DNA from: Atriophallophorus winterbourni
Lineage: Eukaryota; Platyhelminthes; Trematoda; Plagiorchiida; Microphallidae
DNA length: 64,000 bases
Direction: 5' to 3'
NCBI GenBank assembly: GCA_013407085.1
Contig: JACCGJ010004939.1
Location: forward strand, 60,190-124,189
Shown here: one piece after another, positions 1 through 64,000 of the stretch
Position numbering within the stretch: the first letter of the stretch is position 1
Layout: the number at the start of each line of letters is the position of its first letter
Notes under the pieces: model-generated
Databases searched by the model: none
What the model was told of the DNA's origin: nothing
Seen by the model: only the letters and a program-made list of their open reading frames with translations
Made by a program: the position numbers and the translations under genes

Positions 1-735
1 AAAGACATTCAATCATGGACTAAATCTTGCATCCAGTGTCAACGCAGCAAAGTCCAGCGTCATATCATCAGCGCCCCTGGATTATTCCCTCTACAGCGCG
101 AACGTTTACAACATGTTCACATCGATCTGGTAGGTCCCATGGCTATATCCAATGGTTTTGCATACATTCTCACTTGTATTGATCGTTTCACCCTTTGGCC
201 CACAGCTGTTCCTATTCCTGACATTAGTGCGGAAACGGTGGCGAAAACTTTCCTGCAAAGCTGGATTAGCAACTTTGGTGTTCCATGAACCATAACCACT
301 GACCGTGGATCCCAATTTCAATCAACCCTGTTTCGTGAGTTAAATAACCTTCTTGGCACGAACCACATTCAAACTACAGCATATCATCCCTTTGCTAATG
401 GTTTGGTAGAAAGATTTCATCGCCATTCGAAGGCTGCGTTGATGTTTAGTGGAAATACAGAGTAATGGGCAGAGCATTTGCCTTTAATTCTTCTCAAAAT
501 CCGTACGTCTGTGAAAGAAGATCTTGGTTGTTCTGCGGCTGAGTTACTATATGGCATGACACTTCGTCTCCCAGGTGAGTTGAATGCATCACCTGACGTT
601 CTAATTGACGTCAGCATACCTCATTACGTCAATCGTTTACGAACATTAATGCGTCAATTACGCGTAACTCCTACCCGTTCCAATACTCGTCCTTTTTATC
701 TTCCTGCCGATTTTCGAACATGTGATTTTGTTTTT
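1..735 (+). pseudogene. Ty3/Gypsy (CsRn1-like) integrase fragment
   Basis: Read from base 1, this frame encodes the integrase part of a Ty3/Gypsy pol. It has the tail of the zinc-binding head (SCIQCQRSK) and a core with the three acidic positions in HIDLVGP (near 118-135), TTDRGSQF and FANGLVERF. Integrase joins retrotransposon cDNA to the host chromosome. Two stop codons interrupt the frame (TGA after GVP near 286, TAA near 463), so it is dead. The 5' part lies outside the window. At about 735 the frame is broken by a LINE and resumes near 1,595. The CsRn1-like label is from remembered family resemblance. The integrase assignment itself is secure. Confidence 0.85.
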
Positions 736-1595
736 GTTAGAACTAGCACATCCTGTGGGTCGTATGTTTAACGCTTCCTTGCAACATGGATATATTCCGA
801 GTATTTGGAAGCTGGCTAATGTGATCCCGATACGTAAATGTGGCAGTCGATCCTCAGTTTGTAAGTGCAGACCTGCAAGCCTTATTAACATCCTATGTAA
901 AATCCTGGAGAAACTTATTAGGGATAGGATCTGTCGCCATCTAGTTGATTACTCGTTGCTGAACTCTGCTCAGCACGGCTTCCTTAAAGGGAAGTCGTGC
1001 CTAACAAACCTCTTATGTTTTCTTAACGAGGTCACCATGAGGCTAGATAAAGGCCAACAAGTTGAAGTTTTTTACTTGGACTTTTGCAAGGCCTTTGATT
1101 CGGTAAACCACAGATTGGTTGCAGACAAACTTGGTTATATGGGTATGGATGGTCTTCTGAAGAAATGGATAATAGGCTTCTTAAGCAATAGATTCTTTCG
1201 TGCCATTGAAACCGGCCAAGCGACATGTCAGGTCCAATGTTCGTAAGTTCTTCTTTAGTGAAAGGGTAGTAAATTACTGGAATCGACTTCCTAAAGAACT
1301 TGTTTGTTTTACTTCGGTAAGGGGTTTCAAGAATGGACTAGACTCTGTGTGGCCTTCATTATTTCCTGATTTTTATCCGTAAGGGAATAATTGTCGTTGG
1401 AACGCACTAATGTTTCTGCTCACCTACTGGTGAGGGGAGTTTTTCTGTTGCATTCCAGATTACTCTCATACCAGAAGATATTGTTTGAAGTGGTGACGCT
1501 CTTCTGTGGCATACCACCGAAAAAAATCTGGACGCTCGATTTGCTCGTTAGCCACATACAGTCCTGTGCAAACTGAACTGAACTGAACTGGATCA
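735..1595 (+). mobile_element. CR1-like LINE fragment nested in the Gypsy pol
   Basis: An RT N-terminal half runs from about 740 to 1,240, with CLTNLLCFLNE (fingers region) and YLDFCKAFDSVNH (first catalytic Asp). The sequence then jumps to the LINE C-terminal tail at 1,210-1,382 (VVNYWNRLPKELV). The FADD-containing palm is missing, so the copy is internally deleted as well as 5' truncated. It ends at 1,573-1,591 in a short tandem repeat (tgaac units), the kind of simple-repeat tail CR1 elements carry. Integrase-side Gypsy sequence flanks it on both sides, showing insertion into the older element. It is not functional. Confidence 0.75.
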
Positions 1596-2000
1596 GGTTC
1601 GTAGACCTCTTCAACCTCCCTACACTAGCTCTTTCAAAGTAATCGGGAGACATGCGAAGTATTTTGTCATCGACAAGAATGGTGAGCACGACACCGTCAG
1701 CATTGATCGTCTCAAAATCGCCTATGTTGAGTCTGCTGTCTCGCCCAAACATGACGCTGTTCCCAGTCTGATTGAAAGCACTGCTGAGACTGCAGTTATT
1801 CCATCTCTACCCAGTCCCTCAAATCCAAGTGACATTCATCACAACCCACACAGTCTACCCATCCATGTATATACTCACCCCCATCTATCCCCAAACACGA
1901 CTAACTCGTTCCGGTCGTACCGTCAGGTGGCCCGCTAACCTAACCGACTTCTCCCAATGACGCTTTCGAGCGTTTGCAAACCTCTATTCCAACGCTCTAG
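1595..2000 (+). pseudogene. Gypsy pol C-terminal region, downstream half of the split element
   Basis: The frame resumes with VRRPLQPPYTSSFKVI and YFVIDKNGEHDTVSIDRLK, the conserved region downstream of the integrase core in CsRn1-like elements, then a Pro/Ser/Thr-rich tail. The same region occurs as separate copies at 7,030-7,260 (+) and 48,420-48,780 (-). A purine-rich tract (aggaggggag, about 1,998-2,007) follows directly and could be the polypurine tract. Bases 2,008-2,270 may then be 3' LTR, but no second LTR is in view to prove this. Confidence 0.7.
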
Positions 2001-2279
2001 GAGGGGAGTATCATAGTGTTTTCCATTTGCATAACCTTTACTGCGCTTGTTTTACTGCTTATGCCGAGTAGCGGTTTATGTACTTATGAAACGCGCGGTT
2101 TTCGGATTACACGTGGCGTGACGCATCTCTTGATCTGTTTTGAGACTAGCTCCATCCACTGTCGCCATTGTGCTGGAGTTCATGTGTTCTGTGTTTGCGT
2201 GATCTAAACTACATCGGAATAGCATTGTGTTCCAACTAGAAACTATAAACTGCTAGTGGTAACACTCCTACTTGCCCAG

Positions 2280-2530
2280 TCTTATTTATTACTTTATCTC
2301 GACCAGGTTTACCACTACGCTGTGACTTACATTTAATTTAAGGTAGTTACAATTATCTACCAATCTGGTCGCAGCTTCTAGTCCATTTATTATGTCGCAG
2401 CTATCTGACATTATGACGATTTTAACATTATCAGCAAACATGTAACAGAAGGCGAACAGCTGATTTGTTAGATCATCAATGAAGATGGGAAGATTAGAGG
2501 ACACAAGACTGATGTAAGATACGAGAGACT
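2280..2530 (-). mobile_element. CR1-like reverse transcriptase fragment
   Basis: The minus strand reads FIDDLTNQLFAFCYMFADN, matching the RT palm block in which an I-N-D-L motif precedes the FADD catalytic motif. Here the second Asp is changed to Asn. Only about 80 codons survive, with no endonuclease or tail next to them. It is a truncated, inactive LINE piece. Confidence 0.65.
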
Positions 2531-3238
2531 GATGAAGGTCTAAATTGAGTATAACCCATATAGCGAACGGGTACTAAAGGAGCAAATCCATCATAAATTA
2601 GGATAATGTTGCTCACGATCTGTTCCCACATCCCGTGAACATGATCAAGGTGTTGCCACGAAATAATTGCTGATGCCTGCAGTGCGGCGAGCTTCGAGCA
2701 GATTTAACGGGGAATTACAGAAGATCGCGATCAACTCGCTAGCCAAAACTACATGTTCGCTCTATCCTTAGGGTAGAAAGTAGACCAAATTTTCTTTACC
2801 GCTTCCAGCAGTTGCGAGAGATATGCTGATAGTAAATTTTATGCGGGTTTGTTCGCGTGTGCTTGCAGCGCATGAAATTATGTCCAGTCCAAAAATATTT
2901 CGCTTTCCCGAAGAGTGAGAGATTTGATACTAATACTTTATCTCGGGATGATTAATATAACGGAAGATCACAATACAGTGTGCTATGGCCAAAAGAAACG
3001 AAAACTGAACCTGCAGAATAGCATCTTCCTCCAAACTAGTGTTTGGACCACGGTAATACAGCTTAACACCATACGCGTGCATCAGTGTAGGAGCAAGGTA
3101 GAAACCATCTACACGTTCGTGGTAGAAAGAGAAGGTCTTTAGCCAAAAGGAATAGCTCAATGGGAAAATGCCACTCTAGCCAACCTACCATAGGTTGTTC
3201 GCTTCTTATTGCACCAAGAACTTCAGGTATGACAGTCG
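2530..3238. other. Unassigned spacer
   Basis: Short overlapping frames on both strands near 2,915-3,160 show no motif I recognise. No splice-site-bounded exon, repeat tail or RNA gene was seen. It is probably decayed transposon sequence next to the Gypsy LTR. Confidence 0.4.
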
Positions 3239-3434
3239 TGTTATAACCAGACAGTCACAGGAATATGTATTGGGTACACGCAGCCTTCTCGGTCTGCTCG
3301 ACTCGTAGTCAAAAGTAAAAAGTGGGTCAACAATGTAAAACGCACATGATGTGCACACACACAAATCGATACATGTCCGCGGGCGAATGAGCGCCATCAC
3401 GTTGTGTTAGTGGGATAGACACACGCACACGACA
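3239..3434 (-). repeat. 3' LTR of the minus-strand Gypsy element
   Basis: Bases 3,239-3,434 match 6,055-6,253 almost base for base. On the element strand both begin TGTCGTGTG and end CA. A purine-rich stretch on the minus strand just inside (GAGGATGAAGGAG, about 3,435-3,450) fits a polypurine tract. No convincing target-site duplication flanks the pair. Confidence 0.85.
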
Positions 3435-3451
3435 CTCCTTCATCCTCAGGT

Positions 3452-4765
3452 TTAAACGAGTCCCGCTTGATACCTCTTGACAGGCCTGCGCTGGCGATCA
3501 GACCGCCGGATTGGGCTTGCACTTTCCTCTTCAGTGTTTGACTCGACTAATGTTTCAGCCTCACGATTTTCTGGTGTTTGTAACGGACTTGGTGTAGTTT
3601 CTCGCCGTCTAATGTGGTCCCCATGGCGAGTGATGCGAACGCCATCATCCATGGGCATGGTCCGTTTATGCCCATCATCTAGAATGATAGTTTCCCTCTT
3701 CCACGATGGTACCGACGGGTCGGGGCGAACGTAAACCGGGTCTCCGTCACTCACTCTACTCGGGACACTCTTTTGGTTTTGCTGTCTCATCGTCTCATGT
3801 TGTTTAACTGATATACGGGAGCAGGGGTCGGGGCGAAGGAGGTCCAAGCGGCATCTCAAACGACGGCCCATCAATAACTCCGCCGGTGACAGACCCGTAG
3901 TTGACTGCGGAGTTATCCGATAACCAAAAAGGAACTTATTGATTTTTGTCTGTAAATCACCGGCCATTTTGCGAATACCTTGTTTTACCGTTTGGACCGC
4001 ACGTTCTGCTAGTCCATTGGAAGCCGGGTAGTAAGCAGGCGTATGTAGGAGATGAATCCCGTTGTTGCTCATCCACTGTTAGAGCTCAGCGCTCACAAAC
4101 GCAGGACCGTTATCGCAGACCACCGTATCCGGTAGACCGTGGGTACAGAAAAGTGTCCGCAGCACGTTTATAGTCATCTGTGCTGTTGACGTTCTTACAA
4201 GTTTGGCCTCTATCCATTTTGAATAAGCATCAACTACTATCAGCATCATTACACCATCAATTGGTCCAGCAAAGTCGATGTGAAGACGTCTCCAAGGTTG
4301 TTTTGGACAAGGCCATGGGACCACTGGCCCACGGCGTACCATAGGTCTTGTTTGCTGACAGGGCTGGCAAGTATTTACGAGTTGTATAATATCGCTATCA
4401 ATACCGGGCCACCACACGTAATTTCGGGACAGCGATTTCATTCGTGAGATACCCGGGTGCGATGAATGAAGTTCTTCCAAAATAGCGTTCCTGAACTTGG
4501 GAGGTATTACAACACGACTTCCCAATAAAATACATCCATCGAATAGGCTTAGGTCGTCCTGACGTTGACAATAATGCGCTTCTTCGTTTGTGACACTCTC
4601 CGGCCACCCATCTTGCAAATATCGCTTTACCGAGGACAATACAGGGTCCTTTTCCGTCTCGTCTCTTATATCTTTCGCCGACACGGGTGAGGAGTTTATC
4701 CATTTCACAAGAGCAACCAGTTCACACGGTAAGTTGGAAGGTGTTGGACATTCCGATAACGTCAC
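3452..4765 (-). pseudogene. Gypsy integrase (interrupted by one stop)
   Basis: The frame starts in the linker before integrase, then has the H2C2 head (LEELHSSHPGI and CQPCQQTRP) and a DDE core (HIDFAGP, VCDNGPAF, ASNGLAERAVQ). It ends in a basic C-terminal region with PVYVRPDPSVPSW. A single TAA at about 4,079-4,081 falls between the second Asp and the Glu and splits it into 4,765-4,079 and 4,072-3,452. Apart from that the frame is open, indicating recent decay. Integrase would insert element cDNA. This copy could not do so without read-through. Confidence 0.87.
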
Positions 4766-4804
4766 ACGAACACCCTTGAGTTTGCCATTATCCGAGTCGG
4801 CGAA

Positions 4805-6019
4805 CTAGGGTTCATACTGCTTCAAAAGCGTTTGCATGTCAGTTAAAGCCTCATTATTGTACACTTTAAGAACGGGTACTTTCTGCAGCCAATCACGACC
4901 AAGTAAATTTACACCAGTGCCAGTAGTTACGTGTAACTTCATGCTATGCTTCTTGCTTGCATGATCTAGTTCGACCTCGGCACAACCCAAGAGATCGAGA
5001 TTCTCCCCAGTGTAGGTTTTTATTCGGAGATGCGGTAACCTCAAGGCTCTGATCGAGTTTTTACCGAATGCTTTCTCCCACGAGCTCCTGCTGCACAGCG
5101 TAACCGCGGAACCAGTGTCCAGCTCGAATGGTATGTATTGGCCATTGATCTTAAGCTCCAACTTTATCGGTGGAACAGGATCATCACTAACGGTGTGCAA
5201 AATGAAAACATCCGATTCAGACTGCAATTCAGTGTACTGCGTTCGTCCAGGATGTGACTGAGTTTGAACTTTTGAGCGGCATACCCTCGCGAGATGTCCT
5301 TGTTTCCTACAGTTATGGTAAATCGCGTCGCGATGAGGACATTCCGTACGATTCTTATGCTGCCAACCGCATCGATAACAGCGAAACCCCATAGGATTCG
5401 GTGCTCGCGGACTCTGAATCCTTACCTTGTCCACTTCAGCCGTACTTGTATCAGTGGTGCTGGGTACGTTCATCTGGGTTGGCCTCAGTTGGCAATGCTG
5501 TAGCAGTTCGGCGTTCTTATCCGCAGCTTCCATGCCAGTGGCAATACTATAAGCAGACTCCAGTGACAACTCATGTTCGGCCAGTAGCCTTCTCTGAATA
5601 CGAGGTTCTCTGATTCCCACAACCAATCGATCTCTCATCATGTCATCCCGAGCTGTTCCAAATGCACAAAATTCAGTCAGTCGCCTCAGGTCAGCCACAA
5701 AATTCGCAACAGATTCTCCTTCAGACTGAACGCGGGTGTTAAGCTTGAATCGTTGCACAATCACTGATGGCCTCGGATTGTAGTGTGGACCGATCGTTCG
5801 AACAATGAAATAATAGGATTTGGAAGACGGTAAATCGGGACTCACCAAACTGCGAATAAGTTCGTAGGTCTTGGAACCAATAACACTAAGCAGGGTGTTG
5901 ACCTTCTTTTGATCATTCGTAATGTCGTTTGCAGCGAAATAACAATTAATCCGTTCGATGTAAACATCCCATGTAGACAGACTTTCAGAATATTCCTCGA
6001 TTTTTCCGACACAATTCAT
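4805..6019 (-). CDS. Gypsy Gag-protease polyprotein
   Basis: This 404-codon frame starts at an ATG 36 bases inside the 5' LTR edge. Residues 1-170 resemble a Gypsy capsid (TWDVYIERINCYFAAN, FVADLRRLTEFCAFG). Cys/His clusters follow near residues 210-250. In the second, HNCRKQGHLARVC, the first Cys of the usual CCHC knuckle is replaced. A retropepsin-like protease carries LDTGSAVTL (active Asp) and LLGRDWL. The stop is a TAG at 4,805. It should package and process element RNA and protein, and the frame is intact. Family placement near the K02A2.6-type Gypsy group is an impression, not a search result. Confidence 0.85.
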   Translation of the reverse strand: MNCVGKIEEYSESLSTWDVYIERINCYFAANDITNDQKKVNTLLSVIGSKTYELIRSLVSPDLPSSKSYYFIVRTIGPHYNPRPSVIVQRFKLNTRVQSEGESVANFVADLRRLTEFCAFGTARDDMMRDRLVVGIREPRIQRRLLAEHELSLESAYSIATGMEAADKNAELLQHCQLRPTQMNVPSTTDTSTAEVDKVRIQSPRAPNPMGFRCYRCGWQHKNRTECPHRDAIYHNCRKQGHLARVCRSKVQTQSHPGRTQYTELQSESDVFILHTVSDDPVPPIKLELKINGQYIPFELDTGSAVTLCSRSSWEKAFGKNSIRALRLPHLRIKTYTGENLDLLGCAEVELDHASKKHSMKLHVTTGTGVNLLGRDWLQKVPVLKVYNNEALTDMQTLLKQYEP

Positions 6020-6054
6020 CGTATGATAGCAATTAATTTAGGTACTCCACCAAT

Positions 6055-6253
6055 TGTTATAACCAGACAGTCACAGGAATATGTATTGGGTACACGCAGC
6101 CTTCTCGGTCTGCTCGACTCGTAGTCAAATGTAAAAGTGGGTCAACAATGCAAAACGCACATGATGTGCACACACACAAATCGATACATGTCCGCGGGCG
6201 AAGGAAGCGACATCACCGTTGTGATTAGTGGGATAGACACAACGCACACGACA
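6055..6253 (-). repeat. 5' LTR of the minus-strand Gypsy element
   Basis: Partner of 3,239-3,434, with the same TG...CA ends and only scattered substitutions and one- or few-base indels. Just inside it on the element strand the sequence TGGTGGAGTACC could pair with a tRNA 3' end (GGTACTCCACCA), as a primer-binding site should. Confidence 0.85.
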
Positions 6254-6667
6254 GGTTACACGCACTGAGGTAAACGCTGGAGACATAGTTCCTTTAGTAA
6301 GGACACAAACATGTGCGATGACCCGAGCAGGTGGCGCATCTCCATTAGTATAGTAGATGGCAATTTCTAAGTTGCCGAACAGCTGCTGTAGCTTAGATCG
6401 TTCAGACGGAACCGTGCGAGAAATCACGCATTTTGACGATACGGTAACGGTCACCTATGGGTGCAGTCAGGACTGCGTCGCGTAACTGTAACAACACATC
6501 CGAGGGAGTTTCTGCGTTAAATGCGAAAACATAGCGGAGTCATCAATTATATTTTTAGAACTAAATTCAGTTTCTAAAAAATGAAACCAATTTTCAGGTT
6601 CCTGTGGAATAAAGCTGGGTATTGTGATGACAGTCGAAGCTAAAAAAGGACGTTTAGAATCACTCAT
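6254..6667 (-). pseudogene. CsRn1-like Gypsy gag fragment
   Basis: An ATG at 6,667 (minus) opens a frame with ITIPSFIPQEPENWFHFLE, typical of the capsid start in CsRn1-like Gag. After a frameshift, a second frame has PSERSKLQQLFGNLE and a later T-K-G-T-M motif, also Gag-like. The gag stops exactly where the 5' LTR of the 3.2-6.25 kb element begins. Upstream, 6,838-6,853 holds the matching primer site. Confidence 0.7.
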
Positions 6668-6796
6668 GATAAACAGGAGCGATTAATGCAAACAAAATGC
6701 ACGATTAAACGAGGTAAAAAATGTACCTGAAAACTCCGATGTGAAGCGGAAAAATTTTGACGTACCGGAAAAGATACACGAAGAATGCGTGTATGT

Positions 6797-6893
6797 CGGG
6801 CTCACCAATTTGTAGTACACGAAGGATTCATGCATCACGTCGGGCTCACCAATTTGAAGTGGACCAAATTACTACAATAACGTCCCATTTTTA
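6797..6893 (-). repeat. Gypsy LTR edge and primer-binding site
   Basis: The motif gtcgggctcaccaattt reads TGGTGAGCCCGAC on the minus strand, close to the tRNA-Trp primer site used by CsRn1-like elements. It occurs here (a partial copy near 6,797 and a fuller one at 6,838) and again at 7,308-7,364, each followed by the shared block agtggacca...ataacgtccca. The downstream minus-strand gag (ATG at 6,667) fits this orientation. Confidence 0.55.
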
Positions 6894-7019
6894 GAACTAA
6901 ATTCAGTTCACTCGGTCGTGGCTATAAACACATGCAGCAGAGAGTTTTTCTTATTACTTATCAGAAGCACATGCACCTCCGGCTCCGGCTAACCATGAGC
7001 ACACGCCGCCCAACACGGG

Positions 7020-7260
7020 CGGTCTCCCAAGACGGTCGTCATTGACCGTGTCGGCAAGCATGACACTGTCTCAATCGACAAAGTCAAATCGGCTTTCATG
7101 GACGAGGAAGTTATCCCACATGACCCAACGCCAACCCCGGCACCACTGGTCATTACCCCTCATGTACCCACAGCTAACCCACAGGCGGCCACTACAGGAA
7201 CCAAACGTGCCAAACGGCAACCCGTTCAATTCGCTGATTTAGTTGTAGATAGTTAATACT
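7020..7260 (+). pseudogene. CsRn1-like pol C-terminal fragment
   Basis: The frame reads DTVSIDKVKSAFMD, then a Pro/Thr-rich tail ending near RAKRQPVQFADLV. This matches the post-integrase tail at 1,640-1,960 and, on the other strand, 48,420-48,780. It is a short fragment without catalytic domains. Confidence 0.7.
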
Positions 7261-7305
7261 TTCATATCTTTTGGCATACATGCGTACTTTATTTCGTACC
7301 TCATT

Positions 7306-7404
7306 CTAATCACGTCGGGCTCACCAATTTGTAGTGGACCAGATTACTACAATAACGTCCCACTAGAATAGGAGAAAACGCAGGTTGACTAGAAAATATA
7401 TAAC
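7306..7404 (-). repeat. Second Gypsy primer-site/LTR-edge copy
   Basis: It repeats the 6,838-6,893 block (gtcgggctcaccaatttg, then agtggacca and ataacgtcccac). It marks the transposon border immediately left of the duplicated segment that starts at about 7,405. Confidence 0.5.
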
Positions 7405-10020
7405 GGTAGCCAAAACGTGTAAAGAGCGGTCACGAGGCACGCACGAACGGAAGTTATAATTGGCAAGGTCAATGTTTTGTTGAGGAAAAACAAGCGATGT
7501 TACAGTATCACATCATATTAGCATGAATTCTCCTTCGCTTTAGATGCGACAGCTGCGTTTGAGTTCGAAGTGGACGTTGATTTTAGTCTCGATGAGGAAT
7601 GCGGCCTGATCGAGAGCAAAGATCAAACGAGAAGTTGCACTTACGTATGTCAAAAAGAAAAACGCATTATTTTATCTTTATTAATGCGATCAATTTGGCG
7701 TAGACGTTTTCTACTTTCGATTGACCATGCGTATTAAGAAATCAGATTATATTGGTGAGGTGTCGGCATCTATAGCGTATTTCCAATTTAAAGGGACTTT
7801 ACATTATTTTTATTTAACATTTTTTATCCGAAGATTCAAAGTTCAACGGTGTTCTGCGCGCAGATAACAACTGCACATATAGAGCACGTTCACCTACTAT
7901 TTTCTGAACTGAACACTTCAAGCTAATAAAAGATTGGTGCAATTGGAGTTTTCAAATTGTTTGTTTGGTGATGCTTTTAGTATTCCCAATATTGTCATTT
8001 AAGCGATTTAAGTTCAACAAATTGTTAGCGAAGGCACATTTCTCATTTTTATTACCTCATTTACAATATAATTCGCTCTATTTATCAATAAAACTTCGTA
8101 ATCGGTGTTATAAAATGTCCCATAATTAATGTGTTAGAGAAAGCTTGTGAGTGTTATTCTCAAAAAATATTTTTCATATATCGGTGAGATCAACTAATTA
8201 GTATCGTTTCGATCCTGACACAGAAGCTCCGTTAGACCGAGGTTGTCCGTAAGTATGGAGATTGAGATACTGACACAATTAATCTGGCGAAGCTTGTGAA
8301 TTAGATGCAGGACGATACCGCTAAATTGCTCTATTTGTTTATTCACAAACTTACTTTGCCATCGCCAAATTCAACTAGAGCAAACACCATTTAGATCAAA
8401 TATTGAAGTAATGGAATTAATCCATTGGATAAAGCATCTGAAAATAATGCAAATCATGTGTTTGCAATTATAAGTGCTGGAATACATCGCGATTAATCTA
8501 AAAGCTTGTCAGTTGAAAAACTCTCTTGTTGCTCACATATCTAATGTTTACTCAGGCGAGAACACGTATGAACGTGATAGCTTGTAAACTGCTACGTTAC
8601 TGCATTTTCGAATCACGGCTTCTACTGACAGAACTGCTTTTGGGAATAAAATCCTGAGGAATTCAATCAGAAACTGTGACTACTCGCACATTTCGGAAAT
8701 TAAAAGCTTTGGGTAATCGATTGAAAGAAATTCCGGTAAGTGTATCGAACATGGAACTAATCAACTTGATATTTCCATTTTCAAATATACATTGTACAAG
8801 TAATGACTGATTATTCCTTTTCTTTTTATGTCAGTTAATGTTTCAGTTCAATTTTCCCCTCCATTCATTCGAGCCCAACACTTGTCGATAATAATGGAAA
8901 ATTAATGGTGTTTAAATATAGGATTCATAACTAAAAAAAACAATTTCAAGAAAATAATCTTTTCAACCTCGATAACCAACTTGTTGATTTGAGCAAACGA
9001 TTACAAATCAGTTGATTAGAAGTATTCTAACACCGTATAGAATAAATTCGATTTACGCACATTCCGTTTAAAGTGGTTGGTTTAATTCAGCACAAGCTTT
9101 GATGTTGCGGGTTAGGTTGCTTTTCCCACCGATAGAAACATAATAGCTATTTTAGATTACCCTTTAGTTTCTTAGAAAATAACGTTTAATGGAGTATGTT
9201 TGTGAGCAAGCAAGGTTTCGAGTGTAGTTTGATTAAATTTGGTGTTCGGAGTCTCTGCGCTACAAGTGGAACCGGAAAAACGGCTAATGTTTGGCAAGGG
9301 CGAAGTGCATTAACGACGAGCACTAATCATGAGCTTTCGGACTATATGCAACACAAGAGCAGTAATCTCCAGAATTTCTGAAGAAGAAAACCAACACCCC
9401 TTAATAATTCAGGTTTCGGGATGGTTGCCTCAGGACTGTTTGAGTGGCAACATTTTCGGAAACATGAGAAAATTGACAAAGTGAAGCGCAATAGAACGAT
9501 ATGCAATTGGACAATGCAAGTCAAAAAAGCCCCGTTTCGCTTGAAGCGTACCTCTTAAAAAATCAGTTCAAAGTGAAACCACGACAGACACCTTCAGTTC
9601 AGTGTTGTGATTATTTGATTTGCCTGCAGGCCTGTTTCTTTTTTCTGGTATTGTGCGCAAAAATTTGGTATTTCTTGTTTTGTCGGATTCGATGAATTAA
9701 CACGATTAAATTTGAACAAAGTTACCTAAGTGATGAATAGAGAATCAATCGATGTTTGTGAAATACGGAAGATAAAGTTATTGATGGTTATTGATGGAAT
9801 AATGACCCGGATGTTTTGATAAGTGCCCAGGTGTTCTCCATTTGCCTTTGTTAACCTGAAATTATTTAACGAGACCATTTTCGGGCTCTCTACCCACGCG
9901 CTACAATATCAAATTAGGCATATATTTGAGATTCTTCGCAACTGTTACCAAGGCTGTCACGGCCGGGGCGGTTTTGCGAATCAGCTCCCTATTCCAAAAT
10001 TGCGCTAATGTCTAGCGTCT
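7405..10020. other. Non-coding block shared by both duplication copies
   Basis: AT-rich DNA with no frame longer than about 65 codons and no transposon domain. The counterpart is 49,528-52,130. The short frame at 9,196-9,381 is partly kept at 51,305-51,496, but this follows overall DNA identity and is not evidence of coding. I see no exon pairs or RNA gene here. Confidence 0.6.
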
Positions 10021-10024
10021 CATA

Positions 10025-10290
10025 TAGCCTCTGATAACCAAGTCCAGCTCATGGCCGGCACGCGTGGTCCTGTGTGACCCGCCGGAACTGCTTCTATCGA
10101 CAGGAGAAAGGGTGAAGGCGGATGATTGGCGCCTCCCTACCAGCTTGCTTCGGGCAGTTGGATTTCGTAAGACCATGAAGGCGGTCCACCTAATGAAACA
10201 AAAACCTTTATCTCAAACTTCCAGGGACTTCCGGCTAGATCCAATCATGGAAAAGGCATCAGGAGTCAACCTCGAAGAAAATAATTAGGC
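10025..10290 (+). repeat. Short interspersed repeat or LINE 5'-end fragment
   Basis: It contains a block with gaccgccggaactgcttct-like sequence, then aaggcgg and a -gattggcgcc- stretch. Related blocks occur at 52,150-52,240, inside the 5' leader of the RTE-like LINE at 52,300-52,480, and more diverged near 22,870-23,100. It is either a SINE sharing sequence with that LINE or a detached LINE 5' leader. No tRNA-like promoter boxes could be identified with confidence. Confidence 0.5.
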
Positions 10291-12990
10291 CGGATTCCCG
10301 TTAGGCATTCCGAAGTTGTAATAAACTTAGTCCTACCAACTCCTGCGACGGGATCGTAGTCCGAACGTTTCAGACTAGCTGTTCCTTTGGTTCCGGTGGT
10401 GCCGTGGAAAGGGAACACTTGCTGCATTTTCAACAGCTTGTTCACCATATTGATCTGTCCTGGCGTAAATCTCAACGCACAAATTGAGAGGACACTCCAT
10501 TCCGCTTCTATGGATCATAACACGGGAAGCAGTAGATACCGGTCAGAAGCTATGGCTCGACTGGCGTGGAGCTCAGCGCCTGGGGCTGTTTCTGACGTTG
10601 GAAGTGATTTCTACGTCTCATTGAACGGTTACCGCCCGTTTCAAGCTAGGCAGCCCCCAATAAATAAGGTGCCGTCTCGCCACGGTCTGCTATCCTAACT
10701 GGGTACATGGGGATTAGGAATCAACCAAAAAGCAGACTGCAAATTCCCGCACTATCGAAACAAATTAATAAACAATGAAGGTAAGCTCGGAAAATAGGAA
10801 GCTGAAACGTACGCTCCATGCTTCCAGGATGTCATGACGACGTCTCGAATTTTAGAGGCGTTAGAAAATCAGCTGTGATCAACAATGAGCTAAAATGGCT
10901 GACGTTCAACGTGGCTACCCTGCAAGAGACATGATATGCTAACAGAAAGGGATTACACATTTTTACAAAGTAAGGGGTTGCGATGAGCGTCGACTACATG
11001 CTGTTGGGTTTGCCGTGCGAAAGAGCTTACTCAAAGCAGCAGAAAAGAGCAGCAGTGTGAGCGAACGGATTTGGACTCTAAATCTGAAGTGCATTACTGG
11101 TACAATTACGTTGGCCAAGGTTTAGCGACACCTGTTGAAAAGGACACTTTTAATCATAACCGCACAACAATCCTCAAAAACGTGCCACAAAAACAGTGTA
11201 GGGGTATTGCGTGATTTCAATGCCAGAGTTGGTGCAGATTACAATTCTTGACAAAACTGTCTCGGAAGGTTTGGAATAGATAAAATTAATTTAAATGGAC
11301 AACTGTGGGTAGTCCTGTGCACACAGCTCAGTCTTTGTGTCCGTACCACTTTCTTTCAAACAAAACCACAGCATAAGTCCTATTTGAAACATCCTCGCTG
11401 TAAGCATTCGCATCCGATGGATCTTATTTTTGTTATGTGCACTAATATAGGAAGCGTACTCCTAACCAGATCATATCAAAGCGCACACTGCGACACTGAC
11501 AATTCGCCGGATTGCGCAAAACTGGAGATTTCCTAAGCGAGATTTCACTGCACCATATTGTCTGCTAAACCGTGGATATACGTCACTCGCATGTGCGAAC
11601 CTAATCTTGCTGCACGATTTGCAAAAGCCTTCACAGCTGAGTTCAACAAGACGACCCCACTCGAATCGGCTTCAGAAAACTGGGAATCGAGAAAAAGCTG
11701 CACATAGCGAGTCACACTTTCCACTTCCGGTCCGAAGAAAGTTCTAACGTGCGATGTGTTAGAAGCAAAAGCTTTTGAGATGACTGCTGTGTAATATAAT
11801 AAACGGTCAGCATTCTTGAGGTTCAAAGGTACGTCAACAAGTGAAAACTTAAGAATTCTAAGAGCTGCTAGGAACAAGGTCAAACAGACTGAAAGACGAT
11901 GAGCAAATGACTAATGGACTGATATTAACCTGAAACAACATCAAGAAAACTGTCGGGAACAGCGTATGCGATTATTCGCTTTTTATTTATTGATATAACG
12001 AAGACATTCGACTAGGTCAGCAGGTAATGTATTCTTGAATTGCCTGATTTTAAATGCTTTCACCTGAGACTGTTCAAAAATGGTTATTTCGTTCGATTCA
12101 AGCATGAAGGACTCAGTCCATTTTAACGGTTTCAGTTCAAAAGTCAATGAAATTCGCCGAGGTGTCAAAAAGTGTGTTCTTTCTACCACGCAGTTCGGGA
12201 TTTTCTTGGCTCGGATTCTGAATTACGCTTTTGAGACGAGTACAGAAGGCATTTACCAACGCACGCGATGTAATGACAAGCTTTTTAACCTGAATCGGTT
12301 GAGAGCACAAACCAAGGTTCGGGATGTGTTAATTAGTAACCTGCTGTTTGCCTACGATGAAGCTAATATTGCTCACTCCCCAGAACACACCCAGTCGCTA
12401 ATGGGCTGTTTTCTAACGGCATGCAAACACTTTTGGGGAAACAATCCGCATAAGCAAGACCAAAGTCCATGGTCAAGGGATTGTATCACCTCAAATCATC
12501 AAACAGTCAGCTTGAACAAGTACATCATTTCACATATGTTGGTACAAACGTTCCCGTTAACCTCACGCTATACACTGAAATTGATAAACCTATTGTCAGA
12601 GCAGCTGTCATTCTGTCCCGATTAAACTTTCGTGTTTGGGAAAACCGCAAGTTGACTGTAAAGACAAAGATAAGGGTATACAGCGCGTGCGTTCTATAAG
12701 CTTCACTGTACGGCAGTGAAAACTGGACCACCCACGTAAGACACGAACGGAAGCTGAATGATTTCCATCTAAGAATCATCCGTCTTATCTTGCACATATC
12801 GTGGATTGACTAAGTGACTAATGCTGAAGTGCTTTCAAAAGCTGGTCCACACAGTATGTTAACCCTACTACCTGTGGTGGCCTATCCACGTCTACAGAAT
12901 AGAAAATAGTCCTATTCCGAACGATCAGCTTTATGGAGAGATGTAATCACAGGTTAAGTATGTCAAACGATTCGGCGTTTATTTCAAGAT
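10290..12990 (+). mobile_element. Decayed RTE-like LINE (left duplication copy)
   Basis: The order matches the better copy at 44.5-47.8 kb: leader, endonuclease remnants (about 10,780-11,890) and RT remnants (about 11,900-12,700, with a changed catalytic block reading LLFAYDEANIAHS where FADD is expected). The C-terminal tail ends near 12,960. A stretch of several hundred bases between endonuclease and RT is missing compared with 45,850-46,500. Many stops and frameshifts make it inactive. The right-hand duplicate (55,806-57,906 plus 62,583-63,040) has the same deletion. Confidence 0.75.
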
Positions 12991-15900
12991 TCCAGATTCA
13001 AGTTTGATGGTTTCAAAGGCAATTAAGTTTACAATAACCATAGAGTTGAAATATAGTTACAAATGTATACATAAATATGTATAAATAAAATCAAAATCAA
13101 CGAGACGATGATTGTTTATTAACAGTTGGGTGCAAAATTTGGATTATCTCTCATATAATCGTCAAGTTTCGATTTGAACATAGATTAACTGTTTAAGCTT
13201 ACAAAATCGGCAGGAAGGGAATTCCAAACAATGCATACATGCATCGCATAGAAATACGTGCGGCAGTGCAGTTTGGGATGTGCTATTTCCAATTTGGAAC
13301 CATGGCCAAGGCTGTTGCTGGAAGTTCGAAGGTGGAATAATGAATCCAGGGGTTGGGAAACAGTAGTAAGTATTTTCTATGCGATGATGAGATCACCTCG
13401 CATTCTACTTTGTGCAAGTGTCCTCAGCTCCAGTCGTCTGAGTCGCCCGGCGAGTGGCGTATTTTAGAGTCAAATAAGAAGCTTAGAATATATGCGATCC
13501 AGAAGTAAGCTATATTTTTGTAATCATGGTGTCCATGTCTGTGCGGCATAGTGGAGAACCGGTTGCATATACGTGTTCATCATGAGAGGAAGACACTTCG
13601 GGGAAAAACGTCCAAATATCCACCGTAACATGCCGAGCAGCAGTTACGCCCTTTTGCAAACGCCTTCGCGTTATATACGATTTTTCAAACTACCGGAAAT
13701 CCAGACACCAGGTCATTTCCTTCCGTGGTATAATCTATAAATTTTTTGCAGAGCCAAGTTCACGACAGATCGGAACAATCTTAGAATTTTGCATATTCAA
13801 TGGCAGTTTATTTTCGGATGATCAGTTGTACAAAGCATTCAGACCGTTTTATAGCAAAATACTATCATCAACATTGCTGATTCACATCTATGCTTTTATA
13901 TCGTCAGCAATCAGAACCATCTTACTGTCATATATATTAGGAACAGTATTGGCCCAAACAATCATCCTTGTGGAACACCGCTAGTAACATCGATTTTCTT
14001 GGATAATAGTCTGTTCACACGGACACTCATGTGTCTGTGGCTGAGAGAATCAAGTATCAATTCATATAGTCTTCCAACAATACGGTGTTTCTTTAGCTTG
14101 TTCAAGAGTATATTGTGATAAACTCTGTCGAAAGCTTCAGAAATGTACGGGTAGCACGCATGAATACAGCCCCCCGCATCTGCAACCCTTGTCCAATCGT
14201 CTAAGCTTGTCAGCAAATTTGTTAGACAAGAGCGATGTCTGCGAAATCCATGTTGGGCAACTGGCAAAAGTTGGTTCGCTTCTAGATGTTGCACTATTTC
14301 TGCCTTGTAATTTTTAAATTCAGAACGGCAAACACCTTCGAGAATGGGTATTATTTGTCCCAGTTTTCAGTCTTTTGGTACCACACTAGCTTAGCGCAAA
14401 TTAATAAACATCCAGGATCGAGGTTTATATATCTGCGCATGACATGTTGTGAGCAGCTTTGGAGTTATCTCGTATGGTCCTGGAGATTTCTTTACGTTTA
14501 GTTTTTGTAAGCGCTGCGCTACCACCATCATAGTAATCAATACTTCAAGCCAGTTTGGTTGGTCATGTCGAATTATTGGTTCCTGATAAAGCTCCTTGGA
14601 TTTCAGCACAAAATCTCCGGCATAAATGTACGCTAACAGGTCAGCGGTCTGATTATTAGATTCTGTGAAGCTGGACGAAGATTTTAGGGCAAAGACTCCT
14701 GGTTTAATATTCGTTCCACCGTTTACGAGTCTATATAAGAGCTTCAGATTCTGGTACATTTGAGAAATCAATTGCAGATAAAAAGCTTGTTTATCATCTC
14801 GAATTAAGCTAATAACCTTGTTTCGCATTCGTGTAAATTGTGCCCAAGAATGAGCTATGTTGATAGCACTGTGAAACTAACATATTATTGCCATATGTTT
14901 CATTGACTATTTGTCTTGCTTCGTAGTAAAAAATTATTACGTTGAAAAGTTTTCTTCAAACAAACATTGAATGTTTCTCCAATATAGATTTCAGGTGCGA
15001 TAAGAGAGAGCGCCAATGACTATTCGGATCGGTGTAATCCAGTTGTGCGAAACTAGTGCTTTGTAACTTGGCACACAGAGCACGGCTGTTTACCATGCTG
15101 TGGCTTTTCTTTCCGTCATAGTTGCGCCTAGCGCTACAAACGTACTAGAATTCTAGGACAATGTGAGCGCTTCGTCCGATTGGCTGTATATAATCGATAT
15201 TATCTAGGGCTGTGGGATCTGATGTAAGTATTAGGTCCAAAGTAGACGGCCGGTCTGATCCCTCATACGAGTAAATCCAAAAACATGATTATAAAGGGGT
15301 GCGTAAACCAAGACGGCTTGAAGTTCATATTCAAGTGTTTCTGATGGATGATAATCCCCGCTGGGGAAAGTTGAAATCCACTATTAACAATATTTGAGTA
15401 ATGTACTGTGTTGTTACATAGTGCAAATCATTAATCAGTTTATTGTTGAAGAGAGTACATTTTCAGACAATGAGGCCTGGAACCACGTATCTGTTATTGC
15501 AATTATGTCTGGCGCCGTTTCATTACAAATCTCAGGCAATTCGATTAATTTGTTGAAAAGGGTGAGCAATCACTGAAGTTACTGGTCCGACATCTCTGAA
15601 GTCGGAATTAACAAGTAGTGATGAATCATGTGGTATGTGATAAGGCGTTAAACAGCGTGATGCTGGATCAATCTGAGTTGTCAGTGCCTGGGATGGTACA
15701 ACATGTGTGCTTTTTATTGTTTGCCGACCGCCTGAATCGACAATTAGGTTTCAGTGTTAATCGCTCAGTCCTACTCGATTTGAGCCGGACCTACGATGTT
15801 TTTTCATGTATTTATTACTTCCAATTGAATGGAAACGCTGCAATCCGTTGTCTGCAGACGAAGCGGTGTTTTACTTATCACATAAGTTTGGGTGGGTTAA

Positions 15901-17150
15901 GTCTAAAATTAATGGTTAATGTTGGTTTTCCTTTTTCCAAACCGACCTTACTATTTCGGCCATAGCGATGGTCATGAACGTAATCTTCAAGAATTTCGGT
16001 CCATCGCCTTTATATTTTGGCGAAAAAGGAACTCGAAATGTGTCCACAACAACCGCGTTGAACACGCAATGAAGCGCCACTTGTTGACCTCGTACTCTAC
16101 GGTTACCTGAATCAATGTCGGAGAGGTATTTTCGGTTACACCAAGTATGAATATACTTCATGATACCGTTATATTCCTGGCATTTAAGCGACGCTTCATT
16201 TTCCACCACGGTAGATCGGGATTTATGTAGCTGTTTAAGTCGGAATCTCTCTTGAGTCGGTATGCATTCAGCAGTACGTTTTCCATATAAACCTCGCATT
16301 TCAGTGTGACCTTTAGCGAGCGAGGTTGATCAATAATAGCTGAAGTTGAGTAGTGAGTCAGACCAGTCAATTTGATAGGGATTACATGTTCAATTTTCAT
16401 TAGGTTGCAAAGTTGATAATATTTCACGAGGTAATGTTTCTTTTTGTATCAAACAGTCTTTCTTGGGGCTCGGTAGTGTTCGTACATATCACGCATATTG
16501 CGTCTGGGGAGTTTTTATTGCATATCAGAAAGTCAGATTTTTTAGGATTTAAAACATTTTGGGCTTGATTTTTTGAGTCGGGAGCAACAGCCTTAGATTT
16601 CACAGCTGGGGTTGACCGAACAAAACTTCTCTGAAATAAATTCCTACGAACGTGGTCTTTTTAGCTTATTCTAAAACGGGATTAACCTTGAATCTTCCTT
16701 TTTGATACACTAATAGCCTGAGTCTGAGATTCCTTCATCGGTGGTTCTGAAATCGTAGTATTGATAAGATGGTCTACATCAGCGATCACTTGCGTACTCA
16801 TATGATGTAACTATATTACTTTCACACGTCGAATGCTCAACTCAAAACCGGCCATTCTATTTTCTATTTTAAATTCAAAAGTATAAGCATCTTGCGAGGA
16901 TATAGCTTTGCAACGAACACAGACATAGCACGTGCCAGGATTCCTTTCGATATGTATTACTGCTATCTAACGAGGGGCTAAATTACGGTCACATTTACCA
17001 GTACGATCTAGAGCAAGTGCTAATCAGCTCTCGAGGTCCATGCCAAGAGCTTTCATATCTCTTTTTCAAAAGACTCAATAACGCAAGTGCGAAATGAAGT
17101 CTGGCCAACTTCCTGATTTCAACACGCCCTATGGTAGATCTTCCGGAATA
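12990..17150 (-). mobile_element. Decayed CR1-like LINE
   Basis: This is a long but mutated relative of the 27.43-32.1 kb element, same orientation. The 3' tail near 13,000 has gattc-type repeats. RT debris includes HGFRRHRSCLTNLLTSLDD and YISEAFDRVYH on the minus strand near 14,100-14,260. Thumb and linker pieces lie at 14,390-14,830, endonuclease debris at 14,870-15,620 and ORF1 debris at 15,690-16,990. Its entry point into the RTE tail is shared with the copy at 63,040-64,000. Confidence 0.75.
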
Positions 17151-17154
17151 CGAA

Positions 17155-18330
17155 AATTTCACACTCCAGACACGTAGCCAAGCCACCACAATCGGCGGTG
17201 TCGTAAAAGGGTGAACAAGCTCAGTAGAACAGCTTTTGAAAGGACTTCAGCATTAGTCACTTTGCCAATCCACGATATGTTCAAGATACTACGGATTCTT
17301 CGTAGCTGGAAAGCATTCAGCTCCCGTTCGTGTCTTGCGCGGTTGGTCAAGGTTTTACTTATGTACAGTAAAGCATTTAGTACGATAATCCTTGACTTAA
17401 CAGTCAACTTGAGGTTTTCCTAAACACAATAGTTTAATCGGGACAATATGACAGCTGCTTTGCTAATCCGCTTTTCAATCTCCGTGTCTAGCGTGAGGAT
17501 ATATGCAATGGTTAAACCAATATATGCGAAATGATGTACTGGTTCAATCCGACAGCTTCTATTACTGATGATGGGAGGCGATAAAATCCATTGCTCATGC
17601 AGATTGTTAGCTTGGATTCTATGCATGACAAAGTAAAACAGCTCATTAGCGTCGAAAGATGTTCTTGGGAGTGAGGAGTGTTGGCTGCATCGTAGGCAAA
17701 CAACAGGTTACCGATTAACATTCCGTACCTTGATTTTGCTCGCAACCGGATCAAGTTAAAAAGCTTGCCATTCTTGAATAGGTAAATGCATTCTGATACC
17801 GTCCAAAATCGTGCTTCAGAGCAGAATAAAGAAAATGCCGAAAGGCGTGGGTTCGAGAACAAACACTTGTTTGACGCCTTGGCGAATTTCCATGGTTTCT
17901 GAACTAAAACCGTTAACATGGACTGAGCATTCATTCATGAGCGTAACTAAATAACGAGTTTGTGCAGTCTCGTGTAACAGACTATAAGATCAAGCATTTC
18001 GAGAAGACCCTCCTTGACTTCATTAAATCAACAGCGTGTGGTGGCATACGTTGTTTCCGAAACCTTTCTTGAAATTGTCCCATGGAAAAGATCATGGCAA
18101 CGGTTGATCTTCCGCTGCAGAAGCCACATTTATATTCCGAGTAAACTCTATCAGCGAAAATTTGCAGTCGGATATGTAAGACTTTAGCAAACAATTTACA
18201 TTCACCATTTAGAAGGTAGGTTCCTATCTGTTTTACTTTGAATCGTGGTAAAGTTGTCAACTCAACAATTTCTAAGCGGAGAGAATTATAAAGTGAATAT
18301 ATACGGAAGCCTAGGCTGTCTCATATCACG
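17155..18330 (-). mobile_element. RTE-like LINE fragment
   Basis: Minus-strand frames carry RT and C-terminal landmarks of the RTE-like family: FADRVYSEYKCGFCSGRST (fingers), LLFAYDAANTPHSQEH (degenerate catalytic block) and RRLWWLGYVSGV (post-RT region). The opposite-orientation relative at 44.5-47.8 kb shows the same order. It is truncated at both ends with several frameshifts. Confidence 0.72.
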
Positions 18331-19540
18331 AATGTACGACCAGTACCCGTGCAAGAGTTGCCCAACACAGTATGTGCGTTTGCCAAAACCGTTGATTACA
18401 TAAATAAAGATTTTTTATCATCATTTCCATTGTGTGGTAATGTTGGATTCCGCGGTAAATGCTTCAGCAGCAAATGTAACAATATGTTTCGCAACAATTT
18501 TATGTCATTCATCTGAATTTCCTAAAATATGTCAGTTAAAATTTTATCAAAAATAAGAAGTTTTACATATCATTTACCACTTCGCGTAGATGAAGTAGTT
18601 AAATATATCGCTCTTAAGATGCACATAACGTTCCAATTATCGAAATAGTTCGCAAATTTTCGGTGAGTATATTAACAACATGTAGGTAATGTGATTCACT
18701 GCAAGTCCGATGTGCCAGAAAATTTCGATCACACCATTACTCACGCCTCATGTTTTAACCATACTACGGCAGATTGAAAGCAGATTCAAGCCGTTTCGAA
18801 GTCGCACAGTCACCCCGTGTATTTCATGCAAATTTGTAGAAAAATTGAGTAGGTAAATTCTGAATCAAACTCAAAGAGAAGCGAACACGTTTTTGTATAA
18901 TGATTATATTTTCGCTTGAACAAAAATACAAAAGTATAACTGAAAGTAATTAAACTATCAACTGCAGAAAACATGTTAAGTAAGGTGGAGCAACACTATA
19001 TTTTGTGTTCCACATGATCACCTAATTTGCCACAATGGTTCATAAACAACGAAGCTCAAGAAGAAAGTCGATAATAAGAATAACGAGATGGCAAATTCAC
19101 ATGCATCATCCGATAGTTCAATATAGAAAGCCATTTGATTAGTTGATGTATTTTGCTAGAAATAACGAAATTCTATCAAATAATGTACATACGATGAATA
19201 TTGGAATTCGAATTTATCCTGTTAAATGTGCATGAAGAATTTACGAAATTATTAGGGGGAACTTACCACCACTAGAAAGATTTTTCACACATATACCATT
19301 AAATAAAAAGACAAGGTAAATAAATGAGAATGAAATATCAGAAATCAGTTAGCCATCCGACAGGAGAACCGAGACGAAATTCTTACAATGAAAGACAACA
19401 AACTCTAGCAAGTATAGCAAACGTTTTTGCAGCTGAAGTTCGAATAACATAAATGATGTCACCTGTATGCAACTCGAACCTCTGACCGTGAACACATGAA
19501 GATATCAGGCATTGCGTGCGTATGAAATGCTTTGTTAGCA
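18330..19540. other. AT-rich spacer without recognised genes
   Basis: About 1.2 kb between LINE fragments. No frame above 60 codons, no transposon motif and no acceptor-donor pair bounding a convincing exon was found on either strand. Confidence 0.45.
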
Positions 19541-19544
19541 AAAC

Positions 19545-19925
19545 TCAGACTATCCACGCAAGAAACGAACGGAATCGGAATGCTTTCCATCTAGGGATCA
19601 TCCATCGTAAACTGAACATATCGCTGATGGACAAACTGCCTAATACTAAAGTGCATTAAAAACCTGGTCCACTCAGCATGTTCATCATACTACGACTGCG
19701 CCGATTGCGGCGAGTTGGCCACGACTACAGAATGCAAAATCGTCGTTTTCCGAAAGATCTACCTCGTGGTGATTTGCAATCAGGACGTTTACCATTGGGT
19801 AGACCGCACATGCGGTACAAACACGTTTGCAAAAGAGATATGAAAGTTCTTGGCATTTACCGTGTGAGCTGGGAAGAACTGGGTCTAGCTCAAAATCATC
19901 TGCCCAATGTGGCTTTGGTGCGATA
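19545..19925 (+). mobile_element. RTE-like LINE 3'-terminal fragment
   Basis: The frame at 19,678-19,926 has LRRLRRVGHDYRMQNRRFPK followed by RPHMRYKHVCKRDMKVLGI, the basic region found after RT in the RTE-like family (compare 47,270-47,440). It lacks the RT itself. Confidence 0.7.
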
Positions 19926-21330
19926 ATTGCTTACCCATTTACAGCACTTTGTATCTATGGGAAAAGAATGACAGTTTATTCCTGAACGATCAATCACGTA
20001 GAACATTTGAAACACTTTGCAGCTGTACACAGTCCGCAGTAGATTTTATCCACATCCAAATTTTAATATCATCAGCATACAGAATCACCTTGCATGATTC
20101 AAGATTAAAATCTAGAATGTATAACATAAAAAAGTCCGTAACTGTACAAATCTTTAGGATATTCGTAAAAGAACAATAAATAATTACAAAAAGTGAGCAA
20201 TAAGAAGAACGACGGTTTTCGTTCAGAAAAAATGTCAAATAATGTCTCGGCATGATGGAAAAATATTCGCTGAAATGAATGTCGTGTGAAGTTGTTCGAT
20301 TAAGTTGTATAAGCGCGTTGTAAGGTTGAGCTAATAAACATAAATATATCCAGTTTGTTCCTGAAAATTCTTTAACTAGATGATTGTACAACGTAAGACA
20401 TTCATGAATTCCATGAGAAACAAACGCACACCGAATAGAATAAACGACGGCATTTCGAGCGTGAATGTGGAAAATCCCATGCCAATGTGTCCGTGCGTGT
20501 GGTATTGATTCGCCGGCGGCGAAACAGATGCCTTAGAAGATGAATCTTTGAGTTCAGTATTTTATAAGTGATGAATAAATCCAATGGTATCCGTCTATGA
20601 GCCAGTGTATCCAAATCAAGACGCACCTGACGATCTTCATAAGGGAGGTCGCAAAGAGAGCCCACCATTTTAGTTACTCTCCTCTCGAACATCTTGATGT
20701 TTTCTGTAGACAAGGTGCCCTAGCTTGCGCTGAGCAACCCATATCGGGTTAATATAAGTATTTGAGAGTAAGCGAAATTTTTCAAGAGAAAAATGTCTAA
20801 AAATACATCGGTGAATAACTAGAACGCCGCTAGCTCGATTGTACACAGCTTCGTATTGCATACTGTTCTTCAGGCTTCCAGATTTTTACTTCTGTTCTAC
20901 ATTTCATTTTTGGGAGCGAAGGTTGTAGGAGAATGGAAATTCTGTACTAATCTGCAACAATTTACACATTCTGAATGCAAATGAAAGCTTGTACCATGGT
21001 GACCGTCTCCTGTAGGTTGTTGATGTAAACCAAGAGAAGTACTTACCCGAGGACGGAAGCTTGCTGTATGCCACTAGAAGTTCAATGACACGTGAATCTA
21101 CACTGTTGATTTGAACGATAGCCTTGCGCTCAGTGAGATAACTTTCAAGCTATACGAATTGCTGTCTCATGATACCCATCTGCTGCAATTTTAGTAGGAG
21201 TCGAAAGTGATCAACTGGGTCAAAAGCTTGAGGCATATCAAGATAGCAGTCGCGGATTATAGCTGCTTCGTAAACCGCTTGAGATCCATCGTTTAACACC
21301 GTTAACAAGTTCATATGTTTATCTTTGTAA
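19925..21330 (-). mobile_element. CR1-like LINE debris (at least two pieces)
   Basis: On the minus strand, 20,391-19,990 holds RT palm sequence (VILYADDIKIWMWI). 20,861-20,402 holds the LINE C-terminus (RRVTKMVGSLCDLPYEDR, LFYSVCVCFSWNS), and 21,300-20,980 an earlier RT segment. The palm lies downstream of the C-terminus, so at least two insertions or a rearrangement are present. Nothing here is intact. Confidence 0.7.
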
Positions 21331-21534
21331 TCCTTAATCTTTAGAATTACTGAAAATTAGCATTCCAAACAAATTTAAACAATTAGCTGTGCACTAAACA
21401 TCGATGTATTCAGAATCTTATAGAGTTTGTGTGTGACCTGCAGTCGTTGGATCCACAAAGTTTTCGGTATTAATATCTAATTGAACATCTTATTTTTTGT
21501 CGGCACTTCCTGGTATTTCACCTCCCCTTGCCAG

Positions 21535-21684
21535 ACAAACTCCAAGGTGTCATTTCGTGGCCATCGTTACATAAACTTTGCTGATGGATCACACCTTGGA
21601 ATTGCGAAAAACATATTTAGCCTCCTTGGCATGAACGAGAGTCGAAAGAGTCAGAAAGTTAATGTCTGGTTTTACGTCCTGTAG
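21535..21684 (+). CDS. Candidate exon of paralogue A
   Basis: A strong acceptor (pyrimidine tract cacctccccttgccag) precedes a phase-0 frame of 49 codons ending in TAG. It contains FRGHRYINF, which recalls LKGTRYIES in the gene C terminal exon, and KVNVWFYVL* at the end, like EVSNVQWY in gene E. It may be a terminal exon of an upstream, LINE-damaged paralogue. The resemblance is weak and no donor-bearing partner exon was found upstream, where LINE debris begins at about 21.3 kb. Confidence 0.4.
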   Translation, partial: TNSKVSFRGHRYINFADGSHLGIAKNIFSLLGMNESRKSQKVNVWFYVL

Positions 21685-21735
21685 CAGACATTTCATGGTC
21701 CTAATCCTAGAGGAGAATTAGTAGCTTTATTTCAG

Positions 21736-21981
21736 ATGTGTGCAAATGTCTACACATCAGAAATAGGTCAAGATTCAGTACAGACATTAAATTCGAGCTG
21801 CCGAAAACTGGTGGAGCTTAACTATTCGCGCGAGCAATTTCCGCTTTATGGCGGGGCTTATCTGGAGATGATCCCCTGCACATACACAGAGAATGTGATC
21901 AAAATAAAATTAGTGAATCTTTTAATTTACATATCTGTGAGCTTTCATTATTTGTATGAATTATCGGTGTCGACTGAGTAA
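21736..21981 (+). CDS. Candidate terminal exon of paralogue A
   Basis: The acceptor tagctttatttcag ends at 21,735. An open frame of 81 codons follows in phase 0, the phase used by the terminal exons of C, D and E. Within it AYLEMIPCTYTENV lines up with PAELMLRFVTKNVT of gene E. It ends just before the gene B promoter region. An alternative is that it starts a SEA-like exon, since those also begin in phase 0. Upstream exons were not found, so gene A may be partial or broken. Confidence 0.42.
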   Translation: MCANVYTSEIGQDSVQTLNSSCRKLVELNYSREQFPLYGGAYLEMIPCTYTENVIKIKLVNLLIYISVSFHYLYELSVSTE

Positions 21982-22110
21982 TGCGTTTTTCTCATCCATT
22001 CAAATATGTCCTACGAATTCACCACTCCAGTTTCAAACAGAAAACTATTGAGCGGCATGGTTACTAGTGTACGAATTTCCAATGGACCAATGAAAATTGA
22101 ATGACATGAA

Positions 22111-22118
22111 TATAAATA
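22111..22118 (+). promoter_or_regulatory. TATA-box candidate of gene B
   Basis: TATAAATA lies 34 bases before the gene B start codon and would give a very short 5' leader. TATA-like strings are common in this AT-rich DNA, so only position supports it. Confidence 0.3.
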
Positions 22119-22151
22119 AAGAGTATTTTTTGTTCGGAGATAAAGGCCAAA

Positions 22152-22209
22152 ATGTTAACCGTTATATTGCTACTGTCACTGCTCTCAGTTTTAACGGCAC
22201 ATGACCACA
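22152..22209 (+). CDS. Gene B exon 1, signal peptide
   Basis: ATG opens MLTVILLLSLLSVLTAHDH, a textbook signal peptide with a long Leu/Val core and cleavage likely after LTA. The donor GTAAGT follows directly, leaving phase 1. The length of 58 nt equals that of gene D exon 1. Confidence 0.75.
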
Positions 22210-24032
22210 GTAAGTGATTAATCTGAAACTTCCATGATTTTTTAAACAACGTTTGAACATTTATGCAACTCTTGCTGGCACGAATAAACTGATCAATCAA
22301 ATGACCAACGCACACGCATAGATAGGTTAAAGCTGAGAGCTTTAAAAATATCCGGATCAGCATTCACTTCTAAACAACACACTTTAATCTTGTAATTCTA
22401 TAATTAAGTGTCTTGAGCGAATTTTAGAAATCGATGTATCAAATTATCTTTGCTCGTCGCACAATTAAGGAGACGCTTAGATCACTAATGCGATTGTAAT
22501 TGCACATGAGAATTTGTCAGCTTAACATGTATAGATTTTTGCTTTTTTGAACACTGGTTTCAAGATGAACTATTGTACATTAAATAAAAAGTTGCTCTTG
22601 TCACTATTCCATCCCTAATTTTTATACGAAAATGCCAAAATACGAGTCTCTTCGAATGCCTCTCCAATAGGTGATTAGCTATACATTATGGTCGTGATAG
22701 ACAATAAACATTTATTTTTGCCACCATCCATTTAATAATTCCATTGACCGGTCGTGGGGTGTGTGATTGAAACGCATGCAAATAAACATTTTTGTCTCAC
22801 ATATATTCCAGTTAAGTATGCTCACAGTGATACTAAAGTCGTCATAGCAAGATAGCTCCGAATTCCTAAAAAAGATCTAATGGCGCGAGACTCATACATC
22901 CAGTCAAAACCAAGATTAGCTCATAACCTGTAAGTGTGGACGATTTTGCCCAGAAAGAACTGCTTCTTCTGGCATGGGAAGTGGCAAAGGCGGTTACTGG
23001 CACTTCAAATCGGGTTTCTTTCGGGTAGGTAGATCTCGTAATTCCATGCGGTCCATACAACAGAAAGAAAACCCTTATCTCTAACCATAACTTGTAGCTA
23101 TATCCAAACATTTGAAAGGTATTAAGATTCGACCTTGAGGAAGATACTGAGATCCCAAGTTCCGTTGGACATCTGTATATCTAAATGAACTTCGTACTAG
23201 CAAATAATGTGATGGAATTTATATTCAAATTTATCAGCCCAGCTGTTCGTTCGGTTCTATTGAAGTTGTATGAATGAATTCTCTGCTACATGGGTAACAG
23301 ATATTTCTCCATTATGAACTGCAATGGCGTACGTTTAATTCTCATGGAAAATTTTAGCATATATAAAATCACACTGAAAAAATATAATACATAAAATTTT
23401 CAAAGCAAACGTTTAAATTGCCAATCACAACGAAGTATCGACCAAATTTCCATACCTTTATAAATGGCCAGATTGTGCAAGACCCTTCATCTATTCTCAA
23501 ATACGTATTACTTGGTGATGGTTTTGAAGCTTTATGTCAGCGAAGCCTTCATTTGGGTACCCGACCATATTTTACAAACTCGAAAGTGTATTTCTTGAAT
23601 AAACCCCTGTATTAAATCACATTTATTTGATTTAATATGGTGCTCCCATCCGAGATACTTACAATACACAACCGGTTTCTAACTGTTTCCTGTGGAGAAC
23701 GCTGCGGAGAACTTCAGATTAGGTTCATCCATCCTTTGAAAATATTTAAGTAATTGACTTGTACAATTCGTAACATTCAAAGTCATTGGTTATTCCTTAC
23801 TTCAGCGAGACCGCATTTTAGAGCATCATCACAAAACCTCTCCGAAGTGAGCCGTAATATAATCCGGTTTCGAAACTATTCATTTCCCAATAGCACACGT
23901 TTACCCACCATTACTTCTTGCAAGATGTTCGATGTTCTGCTTCAAAATATTCACGGTATAGATCGTGTGAAATACGAATTATTCCCAGCATATCTTACGC
24001 TGTTGCAGCGAGAAGGAGAAAAATGTTTGTAA
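22152..24032 (+). CDS. Gene B: MEG-like secreted protein (possibly damaged)
   Basis: Visible exons: 22,152-22,209 (58 nt, signal peptide, ends phase 1 at A|gtaagt); 23,406 to about 23,615 (phase-0 start, SEA-like pattern CQRSLHLG...SKVYFLN); and terminal exon 23,806-24,032 (acceptor ttccttacttcag, phase-1 start, stop TAA). The terminal exon has RVKYELFPAYL, matching LYKYELFPEM of gene C. A polyadenylation signal AATAAA is at 24,182. The predicted product is a small secreted protein. The SEA-like frame hits a stop at 23,613 and continues in the next frame after a run of four C, so this copy may carry a one-base frameshift. The micro-exon and second exon were not located. Function is unknown. 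Confidence 0.55.
22741..22800 (+). repeat. Copy 1 of the gene-cluster intronic repeat
   Basis: It contains ccggtcgtggggtgtgtgat followed by tgaaacgcatgcaaa, matching 36,660-36,700 in gene D and, less well, 24,395-24,425. Here it lies in the first intron of gene B. Confidence 0.65.
22860..23110 (+). repeat. Diverged SINE-like repeat
   Basis: The order of blocks (gaactgcttctt, ggcaaaggcggttactggca, a -cgtaattccatgcggtcca- stretch, then aaagaaaaccctta) follows that at 10,070-10,210 and in the RTE LINE leader at 52,380-52,500. The minus-strand frame here is only a shadow of this repeat. Confidence 0.5.
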
Positions 24033-24309
24033 AATTTTACACAAAATTGATGTAAATGAAACTAATATGTTCAAATAGCTTGAAAATGCTCCATATATCA
24101 AACCTACTATCCATTTTGATCGCAACGATATTTTTTCGGCTGATTACTGTACTTCTTTCAGAGCGTAGGATGCATTTTTTAAATAAAAATGCTCGTCACT
24201 GGTAAATAGGTTTCTAACAAAGAATCGCGATGTACATATATGGAAATTTCAAATCAATTGCTTGTCGAATGCTTGAGGCGCGTTAAAAATGACCAATTTA
24301 CTGAACAAG

Positions 24310-24430
24310 ATTTGCGCTTGTATGCCACTGCTGGATAAGCATGATGATCGTACAATTTATAACTGACGAGTGCAAATCAGAAACAACGAAGTCATGAGAT
24401 ATGTGTGATTGAAATGCATTCAATTGAGGA
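24310..24430 (+). repeat. Copy 2 of the gene-cluster intronic repeat
   Basis: It shares ttgcgcttgtatgccactg with 36,300 and a ctgacgagtgcaa block with the hammerhead-like core of the 36.3-36.7 kb copies, then tgtgtgattgaaatgcat. It lies between genes B and C. Confidence 0.6.
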
Positions 24431-24557
24431 TGTTTGACCAATTTAGTGACATGAGGATGGCATAGATTTGTGACGGTGGATAATTTAAATCTAATTTGAT
24501 ATTTGGTCACATATTCATAGTTGCTTAATCATGTAAACTGATTTTCTATATGAACAG

Positions 24558-24658
24558 AAGTAATTGTTGCTCATAATTTCGATTTCGACGAGCATATGTC
24601 GAAACAGATGAAATGCGGGCTACTGGAAAGAAACGTACTGTTTCGTACGTGTGATTAC
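24558..24658 (+). CDS. Gene C exon, phase 1 to 0
   Basis: Acceptor tatatgaacag, then 33 open codons including NFDFDEHMSKQMKCG and ending FRTCDY, donor GTAAGTG. The end resembles NSTCDL of the gene E 56-nt exon, so it could instead be a penultimate exon of another copy. Confidence 0.55.
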
Positions 24659-27600
24659 GTAAGTGTGAGCTTCTGTGAAATCTTTATCAAATTACAATGT
24701 TTCTACAATTTTAACTCGAACATTTCCTGCAACAAACACTTTGTTTCTCAAATTATTTCAAACAACTCTGTACGAAACAATATTCCTCAATTGAAAGCTT
24801 CTTGTGTTAACCGTAATCAATAATTTTTAGCAGATTCTCTTTAGAAACATGACTATTTTCAGTACAATCGTGCGAAATTAACGGGTAATGCAGATTGTGC
24901 AAATATTTAGGTAAATAGAAACTTAAATGCTATTTTTTACAACGTGGATAGAATAGTCTCGTTCATAAAGGCGTATTATGCTGGAAATCAAGTGAAATTT
25001 GATAATGGATATTAAACAAAAACGTGGTTCCTATATATATATCTTTATTCAAATTTCTTTTTCGGTGTACCATTTGAGCTTGCTTATTTATAGCCAATTT
25101 AAATTCTGAGAAACGTGCCAAATTATTTGTTTATTCACTTATACTTGAATACGAAAATACGAATTATGGTGTTTGGATTACAGGAAGAGCCATTGTACTT
25201 GATGGTGTAACAAAATAAGAAATGGGAATTCCTCACCATATATTAGTCCTGGTAATCAAACAGCTTTTGAAATTGAAATTGGTAGTAGTGCATAATTTGA
25301 TTCTGTTCGAGGAATATAATTTTAATATCGATATGGAAAACGCAAACATCTCAAAACTGTTTTGGCTTCAAGATCAACTCTTCAATGAGCTCTCCCAAAT
25401 ATCTCATACAAGCAATAGTTATTCGTTCAAATGGAGAAATTCAAATGCCCACATAATGGACGCAGTTAGGCAGGGCAGAAATAACTTGACTGGAATTGAA
25501 AAAGGAACATGTGAGAGGTAATATTATTGGTGAATGCAAAAGCTTATAGTTCAAGTAATATCTCGGCTCATTCGGTCGATGTCAACTAATGACGATTTTA
25601 TGTTTTGCGGAAATCTGATTCAGGTGAATAATCTCTTCCGCATCGCCTACAGCGATAGACAGTACACGAACGATCTGTGGTGTTTGCATGTTGTTTGAGT
25701 GACCAACCTCCAGCACCTGAAAGCAGTATCTGGTACTCCCTAGCATGCATGTGACACTTCACACAATAACACTAGAGAGCAGCCAAGAGCACGTAGTTCC
25801 GTGATCGTAAGATCTAGATCACGTTACTACAAGTGGTTCTGTTAAAAAGGACCAGCACAGAAGAATTAGGAACGAAGACCAAATATATGTTTATAAACGA
25901 TGCCTATAATGGTATTTTTGTTTTACTGGAATAAATGAACATTTCCGAACCTATAAGAAATATCTTCTCAGAACAATCATGCGTTGAACATCCTAATCAA
26001 TTGTATTCAGGCAATAGAACTTTGATGATATATTAGAATATTAACATTTTAATTGCATTCCAATTATTCCAAAAACCTTGTTCTTATATTTACAAAGGCC
26101 GTATCTCAAGACGCGCTTTTTGGGAATATTAACGATAATATTTTGCACTCAGTCATGATACAATTTTCCCGTAATTACTTCCTTCGAGATTGAGCTAATA
26201 TTTACCCATTGGAACATATTTTCAGGCTTTAACAAAAACGCAAGCGCGTGGCTGTCGACTACTGCGGTATTATGTTTTCGATTCAAAGTTGTTGCTTGTG
26301 GAATTAGAGTTGGATATCAAGTCGAAAGGTACAAATACCGAAACTGTGGCGCTTAAAACGGCACTCAAAATGAATGCATTGGGCTACAGAATGAAAGCAA
26401 TAACAGGTGATGCATTTCGTCTTATGTAAACGGGTTGAAACTACATTGCATCTTTTAACAATAAACGTCCAATCTTTATTGCAGGGAACCCGCAACTGCA
26501 AGATTCACCGCCATACAATTACAAAACCAGTGAGTTTGAAAAATATTAATAGCACAATTTAATAGCCTATTATCAGAAGTGCAACAGATGAGTGACACAA
26601 AAATTGTACAAATATTTCACAAACATCAAATCAGCATATTTTGATAGCATCATCAGTTTGATGTTCTTGGTGATGTTTGATCAATAAAATTTGTGTTGAG
26701 AGATAAAAAGTTATAAATTCTTTAACTAAAGTAAACGGATAAAATTACTTGAAATACGATAAACGAATAAACATTCTCTCCACATAAGTGTGTTTCACGC
26801 CGAGCTTAAATTAAAAGGTTCAGAGCTACGTGATTAAGAATAAAATACTCAAGCAAACTACGTCGAAATTTATGACACCAGTGCTGCTTTAAATGCTACT
26901 TAAGTCACCGTAGGAAATCCTCGGACATACACAGGGGCAGTTTGTGTTTGAAGATACTAGATTAAAGATTTTTGTGGCCACAAAAAGCAATCACCATCAC
27001 ATAGTAATCATTCGTTCACGAAAACGAAATAACACATAACCATGTAATGTCAAGTATAGTCAAGTTGAACCCATACCATGATTTGCTATTCAGAAGTCGT
27101 CAAATCATTATGCAACAAATACGTGTCCAAATTTCGAATGAATATTTCAACGCTGGAGGCAGTAACAATTGTTTCATTCCAGAAGAAACAAAATCGTACA
27201 GAAAGATAATACGTGAATGGGTAATTTTTATCGACACCGAGTGGCTGCGTGCATGTTGCGACTCACGTCATTATTATAAATGTTTTAAACAATGATGTGA
27301 AGTGACCATGATTATCCATCAGAAGTGCATAATTATCTCATTTTCCACACAGTTTGCTTTTAGGACCCGGTATGCTAAAAGGGAGAAACATGTGTCTAAC
27401 ATCTTTCAATCAGTCATTGCTATTTACATAGCTTATTAATAGTTTGGGAAAAAATTCGGATTAGCTCTCATATAATGGTCAAGTTTTGATTGGAATATAG
27501 ATACGCTGTTTGAGCTTACCAAATCGGAAGGTAGGGAATTCCAAGCAAAGCACACACGTACGGAATAAAAATACCTGTATCTGTTCCGTTTGGAATGTGG

Positions 27601-30600
27601 TATTTCCAAATTGTAACCATGGCCACGGCTGTTGCTGGAAGTGCGAAGGTGGAATAATATATCCAAGGGGTGGGAAACAGTAGTTAGTATTTTGTATGCG
27701 AGGATGAGATCACCTCGCATTCTCCTTTGTGCAAGTGTACTCATTTCCAGTTGTCTGAGTCGCCTGGCGAATGACATATTTTCGAGACCAATGACAAGCT
27801 TAGAAGCTCTCCGGTATATGCGAACCAGGAGTAAGATGTCTTTTTGGAGCAATTGTGTCCAGGCTTGTGAGGCATAATCTAGAACCGGGTGTATATATGT
27901 ATTCATCATGAAAGGAAAACACCCCGGGAAAATCGTCCAAATATCCGCCGTAGCATGCCGAGCAGCCGAGACGCGCTTTTGTAAACGGTTTCGCATTGTA
28001 GACCATTTTTCAAACTGCCGCAAATCCAGACACCTAGGTCCTTTTCTTTTTCAGTGTACTCCAGGTTAATGTCGCCGAGCTTGTATGGATAGGAAAAGCC
28101 AAGGTCACGACCAATCTGAATCATCTTCGACTTTTGCATATTCAATGACAGTTTATTTTCAGATGACCAGTTGAACAAAGCACTCAAATCGTTTTGCAGC
28201 AAGATACAATCGTCAGCATTTCTGATTTGCCTCCATACTTTTATATCGTCAGCAAACAAAACCATCTTACTATCATTTGGTAGTGGTATATCGTTCATAT
28301 AGACTAGAAACAGTATTGGTCCAAGCACTGAGCCTTGTGGAACTCCGCTAGTGACATCGATGTTCTTCGATAATAGGCCGTCCACACGAACTCGGATGTG
28401 TCTGTTGCTGAGGTAATCTCTTAGCAATTCGTATAGTCTTCCAACAACACCGTGTTTCTTTAGCTTGTTCAAGAGTAAATTGTGATCAACTCTGTCGAAC
28501 GCTTTAGAAATGTCCAGGTAGCACGCATGAATACAGCCCCCCGCATCTACAATCCTCGTCCAATCGTCTAAGCTTGTCAGCAAATTTGTTAGACAAGAGC
28601 GATTTCTGCGAAATCCATGTTGGGCAACTGCCAAAAGTTGATTCGTTTCCAGATGTCGCACGATTTCTGCGGTTATTATTCGCTCAAAATCTTTTGATAC
28701 CGAAGACAGCAAGGTCACCGGCCTGTAATTTTTAACATCAGAACGGCAACCACCTTTGTAAATGGGTATTATTTGTCCCAGTTTCCAGTCTTGTGGCACT
28801 ACGCCAGCTTGGAGCAAATTATTAAACATGCAAGATAGAGGTTCAGATAGCTGCGCATGGCAGGTTTTGAGCAGCTTTGGAGTTATCTCGTCTGGTCCTG
28901 GAGATTTCTTTACGTTTAATTTTCGTAAGTACTGCGCTACCACCATCGGAGTAATCAATACTTCACTCAAGGTCGGTCGGTCAAGTCGAACGATTGATTC
29001 CTGATCAGGCTCCATGGATTTCGGCGCAAAAACTCCGGCATAAAAGTCTGCTAACAGGTCAGCGGTCTGATTTATGGATTCTGTGAAGCCGGACGAAGTT
29101 TTCAGGGCAAAGACTCCTGGTTTAATATTTGTTCTATCGTTTACAAGTCTATACAAGAGCTTCGGATTCGGGTGCATCTGAGTAATCAATTGCGATTGGA
29201 ACGCTTGTTTATCATCTTGAATTAAGCTGATAACTTTGTTTCTCAGTCTTGTAAATTGTGCCCAAGAATCAGCTGTGTTGGTTGCCTTGTGAAACTCCCA
29301 CGCTACTGCCTTTTGTTTCATCCACTTTTTAGTCCTACTTCGTAGTAAAAATTTATATCGTTGAGACGTTTTCTTCGAAGCAAACATTGAATGTTCCTCC
29401 AATATAGATTTGAGGTGCTGTAAGAGAGATCGCCAATGACTATCCGGATTGGAGTAATCCAGTTGTGCGAAACTAGTGCTTTGTAACTCGGCACACAGAG
29501 CACGGAGGTTCACTTTTCTGACGCATTTTGTCCCGTCACTATTGCGTCTAGCGCTACAAACGTACTCGAATTCTAGGACAACGTGATCGTTTCGTCCGAT
29601 CGGTGGTTTATAAACGATATTCTCAACAGCTGTGGGATCTGATGTAAGTATAAGGTCCAAGGTAGACGGCTGGTCTGATCCTCTCATACGAGTAAATCCA
29701 AAAACGTGGTTATAAAGGGGTGCGTAATCCAAAACGGCTGGAAGTTTATTTTCAAGTGCCTCTGATGCATGATCATTCCGGATATAAAGCTGGGGAATGT
29801 TGAAATCCCCCATTTTTAATATTTGAGTATTGTATCGCGTTGTTACATAGCGCGAAGCATTAATCAGTTTATTGTTTAGATCGAGAGTTGCTGTTGGAGA
29901 ACGATAGATCACTCCAATAATGCATTGGTCTCCTGAAGTAAGAGTCAGAGAACACCAAAGTGTGTCAGTGATATCAAGGATCACGTCGTTCATAGCTCTA
30001 CAGATAAACGATTGCTTGAAGTAGAGTGCTGCTCCTCCGCCATTGCCTAAACGGTCACGCCGAAATAGAGACATGTTGGGCAAAGAGAGTTCATTATCAG
30101 ACAATGAGGCATGGAACCACGTTTCTGTTACTGCAACTATGTCTGGCGCCGTTTCATAACAAATCTCGAACAATTCGATTAATTTGTTGAAAAGGCTGTT
30201 CGTGTTTGTATAGATGCACTTAATCGTATTTTTCGTGAGTAATGACGGGGTGGTAAGCGAAGTTATAAGTCCGGCTTCTTTGGATGGTAAAACATGTGTG
30301 CGTCTTATTGGTCGCCGACGGCTTGAATCGACAATTAGTTTTCGGTGTGAATTGCTCAGTCCGACTCGATTTGAGCCTCCTTTTGGATGGAAACGCTGCT
30401 ATCCGCTATCTCCAAGCGGGAGAGTGTTTGACTTGGTTGGGGTGGGCTAAGTCTAACATCCTTGGGTAATGTTCGTTTCCCTTTTGTCCATTCCGACCTT
30501 ACTATTTCAGCCATAGCATTGGTGAAGAACGTCATCATCAGAGGTTTCGGTCCATCCTCCTTGTTTTTTGGCGAAAAAGGAACTCGAAAAGTGTCCACAA

Positions 30601-33600
30601 CAACGGCATTAGAAATATCGAGAGAACACGCAATGTAGCGCCATTGTTTGACGTCGTGCTCTACGGTTTCCTGATTCGATGCTCTAGAAATATTTTCTGG
30701 TACACCAAGTAGAACTATACTTAACGATACCGTTTGTTTCCTGGCTTTCAAGCTGCCCTTCCTTTCCCACCATGGTACATCGGGATATATGCGGCAGTTT
30801 GAGTCGGAATCTGACTTGAGTAGGTATGCATTCAGCAATACGTTCTCGATATCAGCCTAGCATTTCAGTGTTACCTTGAGCAAGCGAGGTTGACCAATAT
30901 GAGGTGGAGTTGAATGCCGGGTTAGACGAGTCACTTTTATGCGTTTACGTGTTCAATTTTCATTAGGTGACAAAGCTCAGACCATTTATCCACATCGTGT
31001 TTCTGTTTGCTATCAAACAGTCTTTCTTGGGACTCGCTGACATTCGTACATATCACGTTCAGCCTGTATAGGGTGTTCTTTTTTCGTATCGGAAAGTCAG
31101 GCGTTTTAGAATTAAAAACGTTTGTGGCGTGACTTTGCGAGTCGGGTACAGCAGTTTTGGATTGTACAGCTGAGGTCGACCGTAACAGCATATCTTTGTA
31201 AGAATTTCCTACTTCTGTGGTCGTTTTAGCTGATTCCAAACGGGAATAACCCTGCTTTTTGGCTTTTTTGGCACGCGAATAGCCTTAGTCTTAGATTCCT
31301 TCAATGGTGTTTCCGAAATCGATGTATTGATATGATGGTTTGCATTAGTGATCCGTTGCGTACTCAAATGATTTACCAACATTTCTTCCACACGTCGAAG
31401 GCCTAACTCCAAACCGGCCAATCTATTTTCTATTTTTGTTTCAAAAGTATCGGCTTTGTGCAAAGATGTAGCTCTGCAACGAACACAGATATAGCATGCA
31501 CCTGGAACCCTTTCATTATTTAATAATGCTATCCAGTCAGGGGCTAATGTATGGTCGCATTTACCATGGATTTTACCCATACACAGAAAACACGTTATTA
31601 CTTTACGCGCCATGGGACTCACCGGTTGTTCGCATGCTTTGCACGTGACTTCGGGACAATTCTGCGTGTCGAGATTCGTCCTATCAGTTGGGCCGGCCGT
31701 GACCATTGTTGCGTTCGCCGGATCCAGGCCCTTGGCAATGAGGTCAAGTTGGTTCGATGTCGCTGCCACCGTTTGATCGATCGATTTTTTAGTCCATATG
31801 TTGGTTCTCGTGATGCGGTGAAACAAGTTAGAAGCCTGAAATGGGTTGTTCGGCTGTGTGACGGGTTTTTGTTCGACGGGTCGAGGTGGCTGTTTTGGAA
31901 CACGTGATTTCGTCATGTTGCAAATAATCCAATATAACTCGTTAACTACACAAGCTAGAACACAGAAATAAGTATCAAAATTCGTTGCTCGACGTGATCC
32001 TTGCAATGATAGCAAAAACCGTAGAATAGTTAGCGATTGAAAAAAGTGTGCGCGCGTGAGCAAACTGTGAAATTTACGCCGATATGATAACTTTGCTGCT
32101 AATCCGTTAACAAGAGAAAAACAAATAAATTCCGATAGATATGATCGAAAGTAGCACAGAATTTTTGGAATGAGAGAAATCCAAGCAGAATCAGCGAAGA
32201 TATGAGCAGACGTGTCAGAGCAACAAAAAAATGCGACTGCACAGTATAAGTCAGGGTTGGTTCAAGCTGACAATGGTAAAAGTGACAAACTGATAGCTAG
32301 AAGATGTGACGTTACCACAGATTGTAGGATATTAACGAAAAGCGATTCATTAAATAATTATTATTATTTTGAGTAAAAACGATATGACAGCTCTGGACAT
32401 AGAAGTAAAACGTTCTCTTGACCTCTTACAATAAGGATACTGTATATAGCTCGTCTGCTAGCCGAGGCAGAGCAAATACTGATTTCGCCTGCTGAACACA
32501 GATTCAAGATTCAAGAATTTATGGTTACAAAAAGCACATAGCTTCACAATTACCATATCATAGTAAATATGCGTTCAACAAGAGGTATAAAAAAATCAAT
32601 TATACGATGTCACTGCTTACCCTGAGTCAATACACAGGCATCGTCAAATCGTTATGTAACAAATAATTGTCCAAGGTTTTGGTGAATGTTTGGATACAGG
32701 GAGAGGTGATAATTGCTTCGGGAATGGCATTCCACAGGAAACAGACGCGTACCGAATAGAAATATCGGCGACAATTAGTCCGGGAATGGGGAATTTGTAG
32801 TGCCGCTGAGTGGCTACGTGTAATTCCTAATTCACGGTATTTGAACAAATGTTTAAGTGGATGATCTGGAGTATTCAATATCTTGTAAGTAATGATAACG
32901 TCACTTCGAAGTCTACGTTGGAGGGGAGTGGGTCTACGTTGGAGGGCCATAAATGTGTAACAGACATTGATCGACTAAACGGGAGAGATTTCTCTTCCCG
33001 AATCGTACTGTTTAGTCATTGGAAATCCATTGTAGCATGAAACCCTGTTGCGCATTTTTATTGTAATTCCATGGTAGACATGGGCCGAAGGAGGCCAATA
33101 TCGGTAATTTTTATTAATTAATTTGCAAAAGTGTTTCAAATATTACATATTTTCATCGTGGAGGATGACATTGATTAAACAGAATGATTCTTGGTCAGTG
33201 AGAGATTGCTGACGGCATAACCCTTAATAAAATATGAGATAGAATGCTCATGTTGGTACCATCAAGATATCGGTAGCATTTGTCAAGGAAATTAAGATAA
33301 ACATTTATCGGCTTTCGAATAAAGAAGTACTTTTAAATCATTCTGAAACGTATAACAACAGACAATAACAAAATCAGTATTTAGACTGCGTTTTCGGATA
33401 TCACTTTATAGTTGCAGATGGTAATTTGGCTAAATATCGTTATCAACGATGTAAACTTATACCAGAAAAATTTAATTTTTATTCTCCACCACATTTCCAT
33501 TCCTGGATTCAAGTATTCAAGTATTCAAGGATTTATGGTTAAAAAGTTATTTCTTTACATCTCCACAATTCCACATTATGAAAGAAAATGTGAAAAATAT

Positions 33601-35029
33601 AAAAGCGCAAAAGCGATATGGAATATCCAATTTAAGGCTCACGAATGATGTGCTTTTGCATGTATAAGTTCAATTTTGCTTTAAACACCGCCAGGCCATT
33701 AGAGTCCGCCGCATGCTGGGGTATGGAATTCCAAAGAATTATAGCACCTACGGCGAAAAAATGGAGTTGACAATACGGGAACTTGGGTTGTAAAGGAATT
33801 AGGTTTGTCCGCGTGTCACTTTCTCATCACACACATCAATCAAGTATTTATGTACATGTCCTTCAGTGACAATTCTATAGGTCAGAATAATATCGCGCCG
33901 TATACTTCTTTCGGTAACGTCACATAGGCCCGAACGTCGCAATCTTTCGATGTACGGAACACTGCGGAATATTGTTCTGAGCATAAATCATTTTATGCTG
34001 TAGTATGTTTCGGTATTTATAGCATTGGAAATTATGTACTGATAAACAAAAAATTTAAAAATATGCGGATCAATTACTATAATGCGTTTATTTCCATTAA
34101 ATTTAACCAAACGCGTCATGATTGTATTCGATAACTTAGATGCAACATATCAAATCACCCCTGACATCTGCCACCGATGCTCCAGATTTAATCTAAACTA
34201 ATTCCTTTTCAGCTTACCATATTTGGGTTCCGTATGGTTCCATGTTAAACAATTTACATCGTCCGATTAACCAAAATCATATCTCTAGTGACAACATAGC
34301 TTCGGTCCGGAATTCAGTAAGTCACCCATTTTTGAATAATGTTATCTGACAATATGTTGGCGTTTAATTGAAGATTCAGTGCATCTGTTGCTTCATTTAT
34401 TTATCCTTCCAAGCACAATGATTTACACTTAACTGGTCAAATCTTGCTCAAGTCGTCTAAATTAAGTACACTATAACAAACATTTCAATAACAAACAGGA
34501 CATCATTTATTACAGCCATATTTTCAATATCATGGCATCAGTGTGTTGAAAGGTTTTGTATCAAAATTCACAAGTTATTCAGTGAAATTCATCCAGTAGT
34601 GCGGAACAGGAGGCATAATCCTATGTGTTTGAGCATTGCATATCGTGTGGAATAATAATTTAAAATGACTACACATCATGGGAGCTTACATACACAAGAA
34701 CATTTTGTAAATATGTTTATGTTAAACATTTGATTAAAGCATCAGGAAAATGTTTAATTCACTGTATGTGATTAATATATTTTTAACAGTTGTGGTCATT
34801 TTTCTCGTTATTTGGATCGAACGTGAGGGTTAGTGGAATACGTGGAAGAACGTTGAAAGGTACACGCTACATCGAATCGATCGTTGAGTTAAACATGCAC
34901 GCGAATCCACAATTCATTGTCCATCCGGAAAACTGGCCCTTATCATTCTGGCCAATGATTTCGTTCCATCTTTCGATCAAAGATCTTTACAAATATGAAC
35001 TTTTTCCGGAAATGCGTAAGACAACTTGA
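24558..35029 (+). CDS. Gene C: MEG-like secreted/surface protein with a LINE-filled intron
   Basis: Exons supported by splice sites and continuous phase: 24,558-24,658 (101 nt, phase 1 to 0, donor GTAAGT), 26,226-26,406 (181 nt, 0 to 1), 26,485-26,529 (45-nt micro-exon, 1 to 1), 34,213-34,316 (104 nt, 1 to 0, donor GTAAGT) and 34,790-35,029 (terminal, phase 0, stop TGA). AATAAA follows at 35,138. The 181-nt exon carries the SEA-like pattern GCRLLRYYVF...LLLVELELDI and ends MKAITG. The intron from 26,530 to 34,212 is mostly LINEs. Exon 1 was not found. An alternative second exon (about 25,549-25,633, ending ATTCAG|gtgaat) also fits the phases. A nuclear-encoded small extracellular protein of unknown function is inferred. 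Confidence 0.6.
26226..26406 (+). CDS. Gene C SEA-like exon
   Basis: Acceptor ggaacatattttcag; 60 open codons starting ALTKTQARGCRLLRYY and ending YRMKAIT plus one base; donor gtgatg. The spacing of Cys, alternating hydrophobics and a following helix matches the gene E exon at 40,409-40,616 and the gene D exon ending VSRVLTG. Confidence 0.65.
26485..26529 (+). CDS. Gene C micro-exon (45 nt)
   Basis: Acceptor caatctttattgcag and donor GTGAGT bound exactly 45 bases, phase 1 to 1, giving NPQLQDSPPYNYKT. It keeps the frame whether included or skipped, a hallmark of MEG-type genes. Gene E has a 45-nt exon in the same place. Confidence 0.7.
26955..27300 (-). mobile_element. CR1-like LINE 3' fragment
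   Basis: It begins with an agattaaaga-type tail, then the antisense of the LINE C-terminus. The plus-strand frame at 27,047-27,295 mirrors the same shadow frame over 32,690-32,850. It is a truncated insertion in the gene C intron. Confidence 0.6.
27436..28023 (-). CDS. CR1 ORF2 C-terminal part (frameshifted)
   Basis: 195 codons in a different frame from the main ORF2, overlapping its end at 27,906-28,023. It has the post-RT region with YIHPVLDYASQAW, RRMRGDLILAYKI and FYSVRVCFAWNSLP. A single frameshift around 27,910-28,020 explains the split. The related copies at 13.1 and 63.2 kb have the same C-terminus. Confidence 0.8.
   Translation of the reverse strand: MRQFEKWSTMRNRLQKRVSAARHATADIWTIFPGCFPFMMNTYIHPVLDYASQAWTQLLQKDILLLVRIYRRASKLVIGLENMSFARRLRQLEMSTLAQRRMRGDLILAYKILTTVSHPLDILFHLRTSSNSRGHGYNLEIPHSKRNRYRYFYSVRVCFAWNSLPSDLVSSNSVSIFQSKLDHYMRANPNFFPNY
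27906..30173 (-). CDS. CR1 ORF2: endonuclease-reverse transcriptase
   Basis: The 755-codon frame is also open upstream of its first ATG to about 30,320 (TNTNSLFNKLIELFEICYE), so the listed start is not the true one. The APE-type endonuclease has IVAVTETWFH (catalytic Glu), LKMGDFNIPQL, STLDLILTS and GRNDHVVLEF. The RT has KSPGPDEITPKLLK, QHGFRRNRSCLTNLLTSLDD, CYLDISKAFDRVDH, SGVPQGSVLGPILF and MVLFADDIKVW (FADD at about 28,245-28,256). It nicks target DNA and reverse-transcribes the element RNA there. All key residues seen are present. It ends in a frameshift before the C-terminal region. Confidence 0.88.
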   Translation of the reverse strand: MFEICYETAPDIVAVTETWFHASLSDNELSLPNMSLFRRDRLGNGGGAALYFKQSFICRAMNDVILDITDTLWCSLTLTSGDQCIIGVIYRSPTATLDLNNKLINASRYVTTRYNTQILKMGDFNIPQLYIRNDHASEALENKLPAVLDYAPLYNHVFGFTRMRGSDQPSTLDLILTSDPTAVENIVYKPPIGRNDHVVLEFEYVCSARRNSDGTKCVRKVNLRALCAELQSTSFAQLDYSNPDSHWRSLLQHLKSILEEHSMFASKKTSQRYKFLLRSRTKKWMKQKAVAWEFHKATNTADSWAQFTRLRNKVISLIQDDKQAFQSQLITQMHPNPKLLYRLVNDRTNIKPGVFALKTSSGFTESINQTADLLADFYAGVFAPKSMEPDQESIVRLDRPTLSEVLITPMVVAQYLRKLNVKKSPGPDEITPKLLKTCHAQLSEPLSCMFNNLLQAGVVPQDWKLGQIIPIYKGGCRSDVKNYRPVTLLSSVSKDFERIITAEIVRHLETNQLLAVAQHGFRRNRSCLTNLLTSLDDWTRIVDAGGCIHACYLDISKAFDRVDHNLLLNKLKKHGVVGRLYELLRDYLSNRHIRVRVDGLLSKNIDVTSGVPQGSVLGPILFLVYMNDIPLPNDSKMVLFADDIKVWRQIRNADDCILLQNDLSALFNWSSENKLSLNMQKSKMIQIGRDLGFSYPYKLGDINLEYTEKEKDLGVWICGSLKNGLQCETVYKSASRLLGMLRRIFGRFSRGVFLS
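30356..30838 (-). pseudogene. CR1 ORF1 C-terminal part (frameshifted)
   Basis: 160 codons with DCRIYPDVPWWERK-like sequence (read SNCRIYPDVPWWERKGSL) and FRVPFSPKNKEDGPK. The same blocks appear at 16,000-16,300 and 38,260-38,560, so they are conserved ORF1 C-terminal features. Together with 30,937-31,239 it continues ORF1 after frame breaks. No known enzymatic motif was recognised. Confidence 0.65.
31209..32063 (-). CDS. CR1 ORF1 with PHD-type zinc finger
   Basis: 284 codons. Around residues 140-200 the Cys/His order is C-x2-C, C-x2-C (TCFLCMG), H-x2-C (KIHGKCDH), C-x2-C (CYICVRC), the Cys4-His-Cys3 pattern of a PHD finger known in ORF1 of several CR1 elements. A helical stretch (ENRLAGLELGLRRVEEML) follows, probably for self-association. 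ORF1 proteins bind element RNA and act as chaperones. The frame breaks near 31,209 and continues in others to about 30,360. Confidence 0.78.
   Translation of the reverse strand: MLTRAHFFQSLTILRFLLSLQGSRRATNFDTYFCVLACVVNELYWIICNMTKSRVPKQPPRPVEQKPVTQPNNPFQASNLFHRITRTNIWTKKSIDQTVAATSNQLDLIAKGLDPANATMVTAGPTDRTNLDTQNCPEVTCKACEQPVSPMARKVITCFLCMGKIHGKCDHTLAPDWIALLNNERVPGACYICVRCRATSLHKADTFETKIENRLAGLELGLRRVEEMLVNHLSTQRITNANHHINTSISETPLKESKTKAIRVPKKPKSRVIPVWNQLKRPQK
32301..32439. other. Short spacer in gene C intron
   Basis: AT-rich sequence between the CR1 leader and the RTE tail fragment. No gene-like feature was seen. Confidence 0.4.
32440..33060 (+). mobile_element. RTE-like LINE tail split by a CR1 3' fragment
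   Basis: 32,440-32,512 (tagccgaggcagagcaaata) and about 32,950-33,060 (cgggagagatttctcttccc, ttagtcattggaa) match the two parts of the RTE C-terminal zinc-finger region seen at 47,500-47,680. The gap between them holds a minus-strand CR1 end. Confidence 0.6.
32512..32950 (-). mobile_element. CR1-like LINE 3' fragment nested in the RTE tail
   Basis: It starts with agattcaagattcaagaatt, the simple-repeat 3' tail of this family. The minus-strand frame 32,950-32,627 reads RLRSDVIITYKILNTPDHPL and YFYSVRVCFLWNAIP, the LINE C-terminus. Confidence 0.75.
33061..33500. other. Gene C intron spacer
   Basis: AT-rich, no coding signal. Only short chance frames were seen. Confidence 0.4.
33505..33995 (-). 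mobile_element. CR1-like LINE 3' fragment
   Basis: It begins with gattcaagtattcaagtatt repeats. The minus-strand frame 33,984-33,799 has IERLRRSGLCDVTERSIRRD and ILTYRIV, the CR1 C-terminus. It is 5' truncated. Confidence 0.65.
34213..34316 (+). CDS. Gene C penultimate exon, phase 1 to 0
   Basis: Acceptor ctaattccttttcag and donor GTAAGT bound 104 bases with one fully open frame (YHIWVPYGSMLNN ... ASVRNS). The phases agree with the 45-nt micro-exon before and the terminal exon after. Confidence 0.65.
34790..35029 (+). CDS. Gene C terminal exon
   Basis: Acceptor atatatttttaacag ends at 34,789. The phase-0 frame of 79 codons runs to TGA, with LKGTRYIESIVELN, a VHPENWPL segment and the conserved LYKYELFPEM near the end. 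The first codon is TTG, as expected of an internal exon start. Confidence 0.65.
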   Translation: MWSFFSLFGSNVRVSGIRGRTLKGTRYIESIVELNMHANPQFIVHPENWPLSFWPMISFHLSIKDLYKYELFPEMRKTT

Positions 35030-35043
35030 ATTTGAATCTCATA

Positions 35044-35047
<4 letters not shown>

Positions 35048-35089
<42 letters not shown>
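35048..35089. repeat. (TA)n microsatellite
   Basis: 21 uninterrupted AT units just after the gene C stop codon. Confidence 0.95.
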
Positions 35090-35091
<2 letters not shown>

Positions 35092-35452
35092 TATAGTACA
35101 ATTTCGTATAGTGCAGAATTCTGTTACTGGTTGCAAAAATAAATGAATAAAATTCGGCTAGTTGATTCATCACATTTTTCTATTTTTGAAATCAAAAATG
35201 TATGATCAAACGTCGAAAAGCTATACAAGAACGAGGTACTAACTGTTAGCTGAAATATTGCTAAATCAAAATATCTGTTTGAAATTGTTACCTGCTGACG
35301 TTTGCCTCCAAACACAACTTCGTTGAGATCAACAAACATTTTTCTAAACTATATAAAGCTTACTCACTTTCCAGTACACACGTCTCATTAGGTTCGTTTT
35401 ATAGGAGACGGATAAAAGATAAAATATCAATAAAATATATCAAGGCCAGGGA

Positions 35453-35510
35453 ATGGAAATATTCTTCATCAAAACAATTATTAATCTGGGTCAACTATTT
35501 CGTGTATCAG
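35453..35510 (+). CDS. Gene D exon 1, signal peptide
   Basis: ATG opens MEIFFIKTIINLGQLFRVS and the donor gtatac leaves phase 1. At 58 nt it is the same length as gene B exon 1. The hydrophobic core is weaker than in B. Confidence 0.5.
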
Positions 35511-37801
35511 GTATACGGAATAACCACAATTGCACAATCGTTTTCTGAGTCATGTTCATTAGAGTGCACATTTCTCCTTGCTAAGTGTTAAACGCTGAAG
35601 TGAACAATAGGAACCACATGAGCCGTTGAAAAATTTAATCCATCGAAACCATCCCTGATAATCATGTTCAATTTTTTTGCATCACATCTATATCAATTTA
35701 CCTACAGAAACTCATCGTATTAAACATCGAACGATGATCTTAAAATGATTTTCTCAAAGCTTATGTTTATTATATAAACGTTTGGGCAACGAAATTGATG
35801 ATATCTCCAGTGAACCTGTTTTGAAATGATAATCCATCAAAATTAACGGCATTCTCGTGTCCATTCATTTTTGTGTTTGTGCTCTGTATTCACTACTGTG
35901 TGTTGGTCGACAGCAATAGTCGATGGCAGTATCACGGTGAATTGTGTTACGCGTCTATTTTCACCTTTTGAAATTTGCTTGCAGTTTCTGGTCACCAATT
36001 AATACATCTTTTTTCAATTTGTGTTGTTTCTCGTGATATTTGATATATTGTATCTGAACATATTCGACGTCCGTTTGGTCACATGTGTAATATGTGACCT
36101 GTTTACACAACATGATGCTTCCCGCAATTTATGCATAAGAGTTTTAGGAAGCAATGTATAAATTCTCATTTAAGAGTATGTCTTCAACATCGCTGAGTCC
36201 ACTATGCGGTGCTGATATTGGTTAATGCTAATGTTTTTCTTCAAGTGTACCGAAGACTCAAGAGATGAATGTTTACTAAGTATCATAGATGTATATAATT
36301 TGCGCTTGTATGCCACTGTTTAATAAAGTTGGTGAGCGTACTTGTCGACAATTCTTCGACTTATTCAAGCTCATGCGTATCCCGATCATACTCTCCCTAC
36401 CTGATGAGTGCAAACAGCACGAGCTTGGTCGTAGTTTATGTGTGTTGGAAGGAAATGCATGCAAATGAGCTGTTTTGTTCATTGTCATGGGTTCAGACCT
36501 AGTCAACATGAGTGTGCCTTAGGTGATTGAACAGGTTGGTCACTCCAACCTTATCCAACAGTGACATACAAACGCAACTTCTCTACCATTCTTCCACTGT
36601 TTCAATCGCATGCTGACGCTAATCCTACTGCCCTTCCTGATGAGTGCAATCAGCACGAATCCGGTCGTGGGGTGTGTGATTGAAATGCATGCAAACGACC
36701 TTTTTTGATCTTAGATGTATGTTGTTATGTTTTGTTTTGTTGTTAGTTCAACATTTATCCGGTGATTTTGCTTGGTCTCCTGGCTAAGCATGATAAACTT
36801 AAGTTTTCAATCTTCTGACTTGTGATTTGCAAACATCCATATCTTTTATATCCGAAAGGTTAAGCAAAATTCCCTATCAGTTTCATTTAAGAAATCTTAA
36901 CCGGTGAAATTTACAGAAGTAGCCTTGCATTAATCAAACATTTCACTTTTTACAATGGTATTCTAATTGGAATAAAGAGATTTTCGTTTCACGTATTACG
37001 CTTGGCATACATGAAATGTTTCGTGTGTTATTAGGTGATCTCAATTTACACGTCTTCTGTTCATCAACTACTATATTGTTGTCTTTCAAGACAAACGTAA
37101 CAACTGGAACAAATTTTAAGTGTCAGTCAATTTCCGATTTTTATTCCTCCACCAATCCTCATATTGCTCCATTTATTAGTAACAAATCTAATGTGAAGCT
37201 CCTGATTGTAAGCAGGGTACTAACTGGTGACGATCACAAGCACGAATCACCTGAATAGCTCACGCGAATCTAAAGTTTTCCAAATATTTCCGGTTAAGTT
37301 CATTTATCGTTTGGTTTACAGATCCGGATATGAAACGAGATGTAACTGGTGAGTCTGAAAATATTTGTGTTTGAGAAGTGTTTGAAAATATTACAGCTAG
37401 GCGAATCACTCGAACCATTACTGATTACATACCAACAGAGTCGAACACATTTGTAGACGTTTATCAGTGACATTTATTGTGTCAAACTAGGAAACATTAA
37501 AGTACGGTATTTTGATTTTTGATTTTGATAATGTACATTATTCTTGCGATCAAACAGACTTGTAATTGCCTCTTGCAAACCGGAAAGTATATAATTTGGC
37601 ATTAAACAAGGATGACAGTATAATTTTATTAACTAAAGTTTTTATATCCATTTATTACAAATACCTGAAGCTGAATATTGGGCTTCTCAGGCGACACCCT
37701 GTAGTATAAATGGTAAACTGGTTTTAAACAAGGTTTTATGTGACTCACGATTTGCGCAAATGTTGTTCTGTACAAAGACAAATATACGAACAAAGCCATA
37801 A
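35453..37801 (+). CDS. Gene D: MEG-like secreted protein, complete exon set
   Basis: Exons: 35,453-35,510 (58 nt, to phase 1), 35,914-35,936 (23 nt, 1 to 0), about 36,980-37,226 (0 to 1; this acceptor is the least certain), 37,322-37,348 (27-nt micro-exon, 1 to 1), 37,397-37,452 (56 nt, 1 to 0) and 37,691-37,801 (terminal, stop TAA). AATAAA is at 38,018. All junction phases agree. The intron between 37,349 and 37,396 is only 48 nt. Exon 1 joins exon 2 as VSA-IVDGSIT, a plausible signal cleavage site. The 0-to-1 exon has SSTTILLSFKTN and ends VSRVLTG, matching C and E. The product is a small, presumably secreted protein of unknown role. Confidence 0.6.
35914..35936 (+). CDS. Gene D exon 2 (23 nt, phase 1 to 0)
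   Basis: A long pyrimidine-rich acceptor (to gtcgacag at 35,913) and donor gtgaat enclose 23 bases. If unspliced, the frame reads on to TAA at 36,002 with FSPFEICLQFLVTN, which itself resembles the gene E terminal exon (YPAELMLRFVTKN). An alternative short terminal exon is therefore possible. Confidence 0.45.
36290..36510 (+). repeat. Copy 3 of the gene-cluster repeat, hammerhead-like core
   Basis: It contains ctgatgagtgcaaacagcac followed by gag: the CUGAUGA core string, a 4-bp perfect stem GUGC/GCAC with a 5-base loop, then GA. A gaaatgcatgcaaa block follows. It lies in the gene D intron, in tandem with copy 4 about 210 bp later. Confidence 0.55.
36511..36715 (+). repeat. Copy 4 of the gene-cluster repeat, hammerhead-like core
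   Basis: It contains ctgatgagtgcaatcagcac followed by gaat, then ccggtcgtggggtgtgtgat and gaaatgcatgcaaa. The CUGAUGA-stem II-GAA arrangement is that of a hammerhead ribozyme, but the base after GAA is T where A is usual, and I could not pair stems I and III convincingly. Confidence 0.5.
36980..37226 (+). CDS. Gene D SEA-like exon
   Basis: The frame is open from 36,923. The donor at ACTG|gtgacg gives phase 1, as in genes C and E. The acceptor aataaagag at 36,979 is the only one giving phase 0 that I see, and it is weak. Pattern: NLHVFCSSTTILLSF, then a hydrophilic helix-like region and RVLTG. Confidence 0.5.
37322..37348 (+). CDS. Gene D micro-exon (27 nt)
   Basis: Acceptor cgtttggtttacag and donor GTGAGT bound exactly 27 bases, phase 1 to 1 (DPDMKRDVT across the joins). 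Skipping it would remove nine residues without a frameshift. Confidence 0.7.
37397..37452 (+). CDS. Gene D penultimate exon (56 nt)
   Basis: Acceptor gaaaatattacag, a 56-base frame (RRITRTITDYIPTESNTF), donor gtagac. The gene E equivalent at 40,828-40,883 is also exactly 56 nt and phase 1 to 0, which supports the otherwise weak donor. Confidence 0.6.
37691..37801 (+). CDS. Gene D terminal exon
   Basis: Acceptor tattgggcttctcag, phase-0 frame of 36 codons to TAA. FAQMLFCTKTNIRTKP recalls ELMLRFVTKN and YTKPYM of the gene E terminal exon. Confidence 0.55.
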   Translation, partial: ATPCSINGKLVLNKVLCDSRFAQMLFCTKTNIRTKP

Positions 37802-38092
37802 GCAATGCATTAGGCTAAATTCCATCATCAAACCTAGTCTCGGACGAAACAACTAATTTATATCAAAAACGTAATAAAGAGGGCTTAAAAAATGTATTTT
37901 GTTGATTACCTCAACTCACTAAGAGCGTTTTCCGTCTATTCACCAAATACGGTTATAGATACGGAGCCTTTAATCCGTTGTGAATTGGTAAACGAAGTTA
38001 TGCTTTAAAGCCGCTTTAATAAAAAATTCCTACAGGAAACAACGATGTTCAAGATTTAAGATTCATGATTCAAGAATTTATGGTATAAAAAT

Positions 38093-38131
38093 CTATATAT
38101 ATATATAATATATATATCTATATATATGATC

Positions 38132-38163
<32 letters not shown>

Positions 38164-38180
38164 ATATATTATATATCTCT
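38093..38180. repeat. TA-rich microsatellite
   Basis: Imperfect (TA)n with interspersed c and a bases. Confidence 0.9.
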
Positions 38181-38661
38181 ATATGCGATGCCGAAGTTTA
38201 TTATGATTTTGCTTTCCATTTGCCCCTAATTGTTTTATCATACCTTTCGTTAAATTTGTTGTTTGTAGAGGTTTGGGACCGTCACCTTTATAGTTTGGTG
38301 ACAGAGGTATTCTAAGCCTGTCCACCACGACTGACTCGTGACCTTCGATACTGTTGCCAACGTTGAGCCACTGTTTTAATCGTGGTGCTGTATTTCATAT
38401 TCCGAAGCAGTTTTAGTGTGTTCATGATCACTAGGAATAAACATACTGTGTTGGTTAGATTATCCCATGTTTTAAATTACCTTTTCTCTTCAACCACGGA
38501 ATATCAGCATGTATGCCACATTTAGTCTGTGAACATGCACAGAGCAAGTTAGAGTTTACAAGAAGGTCTTCCATCACTTTTTGACTTGTAAGTGTTTTCC
38601 TCAGTAAACGTGGTTCGTCAAAATGAGAAGAATTGGCTGCCGACTTAGGTGGGTTATTGAA

Positions 38662-39207
38662 TTAGGCAGTATCGAGCTCATACCCGCCATTGAACACAGC
38701 TGGTACAATTTTTTTTAATTTCGTGAGTTCTTCTACTTGAGAAATTGTCCCGGATGTCTCCGGCAAATCAGTGAACATTACACTGAGATTCATCAAATTT
38801 GTTTTTATTTCAGTATTTGTTTTGGAGACAGAGGAATTCTGCTGATGCACAGTCAGTAGATACCCCTTCAACTTTTCAAGCTCAATAACATCTGAGTAGC
38901 ATCTAGCGTGTGTATCACTAAACCCTTCAGCCTCCCGCAAATTCTCTTTACGTAGCGGAGCATCTTTTGAATTTACGGGATGTAGCGTTGAGTTTAGGTT
39001 GGTTTCACTTTTCAGTGAGTTATTGTGGACATTTACCATCGATTTTAATGTTTCCTCGAATTTTTGAGAACCGTTCTCTAACTGTTTGAGTCGATCTTCA
39101 AGGTCTCCTGATTGTGATACATTGGTCTCACTGCCGTTTAACGGCTTTGTTCTACAGACACTTGGAAGTTCAGCGTTATTAATAAAGACAACTGCCCCTT
39201 TAGTCAA
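38662..39207 (-). pseudogene. CR1 ORF1-like coiled-coil fragment
   Basis: 181 codons with a heptad-like stretch (LEDRLKQLENGSQKFEETL) and a helical Leu/Lys-rich end. The usual PHD finger is not visible in this frame. Its position between ORF1 C-terminal blocks and the CR1 leader supports ORF1. Confidence 0.55.
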
Positions 39208-39479
39208 AGCTTTATCGCAATTATTGTGTATTATGGTAGATCACATATAACAAATGATTATTTTCGAGTTCACATTTACCCCCTTTTTGCACATTTTAAA
39301 CAAATCATTCGTAGTTTTCTAGGATTCTGACATCCGATAGCAGTTGAGGTCAAGGTCGTTTGATTGTTGAATGTGGGTTTAGATAGACTTGGAGTCCATC
39401 AAATATCATACAACAGAACAAATCCAGTGAAGATATGATCATAAGTATCGGAGCAACAAAAATGCGACCGCACAGCACC

Positions 39480-40269
39480 TTCAATGTTCGTCTGAATCCT
39501 TATCATGTGTTTGATCAAGATTCACATCGTGATTCCTTAGTTGAATAGTTTTATTCAATGTACCAACCATATTATAAAATTCAAAAGAAGTTGGCTTGTC
39601 CGAATGACTTAGAGTTTATCAGTTCAAGGAACCTGCAATGCTATTCGGTGGTATTTTATGGCCTAAAGGAAATTAATATTTATACCCTGAAATTTATTTT
39701 GAATGAATAAAAGAGTGAAGCTATTTTATCTTCCATTTATATTTGAAATTGTTGATCAAGTCAATTGATGCCAATAATGAAAAAAACCCATTTTGTTTGT
39801 GCGCAATAGGAAAATACTTTGAAAAATGCTTTAGCATTAGATTATTTTCGTTCAATGGTATTAACGATAATAATGTCTGCATACATGGTTTAATCTTATT
39901 CCAATGCAATAATGAAATACGTTTAACTGATGGTGCCATGAATATATTCATGCTATTGGCTTTGAAACAAAGTTAAACTCAGAAGCCACTCTTAATCAGT
40001 TTGGCACAGCTAACCTTCGGATGAACTATCCACATAGTGGATCTAATTTAACCGACCAACACAATGGAAATGATCAGTTTTCGAATTACTAAAACGAGGA
40101 GCAAGTAAGTGTTATTCACAACATTTGTTGTTCAAAATATCGATCATATGACTCTAAAATTACCACAACCCAAGTTCATTTAAATTCAAAGTTAGAATTT
40201 TTAATTACTGTGACTTTACATCTATATTCACTCGATTGAACTCATGACATATTGCTTTCCTGTTTTTAG
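39480..40269. other. Region upstream of gene E
   Basis: It should hold exon 1 of gene E, but none with a good signal peptide and phase-1 donor was found. An ATG at 40,064 leads to a GTAAGTG donor at 40,105 but in phase 2, which does not fit. Short frames at 39,560 and 39,743 look like chance. Confidence 0.4.
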
Positions 40270-40331
40270 TTGTGCAGTTGAATATAATTGCGCCATTGAT
40301 ATTAGTGGTCCCGATCGTCGAGTGCCCACAG
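40270..40331 (+). CDS. Gene E exon, phase 1 to 0
   Basis: Acceptor tttcctgtttttag, donor GTAAGC. A second frame (AVEYNCAIDISGPDRRVPT) is also open but would enter the next exon in a frame with an early stop, so the hydrophobic frame is preferred. Confidence 0.6.
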
Positions 40332-41675
40332 GTAAGCTGAGCTCTGACTAACAAACGCTAATTTCGTGCATCCACACCTCATTTGTGCGATGTCTCCCTT
40401 TATCACAGGCTGTGCAACATTTCACTCAAACTTTGAATAAAGAAGTTATCCACTGCGACCTACGGTTGAGTGAAAATGGTGCCTCGTATATTTACACGAG
40501 AGTACAACTAACATTCAAAGGGAATGTAGAACTGGCCTCAATTATCAGTGATCAGGCTAGAGCTTCAAGGACGTTTGAATACACTGCGAGGTTACTAGAA
40601 GGGGCGGCTCATTATGGCAAGTCTACAGTTTGAAATACATTGGTTTGCTTAAATCATATCACTTCAGGATAATTCACATACTGAATAATTGTTTGCAGAA
40701 TACTATTACCACAAATGTACTTCTACTGAAACCGGGACAGTTTGTAAGTTTGATTCACTGCTAAATTAAGAATACGAGAAATTGAAAGTGGCAAATTGTT
40801 TTTAAAAATTTTGATTTCACAATTTAGCTCTGAAAATCGATATGATTGCTGGCATTGTTGCAACCAATTCAACATGTGATCTGGTAAGAAATCATCGCTA
40901 GAATGTGTTGAAATTTTATTATAATAATGTGCTAGTGCAAAGGTGCAGAACATTGTATAAACTCAGCTGGATTTTATGTTTCATTTGTTAGCATTTTCGT
41001 ACAAATTTTACTAAGATAAATCTAGTTCGTTTTCAAGCGAATTTTATATAATATTGAACTCATCAGTTACTGGTTAGAAATTTGAGGAAAAGTCATTATG
41101 CCAATGACTAGTAGTATATTTTATAGATCTTATTTTGCGCATGCTGGTTGAAAACAGATACAGTGAAATATGGGCTTTATCTCTCTGAAATATCTACACT
41201 CCGGGATTATAAGCAACAACATATATGAAGTAATAAATATTAAAAGTCTAGTTAAATTCGTATTTGGTAATTAAGAAATAGGTCGTGGGGAATTCATGAG
41301 TGTGGATTTTGATCACCTCGCATAAATAGCAATTAAACTGTGTCACCAACAGCAACAAAATTGTCAATAATGTGTTTTTCATTTACAATAACTCTACCTA
41401 CCAAATCTGTACATATAAATAAATTTTATCATTCGCTGCGTTCCTTCTTCATGCTTACTTTTACCAAGGTACTTCCGGTAATCATTGAGGAATCACCCGT
41501 CGCGTCATGTCATGCTGTGTCCACTCGAGCCTTAAACGTCGACATGCAGGTCTTGAATCCAACATGGTTCTATCCGGCTGAGCTCATGCTTCGTTTCGTC
41601 ACGAAAAACGTTACAGAGGTCTCCAACGTACAGTGGTACACCAAACCTTATATGGATCACGATCAACAAACCTAA
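40270..41675 (+). CDS. Gene E: MEG-like secreted/surface protein
   Basis: Exons: 40,270-40,331 (62 nt, phase 1 to 0, donor GTAAGC), 40,409-40,616 (208 nt, 0 to 1, GC-type donor GCAAGT), 40,699-40,743 (45-nt micro-exon, 1 to 1, donor GTAAGT), 40,828-40,883 (56 nt, 1 to 0, donor GTAAGA) and 41,469-41,675 (terminal, stop TAA; AATAAA at 41,769). All phases join, and every exon is open in only the required frame or nearly so. The first visible exon encodes a hydrophobic run (NIIAPLILVVPIVEC) that may complete a signal peptide or act as an anchor. The terminal exon has ALNVDMQVLNPTWFYPAELM. Exon 1 is missing. Function is unknown. This is the clearest model in the cluster. Confidence 0.65.
40409..40616 (+). 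CDS. Gene E SEA-like exon
   Basis: Acceptor ccctttatcacag. Open only in phase 0: AVQHFTQTLNKEVIHCDLRL, then IYTRVQLTFKGN and FEYTARLLEG. It ends ATTATG|GCAAGT, a canonical GC donor. It lines up with the gene C exon at 26,226. Confidence 0.7.
40699..40743 (+). CDS. Gene E micro-exon (45 nt)
   Basis: Acceptor ataattgtttgcag and donor GTAAGT bound exactly 45 bases, phase 1 to 1 (EYYYHKCTSTETGTV). Same length and phase as in gene C. Confidence 0.72.
40828..40883 (+). CDS. Gene E penultimate exon (56 nt)
   Basis: Acceptor gatttcacaatttag, donor GTAAGA, frame LKIDMIAGIVATNSTCDL. Same size and phases as gene D 37,397-37,452. Confidence 0.7.
41469..41675 (+). CDS. Gene E terminal exon
   Basis: Acceptor acttttaccaag, 68 codons in phase 0 (VLPVIIEESPVASCHAVS ... 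YTKPYMDHDQQT) to TAA. The frame is also open upstream of the acceptor, so a longer exon cannot be excluded by sequence alone. Confidence 0.65.
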   Translation, partial: VLPVIIEESPVASCHAVSTRALNVDMQVLNPTWFYPAELMLRFVTKNVTEVSNVQWYTKPYMDHDQQT

Positions 41676-42160
41676 CGCCTTTAGTGTAGTCTTGTAGAAT
41701 TTCTCCATTTCAACTTGAAAGTGAATGTTGCATGTTGGAAGTTACTTTTGTTCAATAATGGTATGTAAAATAAAATTAGCGAAACATATAAGCGCGTTTT
41801 TTTTCATGCACTGATACTAGTATTTGAGTTAGAATATTAAGAGTAATAAAGCCGTTTCAGTTTTCGTCACACAATCGCATATATCATGATTTGTTTCTGG
41901 GGTAGGAAACCATTAACTATCGAAATATTTAGTGGATTACAATGTGGGAAAACTCGCTTGATTCATACAAACAAGAGAACGTAGAATTGATGGAGTTGCT
42001 TTTCAAAACCGCAGTATATAACAATAGAACCTCATGTTCGTCAGATTAAATTTCACACACCACTTCAACTTAGAATCAACTAACATGAAATTGATGGTTC
42101 AACTTATAGCAACGCAGTCGCTTGTAACACGGGCATCGAGTAGACGCAAGTCATGCTTTA
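41676..42160. other. 3' flank of gene E
   Basis: AT-rich, with the AATAAA of gene E at 41,769. No other feature was seen. Confidence 0.5.
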
Positions 42161-42164
42161 GATT

Positions 42165-42690
42165 AAGGATTCATGATTCATGGTGAAAAAAGCAAATACA
42201 TGTACAACACCATGGGATGTGCGTCTAAAAGTTTCATGTGTGCGTCAATGTGCATCAATGGCGGAGCAAAATAACTTCCAATTGTGACATGAAGAGATGA
42301 AATTTCGACTAAATATATGTTTGGGTAATTTATTTTTCCAACTGTGTGTGTGAGAAGGAGACACTAATGAATGTCAAAAACTAGTGTTTACACAGTATTT
42401 CTCATCATAAAACATCGTAAACTTTGCTTGAAGATCGTTTCGTTTGGCGAGGAATACATTTTAGGCGGTAAACTGTTCCACAAAAAGCATACACGGACTA
42501 CGTTGAAGTTACGGCTACAGTTTAATCGAGATTGTGGTATTTGAAAGTTCAGAATGTGACTGTGGGTCGGGAGATTGGAACCAATTTAAGGAGGAGACTG
42601 AGTGGTTGGTGAGTTGATTATTCGGTATATCAGATTAGGTCAGCACGGACTCACCTTCGCTTGAGGTTGCCAATCAATTTCTAGTAACTC
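42165..42690 (-). mobile_element. CR1-like LINE 3' fragment
   Basis: It begins with attaaggattcatgattcat (tail), then antisense of the C-terminal region of the same family as 33,505-33,995. 5' truncated. Confidence 0.5.
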
Positions 42691-42899
42691 GCTTCTCAAA
42701 TGGTAGATTTTGCTATCTAGTAACCGTTTTAGTTGCCTTATGCACGCAAAGGATGTCACAGACCCAACAATGTCTAGTGATGCGATCCAAACAGAAAATT
42801 ATGCTACTGTTCTGAAAACGTGAGCATTCCGACTAAAACCGATTCGGACAATTGATAACATTTCATGATTTGAACAGTAAATATATTATAAGATGTAAC

Positions 42900-43070
42900 T
42901 ATACAAATGCGCAAAACCTTTATCGGAGTTAACCGAGATTTGCTTGTACTACTCGCCCGACATTATCGCTATTACTGAAACATGGTATTCTTCGAAATCG
43001 TGTGAGAAGCAGATATCTATTTCCAGCATGAATTTGAAAGAAAATGATCAAGAGAGATGAATAAAATGTG
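42900..43070 (+). mobile_element. CR1-like endonuclease fragment
   Basis: The plus frame reads LTEICLYYSPDIIAITETWY, the start of the APE endonuclease with its catalytic Glu (compare PDIVAVTETWF at 30,150). Nothing downstream continues it, so it is a small remnant. Confidence 0.7.
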
Positions 43071-43499
43071 ACTAAAGCTTCAGCAGTTTCTCATGCACTT
43101 GTTGTTGCTTCAGCTGACGTGTTCACGGATCCAACTCGTAGTTTCCCTTTAGCTTGATCGCTAACCGTGCGCTAACGTGTTCTGGGGTTAAACTCCATCC
43201 TGCGTGATATCCCTTCCAAGGGGTGCAACTTGCCTTGAATGAAAAATTTGTTTATTTTGTTTCGCAGTAAACGGAATGTTTTTCAGGTGTCTCATTATTT
43301 GATTTTGCCGATGGGTTCGGCAACCAATGTTTTGTACTTTTAATCACTTACGAGTTCGGCATCATAGTTTAAATTTCATATTTTTCTTGAGATCCGGAGG
43401 ACAAATTCGGAGCTCACTTCGATTGAATTGATGAGATTAGAAATTAGCCATACAAAAAACTCATCAAACCCATAGTGATGTTTTACGGGCATCATTTAT

Positions 43500-44359
43500 T
43501 CTTACAGCTTCAAACAGATAGTGAAACTGGATGACGACGTGATCACTTAGTCCCCTTGAACTTTCATAAGCAAAGTTATCGATGTCGTGTTATCGGGTAT
43601 TACATCCAATGTGGTTATAAAGAGCAACATCGTCCAACAACTCACTAAATGGCCGTTTGAGTGAGTGTTCTGTGTGAATGGTATTGCTCTGCAGAGACGG
43701 TAAATCGAAGTCTCCCATAATTAAAATTCCACGAAAAAATCTAGAAGTAATAATGCGAATTATGTCTCGTAGGGCCAGATTGTATGTTCCCAGTGCAGAC
43801 GGTGGGCAATATACTACTCCCAAAATACAGTCTTCGCCACTATCTAATCGGATTGAGCACCAGAGAGTATCCAGTAACACAATGTCTTCGCCAGTAATCT
43901 CACGACACAGAAGGTTTTTGCTGTAATACCAAACTCCTCCTACTCATCTCGTTTCACGGTCATGGCGATTAAATTGCATTCCGGGTTATTCTAGTTCACT
44001 AATTTTTGGTGAGTCTAAAGCCACGTTTTCGTTAGGGCGATGATGGCTAGTGAACATTTCAGAACAGCTGCACGCAGTTCACCGATTTTGTTTCCCAGAA
44101 ATTGTGAGTTGGTGTATATGCATTGCATAATAATTTTTTTCAACAAGGATGGGTATGGGAAACGTGGCTATCCTAGTGCAGAATATATGTTATGACGACT
44201 CCGCCAGTATCGGCAGTTGAAGCTTTTGCAATCAAGGATGTCTGATCCTTTTTGAGGTTTTACAGTGACCTGAATGTCGCCTGCATTTGTCTCTGACATG
44301 TCAACTACTGATTGACTTTGTTCCGTTTCTACTAGACATTTTTGCATCGCTTCGGCGGT

Positions 44360-44391
<32 letters not shown>

Positions 44392-44480
44392 TTTGCATGG
44401 CCACTGCGCAAGAATGACACGTAAAATCGTGAAGCGTTCCATATTTTTGGTTCCAAGTTTGTCAAAGCCGAAAAGGTTTG
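43500..44480 (-). mobile_element. CR1-like endonuclease fragment
   Basis: The minus frame 43,880-43,590 has DTLWCSIRLDSGEDCILGVV and GILIMGDFDLPSLQ, the middle of the APE endonuclease. The region up to 44,480 resembles ORF1-ORF2 junction sequence, including a short frame at 44,404-44,168. No RT follows, so it is truncated. Confidence 0.65.
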
Positions 44481-44993
44481 GGGATAGGCTCCCAATTTCA
44501 AAAATGCTCCAATGGCACGCGTCTCAGATACCGATTAAAACCTATGGCTCGATTGGCGTAGAGCTCAGCGCCTGGGGCTGCTTTCGACGGTGGGAGAGAC
44601 TTTCAGGTCTCATTGGACGGCTACCGCCCGCCTCAAGCTGGGCAGCCCCCAGCTAATATGGTGCTGTCTCGGTCTGCTATCTTCATCGGGCACATGGAGC
44701 TTAGGAATCAACCAACAAGCAGACTGTTTTTTCCGCACCAGCGAAACCAACTACTAAAAAACAAATGTCATTTCTGAAACTGGGAACCTGAAACGTCCGA
44801 TCCATGCTTCCTGGATTTCATGACGACGTCAGAGGCGTAAGAAAATCTGCTGTGCTTAACAACGAGTTAAAGAGACTGAATGCCGACATGGCTGCCCTGC
44901 AATAGATGCGATTACCTGACACTGGTATTCTAACAGAAAGAGATTACACATTTTTTTGAAAAGGAAGGGGTTCCAACGAGCCTCGACTGCACG

Positions 44994-45824
44994 GTGTTGG
45001 TTTTGCCGTTCGAAACGTTGGTAAACGTTTGTGCGCCGACGTTCTCTGCGAGGCCTGCTGAAAAACACTCTTTTTATCACAACCTCGCAACAGTGCTGAA
45101 AAACGTGCCACAAAGAAACTGTGTAGTGGTATTGGGTGATTTGAAAGCTATAGTTGGTGCGGATTACGAATCGTGGCAAAACTGTCTCGGGAGGTTCGGT
45201 GTAGATAAAACCAATGAAAATGTACAACGCGTCTTAGAATTATGCACACAGTTCAATCTTTGTGTCAGTAACACTTTCTTTCAAACAAAACCACAGCATA
45301 AGGTCTCTTGGAAACATCCTCGCTCTACGCACTGGCACCAGCTTGATCATTTTCTTGTTAGGCGCATTAATATAGGAAGTGTACTTCCCACCAGATCATA
45401 TCAAAGCGCAGACTGTGACGCTGATCATTCACTAGTCTGTGCAAAACTGAAGCTTTCCGACACGAGATTTCACCGCACCGAATTGTCTGGTAAGAATAGG
45501 ATTGACGTCACCCGCATGTGCGAACCTAATCTAGCTGCGCGATTTGCAAAAGCCTTCACAGCCGAGTTCAGCAGTACAACCCCACATGAATCAGCTCCAG
45601 AAAACTGGGAATCGATAAAAAGCTGCATATGTAAAGTCGCACTTTCCACTTCCGGTCCGAAGAAAGCTCGAACGAGCGACTGGCTCGAAGCAAAAGCTTC
45701 TGAGATGACTGTTGTGTTGGATGAGAAACGGTCATCATTCGTGAGGTTCAAAGGTATGCCAACAGATGAAAACTTACGACCTTCAAGAGCAGCTAGAAAT
45801 AAGGTCCAACATACTGCCAGGTGA
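44994..45824 (+). pseudogene. RTE endonuclease domain
   Basis: 276 codons of the APE-like endonuclease, lacking the N-terminal catalytic Asn/Glu blocks, which lie in other frames upstream. It retains VVLGDLKAIVGADYESWQN, TFFQTKPQHKVSWKHP and DCDADHSLVCAKLKLS (SDH-like block). It would nick target DNA. Confidence 0.78.
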
Positions 45825-45951
45825 TGTGCAAATGACTACTGGACAGAAATGAGCCTTAATATCCAAAAAGCTGAGGATACCGGAAATTTTCACGGTATGT
45901 ATGATGGGATCAAGTGAGTCATTGGTCCAAACAAACTTATAACGGCTGCCA

Positions 45952-47226
45952 TTGAGTCTGCATCTGGGTACCCGATTGTGGACAAAACTCAGCAAAACTC
46001 AAAAATGTGTAAAGCACTTCTCCTCTCTCTACTCTAGGGACAGTACGGTTTTACCACATGTATTTGAAAATGTCGAGCGGTTGCCGATTATTGAATATCT
46101 AGATACTCCCCCTACTCTTTATGAGCTCAATAGAGCAATCGACAGCTTAGCGAATGGGAAGGCTCCTGGTGACGACGGAATTCCACCTGAGCTCACTAAA
46201 TGCTGTAGAGCAGCCTTATTACTACCGCTTCACCATTTGCTTCTTCAATGCTGGTCGGAGGAGTGTGTCCCACAAAGGAGATGCGATACACAAAGGTCGT
46301 CACGCTATTCAAGAATAAATGAGATAGAGGCGACTGAAACAATTACAGAGGAATCTCCCTTCTGAATGTTGTAGGCAAATTGTTTGCTAAAGTCTTACAG
46401 ATCCGGCTGCCAGTTTTACCTGATAGGATTTACTCCGAATCTCAATGTGGCTTCCTCAAGGGAAGATAAACCGTTGACATGATCTTCTCCCTGAGACAAC
46501 TTCAAGAAAAGTGTCGGGAAAACCGTATGCCATTATACGCTGTTTTATTGATTTACCGAAGGCATTCGACTACGTCAGCAGGGAGGGTCTTTTCAAAATG
46601 CTTGATCTGATAGGCTGCCCCCCAAGGCTGCTCAAATTCGTTATTTCGTTCCACTCAGGCATGAAGGGCGCAGTACATTTTAACGGTTTTAACTCAGAAG
46701 CCTTTGAAATTCGCGAGGCGTCAAACAATGGTGTGTTCTTGCTCCCACGCTGTTCGGCATTTTCTTTGCTCTGCTTCTGAAGCACGCTTTCAGGACGAGG
46801 AGAGAAGGTATTTACCTACGCACGCGAAGTGATGACAAGCTTTTCAACCTAAACCGGTTGAGAGCACAAACCATGGCACAAAATTTGCTAATCCGTGACC
46901 CGTTGTTTGCCGACGATGCAGCCTTTATTGCTCACTCCCAAGAGCACCTTCAGTCTCCAATGGACTGTTTTTCGTCGGCATGCAAAGACTTTGGGCTAAC
47001 AAACAGCATGAGCAAGACCACAGTCCTTGGTCAAGGGACTGTATCGCCACCAATCATCACTGTTCGAAACTGTCAGCTTGAATCAGTACATAAGTTCACA
47101 TTTCTTGGTTCAACCATTGCGAATAACTTCTTGTTAGACACGGAGATTGATGAGCGGATTGGCAGAGCAGTTGTCACTCTATCCCGTTTGAACTCTCGTG
47201 GATGGACAGAGTTTACTAACGCTTAG
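45952..47226 (+). pseudogene. RTE reverse transcriptase domain (frameshifted)
   Basis: Three frame segments: 45,952-46,365 (LANGKAPGDDGIPPELTK), 46,511-46,780 (IRCFIDLPKAFDYVSR) and 46,858-47,226 (PLFADDAAFIAHSQEH, FADD at 46,906-46,917). Catalytic aspartates are kept, but the frame breaks near 46,300, 46,465 and 46,745. Confidence 0.8.
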
Positions 47227-47426
47227 GTGCTTTCAAAAGCTGGTATACAGCGCATGTTAACCCTATCACGTCAGCGCCGCCTGAGGTGGCTTTGTCATGT
47301 CCATAGAATGAAAAATGGTCGTATTCCGAAAGATCTACTCTACGGTGAGTTGCAATTAGGAAGTCGACCAAATAGGCAGACCGTAATTGCGGTATAAATA
47401 TGTTTGCAAAAGTGATATGAAAGCTC

Positions 47427-47774
47427 TTGACATTGACCCCGCAAGCGGGGAAGAACTTTCTTTTGACCGTTCACTTTAGAGGCATTGTGTTAAGCGTCGT
47501 CAGCAAGCCGGGGAGGAGCAAATACAGCTCTTGGATTCTGAACGCATATCACGCCGCCGGCGTGCAACTGATGCAATACAACAGAGTTCTGACTATCGTT
47601 GCAAGCGCTGCGGGAGAGATTGTTCCTCCCGAATCGGACTGTTTAGTCGTTCAAACGTTGCAAATCATGAAATTCATTCGATGCGATGTGCATTCGCATC
47701 ATTGTTTTTATGAGGAAAAAGAAGCGATGGTACACAGCCCCCCTCCAAAACGTCTAGTCAGCGAAGACGCCTGA
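47427..47774 (+). pseudogene. RTE C-terminal finger region
   Basis: The frame at 47,531-47,713 has YRCKRCGRDCSSRIGLFSR, a Cys/His finger found at the end of many RTE-like proteins. The region after 47,790 is probably 3' UTR. Confidence 0.7.
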
Positions 47775-47789
47775 TCCGGAGTTGCCAGT

Positions 47790-48410
47790 AGCATAGGCCA
47801 TGTGGGTGTCAGGATACCCCGGGTAGTAACGTAGTCTCTCAGCAAACAGTAACATGGAAGTCAGCCAGTGCGCTCTATCTGCGTGGGTTGATCTTCGGTG
47901 GTTCTAGAGTAGGATGTACGGTGAGCCGATCGGGACTAAGCCAAGTAGCGTCTCACATGTGAGTGAACGTACTGCCGAGCCGCCTCACACGGAATGAACA
48001 GCTGTTAGCAGGATTTTGCCGTTTGGCGTGGTCTTAGTATGAACCCGATTTGAGCAGAAAGAGGCGCATTCCTAGGTTTGACAACAACAACCAGAAGCTT
48101 TGAAAACACAATCCCTGCTCAGAATTTCTTGCGTCTTGAAGAAGAATGGTAAACGGCCCTGCCACGAGAATCGGTTGGCGTGTCAATCTGGGCTTGTGAG
48201 GACCTTGTGCGACATGACAGGCGTGTTGGAACAATGGTGCTCGTGTTGGTGATTTGGGCTACCGGGTAAATTGGAGGCAAGCGTTGGTGGACCAGGAAGG
48301 GTGCGCGATTCGGTAGAATCAGCGGTGAGTGTGTGCGTAGCAGAGGGGAGAAAGAAAAAGAAAAATCCCTGGTGCATGGTTTTAGTACCACGACCGAGTG
48401 ATTAGTGATG
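47790..48410. other. Probable LINE 3' UTR and Gypsy-adjacent sequence
   Basis: G/C-richer than its neighbours, with no coherent frame. It lies between the RTE end and the Gypsy pol fragment and may include an LTR, but no repeat partner was found. Confidence 0.4.
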
Positions 48411-48416
48411 AGGTAC

Positions 48417-49400
48417 TTAAATCATGCACGGGCATATACCAAGTGATAACACTTTAAAATGTGCTACATAATCGGTGGAATTTACGGGTTGCCGTTTTGC
48501 TCGCCTAGCTGTTGTGATGGCAGGCGTTGAGGTAGTCGAGTTTAAGGTAGTGGTTATCACAGGTGGTGCTGGGGTTGGGTCTGGCGGATTAGCTGAGTCA
48601 ACTGCATTGTCCATGAACGCTAGTTTGACTCTGTCAACTGAGACCGTGTCGTGTCGACCGGCGCGGTCAATCACAACTGTTTTTTGGGACCGCCGAATGA
48701 ACTTAAATGGTCCAGCATAAGGAGGGTGAAGAGGTTGCTTCACCATGTCGTTTCGGAGAAAGACATAATGGCAATGTGCCAACTACCTTGGCATGTGGGA
48801 CCGTTTGGCTTGAAGTCACGCGAATGGTGGGTGGAAACGACTCCTACCGTGTCGCAAGCGCGTCACGTAATCTCCATAGGCAAATGGTGATTGCCTAACA
48901 GGGGAGACATATGTATAGCCGCTTGAAGGTGGTAACGGGCCAACGAGGTCTACGTGCCTGTGCGAGAAACGCTTATCCGGTTCGACGAAAGCTCTTAATG
49001 GGCTTCTTGTGTGTCGGTGCATTTTCGAGCGTTGACAATTACCGCACGATTTAACGCTTGTGCGAACGTCCCTACTGGTTTTCGTTCCGTCACGTAGACC
49101 CGTGGATTTATCCTTGATGTGGATTAGACGACGTAAATTCTTCTGGCCGACGACAGTGGTCGTCGTTAGCTGTCGGCCCGGGAGTTTCCCGCTGGCGATG
49201 TGCGATGGGCGCAAGGTTTGATGCAACGCCGCGCATTGTCGCCGTATTTCCGATGTATCCAGCACACGGGTGACCGAGTATGACTACTCGAGTGTCAGCG
49301 GGATAGGGTGCGAGATTGTGAGTTATTGTTGAGTGTGAGGTTTCGAACCTCATTGCGTAAAGCTGCAACCTCATCCAGCAGATCCGCATTGCTGACTTCC
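48417..49400 (-). mobile_element. Internally deleted CsRn1-like Gypsy element
   Basis: On the minus strand: Gag zinc knuckle (CWIHRKYGDNARRCIKPC), protease N-terminus (LIHIKDKSTGLR), then directly the integrase head (SCGNCQRSKMHRH) and HVDLVGPLPPSSG, then a jump to the pol C-terminus (QKTVVIDRAGRHDTVSVDRV). Protease core, RT, RNase H and the integrase DDE core are missing in at least two deletions. Confidence 0.78.
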
Positions 49401-49527
49401 GTTATATTACTATGTGTGCGTGATCTTCATGCGGTTACCGTGGCAATATGGGTATCTAGGTAGGGACGGATACATTCAGCGATGTTGTCCGCCATTTTTG
49501 AAAGCTCTGATACCGGAGTGCTTTTCG

Positions 49528-52130
49528 CAGCAACCAAGACGTGTACAAAGCGGTCTTGATGCACGCACGAACGGAAGTTATAATTGGCAAGATCAATGTT
49601 TTGATGAGGAAAAACAAGCGATGTTACAGTATCACATCATATGAACATGAATTCTCCTTCGCTTTAGATGCGACAGCTGCGTTTGAGTTCAAAGTGGACG
49701 TTGATTTTAGTCTCGATGAGGAATGCGGCCGGATCCAGAGCAAAGATCAAACGAAAAGTTGCACTTACGTATGTCAAAAAGAAAAACGCATTATGTTATC
49801 TTTATTATTGCGATCATTTTGTCGTGGACGTTTTCTACTTTCGATTGACCATCCGTATTATGAAATAAGATTATATTGGTGAGTTGTAGGCATATATAGC
49901 GTATTTCCAATTTAAAGGGACTCTACATTATTTTTATTTAACATTTTTATCCGAAGATTCAAAGTACAACGGCGTTCTGCGTGCAGATAACAACTCCACA
50001 TATAGAGCAGGTTGACCTACTATTTTCTGAGCTGAACACTTCAAGCTAATAAACGATTGGTGCAATTGGAGTTTTCAAATTATTTGTTTGATGATCCTTT
50101 TATTATTCCCAATATTATAATTTAGGCGATTTAAGTTCAACAAGTTGGTAGCGAAGGCACATTTCTCATTTTTATTATCTCATTCACAATATAATTTGCT
50201 CTATTTATCAATGAAACTTCGTGATCGGTGTTATAAAATATCCCATAATTAATGTGTTGGAAAAAGCTTGTGAGCGATATTCTCAAAATATATTTTTTAT
50301 ATATCGGTAAGATCAACTTATTGGTATCGTTTCGATCCTGACACAGAAACTTCGTTAGACCGAGGTTGTCCGTAAGTATGAAGATTAAGATACTGACACA
50401 ATTAATCTGACGAAGCTTGTGAATTAGAAGCAGGACGATACCGCTAAATTGCTCTAACTGTTTATTCACAAACTTACTTTGCCATCGCCAAATTCAACTA
50501 GAGCCAACACCATTTAGATCAAATATTGAAGTAATGGAATTAATCCATTGGATAAAGCATCTGAAAATAATGCAAATCATGTGTTTACAATTATAAGTGC
50601 TGGAATAAATCGCGATTAATCTAAAAGCTTGTCAGTTGAAAAACTCTCTTGTTGCTCACATATCTAATGTTTACTCAGGCGAGAACACGTATGAACGTGA
50701 TATCTTGTAAACTGCTACGTTATTGCATTTTCGAATCACGGCTTCTACTAACAGAACTGCTTTTGGGAATAAAATCCTGAGGAATTAAATCAGAAACGGT
50801 GACTACTCGCACATTTCGTAAATTCAAAGCTTTGAATAATCGATTAAAAGAAATTCCGGTAAGTGTATCAAACATGGAACTAATCAACTTGATATTTCAA
50901 TTTTCAAATATACATTGTACAAGTAATGACTGATTATTCCTTTTCTTTTTATTTCAATTAATGTTTCAGTTCAATTTTCCCCTCCATTCATTTGAGCGCA
51001 ACACTTGCCGATAATTCTGGAAAATTAATGGTGTTTAAATATAGGATCCATAACGAAAAACAATTTCAAGAAAATAATCTTTTCATCCTCGATAACCAAC
51101 TTGTTAATTTGAGCAAACGATTACAAATCGGTTGATTAAAAGTATTCTAACACCATATAGAATAAATTTGATTTACACACTCCGTTTAAAGTGGTTGGTT
51201 CAATTCATCACAAGTTTGATGTTGCGGGTTTGGTTGCTTTTCCACCGATAGAAACACATTAGCTATTTCAGATTACCCTTTAGTTTCTTAGAAAATAACG
51301 TTTAATGGAGATATTTGTGAGCAAGCAAGGTTTCGAGTGTAGTTTGATTAAATTTGGTGTTCGGAGTCTCTGCGCTACCAGTGGAACCGGAATAACGGCT
51401 AATGTTTGGCAAGGGCGAAGTGCATTACCGACGAGCACTAATCGTGAGCTTTCGGACTATATGCTACACAAGAGTAGTAATCTCCAGAATTTCTGAAGAA
51501 GAAAACCAACACCCCTTAATAATTCAGGTTTCAGAATGGCATTTTCAGGACTGTTCGAGTGGCAACATCTTCGGAAACATGAGAAAATTGACGAAGTAAA
51601 GCGCAATAGAACGATATGCAATTGGACAATGCAAGTCAAAAAAGCCCCGTTTCGCTTAAAGCGTACCTCTTAAAAAATCAGTTCAAAATGAAACCACGAC
51701 AGACACCTTCAGTTCAGTGTTGTGATTATTTGATTTGCTTGCAGGCCTGTTTCGTTTTTCTGGTATTGTGCGTAAAAATTTGGTATTACTTGTTTTGTCG
51801 GATTCAATGAATTAACACGATTAACGTTGAACGAAGTTACCTAAGTGATGAATAGAGAATCAATCGATGTTTGTGAAATACGGAATATAAAGTGGTTATT
51901 GATGGAATAATGACCCGGATGTTATGATAAGTACCCAGGTGTTCTCATTTGCCTTTGTTAACCTGAAATTATTTAACGAAACCATTTTCAGCCTCTCTGT
52001 TCACGCGCTACAATATCAAATTAGGCATATATTTGAGATACTTCGCAACTGTTTCCAAGTCCGACACGGCCGCAGCGATTTTGTGGATTAGCTCCCTTTT
52101 TCAAAATTGCGCTAATTTCTCGCGTCTCAT
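49528..52130. other. Non-coding block, right duplication copy
   Basis: Counterpart of 7,405-10,020. Scattered substitutions and short indels, no coding or RNA feature recognised. Confidence 0.6.
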
Positions 52131-52744
52131 ATAGCATCTGGCAACCACTTCCAGCCAATAACCTACACGCGTGGTCCTGTGTGACCCGCCGGAACTGCTT
52201 CTATTCACAGAACAAAAGGCGAACGCGAACCAGCTTGCTTCGGGGTTCCAAAGGTTGTCAAATCCGGGGGTGGTAGTAGGAATGAGCCACCTACTATCTA
52301 TGAAATGCTCCCATGTGGCGTGCGTCTCTGACAACCAAGTCCAACTCCTGGCCTGCACGAGTGGCTTTCACAAGCCCGGCGGAACTGCTCTTACAGACAG
52401 GAGAAGGGGCAAAGGCGGGTGACTGGCACCTTAAAACAAGCTTGCTCCGGGCAGATGGAGCTCGTCAGCTACTGGCAATCCATCTAGGGAAAGAAAAACC
52501 CTGACTTCAAACCCCCACTGCCTTGTGGGTCACCCGATTGCGGGGAAAGGCTTCGGGAGAAAACTCCGAGGAAAAATCCGGAGAGAAGTCCCGTAGGTAG
52601 ATAACTGGCGCACAGCGCGTTTATCTGCCAACTCCCTGATGCCTTGTAAGTTGCACTTGGCTGTGCAAAGGCTAGAGAGTTGTACTCGAACAAACACCAA
52701 GTGGTGCTAGGGACATCACTTGTACACTATCCCCAAGAAAATTC

Positions 52745-53614
52745 ATGATGATGTCTCAACGTATATCGCAGCTCTCTGCTACGGCGTTCCCGAGACGCGA
52801 CGCCCCCTTGGCTCTCCCAGCGGCTAGGGTGAAAAGTAAGCTAGCTGGGGCCATAAATATCCGTAAGGAATTTTATCTGAGATGCTGGAACGTACGGACA
52901 CTGCTAGATGTTGGTAGTCAAGCAATCACGATGCGCTCTTTATTGGACTACCAAGTAGATGTTGCTTGTCTCTCCGAGGTCTGCCTTCCCGGAAACGGAT
53001 CCAAATCGATCAAGGTCCCTGGAGTCGATCGCATTTATTGGCTTTTTAAAAGTGGGCCCGAGGATGGATTTGGTCAGCATGGAGTAGCGATAGCGCTCAG
53101 CGACCATGCTAAACAGGCACTCATGTCATGGATGCCTGTATCCCCAAGAACCGCGGTGGTCTGGCTGAGGGGTCACCCTTTGAATATAACAGTCGTTTCG
53201 GTGTATACCCCAACCCTGTCAGCCGACCAAACTACAAAAGACGACTTTTATAACCAACTTCATCTCGTAGTCGATAGAGTTGTGGCTAGTGACTGGAACG
53301 CTCGTACAGGATCAGCAGATTCCGCAACAAAACGAATCCTGGGAAAATTTTGCCTAGGGCAGCGCTGCGCGAATGGCGATCGACTGATCGAGTTTGCGGC
53401 CTACAATCACCTATGCGTCTGTAAAACTATATTACAGCACCCTAAAAAACACTTGGTCACATGGTACTCGAATGATGGTAGAACGACGAACCAGATCGAT
53501 TATGTTCAAATTCGCGCACGTTGGATTTCTTCGGTGCTCGACTGTAGGTCCTATCGTGGAGTTGAAACAGGGAACGCACACTTGTTCGCGCAAAGCTCCG
53601 ACTTCGCCTGCTAA
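52745..53614 (+). pseudogene. RTE-like endonuclease part
   Basis: 289 codons: LRCWNVRTLLDVGSQ (Asn block), VACLSEVCLPGNGSK (Glu block), VVSVYTPTLSADQT, ASDWNARTGSAD and TTNQIDYVQI. The final SDH block is disrupted by a frameshift around 53,570, where the frame leaves that of 53,650 onward. A short deletion before ASDWNARTG is also likely. Confidence 0.8.
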
Positions 53615-53649
53615 ACCGCCAAAGAAAAACTCCTAGGAAGCGCTTAAAC

Positions 53650-55227
53650 TTGGAAGCCTTAGGAAACCCGGCACAACGTATGAAGCGCATTGACGATATC
53701 GCTGAGCGGTTGGATGGGAGTGATGCATCAGTCGAACAACAGTGGTCCAGACTAAAGACCGCTACTCAGACTGCAGCACTAAAAATCCTAGGCACAGCAT
53801 CTCGTCGCCGACGAGATTTGATTTCTCAGAACACCATCGAGCTCTCTTCCCGGGCAAGAGACGCCCGAGTGCATGGTGCATCTGATTATCGTCTCCTTAG
53901 GAAAGCTGCTACACGATCAGCCCGCAAGGATCGTCAGCTATATTGGGCGAAAACCGCGTCCGAAATGGAAGCCGCACCAAGTATAGGAGACTTTGGACGA
54001 CTGTTTCGCCTGATTCGCAGAGCATCTGGAAGCTGTGGTTTTTGTACGAATCTTCGAGATTCGTCAGGACAGATGATATTTGACCTTCATCAAAAGATAG
54101 ATAGATGGGTTGAGCACTTTAGTCAGCTACTGAACCGCCCGTCATTTATCAATACACTATTCACTCCCCCGATAAAAGGCTGTGAATACCCGGTCAACTG
54201 CGAGGCACCATCAGAATACGAGATATCAAGTGTTTTACGACGAATGCAGAATGGTAAATCGCCAGGTGAGGACGGAATTTCCGTTGAACTTATTAAAGCC
54301 TGTGCCGACGTATTATTATCTCCGCTACATCGGCTGTTTTGTTCGATCTGGGAGACGGAAGTTTTCCCATCAGACTGGGGGATGTCTATCATTCTACCAC
54401 TGCCGAAACGTGGAGATAAATCTGTGTGCTCCAATTACCGCGGAATAAGTCTAATCGACACCGCTGCTAAAGTGTTTGCAACGCTCCTGCTTAATCGGTT
54501 CTCCGCCGAAAGAAATCTGCGCACCAGAGTTAACCAAGGTGGATTTCGCCCTGGGATGGGTTGCGTAGATCAAATATTTACTTTACGCAGGATCCTCGAG
54601 CACCGTGCACGGTATCAACAGCAAACGATAGCTTGCTTTATTGACTTCCGCGCCGCCTTCGACTCCGTAGACCGTGGTTGTTTATGGGACATCATGCTAT
54701 CGGATGGGGTTCCATTAAAGCTCGTCAACCTAATCAGAGCCTATTACAGCTCTACAAGGGCACGGGTTCGTGTCTACGGTGAAGAATCGCGTGAATTTAA
54801 CTTGCACACAGGAGTCAGGCAAGGTTGCCCGCTATCGCCGGTTATGTTTAACTATGTCGTAGACTGGATAATGAACCAGGCGTTAACAGACTATCAAGGG
54901 GTGCAAATTTCAACGGATCTATGGATTTCCGACCTTGACTACGCTGACGATATAGTCGTTCTGGGCGACAATACCGAAATGCTGCAAAGCGTTTTAGACC
55001 GCATTAGTGCCACTGCCGCGAAAGTCGGTCTTGAGATAAACGCGGCTAAAACCAAGGCATTTTTTTATACCGACACACCAGGCATCCAGCCACTTCGCGT
55101 CCAGGGTTGTCCGATTGAATACGTTCCAGTCTTCAAATACCTCGGCTCAAGTATATTGCCCAATGGTCAGGCGAAAGATGAAGTGAAGTTAAGGGTCGAT
55201 CGTGCTCGTAATGCGTTTTGCAGTTGA
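53650..55227 (+). CDS. RTE-like reverse transcriptase
   Basis: A 525-codon intact frame. Motifs in order: MQNGKSPGEDGISVELIK, VCSNYRGISLIDTAAK, NQGGFRPGMGCVDQIF, IACFIDFRAAFDSVDR (first Asp), TGVRQGCPLSPVMFNYVV and LDYADDIVVLG (YADD at 54,940-54,951), then KYLGSSI in the thumb. It copies element RNA at the nicked target. The frame shifts at about 55,215 into the C-terminal part. Confidence 0.88.
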   Translation: MEALGNPAQRMKRIDDIAERLDGSDASVEQQWSRLKTATQTAALKILGTASRRRRDLISQNTIELSSRARDARVHGASDYRLLRKAATRSARKDRQLYWAKTASEMEAAPSIGDFGRLFRLIRRASGSCGFCTNLRDSSGQMIFDLHQKIDRWVEHFSQLLNRPSFINTLFTPPIKGCEYPVNCEAPSEYEISSVLRRMQNGKSPGEDGISVELIKACADVLLSPLHRLFCSIWETEVFPSDWGMSIILPLPKRGDKSVCSNYRGISLIDTAAKVFATLLLNRFSAERNLRTRVNQGGFRPGMGCVDQIFTLRRILEHRARYQQQTIACFIDFRAAFDSVDRGCLWDIMLSDGVPLKLVNLIRAYYSSTRARVRVYGEESREFNLHTGVRQGCPLSPVMFNYVVDWIMNQALTDYQGVQISTDLWISDLDYADDIVVLGDNTEMLQSVLDRISATAAKVGLEINAAKTKAFFYTDTPGIQPLRVQGCPIEYVPVFKYLGSSILPNGQAKDEVKLRVDRARNAFCS

Positions 55228-55759
55228 AGGGCACCCTTTGGCGCAAGCCCGGGATCAGCCTAAAACTAAGACGCGTGTTTATCAAGCAGCGATCCGCCCT
55301 GTACTGCTTTACGGATGCGAGACATGGCCTTTAAGGTCACAGGATGTACGCACATTAGAAGTGTTCGACCACTGGTGCCTCAGGGTAATCTTGGGCATCC
55401 GATATACTGACCGAGTATCTAACGCAGCCGTACGAGAGCGTTGCAGCGGACTATCTCCACTTTCCGCTCACATACAACGGCGAAGGCTGCAATGGTTTGG
55501 CCACGTCCTCCGAAAGACAGACACAGCACTTCCAAAACTCGTCCTCGACCCCAAACCCGTTCGCACCTGGCGTCGGCGGCAAGGTGGTCAAGTGAAAACC
55601 TGGCTGTCAACTGTGAAAGAGGATGTAGACACCCTGGGTCTGCGTACCGTCTACGGAGTTCGCAGGTGGGAACGAGACTGGATCACGATCTGCAACGATC
55701 TCGCCTCCGATCGACGTGCGTGGGCTGGTGCGATCCGAGACATCAATAAAGCCGGCTAA
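55202..55759 (+). CDS. RTE-like C-terminal region (frameshifted)
   Basis: 185 codons with KTKTRVYQAAIRPVLLYGCE, FDHWCLRVILGIRYTDRVSN and RRRLQWFGHVLRK, the region after RT in RTE-like proteins. It overlaps the end of the RT frame by 26 bases, so one frameshift separates them. The stop lies just before the 3' UTR. Confidence 0.82.
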   Translation: MLVMRFAVEGHPLAQARDQPKTKTRVYQAAIRPVLLYGCETWPLRSQDVRTLEVFDHWCLRVILGIRYTDRVSNAAVRERCSGLSPLSAHIQRRRLQWFGHVLRKTDTALPKLVLDPKPVRTWRRRQGGQVKTWLSTVKEDVDTLGLRTVYGVRRWERDWITICNDLASDRRAWAGAIRDINKAG

Positions 55760-55805
55760 TCCACCCGTGGAGCCAGCCGCACAAAAGTAAAAGTAAAAGT
55801 AAGTA

Positions 55806-57906
55806 AGCATGCTTTGGGCAGTTGGAGTTCGTAAGACCATGAAGGCGGTCTACCTAATGAAAGAAAAACCTTTAACTTTAACTTCTAGTGACTTCTGGCT
55901 AGATGCAATCATGTATAAGGCGTCAGGAATCATCCTTGAAGAAAATAATTGAGCCAGATTCCCGTTTGGCATACAGAAGTTGTATTCAACTGAGTGCGAC
56001 CAACTCCTGCGACAGAATCGTAGTCCGAATGTTTCAACCTAGATGTTCCTTTGGTTCCGGTGGTGCCGTGGAAAGAGAACACTTGCTGCATTCGCAACAG
56101 CTTGTTCTCCATATTGATCTCTCCTGGCGTACATCTCAACGCACCTATTGAGAGGACACTTCATTCCGCTTCTATGGATAATAACACGGGAAGCAGTAAA
56201 TAACGGTTAAAAGCTATGACTCGACTGGCGTAGAGCTCAGCGCCTGGGGCTACTTCTGACGTTTGAAGTGATTTGCACGTCTCATTGGACAGCTACCTTT
56301 AGCCTCAAGCTAAGCAGCCCCCAATAAATGAGGTGCCGTCTTGCCACGGTCTGCTATCATAACTGGGTACATGGGGATTAGGAATCAACCGACAAGCAGA
56401 CTGCATATTTCTGCACCATCGGAACGAATTAGTGAACAATGAAGATCAGCTCTGAAACTGGGAAACTGAAACGTACGGTCCATGGTTCCAGGATGTCATG
56501 ACGACGTCTCGAATATCAGAAGCGTTAGAAAATCAGCTGTGATCAACAATAAGCTAAAAAGGCTGGAGGCCAATGTGGCTACCCTGCAAGAGACACGATA
56601 TGCTAACAGAAAGACATTACACATTTTTGCAAAGTAAGGGGTTGCGATGAGCGTTGACTGCATGTAGTTGGTTTGGCCGTGCGAAAGAGCTTAATAAAAG
56701 CAGCAGAACAGCGCAGCAGTGTGAGCGAACGGTTTTGGACTCTAAATCTGAAGTGCATTACTGGTACCATTACGTTGGTCAACGTTCATGCGACACCTGT
56801 TAAAAAAGACGCTTTTAATCATAACCACACAACAATCCTTAAAAAACCAATGAAAATGGACAACGCCGGGTAGTCCCGTGCGCGCAGTTCAGTCTTTGTG
56901 TCCGTAGCACTTTCTTTCAAACAAAACCACAGCATAAGGTCTCTTGGAAACATCTTCGCTGTAATAATTCGCATCCGATGATCTTATTCTTGTTATGTGC
57001 ACTAATATTGAAAGCGTACACCTCACCGAATCTTTTCAAAGCGCACATTGCGACGCTGACAATTCGCCGGATTGCGCAAAACTGGAGCTTTCACAATCGA
57101 GATTTCACCGCACCATATTGTCTGCTTAACCATGGATATACGTCACTCGCATGTGCGAACCTAATCTAGCTGCGCGATTTGCAAAAGCCTTAAGAGCCGA
57201 GTTCAACAAGACGACCTCAAAAGCAAAAGCTTTTGAGATGGCTGCTGTGTAAGATAAGAAATGGTCAGCATTATTGAGGTTCAAAGGTACGCCAACAGGT
57301 GAAAACTTAAGAATTCTATTAGCAACTAGAAACAAGGTCAAACAGACTGAAAGACGATGTGCAAATGAATATTGGACTGAAATTAACCTTAAACAACATC
57401 AAGAAATTTGTCGGGAACAGCGTATGCGATTTTACCCTGTTTATTTATTGATATAACGAAGACATTCAAATAGGTCAGCAGGGGATGTCTTCTCGAATTG
57501 CATGATCTTAAATGCTGTCACCCGAGACTGTTCAAACTGCTTATTTCGTTCCAATCAATCATGAAGGGCTCAGTCCATTTTAACGGTTTCAGTCCAGAAG
57601 TCAGTGAAATTCGCCGAGGTGTCAAAAAGTGTGTTCTTTCTCCCACGCAGTTCGGGATTTTCTTTGCTCTGATTCTGAATTACGATTTTAAGACGAGTAC
57701 AGAAGGCATTTACCAACGCACACAAAGTAATGGAAAGCTATTCAACCGGAACCGGTTGAGAGCACAAACCAAGTTTCGGAATGTGTTAATCAGTAATCTG
57801 CTGTTTACGCCGAAGCAGCTAATATTGTTCACTCGCAGGAACACCTAAAGTCGCTAATAAGACTTTGGGGAAACAATCAGTATAAGCAAGACCGAAGTCC
57901 ATGGTC
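55806..57906 (+). mobile_element. Decayed RTE-like LINE, right duplication copy (5' part)
   Basis: It continues the duplicated segment (counterpart 10,145-12,480), with endonuclease and RT debris full of stops. The shared internal deletion sits near 57,400. It is cut at 57,906 by a CR1-like insertion. Confidence 0.75.
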
Positions 57907-58622
57907 AAGGGATTTATTCATTCATAGATTTATTCATAGATGATATGCAGCTAAAAACCCATGCTTTACAAGACCCACAAAAATGTACATCGGGTCGGAT
58001 GTTGAAAAATATCAAATTATTGTTAGATTCTAGTCAAACGTGAAAAATATACTTGTCCATATGAATATCTAGTGTTTTCTTGAAAGCGTCAACGGTTCCA
58101 GATTGTACCACTTGAGTAGGTAAACTGTTCCACATTTGCACATTGCGAACGGAAAATGCATATTTGCGGCAGGTCAACCTGCTATGCTGGTGGTAAAATT
58201 TCGATTGGTGACCTCGCAGATGTGTGTTATTGGAAAGATGAAACAAATGACCGCAAGGATGATTTGTTTGATTAAGCACTGTTCAAATGAAGATTAGCGC
58301 TCCTCGTTTCCGTCTGTATTTAGTAGGATGCAAATTCAATATTTGAAGTCACAATTCGTATGGATAATTAGATAGTCCCATGACGAGTTTTGTCGCTCAG
58401 CGCTGTGGAGTTTTCAATAACAGTATATTTTTTTCAACCAAGGATTACATGCTGGTATAGCATATTCAACAAGAGGCCGGATGTAGGTTGAAATCAATTT
58501 GCAGACAATATTGGGGTTACACGAACCTATGACTCTTCTAAGGAGACCCAAGTTGCTTTCAGCTTTGCAGGCAGCCAGTCGAAATTGCATTGAGTTTCAT
58601 AAGTCTGATCGGGTAATCCCGC

Positions 58623-58994
58623 CTAAATCTTTTTGTAGGAGGCGGGTTTAATAACACTACGATCAAGATAATATTCTTTGCTTGACTTGCTGTTGAGAGA
58701 CAATAGGCTGCATTTCGAAGCATTTAGTGGCATTTCGATTTCTAGGGACCAAGTGTGAATCATATCGAGATCATGTTGCAGGTTCTGCATCTCGTCTGCA
58801 AAGTTTATCTTGCCCCAAAGCTTTGCGTCATCAGCGAAAATAAGCACCGACGACTGCATTAAAGTAGAAAAGTCGTTTATATATATTACAAACAAAAGCG
58901 GTCCGATGACTGATCCTCGTGGGACACCTCGGGCAACTTTAATCGACTTGGATAGTTTGTTTTTGAATCTCACGTACATCTCTCGAAATATCAA
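58623..58994 (-). pseudogene. CR1-like RT palm
   Basis: Contains KVARGVPRGSVIGPLLFVIY and SVLIFADDAKLWGKI (FADD at about 58,830). Earlier RT blocks lie at 59,000-59,200 in another frame (F-S-K-A-F region). Truncated by frameshifts. Confidence 0.78.
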
Positions 58995-60076
58995 CCATTA
59001 TTTAATCCATGCATGGAGTTGACCCTGCACTCCGTAAGTGTGTAGTTTCGACGAAAGTATTTCGTGATTCACACGATTAAAGGCTTTTGAGAAATCGATA
59101 TAAATTATGTCCACATAGTTGCTGGTATCCAGTAGCTCAGACCAGGATTCTTTTGCTAATGGCAAGTTTGTAAGGCATGCTGTGCCTCGGAGATTAAATT
59201 ATTAATCTCAAAGTGATTCCGTAAGACATCAGCTATTGTGGACTCCATTACTTACTGGTAATAACGCTATCGAGCGATAGTTTAATGGATCATTCCTTTT
59301 GCCACCCTTGTAGATGGGCTAATCAAGGCATTTTTACAAGTTTCTGGTACAAAGATCTGCTCGAACATCATCGTGGTTTCCTCAGATGTCGGTATTGCCA
59401 ACTCGGAAGATAGATTGTACAAAAATTTTGCGTGTATATTGTCTATATCGGGTGAGCCTGTTCTCTTCATCGTCATTAATTTTGTTTGAACAACGTTGGG
59501 GGCAAACTCCACCCCGTGAAGAATTGTCAGGCTGCAGCTGTCAGAGTTTAAATGCTGTACATGGGTCGACACTTGTGAGATAACTGATGAGATTTGTTGT
59601 CGGAAAACATTAGCGCAATCTTTAAATGACGTCACTATTCCGGTAACACATGCTAGTGGCGGTATTCCCATTTTAACATTACGGATCTCGTTGGCGTTTT
59701 TATACAATGCTTCGGGATTTATAATGAACTATTCGACTAGACTGATTTGATAATAATTTCTGTGGTTTCGCAATAAGGTGTAGTATCACCAAGTTATCCC
59801 AGACGGATCGTCCAAGTATTTGGACCAGGCATTGTCACGCTTACACATCCATTTCCGAGAACTGCTTCTGAGAGGCCTTTTCGAACGCTGTTCTCTGGAT
59901 ACTTTTTTCACCTTCAATGATAAATCAATGATAATACGAAGTTCGCTGTAAAACGTTTCCAAGATTTCCTTAGCTGATTTGATTTCAAGGAAATCCCATC
60001 GATTTGCAGTAGTAAGAGCTCGAAGTAAGTCACACTTCACAGTTGTATACGTTCTTTGAGTAATTCCTGCTGCTTC

Positions 60077-60658
60077 TTATTGGTAAAAATAATCAAATGT
60101 CATAACAACATGATCACTCAATCCGAGTGGAGCTGTATAGGAAACAGATTCTATCATGAGTTCTTCGTTTGTAAGTATGAGGTCCAGGGTAGATGGGGTT
60201 TGTTCAGATCGAAATGGCGTTGGTTGTTGTACATGGTTGTAAAGAGGGGTGCAAGTCATGATTTCTTGAAGAAAGCTCTCGAATGAATCGTCACCTGTAA
60301 TGTGTGTTGCAAGTATTGGTACATTAAAATCACCGAGGAGAGAATGCGAATAAGTAAGCTTCCATACAAAACGTATTGCATTAGAAAGAACAGTTTTAGC
60401 GGCAGATGATGAAGATGGTGGGCGATAGATCAATCCTAAGAGGCACTTACGTTTATCATGTAAGTCTAAAGAGCAAAACAATGTATCTGGGACATCTACC
60501 TCGGGTAGAGAAGTAGTGCAGTTGATGCTTTCATGTAAGTCGAGGACGACATTGCCATCATTCGTTGCTCGATTTTTTCTGTTAATCGTCATGTGAGAGA
60601 TTTTGAGTTCAGTGTCGTGTATAGAATTAAACAACCAGGTTTCTGTCACTGCAATCAA
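60077..60658 (-). pseudogene. CR1-like APE endonuclease
   Basis: 193 codons: MIAVTETWLFNSIHDTELK (Glu block), LLGLIYRPPSSSS, SLLGDFNVPILATH, PSTLDLILTNEEL and GLSDHVVMTFDY. All catalytic blocks except the N-terminal Asn are present in this frame. Confidence 0.82.
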
Positions 60659-61121
60659 ATCCTAAGATGCCACGGTCGCATGTAAATAAAGTTCAGTAAA
60701 CTTTCACAGAAAGACCGGGGCATTGGTGTAAGAGAATGATAGAGATTTGATTTTTGTTGCAGATGAAGTGCTCCTGGTAGTGGATTCCCCGACCCAGAAT
60801 TGGTCGGCTGCTCCACGTTCTTTGTCTCACGTGAATTTGATTGACTTAGTAGCGAACTCATTTAGGGAACAATAGTGTTCGTGCGCTTTATGTAGTATGC
60901 AGCCCGAATACGAATTTTAGGATGTGCAAATTTTCGACATTGATACCACGCCTCGAGTATTCTATCCTTCATCTAATCTGTGCACTATGATATTTTGAGA
61001 GGCGGAGGCTGATGCGTTTCTTTTTACGGTATAAGGCGGTATAAGTCGTTATTACGTCCTTTAAACCTATGATCTCTTGTAATAATCTCCATTCCCTGCA
61101 AACGCGTTGCAGACGTTTGCT

Positions 61122-61379
61122 TTATTCTAGTTCGTTCGAAATGGGTACACCATGAACTATAACAGCTCTGCAATTTATAGCCCCTTTTGCTAGTTCCGGA
61201 TTATTACGACGAATTTGCCGTTCTTCGCACGGAACCTCCGGAAATATTCGCACAGCCGATTTGTTTACCACTAAGGGGGATGAGGCGAGCAACATATTTT
61301 CTACATCTTGGACAGACGTGAGCCCTACACGCAGTAACCGGGGTGTGTTCGCACGAGGTGAGTTCGGGGGTCTAAACAA
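61122..61379 (-). pseudogene. CR1-like ORF1 fragment
   Basis: 85 codons with RIFPEVPCEERQIRRNNP and a VIVHGVPIS end, corresponding to the RIYPDVPWWERKG block of the 30.36-30.84 kb ORF1. Further ORF1 debris extends to about 62,000. Confidence 0.6.
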
Positions 61380-62582
61380 TCGCGTCAGCGACGCAGGTGA
61401 GGCAGTAATGTATAAGCTTCTGCACCGGTCATTCCATTGTTTCCTGTCATCTGCTTCGCGTTGCTTTACCGATGGTGAAGTTGATTCAATGAGATTACTA
61501 GTAATTACCGTTAGATCTTAAATGTTGGTCTTTTGGGGGTTATCGTGTTCAAACTCTTCGGTCTAAGATTATGCACAACCTTCGATTATTCAGCACTTTC
61601 ATTCACTTGGCTACAGGTCTTATTCGCAGACTCATCGGTCGTACCGAGCTGTTGGAGGGGACTTTGGTTAATTTCTGGAAAAATCTTGGTTTCCGTAGTA
61701 GTTAGCGCTTCTCTGTAAGACTTGCGGTTAATGTGGTTAGGGACTGCGCTTTCTGACACGCAAATGATTGGAAGGGCTCTAACGTGTTTTCAAGCCGTTT
61801 AAGGTTCGCCTCTACAGCGAACAAGCGTCTTTCCATAATTGAATCAGAGTTTTCGGCTCTTTATAAATAACTAGTTACTTTCAATCTGCATGGATTACAT
61901 ATATAGCAGATGCCTGGTAAATTTTCATTGAGTCACAGATTCAGGTGATAAATAATTTTCACAGTTCGCATGAATAGCAATTGAACACAAGTAACTTTTA
62001 AATTGGCTTTTGACAAAGTTCTTCTTCTTCTAAGTTTGTACTTTTTACAAGCCTCGTCGTCAGGTCCGTTTAAGGTCACGTCGGGTCCGTTTAAGGTCAC
62101 GTTGTCAGTCCTCGTTACAATTTCGCGAGATCGAGTCGATACACTGAGCGAAGCCGTCGATTATCGATCGGTGTCACTCGGTGGAGTGCAAGAACGAGTG
62201 GATGAAATGCAGTGCAATCCAACGGACAGTAAAATGGCTTACACATTCACGTAAATGGTGTTCTGTGAGATTTGATCTGACTGCGTTGAAATAACTCTCA
62301 GTAAATACCAAAGAGCGAGATCTTTCTGATGGTATCCGAGTTGTTGCGTTATTCTGGATTGGAAACAATGTTGCACGCGTATGTAATGTGGGGTAGAAAC
62401 TTGAAATTTTGATTCTCTAGGACTCACGTTTCTCCTGCTTGAAAACTGCATATTCCAAATGAGGAAGTTCAGACATGTTCAATGATATAAGAACCGTAAG
62501 ATACGTCAATAGAGCGAGCAATAAGATTGGAAAGTATGCGAGCACAAATTTGTACGTCCACACCGTAGCCTGTCAGCCTGAT

Positions 62583-63045
62583 TAGTTGTATCACCTCAAA
62601 TCATTAAACAGTCAGGTTGAACCAGTACATCACTTCACATATCTTGGTACAAACGTTGCTGTTAACCTCTTGCTATACACCGAAATTAATAAGCCTATTG
62701 ACAGAGCAGCTATATTTCTGTCCCGATTAAAATCTCGTGTTTGGGAAAACCGCAAGTTGACTGTTCTATATGCTTTACTCTACGGCATTGAAAACTAGAC
62801 CACCCACGTAAGACACAAACGGAAGCTGAATGCTTTCCATCTAAGAATCATCCGTCTTATATTGAACATATCGTGGATTGACTAATTGATTAATGGTGAA
62901 GTGCTTCCAAAAGCTGGTCCACGAAGTATGTTAACCCTACTACCTGTGGTGGCCTATCCACGTCTACAGAATGGAAAATAGTCGTATTCCGAAAGATAAA
63001 CTCTATGGAGAGATGCAATCACAGGTTAAGCATGTCAAACGATTC
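62583..63045 (+). mobile_element. RTE-like LINE tail, right duplication copy (3' part)
   Basis: It resumes the RTE interrupted at 57,906 (counterpart 12,480-12,990), with TNVAVNLLLYTEINKPIDRA as in the left copy and the post-RT region. It ends where the shared CR1 enters. Confidence 0.75.
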
Positions 63046-64000
63046 AGCGTTTATTTTAAGATTCAAGATTCAAGATTTATGCTTGAAAAAGAAATTAACT
63101 TTACATAAACCATAGAGTCAAAATATAGGTACAAATATGTATCTATAAATACAATCAAAATCAATGGGAGGATGATTGGTTATTAACAATTGGGTGCAAC
63201 ATTTGGATTAGTCCTCATATAATCGTCAAGTTTCGATTTGAATATAGATAAACTGTTTGAGATTACCAAATCGGCAGGTAGGGGATTCCAAACAAAGCAT
63301 ACACTCACCGCATAAAAATACGTGCGGCAGTTCCGTTTGGAATGTGCTATTTCCAATTTGCAACCATGGCCAAGGCTGTTACTGGAAGTTCGATGGTGAA
63401 ATAATAACTCCAGGGGTTGGGAAACAGTAGTAAGTATTTTGTATGCGAGGATGAGATCACTTCGCATTCTCCTTTGTGCAAGTGTCCTCAGCTCTAGTCG
63501 TCTGAGTCGCCTAAGGAGTGGCGTATTTTCGAGTCCAATGACAAGCTTAGAAGCTCTTCAATATATGCGATCCGGAAGTAAGATATCTTTTTGTAGTCAT
63601 GGTGTCCATGTTTGTGCGGCATAGTCTAAAAACCGGTTGTATATATGTGTTCATCATAAGAGGAAAACACATCTGGGAAAACCGTCCAAATTTCCACCGT
63701 AACATGCCGAGCAGCGGAGACGCGCTTTTGTAAACGGCTTCGCATTATAGACCATTTTTCAAACTATTGGAAATCCAGACACCAGGTCCTCCCCTTCCGT
63801 GGTGTACTCTATGAATTTTATGCAGATCTTGTAAGAATATGATATACCAAGTTCACGACCGATCGGAACGATCTTAGAATTCGGCATATTCACTGTCAGT
63901 TTATTTTCGGATGATCAGTTGTACAAAGCATTCAAACCGTTTTATCTCAAAATACAATCATCAACATTGCTGATTCGCCTCCATGCTGTTATTTCGTCAG
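63045..64000 (-). mobile_element. CR1-like LINE, cut by the window end
   Basis: Counterpart of 12,990-13,990, with the same entry point and shared base changes (for example gatgatcagttgtacaaagc, where the 27.4 kb copy differs). The C-terminal frame 63,467-63,183 reads MRSDLILAYKILTTVSQPL and TYFYAVSVCFVWNPLP. Confidence 0.8.

Follow-up and report, generated by a model that had tools for sequence, protein, structure and literature searches.

The question raised by this locus is whether a series of short plus-strand open frames in a 64,000-nucleotide stretch of an Atriophallophorus winterbourni contig (hereafter the window) belongs to several small genes or to one. The first-pass annotation had placed here a tandem cluster of up to five genes, A to E, for secreted proteins resembling the micro-exon genes (MEGs) of schistosomes. 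Copies elsewhere in the genome support these hidden plus-strand secreted-protein exons as real, but favour one gene over five; the exons thus appear largely genuine and are better read as having been wrongly divided into genes.

Exon plan of the predicted gene

Positions 22152-41675 of the plus strand probably constitute one gene for a secreted protein, with 12 coding exons arranged in four modules (Table 1). The joined coding sequence of 1320 bp is in frame, with a single stop located at its end, and encodes 439 aa, of which about 420 aa are predicted to form the mature product after removal of a signal peptide predicted from hydropathy. After the signal exon, which ends in phase 1, come four pairs of exons (1>0, then 0>1); successive pairs are joined by a symmetric 1>1 micro-exon (45, 27, and 45 bp in turn), and these micro-exons are kept in the copies as the annotation had proposed. 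As the first three exon pairs measure 282, 330, and 270 bp, these pairs, and the micro-exons as well, are all symmetric cassettes. The exon 6 product carries the motif P-x-x-W ... E-Y/K-Y region ... P. The unit spans about 20 kb.

Table 1. Features of the predicted gene and related sequences in the window
Feature	Position	Strand	Description
Decayed paralogous module 1	7546..8735	+	both exons; in-frame stop in second
TATA-like site	22111..22118	+	about 41 bases upstream of start codon; weak, such sites being frequent (37 matches across 21001-42500); kept before signal exon in C9388
Exon 1	22152..22209	+	start codon and predicted signal peptide MLTVILLLSLLSVLTAHDH; donor phase 1; kept in C9388 copy
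Exon 2, module 1 first exon	24558..24658	+	101 bp, phase 1>0; same length in distant copy
Exon 3, module 1 second exon	26226..26406	+	181 bp, phase 0>1; distant copy also 181 bp
Exon 4, micro-exon	26485..26529	+	45 bp, phase 1>1; 45 bp in C9388
LINE in intron 4	27400..32300 (approximate limits)	-	presumably CR1-like; endonuclease-RT ORF 27906-30398; outside gene product
Exon 5, module 2 first exon	34213..34316	+	104 bp, phase 1>0; present in copies
Exon 6, module 2 second exon	34790..35015	+	226 bp, phase 0>1; earlier read as terminal
Exon 7, micro-exon	37322..37348	+	27 bp, phase 1>1; AG, GT, and length kept in 10/10 covering rows (6 distinct)
Exon 8, module 3 first exon	40270..40331	+	62 bp, phase 1>0; 12/12 covering rows (7 distinct); distant copy 59 bp
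Exon 9, module 3 second exon	40409..40616	+	208 bp, phase 0>1; open with GC donor in 12/12 covering rows (10 distinct)
Exon 10, micro-exon	40699..40743	+	45 bp, phase 1>1; 12/12 covering rows (6 distinct); distant copy 45 bp
Exon 11, module 4 first exon	40828..40883	+	56 bp, phase 1>0; 12/12 covering rows (7 distinct); distant copy 56 bp
Exon 12, module 4 second exon and stop codon	41469..41675	+	207 bp; distant copy 201 bp
Possible polyadenylation signal, AATAAA	41769..41774	+	weak, such sites being frequent (49 AATAAA/ATTAAA matches across 21001-42500)
Second decayed paralogous module 1	49670..50858	+	same in-frame stop as 7546..8735 copy

Conservation among genomic copies

Exon searches of the genome reached at least 71 and at least 80 places. 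Close copies were found at about a dozen genomic places, with 73-93% protein identity per exon and main DNA blocks 75-95% identical, and a distant copy lies at 58-82 kb of contig C9388 with 34-52% protein identity. These copies support a gene family, close and diverged members together, that appears to have spread by duplication of the unit of about 20 kb, with two or more units in a single 81-kb contig. Copies elsewhere in the genome supported the signal exon, the five exons assigned to gene C (exons 2 to 6), the five assigned to gene E (exons 8 to 12), and the micro-exon of gene D (exon 7). Exons 1 to 6 were read in C9388, and the C exons, except the micro-exon, also in C10545; the matches to exon 1, which is signal-like by hydropathy and conserved in C9388, continue into the intron in C7208, C13394, C10721, and C9388. 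For exons 7 to 12, frame, splice sites, and the acceptor AG were kept in all of the 10-13 covering rows; many of these rows hardly differ, each exon being represented by 6-11 distinct sequences. Length was likewise kept, except in exon 12, where it was kept in 11 of 13 rows and the frame to near the end in all 13.

Exon sizes in the distant copy are nearly the same as in the window (101/181/226/59/208/45/56/201 bp versus 101/181/226/62/208/45/56/207 bp). Protein divergence under a kept exon plan, which had been claimed for neighbouring genes, holds for this distant relative, but not side by side within the 20 kb. The dN/dS ratio ranged from 0.34 to 1.66 over 36 pairs, and was below 1 in 33 and between 0.4 and 0.9 in 31 of them. 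The pooled pN/pS of micro-exon 10 was 0.17, and the intron preceding it was 93% identical across seven divergent rows, the median for non-exon sequence being 73%. The conserved donor of exon 9 is GC, but its 208-bp counterpart in the distant copy carries GT. Exon 9 had been read as ending at LLEG; its end, at the GC donor, lies four codons plus one base further on.

Scores computed from the window were less decisive. By splice score, the highest-scoring chance chain in the rest of the window reached 63.0, which chain E (64.7) barely exceeded and chain C (60.2) did not; among 20 Markov sequences the top score was 58.8. A template test on splice scores gave a best chain of 73.1 that joined D and E exons and a repeat, and was later rejected in part. 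Proof rests on the genomic copies and not on the scores. The generic coding score averaged -0.01 per codon for an earlier exon set that included B and the long exon of D; in the present model, it was positive (0.03-0.11) for exons 2, 3, 6, 7, 8, 9, 11, and 12, and negative for exons 1, 4, 5, and 10.

The modules showed no detectable relationship to one another in hhalign profile comparison, all six pairs having a probability below 1%. Direct similarity among the terminal exons of A, B, C, and E (six pairs) and the middle exons of C, D, and E (three pairs) did not exceed shuffles, except for B-C, where the similarity through KYELFP was reached in 7 of 1000 shuffles; the recurrence of this motif in B and C, pointed out in the first-pass annotation, is borne out. 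MAFFT gave no usable alignment of the window's own second exons.

Number of genes in the unit

The exon at 34790-35015 had been taken as the terminal exon of gene C. A phase-1 GT directly follows it in all 17 sequences compared, eight of them at only 23-45% identity, while a stop within five codons past it occurs in only 6 of the 17. Exon 6 therefore reads as an internal 0>1 exon; the other exon phases stood as originally given. The GT donor after exon 6, the absence of any second signal exon that is conserved, and an unchanging exon order in other contigs favour one four-module gene: the 5' half and the 3' half are arranged collinearly on a single strand in eight other contigs (C10721, C13394, C7208, C9388, C10545, C15522, C2268, and C7200). 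Signal-like frames at 34750 and 36719 were not conserved in divergent copies, which argues against additional genes beginning there.

Alternatively, each unit might comprise two adjacent genes, the first ending at exon 6 (22152-35029) and the second running from an ATG at 37330 to 41675, in which case exons 7 and 8 would each encode part of its signal peptide. The window itself lends this some weight, having a stop four codons after exon 6 and a weak donor there (3.2 bits in our own splice model), and all 10 rows that cover the 27-bp exon carry its ATG and have a hydrophobic exon 8. The AG before the 27-bp exon is, however, kept in the same 10 rows, and the 17 sequences bearing on exon 6 point to continuation. 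In the distant copy, moreover, the exon-8 counterpart is not signal-like by eye, and a candidate 27-bp 1>1 exon, third in rank among ten and lying between modules 2 and 3, lacks an in-frame ATG; the stretch holding this candidate has signal-like frames at three places, one frame being repeated twice, with donors of 3.6-4.6 bits. Two genes per unit, and with them a split signal peptide, are therefore considered unlikely. Five tandem paralogous MEG-like genes are hardly credible: C and E do share a phase plan and KYELFP recurs in B, but exon 6 is internal, and A, B, and the long exon of D are not upheld as read by comparison with the copies. The long exon of D (37035-37226) has stops or frameshifts in 7 of 10 covering rows, is intact in three, and lacks a GT donor in four, leaving the micro-exon as the part of D that was upheld; its proposed exon end VLTG was not conserved, and no D exon with an ELMLRFVTKN-like block was found. 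Gene A (21688-21981), as read, contains a 1-bp indel in close copy L080. The B stretch (23806-24030) is well conserved and contains KYELFP, but close copy L078 carries a frameshift in the frame that had been proposed.

It is very unlikely that the exons are remnants without function, or open frames that arose by chance in DNA rich in repeats. Unguided exon chains also ran through LINE sequence, chain C is not singled out by splice scores alone, and the two other module-1 copies in the window carry stops, all of which would fit such an origin. Against it, frame, length, and splice sites are kept both across copies with main DNA blocks 75-95% identical and in the copy at 34% protein identity, and the low pN/pS of micro-exon 10 points the same way. 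Nor are the exons explained by a transposon, an alternative raised with the original annotation: Pfam scans of the exons revealed no transposon domains, and the LINE merely lies in intron 4 on the opposite strand.

Relation to known families and possible function

In MEGs, about 80% of the coding region consists of symmetric exons of 6-36 bp (PMC5825161), whereas here 27 of 1320 bp (2%) fall in exons no longer than 36 bp, and 117 of 1320 bp (9%) in the three micro-exons together. By this defining exon-size feature, the window gene is not a schistosome MEG. Shared with MEGs are the signal exon, symmetric micro-exons, a secreted product (predicted here), and elevated dN/dS (PMC4350168). The SEA-domain family of Schistosoma japonicum bears signal sequences and has about 27 duplicons generated by repeat-mediated DNA duplication (PMC3886910); it resembles the present family as a duplicated, signal-bearing trematode family with no readily identifiable sequence homolog, but has one domain of about 120 aa instead of four exon-pair modules. 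The SEA-like character proposed for one exon found no support: no Pfam SEA match appeared when E was allowed to reach 1 for modules 3 and 4, or 10 for modules 1 and 2 and the 17 exon-6 sequences, and AlphaFold models of two single exons folded alone were of low confidence and disagreed (pLDDT 52 with three strands; pLDDT 61, all helix). Group 1 venom allergen-like (VAL) families of schistosomes are likewise secreted (predicted here), expanded, and fixed in exon number (PMC4350168), but no CAP domain appeared in Pfam scans of the window exons.

A profile search of the 17 exon-6 sequences against PDB gave no match, and a DUF5091 match at E 0.1 was taken as chance. Half-gene protein queries against the protein database, which includes Paragonimus and Dicrocoelium proteins according to a control search with the LINE ORF, gave no match at E up to 10 among subjects of at most 1.75 times the query length (334 and 423 aa), filters that place a 439-aa relative outside the range.

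A possible, though rather doubtful, proposal is that variable secreted proteins are produced in this trematode family through a cassette mechanism other than that of MEGs, with four two-exon modules, symmetric micro-exon linkers, and a splice step held by a GC donor and an intron that are both conserved, the variants arising from gene duplication and cassette skipping while the modules, without detectable similarity, keep exon lengths and phases fixed. In the favoured one-gene reading, the protein may be released at a surface of the egg or one facing the host, where, as the dN/dS values suggest, changes in amino acids would be tolerated or favoured, exon lengths meanwhile staying nearly fixed. 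With symmetric cassettes, a module or linker could be left out during splicing and the reading frame would still be intact. Conservation of the exon 9 GC donor, and of the intron between it and the third micro-exon, suggests that splicing at this step may be regulated. If transcripts do skip cassettes, flukes would have, in addition to MEGs, a second way of making variable secreted proteins. With exons of 27-62 bp, a GC donor, and an intronic LINE, such a secreted fluke gene family is likely to be missed by ordinary annotation; its exact exon borders are now given for testing, and the exon plan, being kept at 34% protein identity, may serve as a marker for relatives in other flukes. The second decayed module 1 in the window (49670..50858) lies within a 2.7-kb stretch that is 93% identical to 7410-10120.

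Exon reading and the predicted gene product

Splice-site scans and translation recovered the exons that the first-pass annotation had assigned to genes C (exons 2 to 6) and E (exons 8 to 12) of a tandem array of up to five genes, A to E; the E exons join in frame, and the phases of the C exons match (coordinates in the table). The splice-score chains reached 64.7 for E and 60.2 for C; chance chains peaked at 63.0 in the rest of the window and at 58.8 in 20 Markov sequences, and the highest-scoring chain of the region (73.1) combined D and E exons. Splice scores alone are not proof that the exons are real. As exon similarity among the proposed units was no better than that of shuffles, except for the B-C pair, their paralogy within 20 kb was not demonstrable from the window alone. 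Among the aligned copies, the long exon of D was open with a donor in three of 10, while seven carried stops or frameshifts and four lacked the GT; the frame of B, inside intron 1, is frameshifted near its start in a close copy (L078).

Exon 6 had been taken as the terminal exon of C. In the exon-6 set of 17 sequences (the window and 16 others, eight of them 23-45% identical to it), a phase-1 GT follows the exon in all 17, and without splicing only six would reach a stop within five codons; therefore, the gene continues past exon 6. The donor in the window itself is weak (3.2 bits), which counts against this internal reading. The next supported phase-1 acceptor is that of the 27-bp exon 7. Four residues of exon 6 (W, P, Y, P) are invariant in the set, the last two lying within the motif KYELFP noted earlier.

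Together, the 12 exons comprise 1320 bp with a single stop, at the end, and encode a predicted 439-aa protein with eight cysteines and two N-glycosylation motifs. Exon pairs 2+3, 5+6 and 8+9 (282, 330 and 270 bp) are all symmetric 1-1. By eye, modules 1, 3 and 4 have a cysteine just upstream of the inner phase-0 intron and a second 10-16 residues beyond it, a pair that module 2 lacks. The phase plan and the cysteine pair, and these features only, suggest that the exon pairs are repeats of one domain, for which profile comparison between modules gave no support.

Features of the window, with exon lengths in the distant copy and pooled pN/pS
Feature	Position (strand)	Length (bp)	Distant copy (bp)	Pooled pN/pS
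Exon 1 (signal)	22152-22209 (+)
Exon 2 (module 1)	24558-24658 (+)	101	101
Exon 3 (module 1)	26226-26406 (+)	181	181
Micro-exon 4	26485-26529 (+)
Exon 5 (module 2)	34213-34316 (+)
Exon 6 (module 2)	34790-35015 (+)	226	226
Micro-exon 7	37322-37348 (+)	27
Exon 8 (module 3)	40270-40331 (+)	62	59	1.68
Exon 9 (module 3)	40409-40616 (+)	208	208	0.80
Intron 9	40617-40698 (+)
Micro-exon 10	40699-40743 (+)	45	45	0.17
Exon 11 (module 4)	40828-40883 (+)	56	56	0.53
Exon 12 (module 4)	41469-41675 (+)	207	201	0.54
Intron 1 stretch	23790-24110
Bases past stop	41680-41729
Stretch with decayed module 1	7410-10120
Stretch with decayed module 1	49534-52227
LINE ORF	27906-30398 (-)
Retroelement	3452-6037 (-)
Open frame	35283-35588 (+)
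Second non-LTR element	52676-55759 (+)

Copies in the assembly

The window is C3499:60190-124189 of a 537-Mb assembly (15,840 contigs). The 3′-half exons were found in order on nine contigs (C10721, C7208, C7200, C13394, C10545, C15522, C2268, C2908 and C9388), and all of these except C2908 carry both halves on a single strand and in the window's order, making eight contigs besides the window. With the window counted, exon 9 (3′-half search) and exon 6 (5′-half search) each occur at 12 places at at least 73% identity, which is not a gene count because some contigs may be alleles. The 5′-half search also located additional exons upstream of exon 6 in several contigs, with the signal exon in four. 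In contig C10721 (81 kb), exon 6 occurs twice (8.7 and 56.8 kb) and exon 9 three times (3.4, 51.9 and 80.8 kb). The main aligned blocks across 35.7-42.5 kb show 75-95% identity.

The alignment contained 14 rows, of which L041 and L042 reach the last exon only, and rows missing a single exon were dropped for that exon. Each of exons 8 to 11 was open, with unchanged length and splice sites, in all 12 rows covering it (6-10 distinct sequences), and likewise exon 7 in all 10 (six distinct). Exon 12 stayed in frame almost to its end in all 13 covering rows (11 distinct) and kept its length in 11, the stop moving by a few codons. Frames and splice sites are preserved for exons 1-6 in C9388 and for exons 2, 3, 5 and 6 in C10545. 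Divergent copies share 94% identity over the first 50 bases past the stop, exceeding that of the last exon. The intron 1 stretch, corresponding to B, is 91.5% identical to C10545 versus a mean of 82% over the longer alignment, and its frame remains open there despite 13 base differences, which change 10 residues; it may be an alternative exon or a conserved non-coding element.

The distant copy (C9388, 58-82 kb), compared in size over exons 2, 3, 6 and 8 to 12, showed 34-52% protein identity for exons scored by searches. Between its exon-6 and exon-8 counterparts lies a candidate 27-bp 1>1 exon (EQFQNDVT versus PDMKRDVT in the window), without an in-frame ATG and third of ten short candidates listed for this interval, which also contains signal-like frames, one listed twice, whose donors are poor. 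Weaker relatives are present on further contigs, and C4279 has exon-6-like and exon-12-like matches on one strand, 9 kb apart, each with E > 2. The two stretches of the window with a decayed module 1 are 93% identical to each other, each module having two exons with the intron retained and one in-frame stop common to both; their second exons are 73-75% identical to the distant copy versus 48-49% to the window's gene.

Selection and intron 9

Pairwise dN/dS among nine copies was 0.34-1.66, below 1 in 33 of 36 pairs and 0.4-0.9 in 31, the pairs sharing history and hence not being independent. All 12 covering rows have a GC donor at exon 9, where the distant copy has GT. In seven divergent rows, including two near-identical pairs, intron 9 is 93% identical versus 89.5% for exon 9 and a non-exon median of 73% (93 windows). 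Left unspliced, it would bring a stop after six codons in 10 of 12 rows, the exceptions being L038 and L039. We take the high identity of intron 9 to point to regulated splicing; an alternative explanation is gene conversion.

Known families and other elements

Micro-exon genes (MEGs) are defined by symmetric exons of 6-36 bp across ~80% of the coding region in PMC5825161, and by short exons, 81 bp at most, in PMC10526429. Exons of at most 36 bp make up 2% of the present coding sequence and those of at most 81 bp 22%, so that, by these descriptions, the gene is not a MEG; it may be MEG-like in its way of working. Among the PMC matches listed, no paper dealt with micro-exon genes of this exon plan outside schistosomes. 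An exon had been called SEA-like; the exons searched gave no SEA match, and two single-exon structure models were of poor quality. Duplication and the lack of sequence homologs recall the S. japonicum SEA family (PMC3886910). Since the protein-database queries were gene halves, which could not return a 439-aa relative, the family may be present in public proteomes as hypothetical proteins.

Elsewhere in the window, the LINE ORF has platyhelminth matches at 49% (Paragonimus westermani) and 39% (Dicrocoelium), on which basis the host is presumed to be a trematode. The second non-LTR element has a 553-aa frame containing an RT domain. Pfam RVP (aspartyl protease) matches the retroelement, in which integrase-like frames were also seen by eye. 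The 102-aa open frame has a sub-threshold CRAL_TRIO_N match (E 0.0027).
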